DNA from: Paramacrobiotus metropolitanus | Taxonomy: Eukaryota; Tardigrada; Eutardigrada; Parachela; Macrobiotidae | Direction: 5' to 3' | Length of the DNA: 64,000 bases | NCBI RefSeq assembly: GCF_019649055.1 | Contig: NW_026570277.1 | Location: 885,341 to 949,340 of the forward strand | Shown: in pieces, positions 1-64,000 of the stretch | Layout: every line of letters begins with the position of its first letter | Numbering within the stretch: position 1 is the first letter of the stretch | Made by a program: the position numbers and the translations under genes | Notes under the pieces: generated by a model | Seen by the model: only the letters and a program-made list of their open reading frames with translations | Databases searched by the model: none | Told to the model about the DNA's origin: nothing

Positions 1-665
1 AGCGGGGATGTCGACCGGTGAATCTGGTACGACTAGGGCGCAAATCTGCGGTAACGGTGATGGTAAAGGTGATCGGGAGAGAAAGTCAGCTACGTTATTA
101 GCACTTCCTTTTCGGTACAGGATCCTTATGTTGTATGGGCGCAAAGCCAGGATCCAGCGAGCGAGACGACCACTCGGGGTCGGCGTTTTAAACAAAGGAA
201 TTAAGGAGTTATGGTCCGTCACTACTGTGAACGGTTTTGGACCTCCGAGGTAAAAATGGAATTTGTCAGTAACCGACCAAAAGATAGCAAGGAGCTCTTG
301 TTCGGACGTGTGATAATTCTTCTCTGCATCGGTTAACGAACGACTTGCGTAGGCAACGACCTTGAAGCCATCAGCTTCGCGCTGTGTGAGAACGGCGCCT
401 AGTCCATCGAGACTGGCATCCGTTTCCAGGACGTGCTCCTTTTCATTGTCAAAATGGGTGAGGATGGGTTTTGTAATTAAAGAATTTTTTATATCCTCAA
501 AAGCGAGCTGCGATGGAGCAGACCAATGAAACGTTGTATTTTTCCTTGTTAACTCGAGAAGCGGAGCGGCAATGCGTGAAAAATTTTTGATGAATCGCCG
601 ATAATGGCTGGCAGCGCCTAAGAATCCCTTAACGTCCCGGGATACATGCAGGTATCGGACGGGAT
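1..665 (-). pseudogene. RT C-terminal end and RNase H of the Gypsy-like pol, out of frame with the upstream pol ORF
   Basis: After the RT ORF runs into its stop at 629, homology continues in another frame from about 665 down to the window edge. It shows the RT connection (FLGAASHYRRFI), then RNase H features: the ETDASLDGLGAVLTQ block holding the first catalytic Asp (about 405-425), the SEQELLAI block with the Glu, and VTDHNSL with a further Asp. It ends in a VADFLSRSP-like motif, the usual end of Gypsy RNase H. The frame is otherwise open, so a single indel near 650-665 is the only lesion seen. It continues off the left edge. Confidence 0.8.
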
Positions 666-2827
666 AGAATAGCCTGGACGTTTTCAGGATCTGGGGCAAT
701 GCCCTGGGAATTTACCATATGACCTAAGAATTTTAGTTCCTTTTTGCCAAAGAAGCATTTGCTTGGTTTGATTTTAAGTCCGGCTTCTCGAAGCCGTTGC
801 AAAACGATTTGAAGATTTACTAAAAGATTTTGCCACGAGTCGGCATAAATTTCAACATCATCAAGATACAGTATTAAAATCTTTCCTTTGAGATCGCCCA
901 GGACGCGATCCATCATGCGACTGAAAGTCGCAGGGGCCGTCCGCAATCCAAAGGGCATTACTTCAAACTGGAAAACGCCGTCCGGCGTTCGGAAACAAGT
1001 AAGACTCTTGGATGAGTCATCCATCCTGATTTGCCAGTAGCCACTAGCCAAATCAAGGCTAGTAAAGTAACACGAATTTTTCAGACTGTCTAAACAGTCG
1101 TCGATTCTTGGTAATGGGTAGGGATCAAAAATAGTATCCTCATTCAAAAGCTTGTATGAAACACAAAATCTTAAAGACTCATCTCTCTTCCGTGCCAGTA
1201 CCACATTGGCACATCGTTCTGAAATTTCACACGGGCTGATCACGCCCTTTCGCAACATATCTTGGATCTGTCGAGTGATCTCGACCTTTTGCCATTCCGC
1301 GAAACGCCGAAGCGGTTCCACGACTGGATTCGCTTCCGGTCTTAAAACGATCTTATGCGTTAGCACATTACATGTGCCCAGGCCTTGGTCGTCCGTCGGG
1401 AAGACCTCAGTAAAATCCATTAGCATGCGTACCAGTTCTTTTTGCTGGTCCATCGAAATATCACCGTAGTTTAATTTTTCATAATTGATATCTGAAACTT
1501 TTTGTGCAATTGTGGTGGGGCCAAAAAGGTCATCAATGTCATCTGTGATTTCCGAATTATTTTTCATAAAACGCTTCAGGTTTTCAGGCAGTAACTCGTC
1601 CAGTGCGACTGCACTGTCTTGAATCTCTTGGTCCGGAACCTCGAGAGTTCGCGTTCCTGTAACTGCTCTGATGGCATCTCTGATCCCGAAATTCTCTGTA
1701 ACGGGTTCCCGATGCTTAGGGACTGTTTTCCCCTCGACCTCAAGGTTAGTTAGTTCCTGATTCCCTGCGACCTCAGTGGCAGGTTCCTGGGTCTCCGGAC
1801 TCGAAACCTCCGGGACCTCTAACTTGAATTCTTTCTGAATGCCCGTGACCTCGGTGACGGGTTCTTGGGTCTCCGGGATCCGAATCCCCGGGACCTCGAC
1901 CTGACCTTTTGAACTTCTTTTGTTCTCGTTGCGATTTAGCAACCCAAAATTAAAAATCTTTTCACGATCGGCTAATGCCCTTATCATACTATCTTGTCTC
2001 CCTTCCTTCCCACCTTGGGAGGAACCTGCTTCCAACAACTGTAACCCCTCGGGGACTGCGGGATCTGTACCATCAATTCCCCTCACCGTTTCCGGGGACT
2101 GTTCCGCCAGCAGAACAGCGTCGGAAACTAAGTTCTTGGATGCGGCCAAGCCTGGGCTCGCCTTCTTTCTGAGCTCGCCCGGTAACACGGGTTTCTCAGA
2201 CGGGTTCTCCAGTATTATGTCTACGGCAACTCGTTTGCCTGTCTTCGGGCCATCTCGTGGGTCGGATGGACCGTGTAGAAGGTAAATGGGATTATTAAAA
2301 ACCGGTTTCCCATTCCCTTCATCCTGACCATTATCCGGGTTTGCAAGGCCCGGAAAACAGTAATAAAGCAAGGGCAAGACTACAGAATCATTACGCAGTG
2401 TTTTAGAATGAAAATCAATTTGGATCCGTGTTTGATTAAGGTAATCAATTCCGATTAATACCTCAAATGGAGCTTGTGTTATAACAAATAATTCACATGG
2501 CTGTACCTGGCCCAAAACTTCAAGATAGACATCAATCTTTTTATTTAATTTACGTTGAGATGTTATTGTGGAAACGTATGGACCATCAGTATCAATTATT
2601 TCCAGACGATTAAGTTTCGCAAAACTTTCTGTAATCAATGAAATCCCTGAGCCGGTATCGAGAATCGCCCGGCACGATATATTATTCACACGAGCCCGAC
2701 AGATAATTGGACCTACTTCACTAATTTTAAAAGGATTTATGATGAAATGGTCTGTGCGTGCGTCGGTACCACACACAGACCTATTCAGTTTAAAGAAGCG
2801 GGTGCGTCCATCGGGAGCTGTTCCCAT
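629..2827 (-). CDS. pol: Gypsy-like pol: aspartic protease and reverse transcriptase (frameshifted at its end)
   Basis: This 732-residue ORF makes the retrotransposon protease and reverse transcriptase. The protease active site is DTGS at residues 57-60, followed by an LIGIDYL segment typical of the protease C-terminal flap and dimer region. A long Pro/Glu-rich linker (about 190-420) contains four or so loose repeats of a PE(T/I)QEP(V/A)TEV type. RT follows, with the primer-grip region and the YLDD catalytic box at 654-657. The ORF overlaps the gag ORF by 43 nt in another frame, which suggests ribosomal frameshifting between gag and pol. It ends prematurely at a frameshift just before the RT connection and RNase H. 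Confidence 0.88.
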   Translation of the reverse strand: MGTAPDGRTRFFKLNRSVCGTDARTDHFIINPFKISEVGPIICRARVNNISCRAILDTGSGISLITESFAKLNRLEIIDTDGPYVSTITSQRKLNKKIDVYLEVLGQVQPCELFVITQAPFEVLIGIDYLNQTRIQIDFHSKTLRNDSVVLPLLYYCFPGLANPDNGQDEGNGKPVFNNPIYLLHGPSDPRDGPKTGKRVAVDIILENPSEKPVLPGELRKKASPGLAASKNLVSDAVLLAEQSPETVRGIDGTDPAVPEGLQLLEAGSSQGGKEGRQDSMIRALADREKIFNFGLLNRNENKRSSKGQVEVPGIRIPETQEPVTEVTGIQKEFKLEVPEVSSPETQEPATEVAGNQELTNLEVEGKTVPKHREPVTENFGIRDAIRAVTGTRTLEVPDQEIQDSAVALDELLPENLKRFMKNNSEITDDIDDLFGPTTIAQKVSDINYEKLNYGDISMDQQKELVRMLMDFTEVFPTDDQGLGTCNVLTHKIVLRPEANPVVEPLRRFAEWQKVEITRQIQDMLRKGVISPCEISERCANVVLARKRDESLRFCVSYKLLNEDTIFDPYPLPRIDDCLDSLKNSCYFTSLDLASGYWQIRMDDSSKSLTCFRTPDGVFQFEVMPFGLRTAPATFSRMMDRVLGDLKGKILILYLDDVEIYADSWQNLLVNLQIVLQRLREAGLKIKPSKCFFGKKELKFLGHMVNSQGIAPDPENVQAILSRPIPACIPGR

Positions 2828-4119
2828 GGATCTGCCGGTAGGTTACTGTGATAGAAAACTCGTGTCGGATTTGCAGCTGTACCGGCTGCAGGAAAAACTG
2901 GAGGGACGGGCGGTCGATTGGGTTGCGGACCACTTGTAAGCATGGGGACGGGCTGTGCTGGACCCATCGCGGGATAATTATTCCCTGGAGGCGGCGGTCC
3001 GTAAGAACCGCGAGCTACGGCGTTAGCGTAAGTGCCTCGCCCTCGACCGCGACTGGTCGATCCCCTATAATTTCGACTTTGTGGATTCTGCCAGCAAACA
3101 CCCTTGAGGTGGCCAGCCTTTCCACAATAATGACATTTACGAGACTCGCGTTGTCGAGTATCACGACGTTGACCACCTGCTTCGAGTTGGCTGAGCCTGG
3201 CGCGAATGGCTTCCATCTCAGCTGGATCCGGTACCGCAACGTCGACACGTACGGCTTTAGCTTGGGTATCGGCTGGGGGCGGAAAGTTTCCATAGGACTG
3301 CGTTGTCCGTTTAACTGTTTCAGTTTCAACCCGGGGTGGTCGTCGTGAAGGACCGGCACCGGCTTCAGGAAAAGCGATACGTTGACGGTATTTGTAAGCG
3401 CGAGAAATGTTTTTCAACCTTTCGAGGAAGTCTGTTGTGTCTTCGATCTCATCGTAGACCGACACGATCTCGGCTTTTAAGCCATCAGGTAAGCCTTGGA
3501 ATAAATGTAAGATTAAGTCATCCGGTGAGGCGTTTGGATTACGCGTTGTCACGATGCGCGTGATCCGTGTCACATATGCCAAAGGGTCGTCAGTTGAAAG
3601 CATTTTCAAGCTGGTTCCCTCCAGATCAAAATCTAAGGGATTTTTCCCGAAGGTATCTTTGAGAGCCTTCTTCAAGTCGTCCCAGCTGTTGTCATCGGGA
3701 CGATTGACGAACCAGTGAAGGGCGTCGCCCCTGAGACAGGCTCTCAGGCAGCTAAGTAACTGTCCTGACTTCCAGCCATAAAGAGTCCCTTGAGACTCGT
3801 ATTCGAGAATGAAATTATCTACGTCTTCAAGAAAAGTACCAGTAAACTTGGGCAGATCCCTGATATTGGGAGCACGGAGCTGAAAACCTTTTCCTGCAAC
3901 CGGGTTAGCGTCATCCTCGTCGCCTGGTGCCATGATATAGTCGGGCTTAGTAATGGCCCGTCGAGGCTTACGATTCTGCTTACGTACAAGAGAAAGCCGA
4001 CCTTTCACTTCTGTCCAGCTCAGGTTCTGGGTCACTGCGGAGCGAAGGAGGTACCCCGTGGGAGACGACGATAGTGACTCAATGGTCTGACTAAAGGGCA
4101 AGACCGGATGAAAACTCAC
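2785..4119 (-). CDS. gag: Gypsy-like Gag with a CCHC zinc knuckle
   Basis: The nucleocapsid-type knuckle CHYCGKAGHLKGVC (CX2CX4HX4C) lies at about 3097-3138, followed by an Arg/Gly and then a Pro-rich tail. The region around residues 100-230 (NFILEYESQGTLYGW, LIHLFQGLPDGLK-like) has the helical look of a Ty3/Gypsy capsid domain. The listed start is a GTG at 4119. The frame is open upstream to about 4309 but has no ATG there; the first in-frame Met is at MAPGDEDD, about residue 63, so the true start is uncertain. Gag would assemble the particle that packages the element RNA. Confidence 0.8.
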   Translation of the reverse strand: MSFHPVLPFSQTIESLSSSPTGYLLRSAVTQNLSWTEVKGRLSLVRKQNRKPRRAITKPDYIMAPGDEDDANPVAGKGFQLRAPNIRDLPKFTGTFLEDVDNFILEYESQGTLYGWKSGQLLSCLRACLRGDALHWFVNRPDDNSWDDLKKALKDTFGKNPLDFDLEGTSLKMLSTDDPLAYVTRITRIVTTRNPNASPDDLILHLFQGLPDGLKAEIVSVYDEIEDTTDFLERLKNISRAYKYRQRIAFPEAGAGPSRRPPRVETETVKRTTQSYGNFPPPADTQAKAVRVDVAVPDPAEMEAIRARLSQLEAGGQRRDTRQRESRKCHYCGKAGHLKGVCWQNPQSRNYRGSTSRGRGRGTYANAVARGSYGPPPPGNNYPAMGPAQPVPMLTSGPQPNRPPVPPVFPAAGTAANPTRVFYHSNLPADPWEQLPMDAPASLN

Positions 4120-4309
4120 TTCATGCGGTTCGTAGAAAGCCGTGTTATGTAAGTCTGGCTGATCAATGTTGGGCGGGTCGGAGTCCGATAATGACTCAAC
4201 GACGTTCCCAGGAAGGTTCGGTTCAGGCTTCTTACTACGGTGCTCTCGCCAGAATTTATCGACCGTGGAATCGGAGCTATACTCCGGATCCAGGTTGAAT
4301 GAATCTGAT

Positions 4310-4820
4310 TACTGAAAAGTTATCACGCGGCAAGGACGAATTATTATGAGAAAAGTAGCAAAACAGGAAGTGGGATTGGTGCCATGATTGTCCAACAGGA
4401 ACTTATCGGACAGATCACCGAAAGAAGAATTAACAAAAACAGGGCACAGCTGACTTATCAGCTTTTGTCATCCGGTTTCGCACAACAACAGCCAACAATC
4501 TTGGTAAGAATTTTTACCAAGTAAACATGCCGGGATGATTCATCCCGTGGTAGCGATTCACGAATTTTTACATAGAATGGATCGCGTTTGGGGAAAAGAA
4601 AGGTCATTTGGTAACACACATGTTGTATATTATATGCAGTATAATATTTATACTGCCTAAAAGGAGGCGTACAAAAATAAAATGTAGCTCTATCGAGCAT
4701 AACCGTGAAATATGAATATATACTTTGTTTTTAGAAATATGACAGAAACAATCAAAGGAAATAAAAAGATACACAAATTGTCAAAACATGAAACTACATA
4801 AAAAGAGAAAAGAGGAAATA
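4310..4820. other. Stretch with little recognisable content
   Basis: AT-rich. An 80-codon minus-strand ORF at 4458-4700 ends in a segment (HVYLVKILTKIVGCCC) that loosely resembles the Cys-pair tail of the small ORFs at 4821-5464, so it could be a decayed fourth copy. I do not see an LTR here. Confidence 0.3.
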
Positions 4821-5123
4821 TCACAATCGGTGCGAATTGTGTCGGTGCGCATTTACCAATAACATGTTACAGCAAGGACACACTGTTTCTGTTATATATT
4901 GGAAAACATAAAGGTCACCCAGGTTTTGTCGAGGTGCTACTAAATGTGCTCTCCTGGTTTCAAGAATGATGCAATGAACAAAAAGAACCATTGAATTAGT
5001 TCGGAAAATTTCAGCACAAAAATCTCCAAATTCCTCAACATCATCACTTTCTTTCGTCTCAAAAGCACTGTGACTTATTCGGCCCGCATCATCACGTGAA
5101 ACAATTTTATATGAAAAGAACAT
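4821..5123 (-). CDS. Small unassigned protein, member of a tandem trio (copy S3)
   Basis: This 100-residue ORF is not a family I know. It starts MFFSYKIVSR, has a central FCAEIFRTNSMVLFV block and ends with YITETVCPCC plus a His-rich tail. The same order, M-hydrophobic start, FCxxxF block and CPCC pair, recurs in the next ORF upstream (5193-5464), and the first two parts recur in 5580-5888. The three lie in tandem on the same strand with 70-120 nt gaps, downstream of the polymerase gene. No signal peptide or membrane segment is evident. The conserved order argues for real coding sequence, but the function is unknown. Confidence 0.5.
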   Translation of the reverse strand: MFFSYKIVSRDDAGRISHSAFETKESDDVEEFGDFCAEIFRTNSMVLFVHCIILETRRAHLVAPRQNLGDLYVFQYITETVCPCCNMLLVNAHRHNSHRL

Positions 5124-5192
5124 TTCATATCATAACATTGCAAAGAATAAAATAAAACCATAAAATAGAACTATTCGAATGCAAAAGGAAAT

Positions 5193-5464
5193 TCATACAT
5201 AAGAATGTTTACAACACGGGCACGTTGCTTCCGCAATATATTTTTGGATATACACATCCGTACTATCTTCACGCACATTAATACCGCTTCCAATAGGATC
5301 GAATGTCAAAAGTCAATCAGTAATGCTTCGGGATTATTTTTGAAAAAGGTATCACAAAAGGAGTCAAAAGCTTTTTCGTCAGCGTGGTTTGTATCCCGGA
5401 AGAAGCGCCAGTAGATCACGCCATCCGATTTACGGCGACAAAGAACTTTAAAGTCGAATAACAT
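5193..5464 (-). pseudogene. Small unassigned protein, trio copy S2, frameshifted
   Basis: The ATG at 5464 opens MLFDFKVLCRRK and then an FCDTFFKNNPEALLI block that aligns with the neighbours, but a TGA at 5306-5308 stops it after 52 codons. Homology resumes in another frame (YIQKYIAEATCPCC, matching the YITETVCPCC of copy S3) and runs to a TGA at 5193-5195. A net one-base change near 5300-5310 explains the break. Too short and interrupted to be found as one ORF. Confidence 0.5.
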
Positions 5465-5579
5465 TTCAAAGAGGCATGGGAGAAAGCACAGGGATGCAAA
5501 ACAATTATATTCATGAAACGAGAATGCACGAAATAAAGGCGATGAGAAAATATTATAAGAAAGAAATTAGTGATTTATT

Positions 5580-5888
5580 TTATTCGGGAATTTGCAACAC
5601 GTTGCGTGCACCACCGAGTGATACCAAACGATCAACAATATTCTGTACAAGTGAATCCGTAATTGGCATTTTAAACAAAATCCCTGTATCTTCAGTATCC
5701 AGATTTTTCCACTCGACATATAATACAGTCGAATACTGAGTAAAGAAAGTATTACAGAAGGCAGCTAATTCATTGTTATTTTGGAAAGAATAGGTCTGTG
5801 ACAACTTATGTATATACACCTGATTATTAATTCGTTGAACAAGTGATAATTCGTATACCATATTTAATTTTTTTTCAAAAACGGCCAA
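5580..5888 (-). CDS. Small unassigned protein, trio copy S1
   Basis: This 102-residue ORF has an internal Met (MVYELSLVQR, residue 10) that aligns with the starts of S2 and S3, then FCNTFFTQYSTVLYV, the most conserved block of the trio. Its C-terminus (ITDSLVQNIVDRL and after) differs and lacks the CPCC pair. It lies about 740 nt downstream of the last recognisable polymerase exon on the same strand, so it may belong to the same mobile element, but no link can be shown. Function unknown. Confidence 0.5.
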   Translation of the reverse strand: MAVFEKKLNMVYELSLVQRINNQVYIHKLSQTYSFQNNNELAAFCNTFFTQYSTVLYVEWKNLDTEDTGILFKMPITDSLVQNIVDRLVSLGGARNVLQIPE

Positions 5889-6629
5889 TGAAATATTTAC
5901 GAAGGAAATTAATTGGGTGCAAACATTTCAACAATAGTAAAAGGCACACAGCCGTATGACGGCATATAAGACACTTTAAAGTGATGCACTTATATAATGC
6001 ACGTGCACTGTCAAACGGCTGACAACCGTCGCACGTTACGTTATTGATTATTAAATATCACGACTCACGTTTCCGGTATGTTGCCGGTCCATGCTGCGGC
6101 AATGCGCAAAGAAAATGCCGGATGGCCAGGTAATGGCACGGCGATGCCGGAAATAACGGTCGCTGATTAACACAGCATACGGCAGGAGAATAGGCGAGGT
6201 AACAAAAGGAGTGACGGCTGTAGTCACCAACAGGTAGTTTCTCAGTCAATGAGGACCATTTGTTACGTAAATAATTGGCAGAGCGAAATAAACGAAAGGT
6301 CACGGCGGTAGAATACCGGCCGGTTTTATAGCCTAATATGCTGTATTTAGTAAAACACGCATAAGCGGCAACGAACGATACGGCAAATGCGAGTCAGAAA
6401 TTGTTGTTCAAGGAAATTAGACTGCACGGCTGTAACTGTGTCAGAAAAAATGGAAAAGCCGCGGTATAAAACGGCAACAAGTGGAACGGTCTATCAGATA
6501 ATAACATTCATGGGCATATCGCCCTTATGATCAGTAGAAGGCTAGCGCAGGCGAATATCGCTCAAAGAATCTTTACGTGACAGTGGGATCACGCATTATC
6601 ACTTATTAAGAAGGTAGCAATAGTCTTAC
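5889..6629. other. No gene recognised
   Basis: The minus strand here should hold the C-terminal end of the polymerase (after catalytic motif C). I looked for it and found no exon that continues the protein. Some short direct and inverted repeats around CGGCA/TGCCG occur at 6060-6200. Confidence 0.4.
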
Positions 6630-9600
6630 CAGTGTCGAAGTACAATAATGTGTCCTGCACTTGTTCCATGTAATTATACAAGTGAAGGCGTGCCCAGCAT
6701 GTCGTAAAACTGTAAACAAAAAAATTCACCAATGAATCACCGGTGTGCCCCAAAGGCAGTCGAAACTTACGCAGCTAAGACTACGTTGGCGTGTGGATTC
6801 TGCTCGACGAACAGGCTTTCCCTGGTGTAGGAGAGCTGGAGCACATCGTCACTAAACAGGTCCCACGAGTGAATGTGATACTCCCCAGAAAGAAGCATCC
6901 GGTAAAATTCCTCCGGCGAAGAAATGTACTTGGTGTTTGGTTTGTTGTCCTGCATGCCCAAACGGCCCCAGAAGCTGCAAACAAAGGCGGACATTGTGCG
7001 CTTTTTGAAACCAGAATTTCAAAAAAATACCTATTCAAACAGAGCTTTGCCAGTGCTCTGATTCCCGGGTTGGACTCTATTTTGTCGCGCCCCAGCTCAA
7101 TTCCTTCGTGTTCGTGGAAATCCCGCAGATACTGTTCTTTTTCCAGGTCGGTAGCGACATCCGCTGGCCATCCACTCGCTTCGGTTTTGATCTTGAGAAA
7201 ACGATCAATGTAGTCCGCAAACAATCGCTCTTCGGACTGTTCAAAATGCCAAACTTCAAATATCTTTTTCACAACATAACCGCGGTCAATCGCAGCGTGT
7301 AACTCCGGCGAACCTAAAAAAAGTTCCCGTTGGGGTTTATGTGGGGGTTTTACAAATGCGTAATTCATTCAATACTTACACCAAGTTCCTACGAGCACCC
7401 GTTCATCGTTCGTGTGTGTACATGGTGCGTTCTGCTTGTCCTGTGCACAACTGCGGCACAAAGGAAAGACCAGCTTTCCGTTGGATCGGTATGGCAAAAC
7501 GGGAAGATTCAGATCTGCTGGTGGCAGTACTTCACACTGAATTATCCCGAAGTAGTTGGTGATTGCGTCGAAGTCCTTGATGATGATGGTCGGATGTCCG
7601 ATGGGGTAGCGCTTGTTCTTATTAACGTAAAGGTACTCGCTGCAAACATCAAAGTAGCGAATCTTTTCGTTGTCCTTCACGCGATGGAAAAGCTTGGTGG
7701 CATTAGTGCGACCACCATAAAACGCATCCCGGGGATTAATGGGCTGTCGTACAGTGATTTCTTCAACGAAGGCTGCGAAAAACGGCTCTTGTTTCACAAG
7801 ACTGTCGAACTCGTGCTCCCAAATCACGCAAAGTTCATGGCCCATGCTTCGAATACGAGCATCCCGTTGGACGGTTTCTTCGTAAATCTTGCTCATGGGC
7901 AGGTTTCGGAAAGGATGAATAGTGTCCGGTGCAGTGCATTCAGGGCATCCATGGTACCAGCAACCGTGAAATTCAAAAACTTTGCCGGTAGAGGCGGAGT
8001 ATCCATCCACAAAATACTGTCCAACTTTGAACTCTGCTCCTGAGGCTCTGGTCTGGATGGGACGATTCTCTTCTAACTCCATCCACTGCAGCCATTTCAG
8101 TGCCTTGACGGACTGGTTTCTGTTGGTGTGGTATCCTTGTGGTGGAATCAAACCGATCTGGTTGGCCTTGAGGATATTCGTCCGCCAATACAAACCACAT
8201 AATCCAGCAATGGTTATGGACGACTAGAATGGACAAATTCCGCTGCTGATGCCCAAAAACAGACTGCGGAACTGGAGGCAACACTTACGAAGGACAGTTA
8301 CATCGTTGCTGCAGTAGCTGACAAACTCTTTGCGAAATGTCGAAGGTGTTGTCTTTGGCTGCTACTTCCTCTTCGTACCACTTCTTAAAAGAGTCTCTGT
8401 CCTTCTTGTTCATAAACCGGTACCCGTACTCCTCCATGGAAGGGAACTCCGTCACTTGGTCCCAGTTTTCAGGGCGATTAAAACGATGTGGGAAAAGGCC
8501 TTTAGCGGTATCTGCAATACCGAACGTGGCGGGCCATTTGACAGGCTTTGCGGGTTGAAATTGATGCTGTCTCGAAAGCGAATGTTCAGCTGCGGTACAT
8601 CTAGTTGCATTATCTTTCCACCATTCATAATCACTCGGGCAACAATACCGTTGGTCAGAAGCCAGTTCATGATGAAATATCCGTCGAATGCCTTCAAATT
8701 AACAGCACCTTGTATTAAGAAAACAACCAGCCATCGAAGAACTTACTTTAAAATTATGGGCAATAATGTAATGGCCACGGTGGTCGTCGCTGAAGAGAAA
8801 TCGGCACAGCTGATCAGTGATGTCGCAAAATCGGTCCATTCTCTCCAGGAAATATCCACTCTTCGCCTTCGTCATTTTGCACCACCTACAGCGGCAACAA
8901 AAACAACAGACTGTCGGTGGGGGTTTTGGTGGGGGTAGCAAAATTACATCTGTTATCTCACTGTCTAGTTTCTGTGAACATATTAATCAAAAAATACCAG
9001 TGTTTCAAAGTATAAACGAATGCTCAACCAGTTACAGTATTAATACATTTTATTAAAAATTGAAAATTCTTACTATCGGGCGTTGCACTTACTGCAAGAT
9101 TTGGGTACAGCCGCCCGTCGTCAGCAACGTAAGTCTCGAAGTCGAAAAATAAGAACTGAGCATCGGAGTACTGCATCTTCTGGAACGGGCCCAATTTTTG
9201 TGGCTTCATATAACAGCGATGGTCCCCTACGACGTGTTCTCGACAGGTCTTGCAGAACCTTTCTCCACACCGGTGACTCGTTCTTGGTTTTCGTCTCATC
9301 AGAGAATAAACAGATCCGCACTGGTCGCACATTTTCACGGTACTGCAGATGCTTCGCCGATTGCGAAATAACATCTCTGTGCTGGGGCCCAACTTATGGT
9401 GGTCAAAACAAGACTGTCCATAAAACTTCCGCTTACAATCAGGGCAGGAGAGCATATTGGAAGTGTCCATTGGACAACTCGGACGCAAACACTGATTGCA
9501 CTGCCCCGTGCAACGATGGCTTCTTCGGTCGTTGTAGCCTTTGTTGCATTCAAAACACCAATAGGCACGATTGAAGAATGCCGTCACTGAGGTCAATACG

Positions 9601-10550
9601 TCAAAGTGCCGATTATGGAACAACAGACAAATATGTTTTTTCTCGTGTTTTCCACTGTAGACGATACTATTAGCTTGCATGGTGCTGACAACCACAATTT
9701 GATATCCAGGGAGTACCTTTTCGAAGGCCGCAACGTCGGCGAGCGTGTATTCTCGGATGGGTAAGCCAGCATCTTCAATGAGTTCCTTGGACAGTGCGAG
9801 AATTTCCCTCTTTCCTTTGGCAATGTGTTTGGCATAATCCTCCCGACCATCCGCAAAGGCTTTACCGATTAAAAACGCGCGGGCCATACAAATCTCGTCG
9901 TCGTTGTTGACCATAATGACCGACCTCATCTTCTTCAGCTTCTGATACAATAACATTGGGACATCCCGGACACATCGACCAGAGGGAATCTCAGTATGTT
10001 CCACAGAGACCGCAAACGAATCACCAATGACCAACTCTTGGTGGGAGTTGAGCACCTTTGATATTTCTGACATCCAACGCTGCACGGTTAACTGCGAACG
10101 CAAGGTCGGAGGCGTCCAGATAGGAAAGGACAAATGCGCTGACTCCACCGACACACGAACATACTGGTGATCAGCTATTCCCTCCAGAACAGTAGCGAGA
10201 ATATAATCCAGCACGGCCACTATTACAGCAGGCGCTTCAATAAAACTGATAGCGTCCAAATCATGCACACTAACCATAAACCATTTGAAACGCATGTTGT
10301 GAGTCTTAGAAAAACGGTGCCCTTTGGCCTCGACAGCAACATGTTCGGCCACACGAAAATCCTCAGGGATACTACCACCACCTCCTGCCTGAACGTCATC
10401 AAAAACCCAGTCATTCATGCCTGCCAACTCGGCAGCATCGACCATGTCTTCATGCGACAAAACCATTGCCTCATCTTCCAAGACCCAGTCGTCTAAGGCC
10501 GCTAAAGCCGCCGCATCAACAAGGTCATCCTCCGATAAGTCGTAATCCAT
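6630..10550 (-). pseudogene. Family-B DNA polymerase of the viral/organellar (Polinton-like) type, multi-exon, broken and C-terminally truncated
   Basis: Exons that splice in frame are 10550-9093, 8885-8746, 8691-7380, 7313-7031, 6974-6771 and 6709-6630; each intron is GT-AG, 54-207 nt. Order: acidic N-terminus, DNA_pol_B_2-type N domain, Cys/His-rich zinc region (about residues 325-450), exonuclease motif I (FDFET), the FHGCWYHGC block, GGRTNA, a motif-A region (YFDVCSEY), the SFWG motif, and a last exon ending YFDT at motif C. The family makes protein-primed polymerases of Polinton/Maverick elements and related viruses. Lesions: frameshifts near 8840, 8530 and 8312, a TAG near 8227, and no exon after motif C. 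No integrase or terminal repeats were found near it. It is a relic, or its indels are errors. Confidence 0.82.
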
Positions 10551-10929
10551 ACTTTTTTTAAGAGTAAAAAATCCGACAGAACGAAATTATAAATAATGAA
10601 CTTGCACAAAGGCAGACTTTTGAGAGTCGAAAAATTACAAGAGCGAAATTTCAACTGTCAGAATCTAACTTTGAGTGATTTTTGGACCAGCAGATTTTAT
10701 ACATCGAGAAGCATCGATTTGCATACCACCCTCCTATGCAATTAGCAGATTTTATTTCACACTGGACACGTACGCGTTCAGTAGTACGATTCATAACAAG
10801 GAAGTGAAAACAAGGAAGTAAACAAGCGCAAAAAGCAGAATAAAAGCTAGTGTCCGCGAAGATTCCCGTGGGGGTTCCGGTGGGGGTAGTGAAAACAACA
10901 GAAATAACAAAACAATACTAAAATCCATA

Positions 10930-11817
10930 CTAATTCAACATAATGACGTCGTCAGCGTCTTCGTCCTGGTGACTGCTGGCGTCCATGTCCGATTCGGATG
11001 CCGAATCTCGGATGGCGTCGTCATCGTCTTCGTCCATGTCCGATTCGGATGCCGAATCTGGGATCACGTCCACGTCGTCATCATCCGACAACAACCAAGT
11101 GCGGTCTACAAAGGTCCCGAATACTTATACGAAGCTTAAAAAAGTAACGTAATAAGGAGCAGTTACCTGAATCGGCCATCGACGCATCGTCATCCTCTTC
11201 ATCCCCGTCGCCTTTGTCCGACCCTGATTCGAAATACATAAAATTTTCTGAGTAAAACATTTTTACTGAACTTACCGAAAACCAAGGAACTGGAATAACA
11301 AGAAAATTTTCTCACCTTCCATTTCTTCATCGCTGTCGCAGTCGGTCTCTCCACCGTCTTCATCCCAGTGCATAACCTGCGGCACGGCATCGATGAGCTG
11401 GCGGTAGTGGGTGCGGTTCACGCTGTTGTAGCCAAGGTCCACCGCGTAAAGGGCCGGCAAGTCTTTCAAAGGCTTCAGAATGTCGTGGCTGGTGATCCCG
11501 TTGTTCGCCAAAGTGAGCCGCTTCAGGTTCGGTGTCGCGGTTGCCAGCAACTCGAAATTGGGTGTGTCCGGGTTGTATCCCAGCTGGTTGTCGTTGAGCT
11601 GCAGTTGGGTCAGGTGGGGCAGCGGTGGCAGTCCAAGGACCGACTTCACTCCACAAAAATTGGCCGACAGGCAACGCAGATTCGTAAAGCGCAAGAGCGG
11701 CACGTCGAGGAAATCGCTAAAAGGAAATTCATCGAGGATGATGGTCTTGGCGTCGTCGGGCTGGTCAGCCAAGTACGCGAACATGTTAATCGTAGTATAG
11801 ATAGGAGAGCGAAACAT
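10930..11817 (-). CDS. ANP32-like acidic leucine-rich nuclear phosphoprotein, three exons
   Basis: Exons 11817-11316, 11223-11167 and 11105-10930 join in phase with GTGAGA, GTAACT donors and CAG, TAG acceptors, giving 244 residues and a TAG stop at 10930. Exon 1 holds leucine-rich repeats (LRCLSANFCGVKSV, LTQLQLNDNQLG, LKRLTLANNGI, LYAVDLGYNSV) closed by an LRR cap (YRQLIDAVPQVMHWD). Exons 2 and 3 encode an Asp/Glu/Ser tail in which a DSASESDMD unit occurs twice. This matches ANP32/LANP proteins, which bind histones and inhibit PP2A or acetyltransferases in the nucleus. The protein is about the usual length (240-270). A second in-frame Met lies 11 codons in. It is intact and is the only ordinary single-copy gene in the window. 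Confidence 0.8.
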
Positions 11818-12240
11818 TGTGCAGATGAGGAATAGTATACGGTAACCAAAAGTACAATACTACACACACTCAACAAGTGCACAATACTGTGTAAGTATAC
11901 AACAATAATTAAAAATTATCATGAATACCAGTACAGTGTACATTGCGTTATATACGTAGAATTTCCTGTGCAAAGTAGCTCAGTTCGGAAGACAAAGACA
12001 ATTTCCACGATTTGCATACGAGCCGTTGCATAGGAGGCTCGTATGCAATAATCGGATAGTAAGTAACTGTATGCAAGCGGTGGTTGACGGCCATGTGTGC
12101 TAACTGCCACCCGCAAGCTGCTACGCCACCTGCACACCGTATCCCACCATACGCAGGACTGTAGCCATAGACATTTTCCCAATTATATGGGCTACAGTCC
12201 TTACTAGAATGGGCGTTTCCTATTAGGGACGGGACCTACG
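11818..12240. other. Intergenic, two short inverted repeats
   Basis: No gene seen. A 13-bp perfect hairpin (TTGCATACGAGCC at 12012-12024 with its complement at 12036-12048) and a 12-bp one (12155-12166 with 12190-12201) lie just before the first F-box family fragment. Confidence 0.6.
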
Positions 12241-13495
12241 TGCTGCTGAGCATGCTATGGAGTCTTCTTCTGCTTGACCTTCGGAAACGGCACATTCTCA
12301 TCACCCAGAGGCAAGCGTACGTTCCTAACGCAAAGGAGGACGAATTTCCGATGAACTGTGGCTATCTCGCATACCGCTTTATAACCACACTCCATAACAC
12401 TGTCACTGCGGAAGTTCGGTCCTTGGCGCTCCTGCACGACCAGGAACACCATGACGTGAGGCGCGAGATGGATACCAATTTATCGACTATGCGTCATCTT
12501 CTGCAATCGAAAGGCCTCCGCCTACCTCTGATTATAATAAAAAACAGCTGTGCTTCCGTTAAGCTGCCATTTTTCTTGTACTGGGACATCTATTCCAATA
12601 AGTGCAATGGGTCGTTTGAATGTAGCGCTTCGAAAGAACTGCTGAGAGTGTGCGATCTACTCGTCCTGATCAACTACCCTGCGTGGAACGTTTTCGCCGA
12701 AGTAGCGCGGAGAATACGGCTGGCGCTACCGGCAGCCGAGAAAGTCTTTCTGTACGAAGATAAAGCTCTGTACAACGATAACTTTGTCAGGTGTAATTTG
12801 GATAATATGACGAATGCGAATATTCCTTGTTTGTGCATCCGTTCTACGGCACGCCGGTTGATCAGTGGCGCAATTTGTTAGCCGCGACCAACGCCAACTG
12901 CACGCATGTCGCCGGGCGGATCTATGGGAAGGTAGCTGCGCTTCATCGACGCTGGGTGCAGACATTGGCATATCCCCATGAATGGACTGGCATCCGCACC
13001 TTTTTTCGACTGTGAGTCACTGAGTATCATAGTTATCTTGTTATTTTATATCATAAATGTAATACTTTTTATGTTAAACGCTGTATTGAGGTATTCTCCT
13101 GTGTATACCAGGTCGACAACCCGAAGTCTGTGTTGCGGTGAATATTAATGGGAAATAGCCCTTCGGTGTTTTGGTCTACGATATTAGGCTAATTCCCGGT
13201 TTGCCGCTCTTTTGTCTGACTATTCTAAAATATGTATGCTCTTTGATCAAGAAATGCTCTTTGATCAAGAAAGTATTGATTAATGGAGTGGATTTAATTA
13301 GGAAATCAGCGGGGAGAACATTGTCAGCAACTCCCGTATGTCGAACACACAGTAAACGTTGATTTAACCAGGTTTGAGGGCTTCCGGGACACGGATAACT
13401 CACAACACTGGGACACGATGGACCTTCGCCAATTGAACATCTCCGATTTGATCCATGTGACCTTGATAGCACTGGATGCATGTTATGCCAGCTGA
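12241..13495 (+). pseudogene. Tudor-like/F-box family copy A: exons 3 and 4 only
   Basis: Exon 3 (to 13011) carries the family C-terminal region: an MLWSLLLL start where the F-box helix continues, the ITTLHNTVTAE block, GLRLPLIIIKN, LLVLINYPAW, and RWVQTLAYPHEWTGIRTF. Exon 4 (13372-13495) encodes the FEGFRDTDN to ALDACYAS tail and a TGA. The donor (CT/GTGAGT) and acceptor are intact. There is a one-base frameshift near 12840 in the RSTxTPVDQW motif, the exon-3 acceptor is not recognisable, and no exon 1 or 2 precedes it, because the ANP32-like gene lies there on the other strand. Closest in type to copy C. Confidence 0.8.
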
Positions 13496-14491
13496 AGCTG
13501 CCTTTAGTTCGATGATTTTCGGGACGGTGGAAGTCTTGTACTTGTAGCACCGATTACTCTTAATGACGGTGTGGTTTTTCTGTTTTTGTCTCTTGCCGCG
13601 TCTGTTTTTCCTTATATCATGTCCTAAGAATACTTTAAAAGCCTTTTTTACCTTTCGGTATGCGCAGAAAGTGCATCCGGAGTGAAGATCCAAAACTCGG
13701 CCGAGCAATAACGCGGTAATTCATAGAAACATTGTTGTCTTAGCGTTTTTTTAATGCTTTTTCCAATAAAGCTTTTTCTAGTAGAGCTTGAACTTCCTTG
13801 TTGAGGTGCGTATGCCGCCTGGACGATCAAACTTTAACCTGCAATTGTAGCGAACTGGCACAGCATCTTATGGCCTGCCTAGTGGTGAACAGACGCACAC
13901 TGTTTTCTGAATTAGTTATTAGCGTATACGTTGCATTCCCGAAAATGTTTTTACATGCAGAGAAGCTTTCTATTTCCAGTAATGAGCTGAATAATTGCAT
14001 TTTATTTGCATTCCAGTTTCATATCAGCTTGCAACTGCCGTCCCGCTACATTTCTGATATTATTTCTAGACCATCTTCTTCAGATAATTATGGGCCATGG
14101 CCAAACTCCTCAACGGCAAAACAACAACTTGGCAGGCCGGCAAAAGGGCAGCCAGTCAGGGCGCAGGCAACGCTAAGCTGGTGTTGCATTGTTACGTTTG
14201 AAGCTTTAAGTTACCGAACGACCAAATGACCAAACCATGCAAAGGTTGCGCAAGAGGCCGAACGGATAAAGATCCGGCAGTATGCCACACATACTGCAAT
14301 AACGGCATACATATAACTTTCAATGTCTTTCATTGAGTAATCCTGTTGGTCCTAGGGTAGTGCACCAAATTTTGATTTGATTTATTCAATAGTATTGAAC
14401 AACACATTTCGCTTATCGCTGTGTATTGCATTAATAAAACTATGCGAGTGTTTCTGCGGTTTAAGTTTACGTTTTCTGCAGCAATTCCACT
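13496..14491. other. Spacer between copies A and B, duplicated as 22379-23341
   Basis: No gene. Blocks such as the CGATGATTTTCGGG stretch after the stop, the ACTGGCACAG... region and the promoter-proximal GTGCACCAAATTTT recur in the same order between copies C and D, which shows that the duplicated block included intergenic DNA. Confidence 0.7.
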
Positions 14492-17301
14492 ATGAACGGA
14501 ACAAAACGGTACTTTCGTCAGCTGTACTCTACTGCACGCGAGGTGCACTACGGAAACACAGTGCTGGTGCAACGTGACAGCGGCCAATGGTGGCTGGGAT
14601 ACGTTCAGGATATTGACGGCGATCATTTCTCCATCGACTTCGATGCCAGCAGCGTCCCAGCGGAATGGATTCATTCTCGACACCTATGGCCGCATCACTG
14701 CATCCACAATTTCTCCGAAGTACCTACAGGCGCGACCCTGCAAGTGGCGGTGTCGGACAGCAACGGCGAGCCTATGGTGCTTCGGCCATGTACAATCGCG
14801 AACACCTTGTGTCATATGTTCTGCGTTGTGAACGTGAGTAACGGGACTAAAGACGGCGAGCGCGTACTGTCGGCCGGCTACCGCATTGTGCATCGAAGTC
14901 AGTTTGTCACACAAGTGCCGGTGTCCGGTGATGGGGGTAGTTTGTTTGGGGGAAGCACCGAGATTTGCTATAAAAAGCATGCATTCCGCTTCGAAAAACC
15001 CAGCTTGTGTCGCAATATAGATATCATACCCAAAATTCTGATTAACAGTTGTCAGTTAAGGCTGGGTCCTCGTGACCTGAAATGCGGTGAAAATTGTCGG
15101 TTCGAAAAGTGTGTGTGGCTTGGCACCACTTATTTCCACTGTCCTGATCACTTTCATCGTTACTATGAATTTAATTTCGGTTGTCGAGCGTTTGCACGAG
15201 CGGGATGTGACACGATCACTTTTATCTGCGCCGAAATCCACGGCGACCCGGAAGGTCGCAGTATGTTTTGGACGGAGGACTCCTTGAAAGAGGCTTGCGA
15301 GAAATATCTCAGCCAGCAGCCAGCGGTACAGTCAAAACTGTTCACCACTGTCGAGGCTCGTCGCGGACTCATTGGTACTTTCGAATATGGTCAGTTCGAG
15401 TTAAACTAAATCGCAGAAAATGTGCGCATGGAGAAAACGCTACCTTATACTGCTTCACCGAGAACTTTTCGTAGCTTGATTAACTTGAGAACATTACAAT
15501 ATATCTGGTGGTCGTTACAGATGAGGAGGAAACGTCCATAAATGATCTTCCGCCCGTAATTCTGACTTGTATCCTGCTTAATTTGGATGTGGACACCCAA
15601 ATACGAATACACCGGCAAGTTACTTCGGATCGGTTTAATATTCCTTGGTTTTCTTATCGCTTTACGACAATAACGGTCTCCAGTCAAATTCCCATCCATT
15701 TACACCACCGGACTAAAAACCTTTGACAGCCGCGCATGAAAATAGTCAGCTAGCCGATCGTAATGGTTGCTTCAGCAGTTTTGACTACGCTAAAACTCCC
15801 GTTTTTAACCCGATCAAAACTTTCGTGGGCGATAAAATGTAACGTAATTACATCCTCACACTAACCCGTAAGCAACATTTTATTTCAGATCTATCCTAGC
15901 CTTCTGTGAGCTTATGTTTTCTTGCTTGTGTGACTAACTTTAAGTTCGTTTGAGATTTATTTTTCGTCGAGGGGCGAGAGTCGAAAACAGTATATCTGCT
16001 CGTTTACAGAGTGTGCGCTCTGTGGAGGCTTGTATTGATTAACAGCCGCAAACGGCACATCGTTATTGCCCACCGCCCCACATACGCCAGTCGCCAGTGC
16101 AGCCGCGAGTATCCCGTTGACTTTTATTATGGCGCATACCATTTCATAACCACGCTCGATAACACCATCAACGAGCATGTTCGCTCGGTGGCCCTTCTTC
16201 AAGACCAGCGAGAAAACTCAGCCGAGATCGATCTGGACAGCAAAATGCGGACGGTGAATACCGTTTTGCAAGCCAAAGGCATCCGCTTACCGATTGTCAT
16301 TGTGAAAAACAATGATCCCAGGGGCCTGCCGTGGTCCTTGCTCATACACTTCGGTCGCAGCCAATACAGTGGGGCGTTCGAGTGCTGCGGGCCAAAAGAG
16401 TTGATGAGCGGATGTGAGAAGATGGTGGTGCTCAGATACCCTGCGTGGGAAGTCATCGCCGAAGCCGCAAAGGAAATATTACTCCGGGATGTCGGTTCGA
16501 CGCTGCCGGCAAGTGAAAAGGTCTTGCTTCAAACCGATATTCAGCTTAGCCTGGGCGCTGTTCCTTCTGTCCACTTCCGCTCTGCCGACACGCCCCTCGA
16601 TCATTGGCGTAGTTTACTGGCTGCGACCAACGCTACCTGCACGCATGTTCCCGAACAAATATTCGAAAAGGTTAAAGTTATGCATAGGCGCTGGGTGCAG
16701 ACGTTGGCCTATCCCAATGAATGGACAAACATCCGCACCTTTCTTCGGCTGTGAGTAAAATTGTTTTGTATTAGATATTTTGTACACCCGCAGTGTTGCA
16801 GAATAATGGAATGTCCCGAATAAGACCACTGGATGTAGATTTATTCATAGAAGGTGGTACCAGGGAGAATATGGTTGAAATATATAAGATAGGACTAGAG
16901 ACCAGATCCTGGTTGTCCAGCGAACACCCAGCCGCCGCCTTAACACACAAAAAATATTTTTGCAAACTCTTTAGCGGAAATTTTAATTATATGCAATTAA
17001 CTAATTGCCATTCTGCATAAATCTCATGCAGAGCGGTAAGTCTTAGCTTTAAGAATTGATTTGCGCAAGAGTTTATTTTTCCAGTTCGGGGCCGAACTAA
17101 CAGAATACCTATGAGTAACAATTTGTCTAAGATAACTCATAACTATGCATATACACAGCAATTGGTTATCCAACTAGGTTTGAGACTTTTCGCACTAATG
17201 ATAATCCGCAGCGTTGGGACACGATAGATCTCCGGCAGTTGGACATTTCTACTCTAAGCCATGTGACTGTGATGGCTTTGGATGGATGCTACAAAGACTA
17301 A
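14492..17301 (+). CDS. Tudor-like/F-box protein, copy B: the intact member (four exons, 618 aa)
   Basis: Exons 14492-15389, 15521-15614, 16010-16750 and 17178-17301 join in phase to 618 residues. Exon 1 (residues 1-299) starts with a compact beta-rich module, YGNTVLVQRDSGQWWLGYVQ followed by DIDGDHFSIDFDAS and WIHSRHLWPH, which looks like a Tudor/Agenet/SH3-like barrel, and ends with a second conserved block (FGCRAFARAGCDTITFICAE). Exon 2 and the start of exon 3 form an F-box (INDLPPVILTCILLNLDVD, then RVCALWRLVL). Exons 3-4 are a conserved region with no family name I know. F-box proteins bind Skp1 and bring substrates to Cullin-RING ubiquitin ligases. The intron-2 donor is GC (CCG/GCAAGT) and the intron-1 donor GTCAGT. 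Gene borders and reading frame are firm; the Tudor assignment is inferred. Confidence 0.87.
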
Positions 17302-18076
17302 AGCTGTGTTTAGTAAAATTTGTTTGAAGATGATCGCTTCTGTTTATCTGCAGCCCTGGAATTCGCTCTCGACTGCTGTGTATCTGGATGTAAAGAATTT
17401 TTTTCTATAATTTGTTGTTGCCGACTTTTTACGTTTTGTTGGTATCATTCACATATTGGCGTTTCTTTACGGTCTTTTTAATGTTAATTCGAATTAATGA
17501 TCCTCTGCTTTCTTCATTAAATAGAGAGGAGTTTCCCTTAATACCGTACAAATGTATAAGGATTTCGTAACGTTTGTTTGGTTGCAGCTGTGCGCAAAGT
17601 TAAGACGTCAGTGGAGATAATAATATTTCCCTGTTTTACAGAGGCAGTTATCAGAATTTTAACCATCAAGTAGTGTGCCAGCGCTTGCGATTACTGCAGC
17701 TGGGGCGGCTATTGCCAAATATATTACTAGTACTAATTATCAGAACCAGTACCGAGTCACCTTTACCACTTCTTACCATCAAACTGGAATACTTAGAAGT
17801 CGGCTAGCTCAAACACCGATTAGTGTTCATTGATTGTCCGTAGAATTTAATCCAGACTGTTGGTGCATCAAACTGTAAGTACGTTTATCGAGTTACTGAA
17901 CGCGCCGCTACACTTAAAGTAAAATCGTATGAGTCAGGCACTGTAGACAGAGAAATGGTCAGAGAAAATGTTTTCATTCCATAACGCCCTTTAATTTTGC
18001 GCGCTGTACTGTAGAATATCCAGAGTTAGTAATTAAATTAGGTAATTACTGTACATCATGTCAGTGCAAATACAAC
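17302..18076. other. No gene recognised
   Basis: Spacer after copy B. No family exon or other coding signal seen on either strand. Confidence 0.6.
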
Positions 18077-18080
18077 TTAC

Positions 18081-18580
18081 AAGCGCGGGAAAATCCGTTT
18101 TCCGGTCCACTGATACGGATAAACAACGTCTGTATTCACCGCACAAGGATCGCTGTAACCTTTGCGAAAAACTCGCAACAAAACTGGCGTTAACGGCACT
18201 ATCTGCGGAAGTTCGACACTATCTGCGATTGACTGCACGAACCGAAAGCGTAGAACTGGAATAATAACATCGCGGCTTCCTTCCCGCATACCACAGCGCA
18301 CAAACGCCGCAGACGATGGCAATGCCGATTCATTGTCCGGATACAAGTTCTCCGACGCAGATTTGATGATGGCTTCCGAAGCGTCGTAGTTGATCATCAC
18401 ACACTGCTGACAAACAGGCATTATCGCAGACATCGACGCCCACGCCAAAGGTCCAGTGCCAGAGCTGTGGTTAATTTCCAGCAAAGCATCAGCCAACTGA
18501 TCACGGCCGTTCTTCACTATAATTACATTCCCTTGCTTTTTAGTACTGTTTCGACATTCCACGGTCGTGGTAGGACGCAA
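18081..18580 (-). pseudogene. Divergent F-box family fragment: end of exon 3, minus strand
   Basis: The ORF aligns with the exon-3 region of copy I: NVIIVKNG, MPVCQQCVMINYDASEAI (copy I has VCQQFLLINYAATEAI), VIIPVLRFRF and the closing VVYPYQWTGKRIFPRL, with the family donor phase (CGC TT/GTAAGT at 18080). No exon 1, 2 or 4 was found around it, so it is a fragment or a copy too diverged to see. It shows that the array includes members in opposite orientation. Confidence 0.65.
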
Positions 18581-19609
18581 CCGTCAGTCATTTCGTAATG
18601 CTGTTTCCGGTGTTAAAACACAAGAATGCATAAGAAAGCTGCGGCCAAAAAAATCAACGTTGCTTTGAAATTTTTTTAAACGTAACATTTCCGGATTATG
18701 TATTTAGTAAATGAACAAGCTAAAGTTAACATACGGCACCTACTGAACGAGATTTTATCCTAACTGATCATTTCTGATGTTTCGTCGCTGTTCGACGGTT
18801 GGGCAAAGAAGGTCACCCTCTACTTCGGCAGTTCCCCAATTCAAATTACAAAGGTCACGCAGGATCTGTGGAAATCGGGTATTGTCAGGTGTATGCCGTG
18901 TATACCGTTGTCAGGTGTAGCAGAATTACCTGGAAAGCTAATCATTTTTTGGTATAGCTTCAATGAAATTTTGTTTCAAGTTTTTAGCGAGAGGAACCAT
19001 AACCATTCTATGGAAAACGAGTCGGAGCGAATTTTTATGCGGGTCGGCTATAATTTTGACGTTACTGCATTTCACATCACGGTCTCAACGGAAGAACTCC
19101 GAATGAGTTAGAAGCTGGACACATACGACAAACCTATAAAAGTTAAATAATTATTTGTTGACGACGAACATACATTAATTTTTTGTAAAATCTGTCCCAA
19201 CTTGGCTGAGCAAGGCTGTATCAAAATAAATCTTTTTCTGCTTTCATATAAAACAAAGCTGTACTTTGCCGTTGCTTTTAATTCGGCTAGATCTTTCGTA
19301 CACGGCACGTTTAGTCTGGCCACTGTTCCATGTAATGCCCAGACAGGAAAGACAGCAGACCACAAAATGCAATGTGTGCCTGCTGCCGAAGCTGAACTGA
19401 ACTGGATATACAGGTCATAGAGATACTGCAAGAGACCGAAACAAAGGTGACCCCTTTTGCCATTCACTTTGCAGTTTGCACAGAGCCTGTGCACGCTCGC
19501 AATACTAATTTTAGCTGAGTTCTACCAATTCCACATTTTTAAAGGCAGCACACTGAAAGGTGGTAACGAGCTTTTTCGGCCAGCAATCCATTCCAAATTC
19601 TTTGTCAAC
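18581..19609. other. No gene recognised
   Basis: Spacer upstream of copy C. A 128-codon minus ORF at 19108-19494 has no family features and is not counted. Confidence 0.55.
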
Positions 19610-22378
19610 ATGAACGGGACGCCGCGGTTCTATCGCCAGCTGTACTCCAGTGCGCGCGAAATAAACTACGGAAATACAGTGCTGGTTCAGCGTGACAACG
19701 GCCAATGGTGGTTGGGATACGTTCAGGATATTGACGACGACCAGTTCTTCGTTGATTTCGATGCCAGTAGCCGAATGGATTCATTCTCGACATCTCTGGC
19801 CGCACCGTTGTCCCTACAATTATTCCGATGCACATGTTGGCGTTACCCTACAAGCGGCGCTGCCGGACAGCCAGGGCGGTCCGATGATATTCCGATCGTG
19901 TACTATCTTGCGCAATCCATCTTATGCGTTCTTCGTTGTCAGTGAGAATAGTGGTGTATCGGACGGAGAACACAACAAACCGGTCAACTACCGCCTCGTG
20001 CATTGGAGACATCTGGCCGAACGAATGCCGGAACACGGTAATGGGGAGAGTTTTTTCATCAGGCAAACTGGGATCCTGTACCGGAAACATGTCATCCGTT
20101 TCGACAGAGCCAGCCTGTTTCGCACTTTGGATTTGATGCCCAGGTTTTTGGTAAACCTTTGCCGATTGACACTGGATCGACGGGCATCTGGGAACCAGCT
20201 GTGTGGTAAGCATTGTCGTTTCTGGAGGCATACGTGGCTTGACACCTTTGGATTCGAGTGCCATCAGCATCATCGTCAATATCAGTTTGATGTCGGCTGT
20301 CGAGTGTTTATGCAAGCGGGGCACTACACGGTCACGTTCGTCTGCGCGGAAGTCCACGGCGACCCGCAAGGTCGCAGTATGTTTTGGAATGCCAGTACCC
20401 TGAAAAACGTTTGTGGAATATATTTCAAGGAGCAGTCAGCGGAGCAAATAAAATTACCCAGGATTGTCGAGGCTGATCGCGGCATTCTTGGCGCCGTCCA
20501 GTATGGTAAGTTACAACGTGCTCAATGGAATTAAAGGACATTCATACAAAATTTTTTCTCTAGCTCTTGCGGGAAACAACGTGCTCTAAAAATTTTATAG
20601 TAACAAGCACCAAATGCCTTTAAGCAGTAGTAGACAGTAGTTGTCTGGATGCTTTCAGGTATAGAAGAGACGTCCCTTAATGATCTACCGCTCCCGGTCT
20701 TGTCGGGTATCTTGCTTCATCTGGATGTGCATACCCAAATACGGCTACACCGGTAAATGGCGGTAATGGGTCTGGTTAATCTGGGGAAAGTTTATAACTG
20801 TACTAATGTTGCGAAAGGTTAATACGGACAACGCCATTAACTGCAATGTTAAAAATGCATTTTTTCATAGCAGCACTACCTCAGTCACGCTGACTCACGC
20901 ATAGAATCGTGAGTTGTGACTGATGTTTTCAGGATGAAAGTATTCAGTTGTGCACTGGTGCTTCACATGTGCCGCTTTATTGATTCTAATAGAGCTCTAA
21001 CAGTTGCTCAAACCTGTACAGCTGCGCGTAAGGGAAACTGCTATGTGCAGGCTTTGAAGAGTTGTCAACTGATGAAACCATCTTTACACCAGCATCGAAT
21101 ACCACAACTTATTTCACACTTCTTGTTACTGAAATTCTGACTCTCGTTGTTCCCTTGCAGGGTGAACATGCTATGGAGGCTGGTTTTGCTTAGTGTTAGC
21201 AAACGGCACATTCTCATCACCCCTCGGCGAACGTACGCCACTAACCCATGGGAGTTCGAGTTTCCAGTGAATTTTGACTACCTGGCATACCATTTTATAA
21301 CAACACTCCATAACACTGTCACTGCGGAAATTCGCTCGTTGGTACTCCTGCACGACCAGGAACACCCTGACCAGACGGACGAGCTGGATACCAGCGTATC
21401 GACTTTACAGCGTCTTCTGCAAGCGAAAGGCCTCCATTTACCTCTAATTACGATCAAAAACACCTGTGCTTCCGTTAAGCAGCCGTTTTTCTTGTTATTG
21501 CCCAGGCATTCCAAGGAGCACAATCCCCCGTTTGATTATCATGCCTCGAAACAGCTGTTGAGTGTGTGCGATCAACTCGTCCTGATCAATTACCCTGCTT
21601 GGGACGTTATCACTCGAGTAGCTCGGGGAATATAGCTCGCGCTACCGGCAGCCGAGAAAGCCTTTCTGTACAAAGATAACCGCCTCTATTTTCCTTTGGA
21701 CGTTATGCCGAATGCGAGTATTCATTGTTTGCGCATCCGTTCTACTGACACCCCGGTCGATCATTTGAGCTGTTTGGTAACCGCGACCAACGCCAACTGT
21801 GCGCCTGTCGCCCGGCGGATCTATGAGAAAGTAGCTGCGGTACATCGACGCTGGGTGCAGACACTGGCATATCCCCATGGATGGACTGGCATCCGCAAAT
21901 TTTTTGGGCTGTAAGTATGAGTTTTTTTGTTACTTCATATCATAGCGTAATATTTTTTATGTTAAAGGCCGTTCTGCCGCAGTATTTACTCTTGTGTACA
22001 ATGTCGACAGCCGACGTCTATGTTGCCTTAAATATTACGGTGACATGCGAAATAGCTACTTCGAACTCTGGACTACGATATTAGGTTAAATCCCGGCCTG
22101 CCGCAATTTTTGCGTGACTGTTTTGAAATCACATATGCAGCCCTTTGAGTAAGAAAGTATTAGTTAAGGGAATGGATTCAGTTATGCTATTAGCGGGAAG
22201 AACACTGGTAGCAATTCGCATTTGTCGTACACGTAGTTAAGTTTATCTATGCAGGTTTGAGAGCTTCCGCGACACGGATAACCCACAGCAGTGGGACACG
22301 ACGGACCTTCGTCAGCTGGACATCCCCGCTTTGAGCCACGCGACCTTGATAGCACTGGATGCATGCTATGCGAACTAA
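19610..22378 (+). pseudogene. Tudor-like/F-box family copy C: frameshift in exon 1 and stop in exon 3
   Basis: Exons 19610-20505, 20659-20752 (94 nt), 21161-21910 and 22255-22378 keep all splice sites and phases. Exon 1 has lost about 7 nt near 19770 compared with copy B (the VPA of DASSVPAEWIHS), so the frame shifts right after the Tudor-like core. Exon 3 has an in-frame TAG at 21633-21635 where copy A reads CGG. The F-box exon reads LNDLPLPVLSGILLHLDVHT and is open. The remaining sequence is well preserved, so inactivation is recent. Exon 4 encodes FESFRDTDNPQQW to ALDACYAN. Confidence 0.85.
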
Positions 22379-23341
22379 AGCTGCCTTTAACAAAGTTTCG
22401 ATGATTTTCGGGGCAATCAAGTCTTACTTGTTGAACCGATTAGTTGTGCGTTCGAATGACATTGCGGTTTTTCTGTTGTTTCCTGTCGTGCTTGTTTTCG
22501 CTTGTATCGTGTTCAAAGTTACTTAAAAAAACGTAGAAACTGCTGCCGCGGGAAAGGTCCATAAACGCGGGCGAGTGCCGAGCAATAACGGGATAATAGA
22601 ATTTGTGCAGTTTATAGCGTTTTGTTAATGAACTTATCAATGCAGCTTGTCTAGTACAACTGGCACAGTTGAACTTCCTTGTCGATGTGCATAGTACATA
22701 CATCGCCTGATGATTATGTAACTGCCGCCAGCAAACGCGGCAAATGGCCAAAACATTATACTGCCTGTCTAGGTACGAACGGAAGCATAATGTTTCTTAC
22801 TTTGTAGTTTGTGTTAAACACTGTTTTCTCAAATTGTTTTTCTCCGTGCAGATAAGCTTTTTATTATTATTGTTGAGCTGATTGATTGCGTTTTATTTGC
22901 ACTCCTATTTCATGTTAACATACAATAGCCAGATTTCAGACATTTCTAGACTGTCTTCAATGGCCAAACTTCTTCATGGCATGGCAAAACAACAGACCCG
23001 GCTGAGCCTGGCAGACAAAAGGACAGCCAGACAGAGCACAGGCACGGAACCGTTCTGCATTGCGGCGTTCGAAGTTCTACACCGACTGACCAAATGAGCT
23101 AGCCATGCAGAGGTAACGCGAGAGGCCGAACCGGACAGATACCCGGTAGCACACCACGTAAACTGCAATAACTCCTTAATACAAGATATTACCTTATGGA
23201 ATCCTGTTGGAATAGTGCACCAAATTTTTAATTCATTCAGTTGAGTTTTTACGGCGCATTTTGCTTCTCGCTCTGCATTGCATCAATAAGATTATTCTAG
23301 CGTCTGCGGTTTAAATTTGCAATTTCACCGACATTTCCATT

Positions 23342-25812
23342 ATGAACGGAACAGCACGGTACTTTCGCCAGCTGTACTCTACTGCACGCGAGGTGCACTA
23401 CGGAAACACAGTGCTGGTGCAACGTGACAGCGGCCAGTGGTGGCTGGGATACGTTCAGGATATTGATAACGATAATTTCTTCATCGACTTCGATACCAGC
23501 AGCGTCCCAGCGGTATGGATTCATTCTCGGCATGTCTGGCCACATCACTGCATCCACCATTTCTTCGAAGTATTCATAGGCGCAACCCTGCATGTGGCGG
23601 TGTCGGACCGCGACGGCGGACCGATGGTACTCCGGTTGTGTACCGTCGTAAGCTACCTGTACAATATGTTCTGCGTCGTGAACGTGGGCAATGGGAGCAG
23701 CGACGGAGCGAGCATACAGCCTGCCGGCTACCGCATTGTGCATGGAAGTCGGTTTGCCACACAAGTGCCGGTGCCCGGCGATGGGGGTAGTTTCTTCGGG
23801 AGACGCACCGGGATTTTGTATAAAAGCACGCCGTTCACTTTGATAAAGCCGGCTTGATTCGCAATATGGATATCGTGCCCAAGATTCTGATTAGCGGTTG
23901 TCAATTAGCGCGGGGTCCTCGGGACCTGATATGCAATGCAAATTGTCGGTTCGAGAATTTTGAGTGGCTTGGGTCCACTTATTTCCAGTGTTGTGATCAC
24001 CGGCTTAACGCTCACGGTTTTGGTTACTATCGGCTTAATCTCGGCTGTCGAGCGTTTGTCCGAGTGGGGGGTGACACGATCACTTTTGTGTGCGCCGAGG
24101 TCCACGGCGACCCGGACGGCCGCAGTATGTTCTGGACGGCGAATTCCCTGACAGATGCTTGCGAGAACTATCTCAGGCAGCGGCTAGAGGGGCAGTCAGA
24201 ATTGCCCAGCATCGTCAAGGTTCATCGCTGGCTCGTCGGTTCTGCCCAATATGGTGAGTTACAAATGGTTAGGTAATTCATAGAAAATGCATACAAGGTG
24301 CACATGCATCCCTGAGATTTGTTCGCAGTTTATTTGACTTGAAAACAGTAAATTTATTCTGCTGGTTCTTACAGATGGAGAAGAAACGTATATCAATGAT
24401 CTCCCGCCCCTAATTCTAACGTGTATCCTGAATCATCTGGATGTGGATAGCCAAACACGAACAAGCCGGCAAGTTACATCAGATCGTTCTTCAAATAATT
24501 TTCATATCACATTGCGAAAAAAACCGGCATTCTTCCTGTCAGTTTATTAATAAGCCTTCTGTATGCTTCTAAGAACAATTTCACCTTTGTTTAAAACTTA
24601 CTTGCTCTATCCTAGACGAAATGTCGTAACAGAATAATTAGGGATATGCTCGTTTACAGAGTGTGCGCGCTTTGGAGGCTTGTATTGATTAGATGCCGCA
24701 ACCGGCACATAATTCTTGCTCCCCGCCCATCGCACACCAGTCACCAGTTTGACCGCGAGTATACCGTTACTTATTATTATATCGCATACCATTTGATGAT
24801 CGCACTCAAAAACACCATCACCGAGCACGTCCGGTCGGTGGGACTGCTTCACGACCGTGTAGACGATGCAGTAGGCATTAATTTGGAAATGAAAGTGCGG
24901 GCCATCAACACAGTGTTACAAGCCCAGGGCATCCGCTTACCGTACATTCTTTTAAAGAGCTGCGACTACTCGGATCTGCCCCGGTTTATGCGTATGGCCT
25001 TTGCTCGCAGCTACCAGAGGGAGCTGTTCGAGAGCCCAACGCGAGAAGAATTGATGAGCGGATGTGAGAAGATGGTGGTGCTCAACTTCCCTGCGTGGAT
25101 AGTTCTTGCCCAAACCGCAAAGGAAATACTTGCCCCGGAAGTCGGATCGACGCTCCCGGCAACCGAGAAAGTCCGAGCCGATGATGAGTTTCGTCCAGAT
25201 ATCAGGACCAATTGCAGCATTCTGAATGTCGCTTTCCGCTCCACCGATACACCGCTCGAACAGTGGCGTTGTTTACTGAACGCCGCCAACGCTGCCTGTA
25301 GGCATGTTACTCAACGGATATATGAAAAGGTCGCAGTTATGCATGGGCGCTGGGTGCAGACGTTGGCCTATCCCCAAGAATGGGCAAGCATCCGTGTGTT
25401 CCTTCAGCTGTAAGTGAAGTTATTAATTTTGTTCTGTGGTATTCTGCAAATCTGCAGCACCGGTTGATTTTTAATAAATAAATATTCAATAAATAAACAT
25501 CTACTCAGCAATCTGCATCAGTACCTAGCTTTATGTATAATGGTGATATGGTGTAGATGTAAGTCGTAATAACTGATTTATCAATACATAGAAGCGTTTT
25601 TTTTACCAGCTCTTGCTTCAACAAAAATATTAGCGGCGGTTTGCCTATGTCGCTGTGTCCAGCGCATAATAACAGCTTATCGGATTAGGTTTGAGACTTT
25701 TCGCTCTACTGACAATCCACAGCGCTGGGACACGATGGACCTCCGCCAACTGGACACTTCTACTTTGCGCCACGCAACCTTGAAGGCATTAGATGGATGC
25801 TACAAAGACTAA
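23342..25812 (+). pseudogene. Tudor-like/F-box family copy D: one-base deletion in exon 1, otherwise complete
   Basis: Exons 23342-24253, 24375-24468 (94 nt, GC donor), 24660-25409 and 25689-25812. Exon 1 is nearly identical to copy B over its first 60 codons. A run of five A in copy B (TATAAAAAGC) is four here (near 23820-23826), which shifts the frame and gives a TGA after KPA; the rest of exon 1 is open in the next frame. Exons 2-4 are intact, with INDLPPLILTCILNHLDVD and the closing WVQTLAYPQEW. A homopolymer loss is also the commonest sequencing error, so the gene may be functional. A short direct repeat (ATGAAATACATGATCGGC, twice) follows the stop at 25811-25870. Confidence 0.83.
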
Positions 25813-26977
25813 TGAAATACATGATCGGCTACAAAGACTAACCCTCTGTTTAATGAAATACATGATCGGCTTTAGGCTCTGCTGACCGGCAGTCCTGGGT
25901 TTTGTTGTCGAAGGATTTTTGGACTACCACGTTTTTCCTGTAACTCGCTTTTTGCCGCCGATCTGGTTCAGTTTTCCGCTTGTATTCTCCTAGTAGTAGT
26001 GGTGCACACGAGGTCGTGTTAACTGTAATTTCCATTAATGGCTCTCTGTAATTCCAACGCTCACTTCCTTTTTACTTACACAATGTTATGGGCCCAGGCA
26101 TTCATGCTGTCAGTGCTCTGCTAGCGGAATCCAGCATGTGTTTAGAAGTAACACTTAAAAGCCACAATGTAGTACGAAAGGCGTTTGATGCACTTCGATC
26201 AAGATAAAAAACTTCTCACGGTACACTGAGGAAACACTGTCCAGGTGGTTGTGGCTTCCTGCACATGCACGTGTTCACTGCATGAAACGCGGCTGTCGCG
26301 CTTCACAAGGACTGTTTTCCCGTAGTTAACTTCCCGCTATCCCGTGAATAATTTGCGAAAGTACAGCGAAGTCGCATTCATGGTGTTATGATGCTTGGAA
26401 TAGAAATAAATGGAAGGCGTAAAAACTAAAAAGAGAAGCGTTTACTAGATCACCCGTTGAAAAGCACGTTGATGTCAAGACGGATAAGATTATGGTAACA
26501 ATAAAGAGGGGACCCCCAACCAACACTATGTGGTTGGGGAAATTAAGCTTACCTGGTTAGTACAGTACATAACTGAAGCAATAACTACGTAATTTTATTT
26601 CGCTCTTTGTTCCATATGTGCGACGTACTTCACAGATAAACAGTGAAATTCGATCCCGACGATCCGCCTCTGCTGCTTTCGGATTTGTCGGAGTTTAACC
26701 CAATAAAATGACCATACAGACATATCTAACTGGCAAGAGTTTTGCTGTTGTGAAAAATATTTGCGTGTTTATTTCTTTTTACCAGAACTGTGTGATGATT
26801 ACTATTAAATAAGTCGACTAAAAAAGCAAAAGACCGCTGGAGCTTTTACTGCTTTTTCAAACAACCCTTTTATGGGCCACGAACCAACCTCAACTGGGTC
26901 GTTTTTGACCTTTCAGCCTCGCATTTCAGTGTTGCAGCGTACGGCAAAGTCCAAAGAGGATTTAAACGAGCGTTAGA
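25813..26977. other. Spacer between copies D and E
   Basis: No gene. A 9-bp stem hairpin (CCCCAACCA at 26514-26522 with TGGTTGGGG at 26531-26539) sits just after an AATAAAG at 26499-26505. No other structure noted. Confidence 0.5.
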
Positions 26978-29900
26978 ATGCAGGCTTTTCTTGGAGAAAC
27001 AATCCGATTTTCTACCACTAATACCATAAACGGGACGCCACCGTACTTGCGACAGTTATACTCGGGTGCGCGTCAGATTGACTACGGGAACACCGTGATG
27101 GTGCAGCGGGGCAGCGGGCAGTGGTGGCTAGGATACGTTCAGGACATTGAAGGCGACCAGTTCTTTATTGACTTCGATGCAAGCAGCGTCGCAGCCCACT
27201 GGATTCACTCCCAATATGTATGGCCCCATCACTGCCTGCAAAATTTCTCCCAGTCTTATGTTGGTGCAAGCCTGTACGTGGCGCTGTCGGACAGCAACGG
27301 TGGACCGATGGTGTTTCGGCCGTGTACTGTCTCAAGCGCCCTCTGCCACATGTTCTGCATTGTGAACATAGATCAGGGGACTCACCGCATTGTGCATCAG
27401 AACCAGTTAGCTCACCGGATGCTGGATTCCTCCGATGACCAGAGTTTCTTCGGGAAACGCACCGGGATAATCTACAAAAAGCATGTCATCGCCTTCGACC
27501 AAGCCACCCTGCTTTACAATATGGATAGAATGCCCAATTTTCTGGCTAAGAGCAGCGTGATGCGACTGGGTCCTGAAACCCGGAGCCGCGGTATGGATTG
27601 TCAGTTTGGAAAGATTGTGCGGTTTGATACCACGCGCTTCCAGTGTGTTAAACATCATCCTTGTGTCAATAATTATCAATTTGATGTTGGTTGTCGAGCG
27701 TTCATACGAGCGGGACGCGACTTAATCACCCTTATTTGCGCCGAAGTCCACGGTGGTCCCGAAGGTCGCAGTATGCTTTGGGATGCAGATACTTTACAAG
27801 AATCTTGCCAGAACTGCCTCAAGGAGCAGTTAGCGGAACATTCGAATTTGCCCAACAGTGTCGCGGCCGATCGCGGGTTCCTTATCTCCTTGAAATACGG
27901 TTAGTGAGAGCTTGAATTAAGAACATAAAAATCTGAATCCAAATAAAGTTTCGTACTTTTGCCTATGCGAGCATTTCTTGCACCCAAGTCAGTTTGAATT
28001 CGCGATAACCCATAGTTCATGCTCATGTGTAGACGAGGAAGAAATGTCTGTTAATGATCTTCAGCCCGTCATCATAATTTGCATCCTGATTCATTTGGAT
28101 GTGGATACGCAGGTACAAACGCGCCGGTAAGTCACATCAATGCTTTATTGTGCAGTTTCAGGACAATGGCGTGGTGCATGCGCCGCGAAGTTATACTGAG
28201 ACGTGAGAGTAGAATTTATAAAAGTGTAAATTTCATGCGCTCCTTCAGGCCTAGGTTAATAAATTAATTTTGTGGAACGTAATTAATAAAACACTAAGCA
28301 GTTGCGTAGGTACTTCGATCACGCAAAATTTTGTTTCTTATGTAATGCTTTGCTGCCGTTGTGCGACACAAAAGTTGTAAGCCATTTCTTGTCGCAGAAC
28401 TGAGTTCTCCCGAAGTGCATCCTATGAGCCCAATATGAAAAGGTCAGCGATGACCTGTACCCATGTGTGTACTTATGGTGAGCGACTAGGCAGCACCCGG
28501 GTGACCATGACCTTTATTGCGTAAACGCTTGCCCACCGTTGCATGACTGAACTATTCGCTATTCGGTTATTTTACAGAGTGTGCGCACTTTGGAGGCTCC
28601 TGCTACTTAACGATAGCGACAGCCGTCAGCACATTATCATCGCTCCCCGCCGTACGAGCGGCAGCCCCCCACGCGGGCACGAATTTAACATAGATTATTA
28701 TTACGCCGCGTGTCACTTGATAACCACACTCGATAACCCCGTCACCGAGCATGTTCGGTTCACGACCACGACCGGCGAGACTATTCAGCCGACCGGCGAG
28801 ACTATTCAGCCGGGTTCGATCTACTGCTTCACGACCGGCGAGACTATTCAGCCGAGTTCGATCTGGAAAGCAAAGTGAAAACCATGAACACAATACTACA
28901 AGCCAAAGGCATTCGCTTACCGTTTATCGTTTATCGCCGTTTATCGCTATATTGCAAAGTGGTGATGCCTTGGATCTGTCGTGGTCCTTGCTCTTCACCA
29001 TCGGTCGTAGCCAGCACAGCGAATCATTCGAGTGCACAACGCCAACGGATCTGATGAGCGGAAGTGAGAAGTTCGCGGTGATCAACTTTCCTGCGTGGGT
29101 AGTTATCGCTACAGCAGCACAGGAGATACTGCGCCGGGATGCCAGTTCAACGCTGTCGGCAACCGAGAAGGCCTTCCCACGATTCGATAATCAGTTTCGT
29201 CTGGATATGATGACCAATCACAACATTCCGTATGTCGCCTTCCGCTCCACCGACACTCCGCTTGATCACTGGCGATGTTTACTGAGAGCCGCCAACGCCC
29301 GCTGCACGCATGTTACTCAACGGATATATGCAAAAGCCAGGATTATGCATGGACGCTGGGTGCAGACGTTGGCTTATCCCAACGAATGGACGAGCATTCG
29401 CATTCTTCTTCAGTGGTGAGTGAATTCATTTCTATTAGATATGTCGTAACAGTAAGCATAATATTCGGCACTGGGAAAGAGAGATGAGATGATACCATAG
29501 TTTATATGTGTGTTTACTCGAATGAGCCATGAGAAAAGGACGCATCAAAATGGGCTAGTTCCGAAAAGAGGTCAAATATACACGCAAATTCTTATAAGTG
29601 TTTAGCAGGACGATTATGTGAGATGCAGAAATTAAGCTTACGAAATCTTTATTCAGCATGTCTACAAATCTCTGTGTCTGCTAAGATGCCACATAAATGG
29701 AAAATGGCTTCGGAAATTGATTTATACAATTGTATAAAATTGTAAAACAATTCCTTGCAAGGAATTGTTTACTTTCGTACTTTCTGTTCCGGTCCGAAGA
29801 GATGATATCATAAGCAGTTTGCTTATGTCCAAACACATACATTTATTACCCGGTTATCTAATCAGGTTTGAGACATTTCGCTCTACTGACAATCCGCAGC

Positions 29901-29989
29901 GCTGGGACACAGTGGATCTCCGCCAGTTGGACATTACTGCTTTGAGCCATGTGACCTTGAAAGCACTGGACGGGTGTTACAAAGACTGA
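26978..29989 (+). pseudogene. Tudor-like/F-box family copy E: exon 3 disrupted by tandem duplications
   Basis: Exons 26978-27899, 28033-28126 (94 nt), 28578-29415 and 29866-29989. The usual start Met of the family (MNGTP) is ATA here, so translation would use an ATG 22 codons upstream. In exon 3, three copies of ACCGGCGAGACTATTCAGCCG (28770-28854), and a triplicated CGTTTATCG near 28920-28945, replace a single-copy stretch and break the frame; the ORF ends at SSIWKAK. Downstream exon-3 sequence (SGSEKFAVINFPAWVV, RSTDTPLDHWRCLL, WVQTLAYPNEW) and exon 4 are intact. Exon 1 and the F-box exon (VNDLQPVIIICILIHLDVD) are open, so a truncated protein could still be made. Confidence 0.83.
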
Positions 29990-31789
29990 AAAAGCTCCTA
30001 ATTGATTTGAGATTAGGAAGTGCTGACGTGTGCCGGCCAGCGGATGTTCTCAGTGTTTGACTGTGAATGTGTGGGCGGCCCAGTAGTTCTGCGCGGTCAA
30101 CCGTCCGCCGAAAATATTGCGCAAAATAATTTTTTTATATTTTCAGTTACGAAGCACTTGCGTTTTCGTGCCATATCCTCCAGCCGTAATTATAATTCTA
30201 CTTGCGCTCGTTTCTGACGAAGTATAACGTATGCCGGACGCTTTAACTGTCCGTACGTTTTCGAAACCCGAAGATGTTACTTACTGCTTTTGTGCGGCTA
30301 TCTTGTTATAACTGCTGTTGCTTGTTTTCACGCTTGCGTTGTGTTCACCCGTATTCGTTTATTCGATCGGCTAGGCTCCTTGATGTTGTTGTGTCGAAAA
30401 ACCCGCCATGCCTCTCTATTTTGATATTTTATGTGAAATTTAGAAGTTGAAACAGAAATAAAATCAAATTACTAATAAACATAAACTAGTGCACTAATTC
30501 AGTGTGCCACAGCCAAAATCCGCGCAGTTCATTTCACATACCTAAAACAGAAACTTTCCTGCAGTACAATCTATTGTATCTGCACCGACTGTACCGCACG
30601 AACACCGAGAACAATTTCCGGTGTTCTTTAGCAAATGACATTCGCTCACGTCATAACTTCGAGTACCTCAATAACCTCACCATCAGGAATTAAGTAGTTG
30701 TTCGAAAAAATCATATTACTTCTTTATGCCAACACTATAAGAGTCATGAGCTGCAGTTTAAAAAATTCTACTCATGAGCTGCAGTTTAAAAAAAACAGCC
30801 AGGATACGAGCGTCTAAAATGTATAAACTCTTCGGATGATATCTAGAAGCATAGCAAACGTAAATTTAGATCGTCTTAACGAGTGGCAGGCTCAAAATTC
30901 TGGTTCAAATGGCAGTTCCGTGCATGCATTCAGTAAATACATGAGGAATCGACTTAAGCGCAACGTCCGGAAGTCCCGTAAATCCACTGTTGCCCAGTAT
31001 TTCTCACGCAAGACCATTTCGTCGTACGTATGCCTACAAAAACGTGAAGAATGTGGTTGGTCTCGGGTTTAATGGAGCGGTCCTACGTAGTTATAGCAAA
31101 TGCGAGCAACTGCACAAAAGCACGGCAGTGTACAATGTTGTCCGGTAATTACCTACGTAAAGGTACCTAGCTAGCCCGAAGTTTGCGCTTAAAACGGTGG
31201 TCACTTCACTACGTTTATCGGATTGCTTAAATGCGCTCCGCAGCTAGATTGTCCCTTGCTGCACCAACCAATTTCTAGCCACCATTAAATATGTGGCGCT
31301 CACCAAACCACCAGCCAGAAAGACGCGTGTTACTTGTGTAAGCAGTGTGGCGTGGCGCGCCGTAGAACTGAGTTTGACGTAACACGTAAATCTCAGATGT
31401 ATTTCGCTGCATTGATCCGTCAGAAATTACCGGACTAGCTTGTACATATTATAACGGAAGGCTGATGATGGGCCTCCGTTTACAGTGGATTGGCTACACG
31501 CCGCGCCACGACGCACAATCACCGAAAGTGGTGGTCAAAGATGCAGACGTTACACAGTTTAGGGAATTACAGGAATCAGGAAGACGAATGGTCATTCCGA
31601 ACGAACGAACGAACGGTTTACAGAAAACCGACTGATTTCTGTAAACACATTCTCATCTCCACAGAAGCTAGAAATTCGGAACATAGACCGCCCACAGGCT
31701 AACGATTACATCATCGGCTTTATCACTGACCAATCAAATGAAACATAATTATTTGAATCTAATAACACTCGCTATAATATCTGCCAGCG
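29990..31789. other. Non-coding spacer with small repeats
   Basis: No supported gene. A direct repeat CATGAGCTGCAGTTTAAAAAA occurs twice at about 30748-30792, and a short GAAC run lies at 31595-31612. The perfect palindrome AAACAATTCCTTGCAAGGAATTGTTT lies just upstream in copy E intron 3 (about 29745-29770). Confidence 0.5.
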
Positions 31790-31897
31790 CTACTTTCCCT
31801 TATACCATTTCTGTGGAGTGACCTGGTATGATCGCTCCAGTAATACAACAACCGTCGCTACAAAGTTAGCAAAGCTATTTAACAATGTGAGATTTAC

Positions 31898-34800
31898 TTT
31901 TCCAGGAAGCCTCGGAAATGCTGCCATCCTTCCGGGTAATCCACTCTTTCCGTCATTACATGGAAATTCTGACGGAGCGTTTCGGCAATGGGTCCAACAG
32001 GAGGTAAATACTCTTCCACCCATGCAATAAAATTATGAAAGAATTTCTCCTTATCCAGGCCGTCAGAACACTGGAAACGCATGGTGGGTATGGTGATGGA
32101 GAGCTCATCTGGAAAGGCCGCTGTCTGGTCCCAATATCGTAGAGAACATTGACAGAGAACGTTTACAATACTGTAGTTACAGACCAACAGCTGCTGGCAA
32201 TAGGGCAACAGAACTGCCAGATTGAACACGTAATGCTGTGAAGCGAAGCGGTCGCAATCAAATTCAAACGGTACGACGCAGTTTTTAATGACAATCGTGG
32301 GTAACTTGATCCGTTTCAGATGGAGCACACAGGCCATAATACCGAACGATTCTTCAACGTTATCGCCGCGTCGGCCGAAATTAAGCAGTGCCAATGTCCG
32401 CGGGAACGGCTGCACGCTGCGTTCAATCAAAAAACTATAATAATAGTTTTCGGTTTCCCGTCCACATGGGGGACATTTTCGTAAGGTCCGGAAGTCGATA
32501 ATCACCAATGACGAGTCGGAGGTGTAAATCACTGCCTTCCACAGGTGGCACACTCTACAAATGCAGTCGGTTAATTCAAGTAAAAATGAATGCGGGGAAT
32601 GCTTTGTTGTGCCAAATTGAATTTTCGAGCGTGCGAGTACAGATAGAGAAAGGAAATTGAACACAGTTTATGTATATGTATTTCGTTATATGTTGGGTAG
32701 GCGTTTTACTCATGTTGTTCGCTTGTAACCGTCCAAAACGTCCGGACGTCCGAGACGTCCGGCGGACCTTTTGGCGCCTAAACCGTCCAAAACGTCCGGG
32801 GGCCGCCAAAACGTCCGCCGTAAATTTTGCCCGCCTCGTTTTTTTTTGTTTTTTCGTAGGTTTGTAGCCGGACGTTTCTACCTGACCGGTCAGGTAGAAA
32901 CGTCCGGCTACGAATTACCAGTCAGGCTGAGACGTCCGGCTGCGATCCGACGCAAACACGAAAAAAAATCGGGTGGGCAAAATTTACGGCGGACGTTTTG
33001 GCGGCCTTCGGACGTTTTGGACGGTTTAGGCGCCAAAAGGTCCGCCGGACGTCTCAGACGTCCGGACGTTTTGGACGGTTACATTCGCTCTTCGTCTAAT
33101 CGGTTCTTTACACAAGAATACATTGGTGAAGCAGAAAATCACGCAGTAAATCACTTCATTATGTAATACACTTCGTCCCACCTCTTTTACCGGTACAGAA
33201 CGTTTCCTGTACACAGCCAGCATTGCCTCGCACTTAAACAATTGTACGCGTATGCATACAGTATACATCGAATAAGCACTTCATGCATAAAGCTGTTAAA
33301 TTTCAAGAAAAATTTAGAGACAGAAGTATGGCATGACAATGTTGTCGTAGACAATTCACTTTCTGGCTTGCTCACCGTTTTACTACAGCGCGAGAACAAC
33401 AGTCAAGTTGCAGCAATATTTCCGGCAAGACGGTAACAGCAATCTTTCCCGGCATGGTTGTCGTGTTATCTGCAAATTTCGTACGACATCATTCACGGAA
33501 TCATTACTGTAGAAATCCTACAAGTTCTATCGCATGCGCTAACAAACTGGATACTCAGTGGATAGCACGTTACGAGTACTGCAGCGATCCTACAAAGTTC
33601 TACCAAAGTTGGTGTAAAATGTGGATGTAAATTGCCGGTGCATTTGTGCGCTTGTACTGTGCAGTGTACACATTTGCAAGCGCTAGTCTCCCGTACCCCA
33701 AAACGACATACGGCACTCGTCAACCGTATTGAACAGAATTTTCGCAGAAATTTTTACGACCCTATAAAGCTAACTTCCAGCGCCGACAAGCTGTTTGCCA
33801 TATTGCCAAAGTCATAGGTTTGTGCATAATTATATACGATGCCTTTGTGGGCGGAAATTTGAGGACCAGAACGGCAGGCATGGCAACCGTCATGAGGCGT
33901 GCGAACGCACTTATCTACGTCCACAAACTGAAAATTGTCTTTGAACTTACCGAAACAAGGAAATCGGCCTGCATCCGGATAGAGAGCAATCTGCTTGCCG
34001 GTGGTGGCATAAACGGCTTTCGCATAATTTGGGGATACCTTGCGGTAAGGTTCAAGCCACTCTCTGGTAATGCGGAATACAGTATGCCTACACGGAAAGC
34101 CGAAACCGTGCTGTGCCAGAACTGAAAATTAAACTATTAGGAAAATGTCCGTGAGTATATGTCTGCCAAGTATTGCAGCATGAAGTGGGCAGTGGGGATT
34201 TACGGATACCGGTACTTCAGATAGAAGTAGAGATGTAATTGTGATTTTACAACCAAAAGTAAAAAATATTTTCTAATTCATCACATACAAAACACGGAAT
34301 AAGAAATTTTAGTTCGCCTTTTTTGAGTACTTGGACGTCTACGTTGAGGGGCTGTAATTTCATGTTTCGAGCGTTCTTACTAGGGGGCTTGAATTTCAAA
34401 TGAAAATGTAAGTGAACTGCGTATTCGATAATTATGGTACAGTGCTTAATTTTAAATGAAGCAAATAGATCCAAAGCATAAACATATAAAACTGAAAGAT
34501 AGTTGCGTAGGTGTAGTTCTGGCCATGCCAGCTTTGCTGTATAAATGTGATCACTTGCAGATACCTGACACCTACCTAACACGTAGGCATTCCAGCGCGC
34601 TTCCAGCTCGATCTCGTCGCACCCATAATACCGGACGAGGTGCTCCGCCACTGCTAAGAGTCTTCGTTCACAATCTGCTGAAAACATAATTTTTTCCCGT
34701 GGGTATCTCCAGTGATCAAACCCCAGGAACAACCATACCATCCTATTGTCTTCCACTTTCACATAAAATCTATCACATTCCCACAAGTACGATGAATATC

Positions 34801-35359
34801 CAGCTGCACTGAAAACCAGCTGAACAAATCTCAACATCTCGTAGTCGTTAATTTTCTGTATCAACTTAATACACTCTGAATGCATAGTCAGTTTAACGAT
34901 GGGTATCTCCCGCAGTAGTCCGCATAAGGACGGCTGCTCGGTCGGCAGATGTTTAACAATTTGCCACCGATGTACAACGTGCCGGGACCCCGGTTCCCCA
35001 TGTCCATTCGTTACAACGACACAGTTCGTGTATATATAGTTCAGCAATCGTGCAGAACGGAAAATATATGCTCCGTTATGGGTGTCGCGCATGGCAACGT
35101 GGACTATGTTCGGTTGGCCGTGATGCTGTTCTTGCTGCTGCGCCCGCTGTAACATGCCGTAGTGATGATGCTGCCACACACATTGCGAAGGAATCCAACA
35201 AGGTGCTGGCGCCGCACAGTCGAAATCCACGTATACGCTTTCCCCGTCAATATCCTGAATGTACGCCAGCATCCATACGTCATCACCGCGATTAATCAGC
35301 ACCGTGTTGCCCAGATTTGCCTGGCGGTTACTTCGCTTTCCGCTTGAGAAAAAATCCAT
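31898..35359 (-). CDS. Divergent Tudor-like/F-box protein, copy K, minus strand (exons 1-3)
   Basis: Exon 1 (35359-34576, 784 nt, phase 1) has the N-terminal module in diverged form (LGNTVLINRGDDVWMLAYIQ, DIDGESVYVDFD). Exon 2 (33469-33376) is exactly 94 nt like the others and encodes VTVLPEILLQLDCCSRAVVKR; it is too short and lacks a start, so it is easy to miss. Exon 3 (32554-31898, 657 nt) begins RVCHLWKAVIY and has IKLPTIVIKN, LPYCQQLLVCNYSIVNV and a closing YPEGWQHFRGFLEK. All phases agree with copy B, and no lesion is seen. Exon 4 was not found with confidence; the region 31780-31890 offers only weak candidates. Intron 2 contains the foldback element at 32724-33083. Probably a functional, older member of the family. 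Confidence 0.75.
32724..33083. mobile_element. Foldback MITE-like element with 6-bp target site duplication
   Basis: The 360-bp unit begins TGTAACCGTCCAAAACGTCC and ends with its complement, flanked by the direct repeat TTCGCT (32718-32723 and 33084-33089). Almost the whole length folds back on itself: ACGTCCGGACGTC, GGCGCCTAAACCGTCC and GGCGGACGTTTTGG-type blocks recur inverted. A 44-bp core palindrome (about 32868-32911) holds CTACCTGACCGGTCAGGTAG. No coding capacity. It fits a non-autonomous DNA transposon; the superfamily is not clear from a 6-bp duplication alone. Confidence 0.85.
33754..34121 (-). other. Possible terminal exon of an unrecognised Cys-containing protein
   Basis: From a good acceptor (TTTAATTTTCAG, before 34121) the minus strand is open for 121 codons to a TAA at 33754. 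The reading contains QHGFGFPCRHTVF, ITREWLEPYRKV, RFPCFGKFKDNF and CVRTPHDGCHACRSGP, with six cysteines and balanced composition, which looks more like protein than noise. It has no ATG at its start. It lies inside intron 1 of copy K, whose exon-1 phase (1) would fit it, so it could be an alternative ending for K, a nested gene, or chance. I do not recognise the protein. Confidence 0.3.
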
Positions 35360-36222
35360 AATTTCCTTGGAATTTCTGACGTGATGTGGTTTTCCTGATA
35401 TCCACTCATATGGTCTTTATCCAGTAACAATAATTATGCTAGTGAACTCTTGGAAAGAAACAGCACCAGTACGAGAAAAAATTCCCAGTAATGATTACTG
35501 AACATGCAAACTGCACTGTGTACGGGAATGTTCAGTGGTACCGTTGTGACTTACCGGTTAGTACATACCGCTGATCGCGGTAGGATATCATTATTATCGT
35601 CGTATCTGAGCTATGTACAAAATCATCGCGGTATTATACTACAGCGATTAAGCCGGTAGTGCCCGGCAGACAAGTACAGTAATCGCACCGAAACCATTAA
35701 CGAACATTCTTTTAACTTAATATGGAGCCTCGTTAAGCCAAGACGGCTTAGCTGGATGCGCTGGTGAACAGTACAAAGGTCCGAATTTGGCTGAGTCACT
35801 GCGAAAATTAAGTCACTTAAGTACAGGAGTACAGCACAGGAGGACGTCAATCAAAGCCACTAGAATAGACCTCTAGGTCTATCTAGTGACTTTGCGTCAA
35901 TGCCAGAGCATCGATTGACGATTGTCGATGTTATCGCTCTCAAATGTCGTCTTCTTTACAAAATGACCTACAAAATGCAGCAAATCAGGTCACCTGCCTT
36001 ACTGGTAGATGGTCCATAGCTGGAAGCGGGGTAGTGCAGCATTAGTCAAATTTCTGGGGTATTGTGAGTGTAGCATGGCGAACGCTGCAAAGGTTCAACT
36101 GTCTCCGAAGCCATGAATGCCAGTGCTTGGCTTATGTTGAAGGAAGACTTTGAAGCAAAACGAGAACACTTTGAAAGGCGCTTACACTACAGTGTGAGGA
36201 GATTTGTATGCTAGAGGATGAT
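35360..36222. other. Spacer between divergent copies K and F
   Basis: This is the shared upstream region of K (minus) and F (plus). No gene seen. A near-palindrome CACTAGAATAGACC...GGTCTATCTAGTG lies at about 35852-35884. Confidence 0.5.
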
Positions 36223-36302
36223 GCCGCAGTATTGCAGTGGTTAGTTGTTCGGCTATAGACGCAGCTGTCGCGGGTTCAATTCCCGCTTGTGGGGCGTTTT
36301 TT
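36223..36302 (+). repeat. tRNA-like Pol III unit (tRNA pseudogene or SINE head)
   Basis: The segment has an A-box-like TGGTTAGTTG (36238-36247), a T-arm with a perfect 5-bp stem and B-box GGTTCAATTCC (36273-36283), partly pairing acceptor ends (GCCGCAG at the start, GTGGGGC at the end, two mismatches) and a T6 stretch right after it at 36297-36302, as in a Pol III terminator. The anticodon arm is poor, so it is more likely a tRNA-derived SINE head or tRNA relic than a working tRNA. It ends 77 nt before the ATG of copy F. Confidence 0.5.
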
Positions 36303-36378
36303 GGAAACAAGTCTCTTTCCACACAAACGGCCTCTCTTGCAACTTTTTGCTAAACCATCTCAATAAATACCACGCATC

Positions 36379-38832
36379 ATGAACGCTACTCCCCGGTATC
36401 TTCGCCAGTTGTACACGGGGGCCCGCCAGATCAACTACGGGAACACGGTGTTGGTGCACGGCTTCAACGGCGAATGGTGGTTAGGATACGTGCAGGATGT
36501 GGACGGTGAAAACTATCTTGTTGACTTTGATGACAGCACGATTCGGGCTCAGTGGATTTCCTCCCGTCATTTATGGCACCATGAGTTCATACGCCCGACC
36601 TGCCACTACCGGCCCGAGATGGTGGCGCTGCGCGGTGTGGATGGTGGTCCCATGGTATTCCGCTTGGCCATTGTCGTCCACATTCTTGATTCCGTGTTCT
36701 ATATTGTGCGTGCTTCACGTACTGCGAAAGGGCAAGCCCAGTCGGCGGATTATCACCTGGCACACTTTACTCAGTTCGCTCGTGGACCGCTGAACGCCCG
36801 CAGCCTCCTGGAGACACCGACCCGGATCCCATACAAAAAACATGTCATCAACTTCCCCAAAGCCCATCTGCTTCGCGATTTGGATTTCATGCCTCTATTT
36901 CTGGCCAATACATGCCGGCTGCGGTTGAGTCCGGAAGCGAAATGTAACGACGATTGTCGGCATATTCGGGAAGAGGGGGTGGATAAAACTGTGTTTCGTT
37001 GTGCATCCAGACATCGGCCCTGCTTTAACGAGAGTTATACCTTCGGTCTCGGCTGTCGGGTTTTTGTGCGAGCGGATGTCGATTCGGTGACGTTTATTTG
37101 TGCCGAAGTTTACGGATATTTGGGACGGAGCGGTATTAGGAATGGCAACCGCCCCGTCAACAGTATGTTTTGGGACGAAGAATCCTTGAAGAAAGCCTGC
37201 GAAAACTATGTCACTGAGCAGCTGGCCGAACAGTTTAATATGGTCCAGGTTTCACCCTCGCCCGTTGTTGAGCACGGTCAGTAACAGACCCAGAGAAACG
37301 CTTCAAAAACGAATTATTCCCATTTTTTAAGAACATCTTATCCTAGTAGTATAGCACTAATCATAACAATAGGCGTTCTTGGAAGAAATGGGCTACATGT
37401 TTTTACCGGCTGGCCGTAGGAACGTTCGGGATCTTTGGATCGGCTTTTGCTGAGATGATGCGTTTTGTGGGCAGCAGAGCGAGCTTCTCCAGTCTCATCT
37501 CGTATCTAACAGCCTTTCGGACACAGCGCTCAAGTTTATCTGTGGTTGCGGGTATAAATGCGACTGCTGTTCCAGGTACATTGAATGTGAGACCAGGTAA
37601 ACAGAATGGCGCAAATGGCTGGAATCTTTTTTTTAACGTTTAAACTTGGATCATTTTGAGAAGTGTGACCGCGAATGCTGAATTCTGTCGCTATGATGGT
37701 TATTGCCAAATAAACATGGAGTATCGTTACAATATCGGTGCTCAATGACTAAGTGTTCTTCAGATGCGGACGAGTCCTCCATCAGCTACCTCGCGATTCC
37801 AATTTTGGCTGATATTCTGCTTAATCTTGATGTTGATACTCAGTTACGGACGCACCGGTTAGGTTTTCAAACCAAGTAGCAGTGCAAAACTGTAGTATTC
37901 AAGCGTTAATATCACCGGTTGCGAGGAATGTCGATTCCTAAATTGATTTATACTACAGTAGTATTTGGTTTTCTCTCATAATTTACTATATTTATGGATG
38001 TTTTCATTAGAGTATGCGCGCTGTGGCGGGTGCTTCTACTGGATTACGCCAGCCATCGGGACATCGTCTTTGACAGCCGTCGAACGTCGACCAGAAAATC
38101 GTACGACCAGTCTTTGGCAGTGGAAAGATGCTATCATGCCTTCAAATTCCTGACCATACTAAACCGGACAGTTGATCAGCGCACACGCAGATTGATACTG
38201 ATTGATGACTACTGCAATCACTCAAGCGTCGGTTTTGATATCAACGCTAAAATCTCGGGAATCCAAATGCTGTTAGAAACCAAAGGCATCCGCTTGCCGT
38301 TGATTCTTGTGGCGAACGGAGCCAGTGCTGTTGATAAGCCATCGATCTTGTTCTGGACAATTGCTCGTGTCGAAGACAGCAAAGTATACGAAGGGCAGAT
38401 GCTGACTAAACTGATGACTGTTTGCGAGGAACTGCTGTTGATCAATTATTCTGCGGGGGAAGCTACTTATCGTCGCATCCACCGGGGAAATACAGTGCCA
38501 CGGTAGTGGCGGAAAGGCCTTGCGGAATCGTGGTGATGGTTTGTTCCGTCGCGATAATGTCCGACAGGATGTACTGTAACCTTTCCTTTCTTGCGTTTCC
38601 GTGCAAATGTAACCGTTGCTGAACGATGCCAACGCTTTTTATCCGCAGCCAACGAAAACTGTCTGACGAATTACCCAGCGTGTACGTGAAAAGGTCAAAG
38701 CGATACATGCGCACTGGGTGACTATTCAGAGGTATGGACTTCCATTCCGGCCTTCCTTAGAATTTAAGCAGGCTTTTAATGTTGGAAACTTTTAATGTGG
38801 AAGCTTCGAAAGCTGATGCAACTAAAGATTGA
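36379..38832 (+). pseudogene. Tudor-like/F-box family copy F: exons 1-2 intact, exon 3 end and exon 4 decayed
   Basis: Exon 1 (36379-37276, 898 nt) encodes MNATPRYLRQLYTGARQINY and the Tudor-like core (GEWWLGYVQDVDGENYLVDFD). Exon 2 (37764-37857, 94 nt) is an F-box variant, ISYLAIPILADILLNLDVD, in which the usual LPP is LAI. Exon 3 starts at 38011 (VCALWRVLLLDYASHRDI) and is good through LLLINYSAGEA, then stops at 38506. Beyond that, only shifted remnants of the EKVKAIHAHW block remain to about 38762, and a remnant of exon 4 ends at the TGA 38830-38832. The intron-2 donor is GTTAGG. A shortened protein with both domains could be produced. Confidence 0.78.
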
Positions 38833-39495
38833 TTTAGGGACTAATATAACAATATAATGACAAGACGCATAGTACATTTCATTGTCGCTACACGTAGACC
38901 ATGCTGTCTGCAAAATAATACATGGATTGCTTTTTATTTATTGGAAAATATTTATTGGCGTAACTGTATCAGTGCACTGATTGGATAGCGGTGAAATAAC
39001 TGCGTTAGAAATGTTTGCTGGAAGACTATTATAAATTTTGCCATTGACCTTTTAATTTTCTTGTCTATTAAATCATGGGTAAGTAATCACAGTGATGCAA
39101 TATGATGATTGTTAATTATCCAACATGTGCGTTTCATTACCATCGTTACCGGCGAATATCATCAATGCGGCAAAGATTGTTATAATATGAATACTGAATT
39201 CCTTTATCGCAATTCCGCCCAAAAGTTTACCACCGTTACCATAATGCGATGAAATGAGCGCATTCGCAGTTCAAATGCAACACGTTACGCGATAGAAATT
39301 ATGCAGCTGCCACCGACAGCTGTTTTTTTCACTATTACAATATGGTACGGTACAACTCAGTTATTGCAAAGACTGTAAATTCGAATTTCGAAGTTATCTA
39401 AGTTAGCTAAGCTTCAACTGCATCGTCCAACCCGTAATCGTCAGATCTGTCTCCACGACAATTTTCTGCTTGCCATTTCCGGATTCAGGATTGTC
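38833..39495. other. No gene recognised
   Basis: AT-rich spacer upstream of fragment G. Confidence 0.5.
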
Positions 39496-39613
39496 ATGAG
39501 CGTGACACCGCTGTATTTTCAAGAAGTGTATGAAGGTGCACGCGAGGTGAACTACGGAAACACGGTACTAGTACAGCGCCACAGCGGCCAGTGGTGGCTG
39601 GGACAGAAGTGAC
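39496..39613 (+). pseudogene. F-box family copy G: start of exon 1 only, cut by repeat sequence
   Basis: The ATG at 39496 opens MSVTPLYFQEVYEGARE, then YGNTVLVQRHSGQWWLGQ, the family N-terminus, and breaks off exactly after WWLG. Beyond this point the sequence is unrelated and leads into the GC-rich tandem array at 39680. The coding remnant ends at a TGA at 39611-39613. Confidence 0.8.
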
Positions 39614-39679
39614 TCAATCTGTACCAAACTTGAAATCGGCTGTCAGTGTCGCGTCCAGGACCAACCTTGAAGTACGTGC

Positions 39680-40163
39680 GACACGGTATATAACCGCGAC
39701 AGCCCGCGACAGTACTTTCGCTGCTGGCAGACTGCATACCGCGACGCCGCGACAGCCGCGACACGGTGTATAACCGCGACAGCACCGCGACAGTACTTGT
39801 GCTGCGGCCAGGCAGTGTTTCCGCGACACCGCGACAGCCGCGACACGGTATATAACCGCGACAGCCCGCGACAGTACTTTCGCTGCTGGCAGGCTGTATA
39901 CCGCGACGCCGCGACAGCCACGACACGGTGTATAACCGCGACAGCACCGCGACAGTACTTGTGCTGCGGCCAGGCAGTGTTTCCGCGACACCGCGACAGC
40001 CGCGACACGGTATATAACCGCGACAGCCCGCGACAGTACTTTCGCTGCTGGCAGGCTGTATGCCGCGACGCCGCGACAGCCGCGACACGGTATATAATCG
40101 CGACAGCCCGCGACAGTACTTTCGCTGCCGGCAGGCTGTTCCCCCGTGACGCCACGACTTTGG
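39680..40163. repeat. GC-rich tandem array of alternating 80- and 82-bp units (162-bp higher-order repeat)
   Basis: Units start GACACGGTRTATAA at 39680, 39760, 39842, 39922, 40004 and 40084, so spacing alternates 80, 82, 80, 82, 80. The two unit types differ: one has CAGTACTTTCGCTGCTGGCAG, the other CAGTACTTGTGCTGCGGCCAG. Each unit is itself built from CGCGACAG and CGACAGC steps and holds a TATATAA or TGTATAA block. All three minus-strand frames stay open across it, which is a by-product of the repeat and not a gene. Confidence 0.9.
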
Positions 40164-40612
40164 TGCAAGCTGAACCGCGCAGCTCGAGACGGACAATTTT
40201 GTTGCGACGGCGTGAGACAGCATATGTCCGCGATGACGCAGCGAGTCTACTGATTGACGACGAAAGCTGAGAAATTTAAAGCACGTCAAAATGTTACTTA
40301 CTGGAAAACTCAAACAGGCGTGTTCCTGCTTGAGACTAATAGTTGCACAGTTAGGGAACGATATTAATGGCACGGAATGGATCTGTGCAAGATCTGAAAT
40401 TAATTTGAATGGATCTGCGCAAGTGCTGGATAACGAACGTTATTCTTATATTTGCTAGGCACGCTGGTCGTTAAGATTGGATGCACTTTTACAAGTTGTA
40501 GCTCTAAGATAGACCATTCCATGGAAAAAATGGTAAAGTAAAGTACATTCCGTTTAAACTGTTAAGCGAACTAAAATAATTCTAGTATAAGTCATTAGAG
40601 TCACTTAAGCGA

Positions 40613-40890
40613 CTTGTAGGTTTTCTTAGGTTTCTTAGGTTTGTTAGGTGTTCTTAGGTTTCTGAGGTTACTAACATTTCTTAGGTTATCTAGGTATTCT
40701 TTGGTATTCGGAGAAACCTAAGACATCTAAGAAACCTAAGAAATTTAAGAAACCTAAGAAACCTAAGAAACCTAAGAAATCTAAGAACACCAAAGAAACC
40801 TAAAAATAACCTAAGAAACATAAGAAACTTCAGAAACTTAAGAAAACATGAAGAAACGTAAGAAGACATAAGAAACACAAGAAACGCCTA
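40613..40890. repeat. Low-complexity foldback of TTAGGTTTC-like and GAAACCTAA-like repeats
   Basis: About 75 nt of tandem CTTAGGTTT variants (40617-40690) is followed by about 180 nt of the complementary AAGAAACCTA variants (40710-40890), so the two arms can pair into a long imperfect hairpin. It resembles TTAGG telomere repeats only superficially; the period is nearer 9-10. Confidence 0.7.
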
Positions 40891-40909
40891 ATTCCAAATC
40901 CAAGTCATA

Positions 40910-41040
40910 AAGTCCAAGTTTTAGAGTCCAAGTGAAGTCCGAGTTTTAGAGTCCAAGTGAAGTCCAAGTTTTAGAGTCCAAGTGAAGTCCGAGTTTTAGA
41001 GTCCAAGTGAAGTCCAAGTCCAAGTTTTAGTATTCCAAGT
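40910..41040. repeat. 25-bp tandem repeat, four full copies
   Basis: The unit AAGTCCRAGTTTTAGAGTCC plus AAGTG repeats four times, with R alternating A, G, A, G, which points to growth by a 50-bp dimer. It abuts the foldback at 40613-40890. Confidence 0.85.
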
Positions 41041-41599
41041 CCGATTCCAAGTCCGAGGTTGAGCATGGGCCAGATACGACGCTTAGGGCAGTCAGATATT
41101 GTGAGAACTGCTTAAAACTTTTAGCTGCTGTTTTCGACCTTTTAACACGCAGTGTTCTTAACTTCTTGATCCTGATGTTTCGCAATGCAAGGCATAGTTT
41201 AAAAATTACAGTATTTTGATTGCATCGTTGAAGCAGTTTTAACGACATGACTCTTAAGTGAACTCGACGCCTAAACGTATATTTATACGTACTAATGTTT
41301 GTAACTAATAAAAACTGGTATAAACTACTGAAAATATTACTAGAAATACCTGTCTTTATTCGGTAAAAGTCTTTTCAAGCGAAGGAATTTAACGGAGAAC
41401 GTGTAAACATTTTGTCTATTTCGCCTCATTTCACTAGCTGGATGCTGCAAAAACGCTTTTTGAACTAACGTCGTTATACACAGTGAGTACAAATTACTCC
41501 TTCTGAATACAAAAAAATTTTTGAGAGCGGGCGAAAGCTCTAGTGGATGTAAGCAAATCTGGGGCCATGTGCCGGAACCATTTCTCAATTTGGAAACTT

Positions 41600-41725
41600 G
41601 TGCAGCATTGACCAGAACCTCTTGGTGGCACTACGGAATGCTGACGGAAATCCATTGTTTTTCCGGCCGGGTACTGTCATCAACAATTCCGGTGGATTAT
41701 ACTGTACCGTAAGGCGAATGCGACA
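41600..41725 (+). pseudogene. F-box family exon 1 fragment, plus strand (H1)
   Basis: From 41625 the plus strand reads VALRNADGNPLFFRPG, then TVINNSGGLYCTV, which aligns with residues about 80-110 of copy I (VALRDADSQPLIFRPG, AVIHDSGGIYRVV). The upstream part, with a possible LWPH remnant near 41560, is decayed and the rest of the gene is absent. Confidence 0.65.
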
Positions 41726-41871
41726 AATGTCGGTTGTTTTGCAATCAAGCAACAGCAACAAACAGCTGGCGTAAAACTCACTAATACAGTATACAGTATA
41801 TTGCAGTATATCGCCGTGGAGCGAAGATTGTAATGATATGAACAAGGGTTCATTACCATCCAAATCCTTAC

Positions 41872-42132
41872 ATGTTGAGAAAGACGCGAATACACTTCCA
41901 GTCATCGTAATCGGGCAATGTTTCCACCCAGAACGTATGGTGGGCCGTCACATTTTGATGAGTTTGCTGACTGACGGCCGGGCATTGGACGTTGAGTGCG
42001 GAGAGAAAGCGTCGACGGTGCTCCGTTGGCGTCTCCATGGAACGGATGCGCAGACACGGAATGACGATGTTCATGTGAGCGATATCTGTACGGTGGGCGT
42101 GTTCATCAATGAGTCCCCAGCCAGCCATGATG
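41872..42132 (-). pseudogene. F-box family exon 3 fragment, minus strand (H2)
   Basis: The minus strand reads IPCLRIRSMETPTEHRRR, FLSALNVQCPAVSQQ and VETLPDYDDWKCIRVFLN, the end of exon 3, with the family donor phase (AT/GTAAGG at 41871). The fragment is cut on its upstream side exactly where the perfect palindrome at 42133-42187 begins. Confidence 0.75.
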
Positions 42133-42219
42133 AGTATCAATCAGTGCCGTCCAGTACGAATCGTACTGGACGGCACTGATTGATACTGGCGAGGATCGTA
42201 CTGTACGATCCTCGCCAGT
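42133..42219. repeat. Two adjoining perfect palindromes
   Basis: Arms of 27 bp (AGTATCAATCAGTGCCGTCC plus AGTACGA) around one base form the first, 42133-42187. Arms of 17 bp (ACTGGCGAGGATCGTAC) around one base form the second, 42185-42219. They share the ACT at 42185-42187, so together they would extrude as two neighbouring cruciforms. Confidence 0.95.
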
Positions 42220-43394
42220 AGGAAGTATTACCATGTGTTGACTAACACCACTTCATCACACACGACCGTCAAGTCCGATAGCGCATGCAGGGAATAGCAG
42301 TTCGACAAATGATACCGACGCACAAGTCACCCTTGCACCGAAATCTGAGACGCTGCCTATTCGACCCTCACTCATTAACTAGCAGGTTGAGGCGCTGGAG
42401 AAAGATAAGTCCCGATCAACCCTGATACCTCCTCACGCATTCCACTGTAATCTCTGCAGCATTATGTTGTACGCAAAAACATTATCCCTGTTTCAACACA
42501 AGAAAAACGCTAGCCGAAAAGATCAATTTAGCTGAACCCGAAATACAGGTAAGTCGCTGCTGTTTATTGATGGGTTTGAATAAGGCCTAAGGCATGGGAT
42601 GTAGGTGTGGTTTGTTGCTCGTCGTGCAGAAGCCTATCAACAATTCAAGCTGCGGCAGAATCGTCGGCCAGCGGATCCGGACATGAGCCGCGGTGCCAAC
42701 GCTCCAATTAGCACAAGTACTGCTTCCGCCAGTTTTACCAAGATCTACGCCCTATATTCATCATAGCCGTTCCAGCAGCTCATGAAATGTGCGAGGTTCA
42801 CTGGTAGCCGGCGTTAAAACTCCGTCGAGTGCCAGATATGTTGGAATTGTGTTCTTGATTTAAGCGATAAATTTCAAAACGCACTCTGGTCAATGTCGTA
42901 GTAATCTTTGCGCCTCGGCGAAGTACCGCATATTTGTGCGTGACTCCACCTATTTATTGTTGCTACTTGTTTGCAGAAAAAGACCTTAAGAAAAATGCCC
43001 CTCTACAAGTCGCGTTATGTTTTTCGAAATTAGAGTATGACACGGAAGGTGCAATTGCCATTCGAGGCAACCTGGACAAATCGTTTTGGATGATGTGTGA
43101 ACCACCATGAGATTACTGACACAAGAATAAAACAGTTACTAGCACAACACTGATTGCACAAAAAATGAAAAAAATTTCTGCTGGGTTCCGTTTGGGCGCA
43201 GGGCATTTGTGATGATGTTACCATGAAGAGGAAAAATAAAGTAACAATGATAATTAGAAGGGCAAAAGGATTAACTGCTGAAAATTCCAGATACAGATTT
43301 CTGTTAATGGTTTTAGTGGGAGAGTTTATCCTTCCAAGAACACCATGACAAATAACGTAAAATGCCGCACACCGATTGTGGCTGTTAGATTCTG
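42220..43394. other. No gene recognised
   Basis: Spacer downstream of copy I. The 149-codon minus ORF at 43030-43479 overlaps exon 4 of copy I in another frame and is not counted. Confidence 0.5.
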
Positions 43395-45599
43395 TCAATC
43401 CTTTAAGCACCCATCCAGTGCCGCGAAGGTCACTCTGGTCAACGTGGCCAGATCCAGTTGTCGAAGATCGAAGGTCCACCAGCGTTGTGCATGGTCTTCG
43501 GGCCGCAAACTATTGAACCTGATTAATGAAGAATAACCGGCTCAGCAATCAACCATACCAACACTTAAAAATTTTCATATTTTTGTTCATATACAGTATC
43601 TTGCATTGCTACTTACATCTGTAGAAACAGGCGAATACTCGTCCATTCCTCGGGACAAGGCAATGACTGCACCCAACCGGCATAAACCGCGGCAACTTTG
43701 TTATATACACGCTGAGAGACGTGCGGACAATGGTCGTCAGCCGCTTCTAAAAAGCGCATCCTTTGCTCGTTAAACGCATCCGTACAGCGGAAGCGCAGAA
43801 ACGGAATGATGATTTTTTGCTGGTTGACATTATGACCGTAACGCATCGGGTTAGGTTCGGACTTCCTTACTGCTCCCTCAGCGCTGAACGCAACCTCCCA
43901 AGCCGATCCACTGATGGCCTCGGTCGCGGCGTAGTTGATGAGCAGAAACTGCTGACAGACGCCGTCAACAGGTCGTACTCCAACTTGCCGTTTCTGTGAC
44001 GGAGGTGCATTTTCAGGAAGGCGTACGGCCACAAGCCAGCGACATCGTACCCGTTCCGGACGATAATCGTGGTCACTCGTATCTCCTTGGCTTGCAGGAA
44101 TTGCTTAATCGCTGAGAGAGGTTCTCGTAGGTTCAGGAAGGCGTCGGGCGACGGCTCATCCACAACAAACGCTAGCGTTTGAATGTCCCGAGTGATGACG
44201 CGACTCAACATGGTCACGAGGTTGTATGCGCCGCAGTCGTGAGCAACGTTTGATTTCTGGTGTTGGTGCTCATAAACACGGGTTCCTTTAAGGGCCATAA
44301 TGATGTGCCGGTTATTTGAGTAGTACGGCAAAAGTACATTCCACAGCGCGCAGACACTATAAAAACAATTTCGCAGCTAACTTTGCTCGCCCAATAGTTG
44401 CTCAGTTTTTCGTATCAGGTGCGTTCAAAAACTTTCGCAGCCGTCGTAAGGCAAATGAACGGAATAAAAAATTTCAAAACGAAAAAGCTAGTTTAGACAC
44501 TAGTGTCGGTCTTGATTATTTGGTGGGCAACGTGTTGGGACCGAACAGACTTACCGTCTGAATTGTGACTGAGTATTGATGTCCATACTACCCAGAATGA
44601 ATGCCATGAGGGAATGCGGAAGTGTGTTTAACATTTCATCCACATCTGTCGAAAACCCTAGGTAGAGATAGGGAATTTTGAAACCTTTTGCGGTACATCT
44701 TAGTAGCTACGTTGCTTACCGGTTTTACCAGAATCCAAATTAAACATTGGTGCCTCTACAATATTCATCTGTTGTTTCGCCACTTTTTCGGCGAGGTAGC
44801 GTCCACAAGCCGCCGTTAGCGAATCCTTATCCCAGAACATACTACGACCGCTTGCATCGCCATGCACTTCGGCGCAGATGAAAGTGACCGCATCCGTTCC
44901 CACTCGCACAAAAACCCGACAACCGACATTAAATTCGTAAATACCGCCTCGGTGGCATGGCTGCCCGGAGCAGACGAACAGCATGTGGTCCGGCCGATAC
45001 AGCTTAATTTTATAGCAGCAGCTAGCGTAACACACTTCACGGTCGCGGTCAAAGGATAAACGGCATGTACGGGCAATCCTGATCGGTAGAAAATCCAGCG
45101 GTGGCAACAAATTCGCTTGAGCGAAGCGGATAACATGCTTTCGGTACAAAAAGCCCGACTGTCTTTCAAAAAAGCTCTGTCCATCATCCGACGTCGGCAG
45201 TTGTTCGACGAGCTGGGCGCGGTGCACCATGTGTCGAGGGTTTCCGTCGTTCAGACTGACGACGCGATATATACCTCCGGAATCGTGGATGACCGCACCC
45301 GGTCGGAAAATCAACGGCTGACTGTCAGCATCCCGTAGTGCCACCTGGACAGAATAGGGAGTGAAACCCCAAAGTGGACGGTTCCTTAAGAACTGGTGCG
45401 GCCACAGATGACGAGCGTGAATCCATTGCGAGTTAACTGTGGTAGCGTCGAAATCTATGTAGAAGTGGTCGCCGTCAATATCCTGAACGTATCCCAGCCA
45501 CCATTGGCCGTGATCGCGCTGCACCAGCACTGTGTTCCCGTAATTCAACTCACGAGTACCCGTACCCAACTGCCCGTAATGCAGGGGTGTTGCGTTCAT
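43395..45599 (-). CDS. Tudor-like/F-box family copy I, minus strand, complete but for a one-base deletion in exon 3
   Basis: Exon 1 (45599-44720, 880 nt) encodes MNATPLHYGQLGTGTRELNY and the Tudor-like core (QWWLGYVQDIDGDHFYIDFD). Exon 2 (44645-44555, 91 nt, one codon shorter than elsewhere) encodes LNTLPHSLMAFILGSMDIN. Exon 3 (44356-43617) begins VCALWNVLLPYYSNNRHII and ends WVQSLPCPEEWTSIRLFLQ; exon 4 (43518-43395) encodes FNSLRPEDHAQRW to ALDGCLKD. Summed lengths miss a multiple of three by one, in line with a frameshift near 43962 at the VCQQFLLINY motif. That base may be lost in the genome or only in the assembly. Splice sites are all good. Confidence 0.8.
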
Positions 45600-46489
45600 C
45601 TCGATGATGAATTAGGCTTCAATGAAATATCGACACTCGTGGAGGGGACTGACTTTTATACTGGCGTCTAACTGGATGAGGGTACTTTCTTCTAATGGTG
45701 GTCTGATTACAGGGTTTCACAGAAAGAAGTTGTGCTGAGCGTATGCTAAAACATATCACGATTTTCTATAGGTACTTACTGTAATTCACATGATTATTAC
45801 AAATGATAGGTAACAATCACAGGTAAAATAAAAATGTATTAAACTACTCTAGTACGTATTTTATCATAGTCTAATGGTAGATCCAGAATGGATCCACAGA
45901 CGGAGACAGAAACGGAATCTATCCCGTGGAGTGAGCGACACGATCTGGGTCGCGAGCTATGCGGAAACACAAAACGTCGCACCGTAATCGCTGACTTTTA
46001 ATAATATTGAAAGTCTGGAGAACAGAAATCAACAAGTGATCGGCGCAGCTCGATCGTAAATCGTAGAGCCAATTCAACAGCGTGCGGCGCTGTGCAGCAC
46101 GTGCTATGCCGCGCCCACTATCAGAACGCAAGCCAATCACAAGAGACACAACACAGACACGTAGTCCAAAGGCGTAGCGCCACAGGCGTAGCGCCACTGA
46201 CGTGAACGCTAGTGATCCCGGTCTCACATGCCTCTGGGGGATGCCGAGCTCCTGTGAGGCTGGACACACCCCGGATCCACGAGAAGACGACGGTCGCCGG
46301 TGTCTGTGTGCGCTCAAAACATCAAATTCTCTTAATCCATTTATCATATCACATCAATTCCATAAGGCACAATTCCATTTAATACGATGTGAATAAAGAG
46401 ATCCAATTATAAAAATACTATCAGAAAACAGATCAACAGTTAAACAGATCAACAAAAGTATTAATCAAAATGTAGACTAGGATCCTCCA
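45600..46489. other. Spacer, possibly the 3' end of the large retroelement
   Basis: No gene supported. The stretch 45880-46320 is more GC-rich and has a 142-codon minus ORF with no recognisable features. It could hold the 3' LTR of the element to its right, but without a second LTR in the window this cannot be tested. Confidence 0.35.
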
Positions 46490-47033
46490 TTTCTGACTCG
46501 TAAAGGTCACAGGTCCTGTCCACCGTTTTCCGCACTTTGGCCCATTCCGCTCTGTTGAGCAATGCCGCGCATCCATAATGCGACTTTTCATCACAATCCG
46601 CTTGAGAATCAGGTGCGTATCAAGTACGACTTAGGAATACTGCTTCAATCTTTGGAATATGGTGCGTATCATTCGTACGACTTCAAAATGAGATCCAATA
46701 AAAGTCATGGAGGGACGTCATGTAGACAAGCGTAGTTCGCTTCCTCCCTGGTAAAGGTCATCCTTTGTTGAGATGATCCGTTGAGATGTGCGACTCATTA
46801 TGGGTTAATAGTCCCAAAAAGGTCATGCGACTTAAATTCTGATACGATGACTCTCTTGGGCGGTAATGATCCCAAAGGTCATCTGACTTCTCTTCAAACT
46901 TCCATCACAGGTCATGGAGGAACTTAGCCAATTTTCTGCGGCTTTCAAGCACTTCTTCGCTTGCCTCCTTGGTAAAATTTTTTAGTTTGACCTTTCTGTC
47001 GCACATCCAACCTCAGTATGCCTCGAGCGGCCA

Positions 47034-47510
47034 GAGTGCCGGCAAGTTTACCGTAGCATCTCTGATGGGGCCGGCCAATTACCGCATTGAGTTTTACCCC
47101 ATGAAATTTCCACCTTAAGTCTTTGACTCTTGTTCGCCGCTTGTGGCTTACGTTATTACGAGAAATCCGGCTTGGTTACCGTAGTTTTTCTCGTTTTAAT
47201 TTGAACACTGAATCGCTTAAAAAGAGTGCCGGCACAGTTTACCGTAGCAACTCTAATGAGGCCGGCTGATTGCCGCATTAAGTTAACCTCATCAATATTC
47301 CACCTGTTGTCTTTCTCTTTTTCGCCGCTTGTGGCCCCGTTTCGTATTCAAGAGATCCGGCTTGATTACCGTTGTTTCTCTTGTGCATTTATAACACTGA
47401 GTCGCTTAGAGAGGAGAGCCGGCTAACTGCCGTAACTACTCCCTTGGGGCCGGCTTTATAGACCGAATCAATTTCAACCCCATAGATATTCCACCTGATT
47501 TCTTTAGGCA
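47034..47510. repeat. 190-bp tandem repeat, about 2.5 copies, 3' region of the retroelement
   Basis: GAGTGCCGGC-type starts lie at 47034, 47224 and 47414, exactly 190 apart. Each unit has TACCGTAGC, GGGGCCGGC, a CCAC-CTT block, CGCCGCTTGTGGC and ATCCGGCTTG. Copies have diverged by perhaps 25-30 percent. Confidence 0.85.
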
Positions 47511-47577
47511 ATTCTGTGCTATAAACGCGACAAATGCCGTAGACGTCCTTTCAATAGTGTGATCCTAAAGGTCAACA

Positions 47578-50322
47578 CTATTCCATTTCGTTTGAATCGC
47601 CCTCGCCATCTCTCGGCGGGCGTTTCTTAGCGCTTTCCGGTTGGTTTCGGTCGGAAGTTCGGTCAACTGGTTCCGTCGAGTCGACTTCCATGACCTTTGT
47701 CGGGTCGACTTCTCGTTGGCCACGACCTTTACCTTGGCGACTTCGCTTAACCGCCTCAAGTCGATGGCGTGCGTCATTTTCTTCTAGTCGCAGTCTTCGG
47801 TTATCGGGGTCGTTAGCTAGGCGACGTTGCACATCAGCGAGATTCTCCCTAAGCTGCTGGTTCCGTATACCGCGTCGTCCCATCTGGTTAGGAGCACGTT
47901 CCGGACGACGGTCACTTTTCTTCACCAAGAAGTCATCAATGTAAGTCTCGACTCCGTCTACCGGTTCCACATAGTCACTTCCTAGAGAATCTTTGATCTT
48001 ATTGATCCTCTCTTCAACTTGGGAGGCATGGCGCTGTGTCAAGTTGCCCTTTTCCATCCGTGTCTTACATTTCTTCAGCGCCTTTCGAGCATTATGGGCT
48101 ATGCTAATGTGTTCCAACGGTTGTCCCAATTTAGCGACATGAGCCCGGAAGAACGGTGGAATGTCGTCCTTCATAGTATTAGACACCAATTGATTCTGTG
48201 TCTTGTAATGTGCCAATCTCGCAGCGAAGACCTTTTGCCCCATCCTTTTTGCGGCATGGTCCTTCGGATCCACCTGTAATCCGATCGATGCTCTCGCAGC
48301 TAACAACTTGAAAGCCGGATTCACGTAGCGTAGAACAAACTGAGCCACATATTCCTGTCGTTCAGGATAATCGCGATAATAAAACTGTGTCATTCCGATT
48401 GGGTCAGTTGTATCCAATGGTACATCCAATAAGTTCAAATCCACTAAGCTGTGTAGCCCATTCTGTCTGATAGGGAGATAACAGTCCCGTACCGAATCGC
48501 GGTGGATGAATAACCGGCGAAAAAGTCCTTGTTCCACTCCCTCTTTAATTTCTTTCGCGTAACCCGAGTCAAGTAAGAATTGACTCAGCTGTCGCAGAAT
48601 TGTGCCAATTTTATTGGCTTCAACCGAATCCGGCTCGAGTCCAAAGTATCGACAAATTTCGACCGTTTGCTCATCAATATCAGTCGTCTTGTATTCCATG
48701 TCAATACTTTCTGGTTGTCGGTTATTAAATCTGGAGTGTAATCGCTGATCGCCTTGGCGACGATTATCCTGTTCGCCTTGACCTTCCGGTTCACGTCGGG
48801 CTGCTGATGCTGGCTGCGACGGTTCATTACTCGTCGATGAAGCCGGTTGAAGGTCACTATCCAGGATCACATTTCGTCGGTGAGTCACATTCTCTTGAGA
48901 CGTGGTTTCGACAACTGAGCTGGTCCCTTCCATCGCATCGTCTTCTTGTACGACGCTCACAATTGGTTCCACTACGTGAACCACTGACTCCACCCGCTGA
49001 TACTTTGGAGGTGAATCTTCCCGTTCAGTGCTTGATGACCTTTTGCTTGCGCCCGAGTCAAAGGTCGCATAAAATGCAGCTCTCTGTTGCCATCTTTTAT
49101 CCTGTCGGTCGGGTGTTCGATTCCGCGTTTGTTCGCGTCTTTTGTCCCATGACCTTTCAGGTGTTGACATTCTGACATTGCGATTCCGGAATGCAACTCC
49201 CATCGGCACCTGATGCCCTTCCTTTTCAGGTTCTGTACGGAATGTCTCCGCACGCCGTTTTTCTTCACGTTCTCTGGTCGCTGCCAATAACTTCGTTGTG
49301 TCGATCTTCCTCTGAATGCTCATCTCGGTCACTTCATCGCCGTGGCGTACCCATCCTCTTCCGCCGCGGTAATCCCTGTCGCGGGAGCGTTCGCGTGACC
49401 TTTCACGGTGGTAGTCACGTGTCCTTTCCCGAGAATGTTCACGTGACCTTTCGCTCTGGCGTTCGGAAGTCCGCTCATGTTCACGTGAGTATCCGCGTGA
49501 CCTTTCTCTATGCGGAGGCGACCGAGGTCGAATGAAACCTTCGTCCCGTTTAAAACTTCTGAGTGCTTGCAGCACATCGCTTTCAGTTCGGCGAGATTTA
49601 CGTAGGTCATCCATACGTTTTTCGACTTCCTTCTTTATGTATGGTGCCGGCGCGAACCCGTCTTGCAGTCGTTTCTTTTCCCGCAACAGCATTTTGAATA
49701 TCTCGTCTGACATAGCAACTGGATCTTTCGTTAACGTTTCAATTTGAATGATAAGCGACTGTCGTACGAGTTGCATTTCGTCTTCATTAAGGCTGGCCAT
49801 GCCCGTGGGTGGAGCTAAACCCGACGTACTGGGCAACCCCTCTCGTGCAGCCTGTTCACTTGCTCTCTTATTCTCCGCATTAATTTTCGCGCGGATTTCG
49901 TCTTCCATTTGCTGAGCTCGCATCTTCGCTTGGTCTTCTTCAAATTTCTTCCGATACGCGTCTGTCTGTGGACACTTCAACGGCTCCAAGGTGTCATCCC
50001 AGCCAGGTTCGTTGTTTCGGATCGCTTCTCGATAACGATCTTCGAATAGCATTCGCTCTTCTACAGGGATGCTGCCGTAATTTCTTGCGCTTATGAGATT
50101 TCGAAAAACGTCCAAGTTCCCACGTTTGGCTTCCGTGATCCCAACAAGCGTGACAGTATGTGGGTCTTCCAGCTTGTGAATACAGGTGTAGCAAGGGAAT
50201 TTCTTATCAACCTTTTTGTTGTTCCTTAAGCAGTCCGGACATTTCGGATTATAGCCCGTAAACTGATCTATGTCTGCCGCCGTTCCCGTACGTTTAGGAG
50301 TGGCTTGACCTTTCTGTGCCAT
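47578..50322 (-). CDS. Retroelement downstream ORF: 914-aa protein with N-terminal Cys pairs and an Arg/Ser-rich centre
   Basis: The protein begins MAQKGQATPKRTGTAADIDQ and soon shows two Cys pairs, CPDC and CYTC (about residues 28-46), which could bind zinc. A charged coiled-coil-like stretch (about 120-180), an Arg/Ser/Glu-rich segment rich in ERS and SRE steps (about 255-330), a disordered middle, then a globular part (about 535-790: YFGLEPDSVEANKIGTILRQ, LRYVNPAFKLLAARASIG) and a basic tail follow. It is the longest open frame in the element and is uninterrupted. I do not recognise the family; a nucleic-acid-binding structural protein is a guess. Parts of the RS segment are encoded by repeats of the GAAAGGTCACGTG type. 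Confidence 0.65.
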   Translation of the reverse strand: MAQKGQATPKRTGTAADIDQFTGYNPKCPDCLRNNKKVDKKFPCYTCIHKLEDPHTVTLVGITEAKRGNLDVFRNLISARNYGSIPVEERMLFEDRYREAIRNNEPGWDDTLEPLKCPQTDAYRKKFEEDQAKMRAQQMEDEIRAKINAENKRASEQAAREGLPSTSGLAPPTGMASLNEDEMQLVRQSLIIQIETLTKDPVAMSDEIFKMLLREKKRLQDGFAPAPYIKKEVEKRMDDLRKSRRTESDVLQALRSFKRDEGFIRPRSPPHRERSRGYSREHERTSERQSERSREHSRERTRDYHRERSRERSRDRDYRGGRGWVRHGDEVTEMSIQRKIDTTKLLAATREREEKRRAETFRTEPEKEGHQVPMGVAFRNRNVRMSTPERSWDKRREQTRNRTPDRQDKRWQQRAAFYATFDSGASKRSSSTEREDSPPKYQRVESVVHVVEPIVSVVQEDDAMEGTSSVVETTSQENVTHRRNVILDSDLQPASSTSNEPSQPASAARREPEGQGEQDNRRQGDQRLHSRFNNRQPESIDMEYKTTDIDEQTVEICRYFGLEPDSVEANKIGTILRQLSQFLLDSGYAKEIKEGVEQGLFRRLFIHRDSVRDCYLPIRQNGLHSLVDLNLLDVPLDTTDPIGMTQFYYRDYPERQEYVAQFVLRYVNPAFKLLAARASIGLQVDPKDHAAKRMGQKVFAARLAHYKTQNQLVSNTMKDDIPPFFRAHVAKLGQPLEHISIAHNARKALKKCKTRMEKGNLTQRHASQVEERINKIKDSLGSDYVEPVDGVETYIDDFLVKKSDRRPERAPNQMGRRGIRNQQLRENLADVQRRLANDPDNRRLRLEENDARHRLEAVKRSRQGKGRGQREVDPTKVMEVDSTEPVDRTSDRNQPESAKKRPPRDGEGDSNEME

Positions 50323-50661
50323 TTTTCCGCTTCAATCTGTAATTATAAAACAATCCGTCATATTAACTTCTCCACGTTAATCCTTTCCATTTCCTATCCA
50401 TATCAAGGCTTTTCTATCATTTTACGCCTATTCCGTTACTGAGCTGAGACTTTCCTAGCTCCTGCTGCCTTTTCTATCACTGTAACGTGGTGACCTTTCT
50501 CACGTTATCAGTACTCTCTGACTACTGTGACCTTTTCTATTAGTCCTAGTACTGCTTTCAGTTGACCTTTCGTAACACTTTTCTCTTTCGTTTTAAATTA
50601 TTTTATGCTTTTTCTGTAATATGCAGGGTTCATTACTCGCTGCATATTACACCCGATTAGT

Positions 50662-51150
50662 TCACTCGGATTCTTTCGTCGATGGTTTATACGGCTTGAA
50701 ATCGATTCGGCCATCTGGCTTAACATGAAGCACTTCATCTACGATCAAGGCTTCGACGGCATTCTTAATCCACTCTTTATCGCTTTCAATATTCAGCTCT
50801 CCCAATTCATAATTGACGGCCATGAAGTTCGAAAGGTCATTCCATGACGCGCCATTGGTACCGCCAATGGCGTCCAGAGCCACATCTGTGATGGCTATCT
50901 TCCAGGCCTCCAGTTCCATTTTCAGTCTGGGCGTTCGTTCCGTGCCCTGTTTCGGAAGGTAGTAGACGACTTTGTTGTCCTTGTTGTATTTACATCCCAA
51001 CTTTCCTTCCTTATATGCTCGTTTCAGAGCCCGTTCAGTCATATTAAGTGACGACCTTCCGTTCGTATTTATCGCCACTTGTCTTTTCAGGTCTGTCCCA
51101 AGCATTTCTTTCTCCCGAATAATCTGAGTGCGTTCTGGACTTCGTTCCAT
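50662..51150 (-). CDS. Retroelement segment with winged-helix-like repeats (second part)
   Basis: This 162-codon frame continues, after a frameshift at about 51100-51140, the segment upstream. Two similar stretches, one ending ALKRAYKEGKLGCKY and VVYYLPK, the other SWNDLSNF to AVEALIVDEVLHVKPDGRI, look like helix-turn-strand wings of winged-helix domains. It ends at a TGA followed by about 300 nt of non-coding DNA holding five AAAGGTCA motifs. Confidence 0.5.
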   Translation of the reverse strand: MERSPERTQIIREKEMLGTDLKRQVAINTNGRSSLNMTERALKRAYKEGKLGCKYNKDNKVVYYLPKQGTERTPRLKMELEAWKIAITDVALDAIGGTNGASWNDLSNFMAVNYELGELNIESDKEWIKNAVEALIVDEVLHVKPDGRIDFKPYKPSTKESE

Positions 51151-51939
51151 GTACGATTATTCACGTCCAATGCCGGCCCTAACATGTAATCTGTAGCCTC
51201 CTTTGCCGGTGTACCGCTACTTTTCTGGGAGGATGTCGAGTCCGTTGGGTCAGCCGTCGCTGTCTCGTCGATCCTCAGCTTTGCCAGTGATCCTGATGAT
51301 GACCCCGCCGATTTTGGTTCGGCTGTCTTCTTCTCCTCCTGTGGCAAAGTCTCTTGACCTTTTAAATCGCCGACCGACTTCGATCGTTCCTTCTCAAAGA
51401 CGTCCTTTAATGGTATGAACAGTGATTTGTGAAACACCTGGCGCGCCGAATCCGCTTCAGCTTCTGCCGCTGCCTTATCCATCGGGAGCATGACCTTTTC
51501 TTTCTCCCGTTTATCTGAAGTCTCATGACCTTTCGGTTGATCTTCTGCGGTAGTTCCAGATGTCTCTTGACCTTTCGGCTGTTCGCCTTTTTTCTGTCGC
51601 AGGTCCAGAAGGAGCCGTTGTTTTAGTATCGTCATCACTTCCCGATTCCGAGTCCATTGGGCCTTTTGTCTTCGATGAAACTGTGACCTTTTCCATATCC
51701 TGACTGTCGGACATATTACAGTGGATCTGTCTTTCCGGTGGTATTAGACCAACTCTCGTGTATCGGATCGGGTGTCCTTTATTTGCGTTTGTCGTGGCAA
51801 GGACGTTCTGTTTAATCAACTTTGGCAATACGCGTTCGGTTGCCGTGTCGATCTCCTTTATCATTCCATTTCCGTCGTTCCAAACTGCGTTGATGTATTG
51901 GCTAATCCGGTGACTCGTTGATCCTAATGGGCTTGTCAT
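51087..51939 (-). CDS. Retroelement segment: winged-helix-like module and disordered linker (two overlapping frames)
   Basis: The 5' part (51939-51523) contains TSHRISQYINAVWNDG, ERVLPKLIKQNVLAT and PIRYTRVGLIPPE, a third winged-helix-like module. A frameshift near 51,600 leads into a Lys/Glu/Ser-rich linker (51638-51087) with KGQET and KGHET repeats, ending NRTWNEVQNALRLFG. The linker repeats contain the AAAGGTCA motif in the Lys-Gly-His/Gln frame. Confidence 0.5.
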
Positions 51940-53150
51940 TCCCGCGATTGCCCTTCCACTCGCATTGGGACCGCTTCATTCGGAGTTGTCAGCGCCTTAT
52001 CCGAACTGGCTGGTCTGAACAACTTGGCCTCATACGAGAAACTCGGGTGCTTCTGGATAAGTTTTCCTGCGTTCCGTGCGAATTCCAGTACGACGTCAAA
52101 CTTCTGTTTAGTAAAGCTACGACGCTGTTTCTTGAGATATGTCTTCAAGCCTGCTTTAAATTTCGATGTCACCGATGCTGTTCTTATCCGTGTGAAATTT
52201 TTCTCAGCTCCATTATACGCGTTGATGATGTCATCGACCGTGGTCAAACTGTCATCGTCCGGATCATCAAATTCCTCATCTTCTGTAAAGTCCAATTCAC
52301 TCTCTCCATCTGGTTCAGCGTAATTGATCATTGCCATTGCATCAACTTTCATGGCTGTTTTGACCTTTCCTTTCGTCTTAACGGGCTCGCTCTTTGCTTT
52401 TTGCCCTTTATCCAAGGCCTCCGCTAGGCTTCTTGGTTCTGTGGTCCTTGACCGGGTTGTCTTCGAATCCGTATACGACCTCGCACTGACTGTCGAAGTG
52501 CTCGGTAGACTCGCTTCCGATGCCTCCGATTCAAGCGACGTCTCCCGTTTCGCTTTCTCACGACCTTGTTTGGCCTTACGCTCTTTTATCGTGGATGCGG
52601 ACATTACAATGGGGACAGCTTGTTTCACTACGATGACCTTTGCTCTGGGTTTTGGCGACTCGGGCTCAGTGACCTTTGCTTTTGATGTAGCTGATTGGAT
52701 GACTTTCTTTGACTTCGTAGGTGTCGATGACCTTTCTTCAACTTCGCCAACTGACTCGTCCAATATCTCGACATCATGAGACGCTGGTTCATCTTTTTTC
52801 TTCTTTCCGGTGCTTGTGCTATCGCTTTCATCACCGCTCTTTTTTCTTCTTATCTTCTTCCTCCTGTTGTTTCTTCTTATCTTCTTCCTCCCGTCGTTTC
52901 TTGAGAAAATCGCCTTTCTTAACCTTGTCGCGGTTCATGGCCTCTTCCAATCTGGGCGCTTTTCTCGGTTTGACTTTTGAGGCTTGACTTTAAGGGCTTT
53001 TATGCTTGTCGGCCGTTTCTTCGTCTGAGCCTTCTTCCTCAGGTGGGTCCTCGTCTTCCGACTCTGGTTCGTCGTCACCAGGTGGATTACAATAGCCACA
53101 GTTTGGTTCATCACACTGAAGGTGCTCATGACTTCCTGGGCAATCTCTAA
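51936..53150 (-). CDS. Retroelement segment: Cys-rich motif, Lys/Glu-rich linker, helical C-terminal part
   Basis: From about 53150 a frame without ATG shows CPGSHEHLQCDEPNCGYC (53080-53142), a possible zinc site, then an acidic and a Lys/Glu-rich run. It joins the 275-codon ORF that starts at 52763 (MDESVGEVEERSSTPTKSKK). That ORF ends with a folded-looking region, VDDIINAYNGAEKNF, FKAGLKTYLKKQRR, FARNAGKLIQKHP. No known family recognised. Confidence 0.5.
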
Positions 53151-54080
53151 CACTCTTTGTAGAGAACGTCTTGCCCTCCGGTTTCAGTTAGATTTGCCGA
53201 CGTGCCTGGCGCCTCTTCCGTCTCTCCGGCTCCGCCTTCTTGTGCCGGGGGATGAATTTCCAAGTGTCTTGTCTCTTTCGGAGATCCCTGTGAGGCGACC
53301 TCCCACAAAGGGTTCTTCTTAGCATCGTAAAATACCGTTTTGTACGATCCGTCTTCCATTCGTCTTGTGAGTCGGAAATGTGCTCCATCGATTTCCGCTC
53401 GATGCCGCATCATGCTGATCAGTGTACTCGCTTGAACCACGGCATCTGTCCGGTCACTTTCGGGTATCAGATCCCATAACTGCTCAATGGCTGCCTGATT
53501 CGCATTTCGGGCGCTCTCTTCTGACACATCCCATGGGGCATATGGAACCGGGTCTCCTGTTATTGGATCGACTATCACTGCAGTTATGGTTTCCACAGCT
53601 TCTCCATTACCACCGAAAAGTCTGAGGGTGACCTTTCTGCTTGTCGCATCTGTATATCTCAGGACCGACTCATAATCATCTGACGATCGTTTCTTCGGGT
53701 CTGGATCCGCCGTCGGTTTTGAGCGAGTTCTCTCTTTGATCAACAGTTTGCCATCCGTTGTATATGTATATGCCAAGTGGTCATCATCTGTGCCCACTTT
53801 GATACGGATCCATGCATCCTCTTCGGTTGCGACTTTAGATACCACGTGCTTCATCATCTGAACGATAACTCTTGGGTTATGACGTTCTTCTGGAGGAATA
53901 AACTGTAGCGCCTCATTGACTATCGTTTTTGACTCTTTTCCAATGGCATCCTTGACTGACCTATCCGCGAGGGGATTATACGAGTCAATCTCTTTGTTCG
54001 TCTTCTTATCGACTATTCGTGCAGTGACCTTTCGTTCTCTATGATCTTCCCCAGTGTACTTGGCCGTGAAACTTCTACAC
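53147..54080 (-). CDS. Retroelement segment: beta-rich domain of unknown function
   Basis: The 236-codon ORF from 53857 reads ATEEDAWIRIKVGTDDD, LLIKERTRSKP, KVTLRLFGGNGEAVETITAV, then AIEQLWDLIPESDRTDAVVQ. Upstream the same protein seems to continue to about 54080 (ARIVDKKTNKEIDSYN, LQFIPPEERHNPRVIVQMM), so the start at 53857 is internal. A frameshift at about 53150 links it to the Cys-rich segment. Confidence 0.5.
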
Positions 54081-54224
54081 TTCGGGAATCGAATCTGACC
54101 TTCCGTTCATTTCGGCGTGGGTGGTACACTCTTTCTACCCACTGGAATCGGGGCCTGTGGCTTTACCGGCTCAGCTGGCGTTGCTTTACTTTCTGTGGGC
54201 TTCTTTGTTCGCTGCCCTTTCTTA

Positions 54225-55484
54225 TCAGTTTCTTTTGGGCTTGTCGTCGGTGATCTCACTCTTTTTTCCACTCTTCGTGGTGCCACTGGATGGTTCTGTG
54301 ACCGAACTAGTGCGTCCACGTCCTGATCCTGCAACCGAGCTAGCCCGTGACCTTTCTGCTCGTTGTGTTAATACGGCATCAATCTTCTGCTTTGTTGCCA
54401 AAAGGTCCTCGTCTGTCATTTCGTCGACTGGGGCGTCTTTTTCAACCATGGATTTAGATGGTCCCTCGGCGCTGGTAGTCGGCATCTGTCTCGCTTCCGG
54501 GAACACTTTAAGGTACCTAAGAATCTTCTCGATAGTCGAAGGCCATGGTCTACCGTTTAGCGACGGGTGGTATGCCACATCGATGCAACTTTTATCGCGT
54601 ATTCCTGCGCTCTTTTTCGATCAGTTTCGTTTTTCCTTCAGCGCGATATGACATGGTTTGATGACAGCTTCCAGACTAATCAGCTTTCCATACCATGCGT
54701 GTTCATCTTCAACTCGCATGTGAATTCGGTAAAGTTCACGACACTTTCGGTTTAATTCCCGGATAGCTTCTAAATCCTTTTCTGTCAGTTCGTCGTTCTT
54801 ATCCGGAATGATATTTAAGCGTGCATCGTCCTCTCTCAGATCCAAAGGAAGCTTCGGTGCGTATGCATGTATCGACGGTTCACCTGGGGGCGTAAGCCGT
54901 AATCCGTCTGGTCCAGTCTCGTCCAAGTTAGGCCCCAGTGACGGTAAAATTCCTCTCGGTCGCCTGTTTCCTCTGTTTGGCGAATTGCGATGTAGACGCT
55001 GCACACCCAGTTGCTGCGGTGTCCTCATACGAGGCGCTCCTATGTCCGATAGTGCCAAGCCTCCGGTCTCCGGAAAAGGCGGTAGTATCGGGGATGACCT
55101 TTGTGATCGCGGTGGAGTTCCGCTGAATCCACCATGTCCCATAAATCGACTCGGTGTGGTCTGTTGCGGTGGCGGCATCAACATTCTGGCCGGTCCCATC
55201 ATCGCTTGTGGCGGTCCCATCGGTGGAGTATATGATCCTGGATACGGTTGATAAGGGGCGGCGACCGTTGCTTGTCCCGAATACTGGGTTCCGGCAGGTG
55301 AGCCGTGGTGCACCCAGTTAACCGTATCCTGGTAGCTCGTCTGCTGTCCTGGATCGTGATACACATAATACCCTGGACTGCCGTAGTAGCCTCCTTGAAC
55401 TGTTCCGGGTTCATTCTGGGCCGTTCCCGCTGATGACGTCGATCCTTCACCATATGAAGTGTCATAGCCATATTCACCTTCCAT
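54225..55484 (-). CDS. Retroelement downstream ORF start: Gly/Tyr/Pro-rich protein
   Basis: The ATG at 55484 opens MEGEYGYDTSYGEGSTSS and about 130 residues rich in Gly, Pro, Tyr and Gln (low-complexity, phase-separation-like). A charged region then follows (LREDDARLNIIPDKNDELTE, ELNRKCRELYRIHMRVEDEH). It stops at 54621 and the next segment (54578-54225: HPSLNGRPWPSTIEKILRYL, MTDEDLLATKQKIDAVLTQR) is in another frame. It follows the integrase after about 500 nt, so this looks like the first ORF of an extra 3' gene. Not an obvious envelope: no signal peptide or membrane segment is seen. Confidence 0.5.
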
Positions 55485-55997
55485 TCTTATAGGTGTTGAT
55501 GCTTTAGTGGGTTTCCAATACTTTCCGAGTCTGAATTATCCGAGTTTTGCCGTTCCAATCTTTCCATTAACTGTGCTTACCTTCATAAAATGAAACAATT
55601 AAGGTTAACTTTTTGCACAGTGGTGACCTTTCTTTTTCCTTTTCAACTCCTATTTTTAAATTATTGTGACCCCTTATTTATGTCTATGTGGTTATTTGTT
55701 CTCTCGTTTTTTAGTTATCCGATCAAGGAGTTCTTTCTCGGCTGCGTCCTCAGGTTCGCCTTTCTGGGTCAATAAGTCCGTAGGAGTTGGTTTCTTCTTC
55801 TTCTGTTTAACCTTCCGCTCGTTAATCGCTTTCGCTATATCGCGGCCCAATTGTTCAGCTTTTGATTTGACCGCCTCTATTTCCTCTTTCCGCTTTTCTA
55901 TGAGGTCATTCTCGTTGCCTGTAGCAGTGCGTGGTTCGAAAAATTTGGGTCACGCTCGATATCTCAGCGTCCGTTCGCTGTTTCCAAAAGGTCATCT

Positions 55998-56960
55998 TTA
56001 TCTGCGGTAGCAGTGTGGTTCGAAAAGGATTGTTGCAAGTCCTTTTGGAGGAACGCTCTGGTACTTTGGTGCTAGTTTCGGTATCTTTTCCAGTGACCTT
56101 TCTGCCAAATTACCAGCCTCCGCGTTCAACTTAATTGTGACTGCGGTTTCGAAGTCCTTATCTTTCCTTTTTCTTCCTCTTCTTATTTGGATTCTGTCCG
56201 TCTTGGTGACTTTTGGTCTCTTCATTAACTTCATGTAGCAGAGGTGGTTCGAAAATGGCTTCTGTTGCGTGACTGAGTCATTTTCGGACTCTGGTTCGTC
56301 TTCTTTTCCACTAACATTCTCCATTTCAGGTAGCAGAGGTGGTTCGAAAAATTGATTGGTACCATTTTTCGAAGCATGCTCGGCTTCTTTCGTTCCTTTT
56401 TCGTTCATCGTTCGTTGCGAATTTTTCTCGTCGGGTAATGGCGGATGCCATGGTTTCAAGCGATCAATGGAAACTACTTTTAGGTCTGCTTCTTTCTTCG
56501 GGTTCTGTTCAATGACCTCGGCTTCATTTGGTCGCGGGAAACTGAGAATCTTCCAAACTTTATCGTACTTCGATTTAAAGTCCGATTGGTTTTCTTTCTT
56601 TCCTTGTTTCGTATCCTTTGGTAGCCGTATCAATACGAAGTCTCCCACTTTGAAGTTCGGCTCAGACTTCTTCTTGTTGTAAATCTCCGCATTCTTCTCA
56701 TAAGCGTCTTTAATATTACACCGTGCCACTTCTTCTGCAAAGGTCAAGTTCTTCTTCATGGTCTCCACCCATTCGTCTGGAGTCCCATAATCATCGGGTA
56801 TATTCGTTTTTGTAACCACATCTTCCGGCATTGTCATTTCTCTGCCGTGTAGCATATAGTATGCTGAATATCCGGTTGTGGCGTGTACGACCCTGTTCAT
56901 CGCCGAAATAACATATGGGAGGTACTTGTTAAATTTTCTTTCATTTCCGCTTTCAGGTAT
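55998..56960 (-). CDS. Retroelement integrase, C-terminal part
   Basis: Following a frameshift near 56,930, the end of the integrase core (NRVVHATTGYSAYYMLHGRE) continues to a C-terminal DNA-binding domain with FKVGDFVLIRLP, YDKVWKILSFPRPNEAEVIE and VVSIDRLKPWHPP, the GPY/F-type arrangement of Gypsy integrases. A Lys/Glu-rich tail with FFEPPLLPEM and FSNHLCYM-type sequences, encoded by the dispersed TTCGAACCAC repeat, ends the frame. Confidence 0.75.
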   Translation of the reverse strand: MPESGNERKFNKYLPYVISAMNRVVHATTGYSAYYMLHGREMTMPEDVVTKTNIPDDYGTPDEWVETMKKNLTFAEEVARCNIKDAYEKNAEIYNKKKSEPNFKVGDFVLIRLPKDTKQGKKENQSDFKSKYDKVWKILSFPRPNEAEVIEQNPKKEADLKVVSIDRLKPWHPPLPDEKNSQRTMNEKGTKEAEHASKNGTNQFFEPPLLPEMENVSGKEDEPESENDSVTQQKPFSNHLCYMKLMKRPKVTKTDRIQIRRGRKRKDKDFETAVTIKLNAEAGNLAERSLEKIPKLAPKYQSVPPKGLATILFEPHCYRR

Positions 56961-57667
56961 TGTGCCAAGCCATCAGCAATCGTCTGCATCTGTCTTTCAA
57001 CTTGGCCTTGACCTTCTGGGTGATATGCGGTTCCAAATGTGTGTTTAATCTTAAACACGTTGGTGACCTTTGCTAATACTTCAGCTGTAAAGTGTCGTCC
57101 GCGATCCGTATGTAGGATGTGCGGTGCTCCGTGTACCAATATCACGTGCTTCACGAACACTTTAGCGAATTCCTTGGCCGTCGCCGTTTTCATCGGTACT
57201 GCAATCACGTATTTCGTCAGTTGATCGATGAATACCGCTATGTATTTGTATCCGCGTTTCTTCGTTGGGAGCAACGGTCCTTTCAGATCAGCGTACACTC
57301 GGAAGAACGGATGTCCAACCTTAATCTCTTGCAATTTTCCAGGTGGGCATTTCCTCGGTGTTTTACGAAACTGACATCCTTGACAGGCGAGTATGTAATT
57401 CTTCACATCTGTACTCATCCTGTCCCAGTAATATCGGAGTCGAATCGCTGTCAGTGTCTTCTCAAATCCTAAATGTCCTGCTGCCTTCTCATCGTGCAAT
57501 GCGTGGATTATCGCTCTTCGCATTGACAACGGTACCACATATGACCTTTCAAGTCTCCCATTTTTATCCTTTACTCGGTACAGTATGCCGTTCCACAACT
57601 GGTAATGCACTTCAAATTTGGATCTCGTTTCGGCGTCTGGTAGATGTTCCAGCTCGTCTATTATCAT
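56897..57667 (-). CDS. Retroelement integrase, N-terminal zinc and catalytic core
   Basis: The HHCC zinc region is present (HALHDEKAAGHLGF, then CQGCQ), followed by the DDE core: Asp in VYADLKGPLL, Asp in HTDRGRHF and Glu in EGQGQVERQM, with the usual Gypsy spacing. The integrase inserts element cDNA into the genome. The frame is lost near its 3' end, where the remaining core reads in the frame of the next segment. Confidence 0.85.
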   Translation of the reverse strand: MIIDELEHLPDAETRSKFEVHYQLWNGILYRVKDKNGRLERSYVVPLSMRRAIIHALHDEKAAGHLGFEKTLTAIRLRYYWDRMSTDVKNYILACQGCQFRKTPRKCPPGKLQEIKVGHPFFRVYADLKGPLLPTKKRGYKYIAVFIDQLTKYVIAVPMKTATAKEFAKVFVKHVILVHGAPHILHTDRGRHFTAEVLAKVTNVFKIKHTFGTAYHPEGQGQVERQMQTIADGLAQYLKAEMKENLTSTSHMLFRR

Positions 57668-57697
57668 CGCCAGATGAGGATCTTTCAGTTTGTTTTT

Positions 57698-58549
57698 TCA
57701 CAGCTGCAGATTTGAGTCATCCTCTTCTTCTTCGTCGCCTTGCAGGTTGACGATACGGACTGTCGCCGTACTCAGTTCGTTCCAATCCTTGATGACCTTG
57801 CATCGCGGTAATGGCTTATATCTCTTTTTCATCTGTTTTGGGAATCTCAACAGCTTGATCGGGCATTCGTTCAGTGCTTGTGTCACTTTATCCGTTTCCC
57901 AAAGGTCATCTCTATTCTCGGTCGCTTCATTAAGTCCGATGACCTTTCCATTGGGAGCTTCAAATTCCGCTTCCAGTCCGGTGACCTTTAAGTCACTAAC
58001 TTTTGGCAACCAGCTTTTTACACGGTTCACTTGCACTTCTGATTCAGCCGACTCATTCGCCGTAGCTGAGGTGACCTTTAAACGTTTTTCTCTCTGCTCC
58101 ACCATCTGTAAGAACAGCTGTCCAATTTCAATTGCCGGTTCTTTCGTATCAAATTCTTTCTTGTAATCTTCGAAGTTCGGAATCTCGTCAAATTCCTCTT
58201 CTTGGCATGTAGGGCCTTCAATTGGTGCTCTTGACAGTGCATCTGCGTTGTCACAATACTTTCCCGGTTTATATTCAATTTTGAATTGGTGACCTTGCAG
58301 TGCCATCGCCCATCTTGTCAAACGCGGGTTCATGCCGACTTTATTCGTCTCTGACCTTAACAAGTTGGTCAGTGCCTGGTGATCCGTTCGTACGGTGAAT
58401 TCCGCATAATCGATGAATGGCTTGAATTTTCTGACAGCGAACACCACTGCCAGACATTCCCATTCCGTTACGCCGTAATTTCTCTCTGCTCCGTGTAGAC
58501 GCGGCTGGCGTACGCGATCGGGTGACCTTCTTGTGAGATAGGACAGCAC
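57698..58549 (-). CDS. Retroelement RNase H
   Basis: Contains the Gypsy RNase H blocks ERNYGVTEWECLAVVFAV (catalytic Glu) and FTVRTDHQALTNLL (Asp), then KIEYKPGKYCDNADALSR near its end, and a linker up to the integrase. The first RNase H Asp block lies in the broken stretch 58550-58700, where no single frame is open. Confidence 0.82.
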   Translation of the reverse strand: MLSYLTRRSPDRVRQPRLHGAERNYGVTEWECLAVVFAVRKFKPFIDYAEFTVRTDHQALTNLLRSETNKVGMNPRLTRWAMALQGHQFKIEYKPGKYCDNADALSRAPIEGPTCQEEEFDEIPNFEDYKKEFDTKEPAIEIGQLFLQMVEQREKRLKVTSATANESAESEVQVNRVKSWLPKVSDLKVTGLEAEFEAPNGKVIGLNEATENRDDLWETDKVTQALNECPIKLLRFPKQMKKRYKPLPRCKVIKDWNELSTATVRIVNLQGDEEEEDDSNLQL

Positions 58550-58699
58550 CGATTCCTTCTTTACTCGCGTCGCATTCGATTACGGTCGGCTTCGTCGGGT
58601 CAAACTTTGCTATACAGGTCCTTCACACAACAGCTGTTTCAGACTGTTAAATCTATTCGTGTACCTTCGTCCAGTCTTTCTTTACATGTTTATCCTGTC

Positions 58700-60098
58700 T
58701 CAGCAGTTCGTACAAATGGCAGTCTTCTGTGCATATCCCATTATGAACTTGCGGTAATAATTCGCCAGTCCGAGGAATGACCTCAATTGCCTTTCTGTTT
58801 GCGGTCGTTTGAATTCTTTAACTGCGGTGACCTTTTCAGGATCCATTCGAACTCCGTCTTCGCTGAGTATATGACCTAGGAATCCCATCTGTCTCATTCC
58901 AAATTCACATTTCGTCGGTTTAATCGTGAATCCCGCTTCAACTAAACTCATTAAGACGTTTCTCAAGTTTGCATGAAAATCGCCCAAGTTTTTCCGGCGA
59001 AGATGACGTCATCGATGTACCCGAAAACGCAACCCTTTCTTTCGCTTTCGACAATACTTTGTCCATGCACAGTTGGAATGTTGCTGGCCCATTGCAAACT
59101 CCAAATGGCATACGTTTAAACCGATACATTCCATCTTGCGTGACAAAGGTCGTCTTATTGATTGACGCTGGATCCATTGGGATCTGCCAGAATCCACTTT
59201 GCAAGTCCATTTTCCCGTAATATTTGTTGCCTGCACACGCGTCGAGCAATTCATCTGGATTCGGTAGCGGGTAATTATTCTTTCTCGTCAGCTTGTTAAG
59301 CATAATGTAATTGACACAGAATCTCGTCCCCATTGTTCCGTCACCATTTTTCTTTACTGCCAGCACGACTGGGAAACTCCACTCGGCGTCCGACGGCTCG
59401 ATTACATCTTGTGCCAACATTTCTTCAATATGTTTTGTTATGAACTCACGGCCTGTCCAACTCGTTCTGGCCGGGTTACATTTAACTGGCTTCGCGTCTC
59501 CCGTATCGATTACGTGAGTGACCCCCTTCACGTCTCCATACGGTTTCTTTGATGTCGGTAAGACCTTCCAGAATTCCCAGAACGCGTTGTATACGTCGTT
59601 CTTCTGTTCCTCAGTTAGGTCAGGTCCTAGTTTCAAATTCCCAATTATCTTTGTCAGTTCCGTTTTCGTTGTATCATCCACCTCTGGGTCCTCGAGTACG
59701 TTCTTTACTGTCCCAGCATTGACCTTTACGTTTTCCATATGTTCGTACGGTTCAACGTATCCGAGAAGCTGATTTTTCTTCACGACTCGGTATTTGCTGC
59801 TATGATTTGCAATGACAATTTCGAAATATTTTCCTCTATGGTCCGTCACTCCTGCCAACGGTTGCACTTCAGTTTCCATTTGTGGGACTGGTGTAAACAT
59901 CAACTTGTTTTGAGCCGGTGCATATTTTCCCATCTTGACCTTTACACGTGTGCAGTTTGACGGTTTCAATTTGATTCGCTGATCGCTGTAAACTTTGATC
60001 ACGTCCTTCGACATTCTAGCTTTTTCCACTTTCAATCTTCTGACTTTAATATCCTTTTCTTTTTCCTCATCTACTTCGTCATCTTCATCCAAGTCCAT
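58700..60098 (-). CDS. Retroelement reverse transcriptase (with frameshifts)
   Basis: From 60098, a spacer with VKVKMGKYAPAQNKL and YRVVKKNQLLGYVEPYE precedes RT, which shows RFCVNYIMLNKLT, YPLPNPDELLDACAGN, KMDLQSGFWQIPMDP and FKRMPFGVCNGPATFQ. The catalytic YIDD (coding bases 59008-59019) lies in a different frame, then RT continues in a third frame (58987-58700: IKPTKCEFGMRQMGFLGH, LRSFLGLANYYRKFI). Two small indels therefore bracket the active site. Confidence 0.83.
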
Positions 60099-60744
60099 TA
60101 AATCCTCTTGCTCCGAAAGGTCACTTACACCTGAATCTTCCGAAGTTGTTGAGTTATCGCTTGAACTCGTCCACTCGGAGTCGGAGTTACTGCTCTCATA
60201 TTCTTGTGCAGTAGCTTGACCTTTGTCAACCTTTTCAAGTGGGCGCTCATCAACTCCTTCATCTTCTGATGAAAGGTCACTTTCGTTTTCTCACTTGCTA
60301 AAGTTTTCTTTCGAATTCTGAGCAGGGTTTGTCCCCTTCTTTTGCCTTTCGCCCGTTTCGTGCGGCTACTCTCGGGTGACTCCTTGCTACTCGAATTCTC
60401 GTTGGTGACCTTTCTGATTGGTCGGAGTTTGACCTTTCTTCGTCCGATTTTGACTTTTCCAGTTCATTTATTTCTTCGCGGCTCGTTAATGGCTTTTCGG
60501 TCGACTCGACCGGCGGACATTCCTCACCGTTATCGAGTGACCTTTCCCCGTTTTTGCCTCAGTTACTGGGTTTTGCTGTTCATTGGATATTCGTTCAACT
60601 TCTTCTTTAAACTTCTTCCACATTTCGCCCCTGTCCGTTAACATCTGTGCAATGTCGAAAGCCGACTTTGAACTTTCTTCTGTTTCATTCGATTTCTTCG
60701 GCTATCTTTAACTGGTTCTCTTTCTCTGCTTCTTTGACAGTCCT

Positions 60745-61017
60745 TTATTGCTTCATCCTGTTGAACTGTTTCGTAACCTTTAGGTCGTTTAGGACCAACA
60801 AGATGCAGTTTGCCATCAGCTCTTCGGTGACCCATTCATCATTCGGAATCGTTTCATACATGCACCATGTATCACCACCTCGTTCTGGGTAGTCCACTCC
60901 ATCTGGATCTGGTGCAAAGGTCACCTTTTTCTTTTGCATCAATCCCGGTAACCTTCTTTTCCGGGTTACCTGTAGTTCTCGCATTTCTTTTACGTCAAAT
61001 TTGGGATTTCTCTTCAA
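60745..61017 (-). CDS. Retroelement coding segment before RT, unknown
   Basis: This 90-codon frame reads KVTFAPDPDGVDYPERGGD, TWCMYETIPNDEWVTEELM, ANCILLVLNDLKVTKQF. Composition and the absence of low complexity suggest real protein. It lies between the protease and RT, where Gypsy elements normally have only a short linker. The surrounding 60.1-60.7 kb is Ser/Glu/Lys-rich coding-like sequence with many AAAGGTCA motifs and no clean frame. Confidence 0.4.
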   Translation of the reverse strand: MKRNPKFDVKEMRELQVTRKRRLPGLMQKKKVTFAPDPDGVDYPERGGDTWCMYETIPNDEWVTEELMANCILLVLNDLKVTKQFNRMKQ

Positions 61018-61230
61018 ATTTCTCCCAGTATTTCTCGAATGCTTTTTCGTTTCCCTCTTTTAACGCGTTGTAGTACACTTCAAGTGATTCGTAGACAGGT
61101 GTACCGTCCTGCCGGGAAGATGATCGTTCTCCCTTCACCTTTATACATGTGGTTCACACGAGTCCCAGAAAAGGTCAACTCTCGCTTCTTCCCACATTTC
61201 TCCTTCTCGGTCATCTCTTCTATCTCTCGT

Positions 61231-61557
61231 TCAAATCTCCTTTCTGTTGCTACCGGATCGAGAGGATCTTGGATTCCTTTCTCCACGTTGCAACCAATGG
61301 TTTAGCCATCTGCCTCTTCCAATTATAAAACTTTCCACACATGACAACCACGTTCGATATCTATTCCAATGATACCGTTCGATGTGTGGTTTCCACATTT
61401 CGTTTGTCCGCATGATGCTTTTCGCTTTCTTTTGGGCATGACCTTTAAGGTCTGCTAATGCGGCATTACATCTTGGCCATTCTGAAGGGTCATCTTGAGA
61501 GGCATTTTCACAACATTCCGCATTCCCATTGTGGTTGCACTCTGCACGGATCCTCAA
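61231..61557 (-). CDS. Retroelement Cys-containing segment before RT, unknown
   Basis: This 108-codon frame has five cysteines in its first half (AECNHNGNAECCENAS, WPRCNAAL) and then basic, aromatic sequence (WKPHIERYHWNRYRTWLSCV). I do not recognise a family. The frame is open at both sides only through shifts. Confidence 0.35.
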   Translation of the reverse strand: MRIRAECNHNGNAECCENASQDDPSEWPRCNAALADLKGHAQKKAKSIMRTNEMWKPHIERYHWNRYRTWLSCVESFIIGRGRWLNHWLQRGERNPRSSRSGSNRKEI

Positions 61558-61844
61558 AGTAACCGTGGTGACAACTCCGGCTCGTTCTTCTGGAGTTAAT
61601 GTCCTTTGACTCGCTTCAGGTTTAACCTGTTCCTGTACTGTGGTATCTTCCTCACATTCGATTGGGTCACGCTTTTATCCTCAGAGGATATTTCAATGAC
61701 CTCTGGTTCTTTTCTGTTCGGTGACCTTTCAATTGTTCGAGTGCCTTGTCGCGGATTTCGCTTGTAAACATCTGTTCCTCTTCAACTATTCGTTTCAAAA
61801 CTCGTAACCTTTCACTCTTTTATCCTTCCCACTTTAGCCGTCTT

Positions 61845-62412
61845 TATTTCCAGTGCCTCTGGTACTGGATAGGCTTTACCCTCCATGTCTGGCACAAGAG
61901 ATTGTTTCGCTGCAACTGCCGCTTCTTTCTGTGTGGCAATTATCTCTTCAATCGTTGGTGACCTTTCGGTAGCAGGTCGTGGTTCGAAAAAGGGTTCCTT
62001 TTGAGATCACGTTCTGTTACTTCCTCTTTGGCTTTATCTGGTAGCCTTTCATTTTGGTAGCAGATCGTGGTTCGAAAAGGTTCGAATTACGCTCTCGTTC
62101 CAAGTTCTCAGTTGCTGGTGACCTTTCGTCTTCCTTTCCCAGTGCCTCTGGTACTGGGATAACTTCGACTTTTTCCATTTCTTTCCAGTGCCTCTGGTAC
62201 TGGGATAATTCTTCCTGCTGCACTTTTGTCATTCCAGTGCCTCTGGTACTGGGATGACCCTTCTGTGTCAGCAAGGTCCGATTTAATGTCTTTTCGATCT
62301 CCTGCTGGATCACTTGCAACTGCTCAAATGGTGACAATTCTTTTCGCGTCATCTTTCTTTCGTTTCCGGTGCCTCTGGTACTGGGATTAGCGTTTATTAA
62401 CAGTTTGAGCAT
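61845..62412. repeat. Five copies of a short hairpin-forming repeat within retroelement coding-like sequence
   Basis: CCAGTGCCTCTGGTACTGG occurs near 61850, 62140, 62186, 62231 and (as CCGGTGCC...) 62368. The CCAGT and ACTGG ends pair. On the coding strand the copies fall in all three frames (PVPEALG, QYQRHW, PSTRGTG), so the repeat is kept as nucleic acid and not as a peptide. Confidence 0.85.
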
Positions 62413-62496
62413 TTCCTGTTTTGCAAGTTCGGTGACCTTTCCGACTTGAACTTTGGCGACTGGTTTTGGGTCATCTTCTTTTCTTCTTCACCTTCA

Positions 62497-62790
62497 TTAT
62501 CCACAGTACGAATTTCTTTTCCAAGAAGTCGATCCCAGTAACACTTGTACGTCGTCACACTTCGGTCGGACGTAGAGAATGTTCGTCTTCTTTCGTAAGG
62601 TCACTGGTGCTACACAGTAGTGCGTCACCAGGAATCCTGACGTTCCGCTAATTCCGTTAATTTTCACCAATCTATCTGGTGGCAATGGAGCATGTGAAGT
62701 CCATTCTTCTCGCAAAACGGTTTGCTGATCAGCGACGTCTCAGCGCCGGTGTCAACATTGCGTTGACCTTTATGTCTCCCTTTCACTTCG
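62497..62790 (-). pseudogene. Retroelement aspartic protease, frameshifted
   Basis: The active site DTGA (coding bases 62742-62753) is followed by ETSLISKPFC, but the frame closes soon after. The rest of the protease fold reads in the frame of the ORF 62715-62497: RLVKINGISGTSGFL (flap region), VTLRKKTNILYV and VQVLLG, the usual end of a retropepsin. One shift near 62700 separates the parts. Confidence 0.7.
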
Positions 62791-63059
62791 TGTGTGTATG
62801 CTTCAATTCTCTTGGGCAGTTTTCATTTGAATCTTCAATGTATGAATCTTACATTTCACAGGGATAAGCGATACTGGTCCGGATCCATATCGGAAAGCAC
62901 TTGTCCTTTGCTGGAGTGCTATGACCTTTCAGTATCTCGCTCAACTTATCAATCCTATGTGGAACGTTAGTCGAACATCGTAATATTTTCGCGGCTTTTC
63001 TTTATTTGTTCGCTTCTCTGTAGCCATTTAACCTGACCTTTTCCACATTCTGCACTTGC

Positions 63060-63332
63060 TCATTTGCTTTGTGCTATCATGTGACCTTTAGTCACTTCAT
63101 TTATCGTCTGATGGATCAATTCCTCTTTACGGTTTTCATTTCGTTTATCTCTCAGCTTCTCAATGACTTCACTTGTTATTTGGTCAGCTCGCTTCAATTC
63201 GTCTTCTTCGCTATCTTTCATCTCATCTGGTGACCTTTCATATGTAACCATGTCATATCCTTTTCGGTCATCCATTCGATCACCTTCGCGAACTTCATTG
63301 TTCGTTTTCGTCTGATCAATTTGTGAAGACAT
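63060..63332 (-). CDS. Retroelement charged segment upstream of the protease
   Basis: A 90-codon frame, MSSQIDQTKTNNEVREGD to ELIHQTINEVTKGHMIAQ, rich in Asp, Glu, Lys and Arg, probably helical. It seems to continue the product of the segment at 63218-63790 after a shift. It could be part of Gag, but no capsid or knuckle signature is visible. Confidence 0.4.
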   Translation of the reverse strand: MSSQIDQTKTNNEVREGDRMDDRKGYDMVTYERSPDEMKDSEEDELKRADQITSEVIEKLRDKRNENRKEELIHQTINEVTKGHMIAQSK

Positions 63333-63790
63333 TCCGTCTGTTCGGGCTGGTGACTTGTCATTGGCATCCTTTTGCAGTGCCTCCGATAAGTCCGTGACCT
63401 TTCAACTGCGTTACTCTGTTGCGTTTGCGCCATCTCATTTGACCGTCCTTTTTGTTCATTTTGCGCTAAGTCCTGTGACCTTTCGTTGCGCTTCATGACA
63501 AATCCGCCACCTGTCAGCTTTTGTATGGGACTTTTCTCCATAATTCGGCGGTTTATCCTGTGGTGGAGCATTACGTGAATGATTCCAGTCAGCGATGTCT
63601 TCTTATATTCCTCTGGATTGAATACTGGGACTGGGTTCGATGACCCTTGCGCTGGTTTCCCGGTAACCAACTCTTCCAGTCGCTTTCTTTCATTGCGTTC
63701 GCAACTGTTGCATGTCCCAGTAGTCCTCTTGTGACATTCGCTTTCTGCTTTGCTTTCGGCGTCCGGGTATCCACATCCCGTGATTGCCAT
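63218..63790 (-). CDS. Retroelement Cys-containing segment, possibly Gag-proximal
   Basis: A 190-codon frame starting near MAITGCGYPDAESKAESECH, with ECHKRTTGTCNSCERNERKR (a C/H/C/C group that could be a zinc knuckle variant, spacing unlike the classic CCHC), VPVFNPEEYKKTSLTGI, then a Gln/Arg-rich end. It lies where the end of Gag is expected. The upstream part runs off the window. Confidence 0.4.
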   Translation of the reverse strand: MAITGCGYPDAESKAESECHKRTTGTCNSCERNERKRLEELVTGKPAQGSSNPVPVFNPEEYKKTSLTGIIHVMLHHRINRRIMEKSPIQKLTGGGFVMKRNERSQDLAQNEQKGRSNEMAQTQQSNAVERSRTYRRHCKRMPMTSHQPEQTECLHKLIRRKRTMKFAKVIEWMTEKDMTWLHMKGHQMR

Positions 63791-64000
63791 TCGGTCTGTA
63801 GGCCACTTTTGCCACTTCTCCTTCTGTTGCAGCGTTACTGCGTCACAAGTGAGTCGTCGGAGTTCTGTGCCATTTCATTATTCTTTTGCTGCGCTGTTCG
63901 CAGTGTCAGGTCTTGACCTTTTAACACGACGCTGTCGCCGTGACCTTTCGCATTCACACTTGCTCTTGACCTTTCACGGACTTTTCCAACAGAAGGTGAC

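What the first reader, a model, noticed from the sequence alone, without database searches (positions are those of the whole stretch)
46490..64000. The octamer AAAGGTCA is scattered about 66 times through a 17.5-kb retroelement
Reading by eye I count about 66 exact AAAGGTCA/TGACCTTT in 46,490-64,000, against about 0.5 expected for both strands, and only about ten in the first 46.4 kb. Most (roughly four of five) are AAAGGTCA on the element's coding strand. They occur in all three coding frames (Lys-Gly-His/Gln, Lys-Val, Arg-Ser) and in non-coding parts, so they are not a peptide repeat. AAAGGTCA is the known monomer site of NR4A-type nuclear receptors (NBRE) and close to the FTZ-F1/ERR half-site. 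Possible roles: promoter/enhancer load, RNA packaging or silencing signal, or a replication by-product.
Basis: partly seen in the sequence, partly recalled or inferred. Interest (0 to 1): 0.88.

Follow-up and report, generated by a model that had tools for sequence, protein, structure and literature searches.

The report
Retroelement studded with receptor-site octamers
A giant jumping gene of a water bear carries about ninety copies of one exact eight-letter DNA word, on both strands and in every reading frame, and evolution keeps that word more strictly than the coding sequence around it, which points to a DNA-binding protein of the animal (probably a nuclear receptor) that the element depends on.

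Summary
The host is the tardigrade Paramacrobiotus metropolitanus. The element is a giant Ty3/gypsy-like LTR retrotransposon of about 24.4 kb, not 17.5 kb; the window cuts it at a contig end. One copy read up to its 5' LTR holds 94 octamers, ten of them clustered in the 5' leader; the LTR holds none.

The octamers are under strong selection as DNA words. In aligned copies, octamer bases mismatch in 1.2% (56 of 4,683) against 9.6% elsewhere; at third codon positions 1.0% (9 of 892) against 22.5%. The footprint is 8 bp. Both orientations are conserved. Two sister-family loci with about 40% protein identity still carry 13 and 16 octamers in about 4 kb, partly at other sites.

Best explanation: a double-stranded binding site for a host factor, most likely the NR4A nuclear receptor, whose DNA-binding exon and A-box the host encodes. 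Binding is not shown. An element-wide load of this kind, conserved above coding sequence, is new to me.

The parts
45870..64000 (-). 3' part of a giant Ty3/gypsy-like LTR retrotransposon, cut by the contig end at 64,000; coding strand is minus
   Evidence: Most aligned 3'-end loci begin at about 45,870; window is the end of contig C57, 949,340 bp; AT skew changes here
45870..46228 (-). 3' LTR (about 355 bp), without any octamer
   Evidence: In the C3 copy a 355-bp stretch matching 45,870-46,228 is present at both ends with 100% identity; no octamer in 45,870-46,489
46502..63974 (.). 66 exact octamers. AAAGGTCA on + (antisense to coding): 46502 46753 46818 46874 47567 50832 55987 56739 57901 60116 60272 60916 61170. 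TGACCTTT on + (sense): 46988 47691 49036 49150 49396 49444 49498 50306 50491 50528 50563 51355 51491 51526 51568 51684 52361 52634 52670 52728 53629 54025 54348 55095 55624 56094 57064 57542 57940 57982 58072 58828 59720 59936 60217 60406 60430 60538 61439 61722 61959 62119 62433 62764 62922 63034 63082 63231 63395 63476 63914 63941 63967
   Evidence: Exact search; conservation in copies, well covered only for 46,502-47,691 and 55,624-58,828
46907..46914 (+). octamer site lost in this copy (ACAGGTCA); 27 aligned loci read AAAGGTCA
46700..46707 (+). octamer site lost in this copy (AAAAGTCA); 25 aligned loci read AAAGGTCA
47578..50322 (-). 914-aa ORF downstream of integrase, seven octamers, no Pfam family; the 11 database relatives found are all from P. 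metropolitanus
50662..55484 (-). five further ORFs (162-287 aa) without Pfam family
56897..57667 (-). integrase: H2C2 zinc domain and rve core
58938..60098 (-). reverse transcriptase ORF (RVT_1)

Best explanation
The octamer is a double-stranded DNA binding site for a host sequence-specific protein, most likely a nuclear receptor and among those NR4A (HR38), on which the element's propagation depends. SHOWN: the octamer is a selected DNA word of 8 bp, dispersed over the element's internal region, clustered in the 5' leader, absent from the LTR, and present at high density in diverged sister families. INFERRED: the host receptor binds the leader cluster and the body sites, keeps the 24-kb chromatin open and drives or sustains transcription in cells where that receptor is active, against host silencing; each additional site helps a little, so sites accumulate wherever coding constraint allows, most densely where coding sequence has been lost.
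For: Octamer mismatch 56/4,683 (1.2%) v 20,194/210,220 (9.6%); codon position 3: 9/892 v 9,252/41,151; positions 1 and 2: 1/804 and 4/720 v 5.6% and 4.0%; low mismatch stops at the octamer's edges. For 16 sites covered by 20 or more loci, none of 100,000 random sets of 8-mers was as conserved. Sense octamers intact in 337 of 354 cases, antisense in 215 of 240. In the window the strand ratio 53:13 does not differ from base composition (p 0.08, 0.39, 0.75 under three backgrounds). Leader cluster: 10 octamers in C178, 9 in C3; octamer mismatch 0/69 v 72/608. The two sister-family loci fetched keep 13 and 16 octamers where third positions are only 32-34% identical to the window. AAAGGTCA is the NBRE read by NR4A receptors (passages). 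Host encodes an NR4A-type DNA-binding exon (best PDB match NGFI-B, 75 bits v 62 for the best non-NR4A entry) followed by VVRTDSLKGRRGRLPTKPK, the NR4A A-box (identity recalled). A at octamer position 1 fits NR4A rather than the C of FTZ-F1/ERR sites (recalled); CAAGGTCA occurs twice. Incomplete AGGTCA half-sites look conserved too: 9 of 12 mismatch in 2.5% or less v 28% of all 6-mer sites; one of the nine is the decayed octamer at 46907, leaving 8 of 11. None of the 63 zf-C4 matches lies on contig C57, so the window codes for no such domain by that search.
Against: No binding, chromatin or expression data. A nuclear receptor might be expected to tolerate more degeneracy than 66 exact to 38 one-mismatch words. 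The LTR, where enhancers often sit, has none. Why about 90 sites across coding sequence would be needed is unexplained. In the 5' part of C178 the strand ratio is 14:14, more antisense than composition gives, because the leader cluster has one orientation. By mean mismatch, AGGTCA outside octamers ranks only 30th of 334 hexamers, and two of those sites are not conserved. Site 47567 is absent in 15 of 25 loci; in the arrays of deletion derivatives 79 of 109 octamers are intact. Other host zinc-finger proteins could read the same word.
Confidence: 0.5

Rival explanations
1. A host chromatin or insulator protein other than a nuclear receptor (for example a C2H2 zinc-finger protein) reads the octamer; the leader cluster is an insulator like that of Drosophila gypsy and the body sites extend it.
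For: 10 octamers in about 460 bp of the 5' leader resemble the 12 Su(Hw) sites in 340 bp of the gypsy 5' UTR (PMC2374998, passages); sharp 8-bp specificity.
Against: The word differs from the Su(Hw) consensus quoted there and equals a nuclear-receptor site; incomplete AGGTCA half-sites look conserved too.
Confidence: 0.18
2. An element-encoded protein reads the octamer on the cDNA or integrated DNA, to coat, condense, import or integrate an unusually long 24-kb cDNA.
For: Sites are spread over the whole internal region, as a coat or address would need; the element carries several kb of ORFs of unknown function.
Against: Pfam found no DNA-binding domain besides the integrase zinc domain in the ORFs scanned (10 of the 11 window ORFs of 150 aa or more on the coding strand; 10 of the 30 open segments listed for C178). 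The model of the 914-aa protein is poor (pLDDT 46) and says nothing either way.
Confidence: 0.15
3. An RNA-level signal on the genomic RNA (packaging, export, stability), or RNA-RNA pairing of UGACCUUU in the leader with AAAGGUCA in the body.
For: 53 of 66 in the window are AAAGGTCA in the sense strand; the leader cluster is the reverse complement, so 8-bp pairing is possible; the 14:14 ratio in the 5' part is not explained by composition.
Against: The window's strand bias is explained by base composition; antisense octamers are intact in 215 of 240 cases, 15 of the 25 losses being at one site, 47567.
Confidence: 0.12
4. By-product: tandem duplication, template switching or mutation bias scatters the word without function.
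For: Parts are tandem-like: units of 28 and 40-41 bp in the leader, arrays of about one octamer per 40-60 bp in deletion derivatives.
Against: Octamers stay while their flanks diverge; in the aligned loci sites are mostly fixed and change by point substitutions or small indels; two sites are shared between families with near-saturated third positions.
Confidence: 0.03

Closest known systems
gypsy (Drosophila) insulator with 12 Su(Hw) sites in the 5' UTR (PMC2374998, passages)
   Same: Cluster of about ten copies of one short word in the leader inside the 5' LTR of a Ty3/gypsy-like element
   Different: Word is AAAGGTCA, not the TGCATA-type Su(Hw) site; about 80 further copies spread over the body; insulator activity untested
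NBRE, the NR4A (NGFI-B/Nurr1/HR38) site (PMC12539977, PMC3281863, passages)
   Same: Identical 8 bp; host has an NR4A-type gene with conserved A-box
   Different: Not a promoter element here but a load of about 90 sites through a retroelement; binding untested
Nuclear-receptor half-sites in Alu repeats (PMC1785376, PMC3252374; search listing only)
   Same: Retroelement spreading AGGTCA-type half-sites
   Different: Alu carries a few sites (recalled); here tens of sites, conserved above coding constraint
Giant gypsy-like Burro elements of planarians (PMC6431247, passages)
   Same: Internal region over 20 kb, extra ORFs
   Different: Burro accessory domains (MATH, BIR, ankyrin, BCL2-like) not found in the ORFs scanned; no dispersed octamer is mentioned in the passages seen
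Dispersed short words of bacterial genomes: uptake sequences, Chi, KOPS (recalled)
   Same: One exact short word scattered through coding DNA, kept by selection, with few near misses
   Different: Those serve DNA uptake, recombination or segregation; this is a eukaryotic retroelement with sites on both strands and a leader cluster

Membership tests
Ty3/gypsy-like LTR retrotransposon | Domain order protease, RT, RNase H, integrase | tested here: met
   Copy C178: aspartyl protease, RVT_1, RT_RNaseH (5.7e-5, 23.7 bits, just under Pfam's 24.8 cut-off), H2C2 and rve in that order on the coding strand
Ty3/gypsy-like LTR retrotransposon | Long terminal repeats | tested here: met
   355-bp repeats, 100% identical, in C3; 85% match of the C178 5' end over 251 columns before the contig ends
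Ty3/gypsy-like LTR retrotransposon | Target-site duplication | tested here: inconclusive
   GCTC on both outer sides of the C3 copy by my reading; one copy only
Ty3/gypsy-like LTR retrotransposon | tRNA primer binding site after the 5' LTR | tested here: inconclusive
   TGGTAGCAGAG follows the LTR in L067; match to initiator Met tRNA is from recall
Ty3/gypsy-like LTR retrotransposon | RT phylogeny within Ty3/gypsy | not tested
   no tree built
Burro-type giant retrotransposon | Internal region above 20 kb | tested here: met
   C3 copy spans about 24.4 kb with 355-bp LTRs (locus coordinates, matches)
Burro-type giant retrotransposon | MATH/BIR/ankyrin/BCL2 accessory domains | tested here: not met
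   None in the 20 ORFs scanned; 20 of the 30 C178 segments were not scanned
NBRE / NR4A response element | Word AAAGGTCA | tested here: met
NBRE / NR4A response element | Host NR4A with DNA-binding domain and A-box | tested here: met
   L083 exon and VVRTDSLKGRRGRLPTKPK in L091; A-box identity recalled
NBRE / NR4A response element | NR4A binds and regulates through it | not testable with these tools
   needs wet work
gypsy-type insulator | Cluster of binding sites in the 5' leader | tested here: met
   10 sites in C178, 9 in C3
gypsy-type insulator | Su(Hw) consensus (TC)(AG)(TC)TGCATA(CT)(TC)(TC) | tested here: not met
   The conserved word is AAAGGTCA; by inspection of the leader; consensus
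gypsy-type insulator | Enhancer blocking | not testable with these tools
   needs a reporter

The most novel reading that the evidence does not exclude
The octamer is an element-wide DNA address: about 90 sites let a host nuclear receptor (or an element protein) coat the whole 24-kb element, so that selection acts on the number of bound sites along the body, for anti-silencing, transcription through a giant unit or cDNA import, and not on a promoter alone. With perhaps a few hundred copies the element would also be the largest pool of this receptor's sites in the genome and could titrate it.
Probability: 0.3. Interest if true: 0.92.

Novelty: new variant of a known kind. Interest (0 to 1): 0.86.

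Why it matters
Retroelements are known to carry host factor sites in LTRs or leaders. Here one exact word is kept through protein-coding sequence more strictly than amino-acid-changing positions, on both strands and at high density in deeply diverged families. If a host receptor reads it, this would be a direct, countable record of long-term dependence of a mobile element on one host DNA-binding protein, it would predict where and when the element is expressed, and it would show a new way to keep a very long element active. It also gives a test system: 40 scored matches per query and 208-231 first-look candidates offer many natural variants of site number and position in one genome.

Tried and rejected
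Peptide repeat: rejected, the three frames hold 5, 10 and 10 sense sites and 38 of 66 sites lie outside the eleven ORFs. Helical phasing or regular spacing: none seen; spacing has CV 0.99, Rayleigh length 0.16 at 10.5 bp. Element-coded nuclear receptor: no zf-C4 match on C57. Structure of the 914-aa protein: mean pLDDT 46, so no fold search was made. FTZ-F1/ERR as readers: the host has such receptors (my reading of the translations), but their sites prefer C at octamer position 1 (recalled), and CAAGGTCA occurs twice in 46,490-64,000. Host octamer clusters outside the element (L085: 4 in about 150 bp; L086; L087) were seen but their genes were not identified. Papers: of the 2 papers holding AAAGGTCA and retrotransposon and the 20 of 50 listed, none is about such an element by title and abstract start; the one nearest (PMC12539977) was opened at its AAAGGTCA passage, which speaks of NR4A1 and NBRE only. 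Tardigrade searches listed no paper on this element by title. PMC12941274: no occurrence of NR4A or HR38 in the main text. PMC11191345: no occurrence of transpos or retro.

Full report
OBSERVATION. Masking the octamers and using dinucleotide frequencies gives 0.52 sense and 0.18 antisense expected. The next words in the list are overlapping extensions or low-complexity words. One-mismatch neighbours number 38 over both strands. Genome-wide the word occurs 42,562 times, its reversed control 15,522 times.

WHAT IT LIES IN. The 11 relatives found for the 914-aa ORF are all named Paramacrobiotus metropolitanus, a tardigrade (only the 7,992 candidates sharing most words were scored). The window is the end of contig C57, so the element is truncated. 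DNA searches with two 1-kb pieces gave 231 and 208 first-look candidates, of which 40 each were scored and all 40 matched, so 200 or more copies or fragments are likely but not counted. In the C3 copy a 355-bp repeat, matching window 45,870-46,228, stands at both ends with 100% identity, with GCTC on both outer sides by my reading; from the coordinates the copy is about 24.4 kb. The C178 copy shows aspartyl protease, RT, RNase H (slightly under Pfam's cut-off) and integrase in that order. So this is a giant Ty3/gypsy-like LTR retrotransposon, close in internal size to the planarian Burro elements (PMC6431247, passages) but without their accessory domains in the 20 ORFs scanned.

ANATOMY OF THE OCTAMERS. 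The C178 pieces hold 94 octamers: 66 sense, 28 antisense. The LTR has none. After the 5' LTR of C178 comes about 0.86 kb without octamers, then ten in about 460 bp, all TGACCTTT in the coding strand, nine of the ten within aaagTGACCTTT, with tandem units of 28 and 40-41 bp. The C3 copy has nine in the matching 701 bp; there octamer positions mismatch in 0 of 69 and the rest in 72 of 608. The window's sites show no regular spacing (CV 0.99, no helical phase). In loci where the ORF region next to the 3' end is lost, arrays stand instead: 24 octamers in 1,475 bp of L055, and 27 + 3 in each of the 3,015-bp loci L001 and L003, which look nearly alike. In those arrays octamer bases mismatch in 25 of 831 and others in 962 of 5,886, but only 79 of 109 octamers are intact.

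CONSERVATION. Fetched loci were aligned to the window with blastn. Of the first 64, two are the window itself and two do not align; with L065-L067 the table holds 63 loci. They are the best hits of two queries plus L001, L003 and one whole copy, so good coverage exists for the two query regions only (46,502-47,691 and 55,624-58,828). Octamer sites were intact in 457 of 535 cases against 86,356 of 186,203 other 8-mers (46%) and 418 of 1,068 neighbouring 8-mers (39%); most of the 44 indel cases are alignment slips around a present octamer. Per base, octamers mismatch in 56 of 4,683 (1.2%), the rest in 20,194 of 210,220 (9.6%). At third codon positions: 9 of 892 against 9,252 of 41,151 (22.5%); at first and second: 1 of 804 and 4 of 720 against 5.6% and 4.0%. 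The profile falls at position 1 and rises at position 9, so the footprint is 8 bp. Of 16 sites with at least 20 loci without gaps (46818 and 55987 fell out by gaps), 14 mismatch in 1% or less; no random set of 16 windows out of 100,000 was as conserved. Exceptions: site 47567 is missing in 15 of 25 loci, 52361 in 2 of 3 and 52670 in 3 of 3. The window itself has lost two octamers that 27 and 25 other loci keep. Rows share descent and are not independent.

DEEP PERSISTENCE. A protein search for the 41%-identical relative P0011 scored 78 of 500 candidates and gave 81 matches; two loci were cut out. These sister-family loci (L089, L090), whose ORF is 40-41% identical in protein to the window and 32-34% at third positions, hold 13 and 16 octamers in 4.3 and 4.1 kb, with no copy of the reversed word. 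In the aligned ORF 2 of 7 window octamers lie at the same codon and frame in both; L089 and L090 share 5 of L089's 7. Density is kept while positions turn over.

DNA OR RNA. Sense sites are intact in 337 of 354 cases, antisense in 215 of 240, 15 of the 25 losses being at 47567. In the window the 53:13 ratio agrees with base composition (p 0.08, 0.39, 0.75 under three backgrounds). In the 5' part of C178 it is 14:14, more antisense than composition gives (0.23 v 0.05 expected), because the leader cluster has one orientation, opposite to the body. A double-stranded site fits best; an RNA signal would need both orientations, or pairing of leader and body words.

WHICH READER. AAAGGTCA is the NBRE bound by NR4A receptors as monomers or dimers (PMC12539977 and PMC3281863, passages). 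Of 63 zf-C4 matches in the genome 17 were fetched and read by eye; one, L083, was compared with the PDB: best matches are NR4A entries (75-69 bits), then retinoid receptor entries at 62. The 2 kb downstream encode VVRTDSLKGRRGRLPTKPK, which I recognise from recall as the NR4A A-box. FTZ-F1-, HR39- and two ERR-like domains also exist (by eye). Incomplete AGGTCA half-sites: 9 of 12 mismatch in 2.5% or less against 28% of all hexamer sites; one of the nine is the decayed octamer at 46907, so 8 of 11; two are clearly not conserved and the mean ranks only 30th of 334. This favours a receptor-type reader without proving one.

BACKGROUND. AAAGGTCAG, rare in the element (1 of 53 sense octamers), occurs 4,042 times against 2,427 for its reversed control, so DNA outside the family may carry the octamer at about 1.7 times control; no random sample was fetched to test this. 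Small clusters outside the element exist (L085, L086, L087) and were not explained.

VERDICT. A real, strongly selected, element-wide DNA word in a giant tardigrade retrotransposon; most likely a binding site of a host nuclear receptor of the NR4A kind.

Noticed in passing
L085:129-281 (G000:C1:331,928-332,080): Four AAAGGTCA in about 150 bp outside the element, three of them preceded by atat; may be a host regulatory stretch. L087 has two more.
   Followed up: partly
L086 (G000:C1:565,150-566,450): Repeats of the type tccacctttctgcAAAGGTCAtccacctttc: a minisatellite-like family that also carries the octamer (four copies here).
   Followed up: no
L055:2521-3995, also L001, L003, L039, L050, L063: Deletion derivatives of the element in which the ORF region is replaced by dense octamer arrays; octamer mismatch 25 of 831 v 962 of 5,886 elsewhere.
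   Followed up: partly
629-3933: A second gypsy-type pair of ORFs (RVT_1 and aspartyl protease in one) with only two octamers, at 1525 and 1902.
   Followed up: partly
7369-10550: ORF with DNA_pol_B_2 (1.2e-13) and a neighbouring 508-aa ORF without Pfam family: perhaps a Maverick/Polinton-like remnant.
   Followed up: no
14492-45599: Several ORFs alike by eye (MNGT/MNAT..YGNTVLVQR..WWLGYVQDIDG); the two scanned have no Pfam family: a local gene family of unknown function.
   Followed up: no
40910-41034: 25-bp tandem repeat AAGTCCAAGTTTTAGAGTCCAAGTG.
   Followed up: no
61831-62387: Five copies of a unit around CCAGTGCCTCTGGTACTGG inside the element.
   Followed up: no
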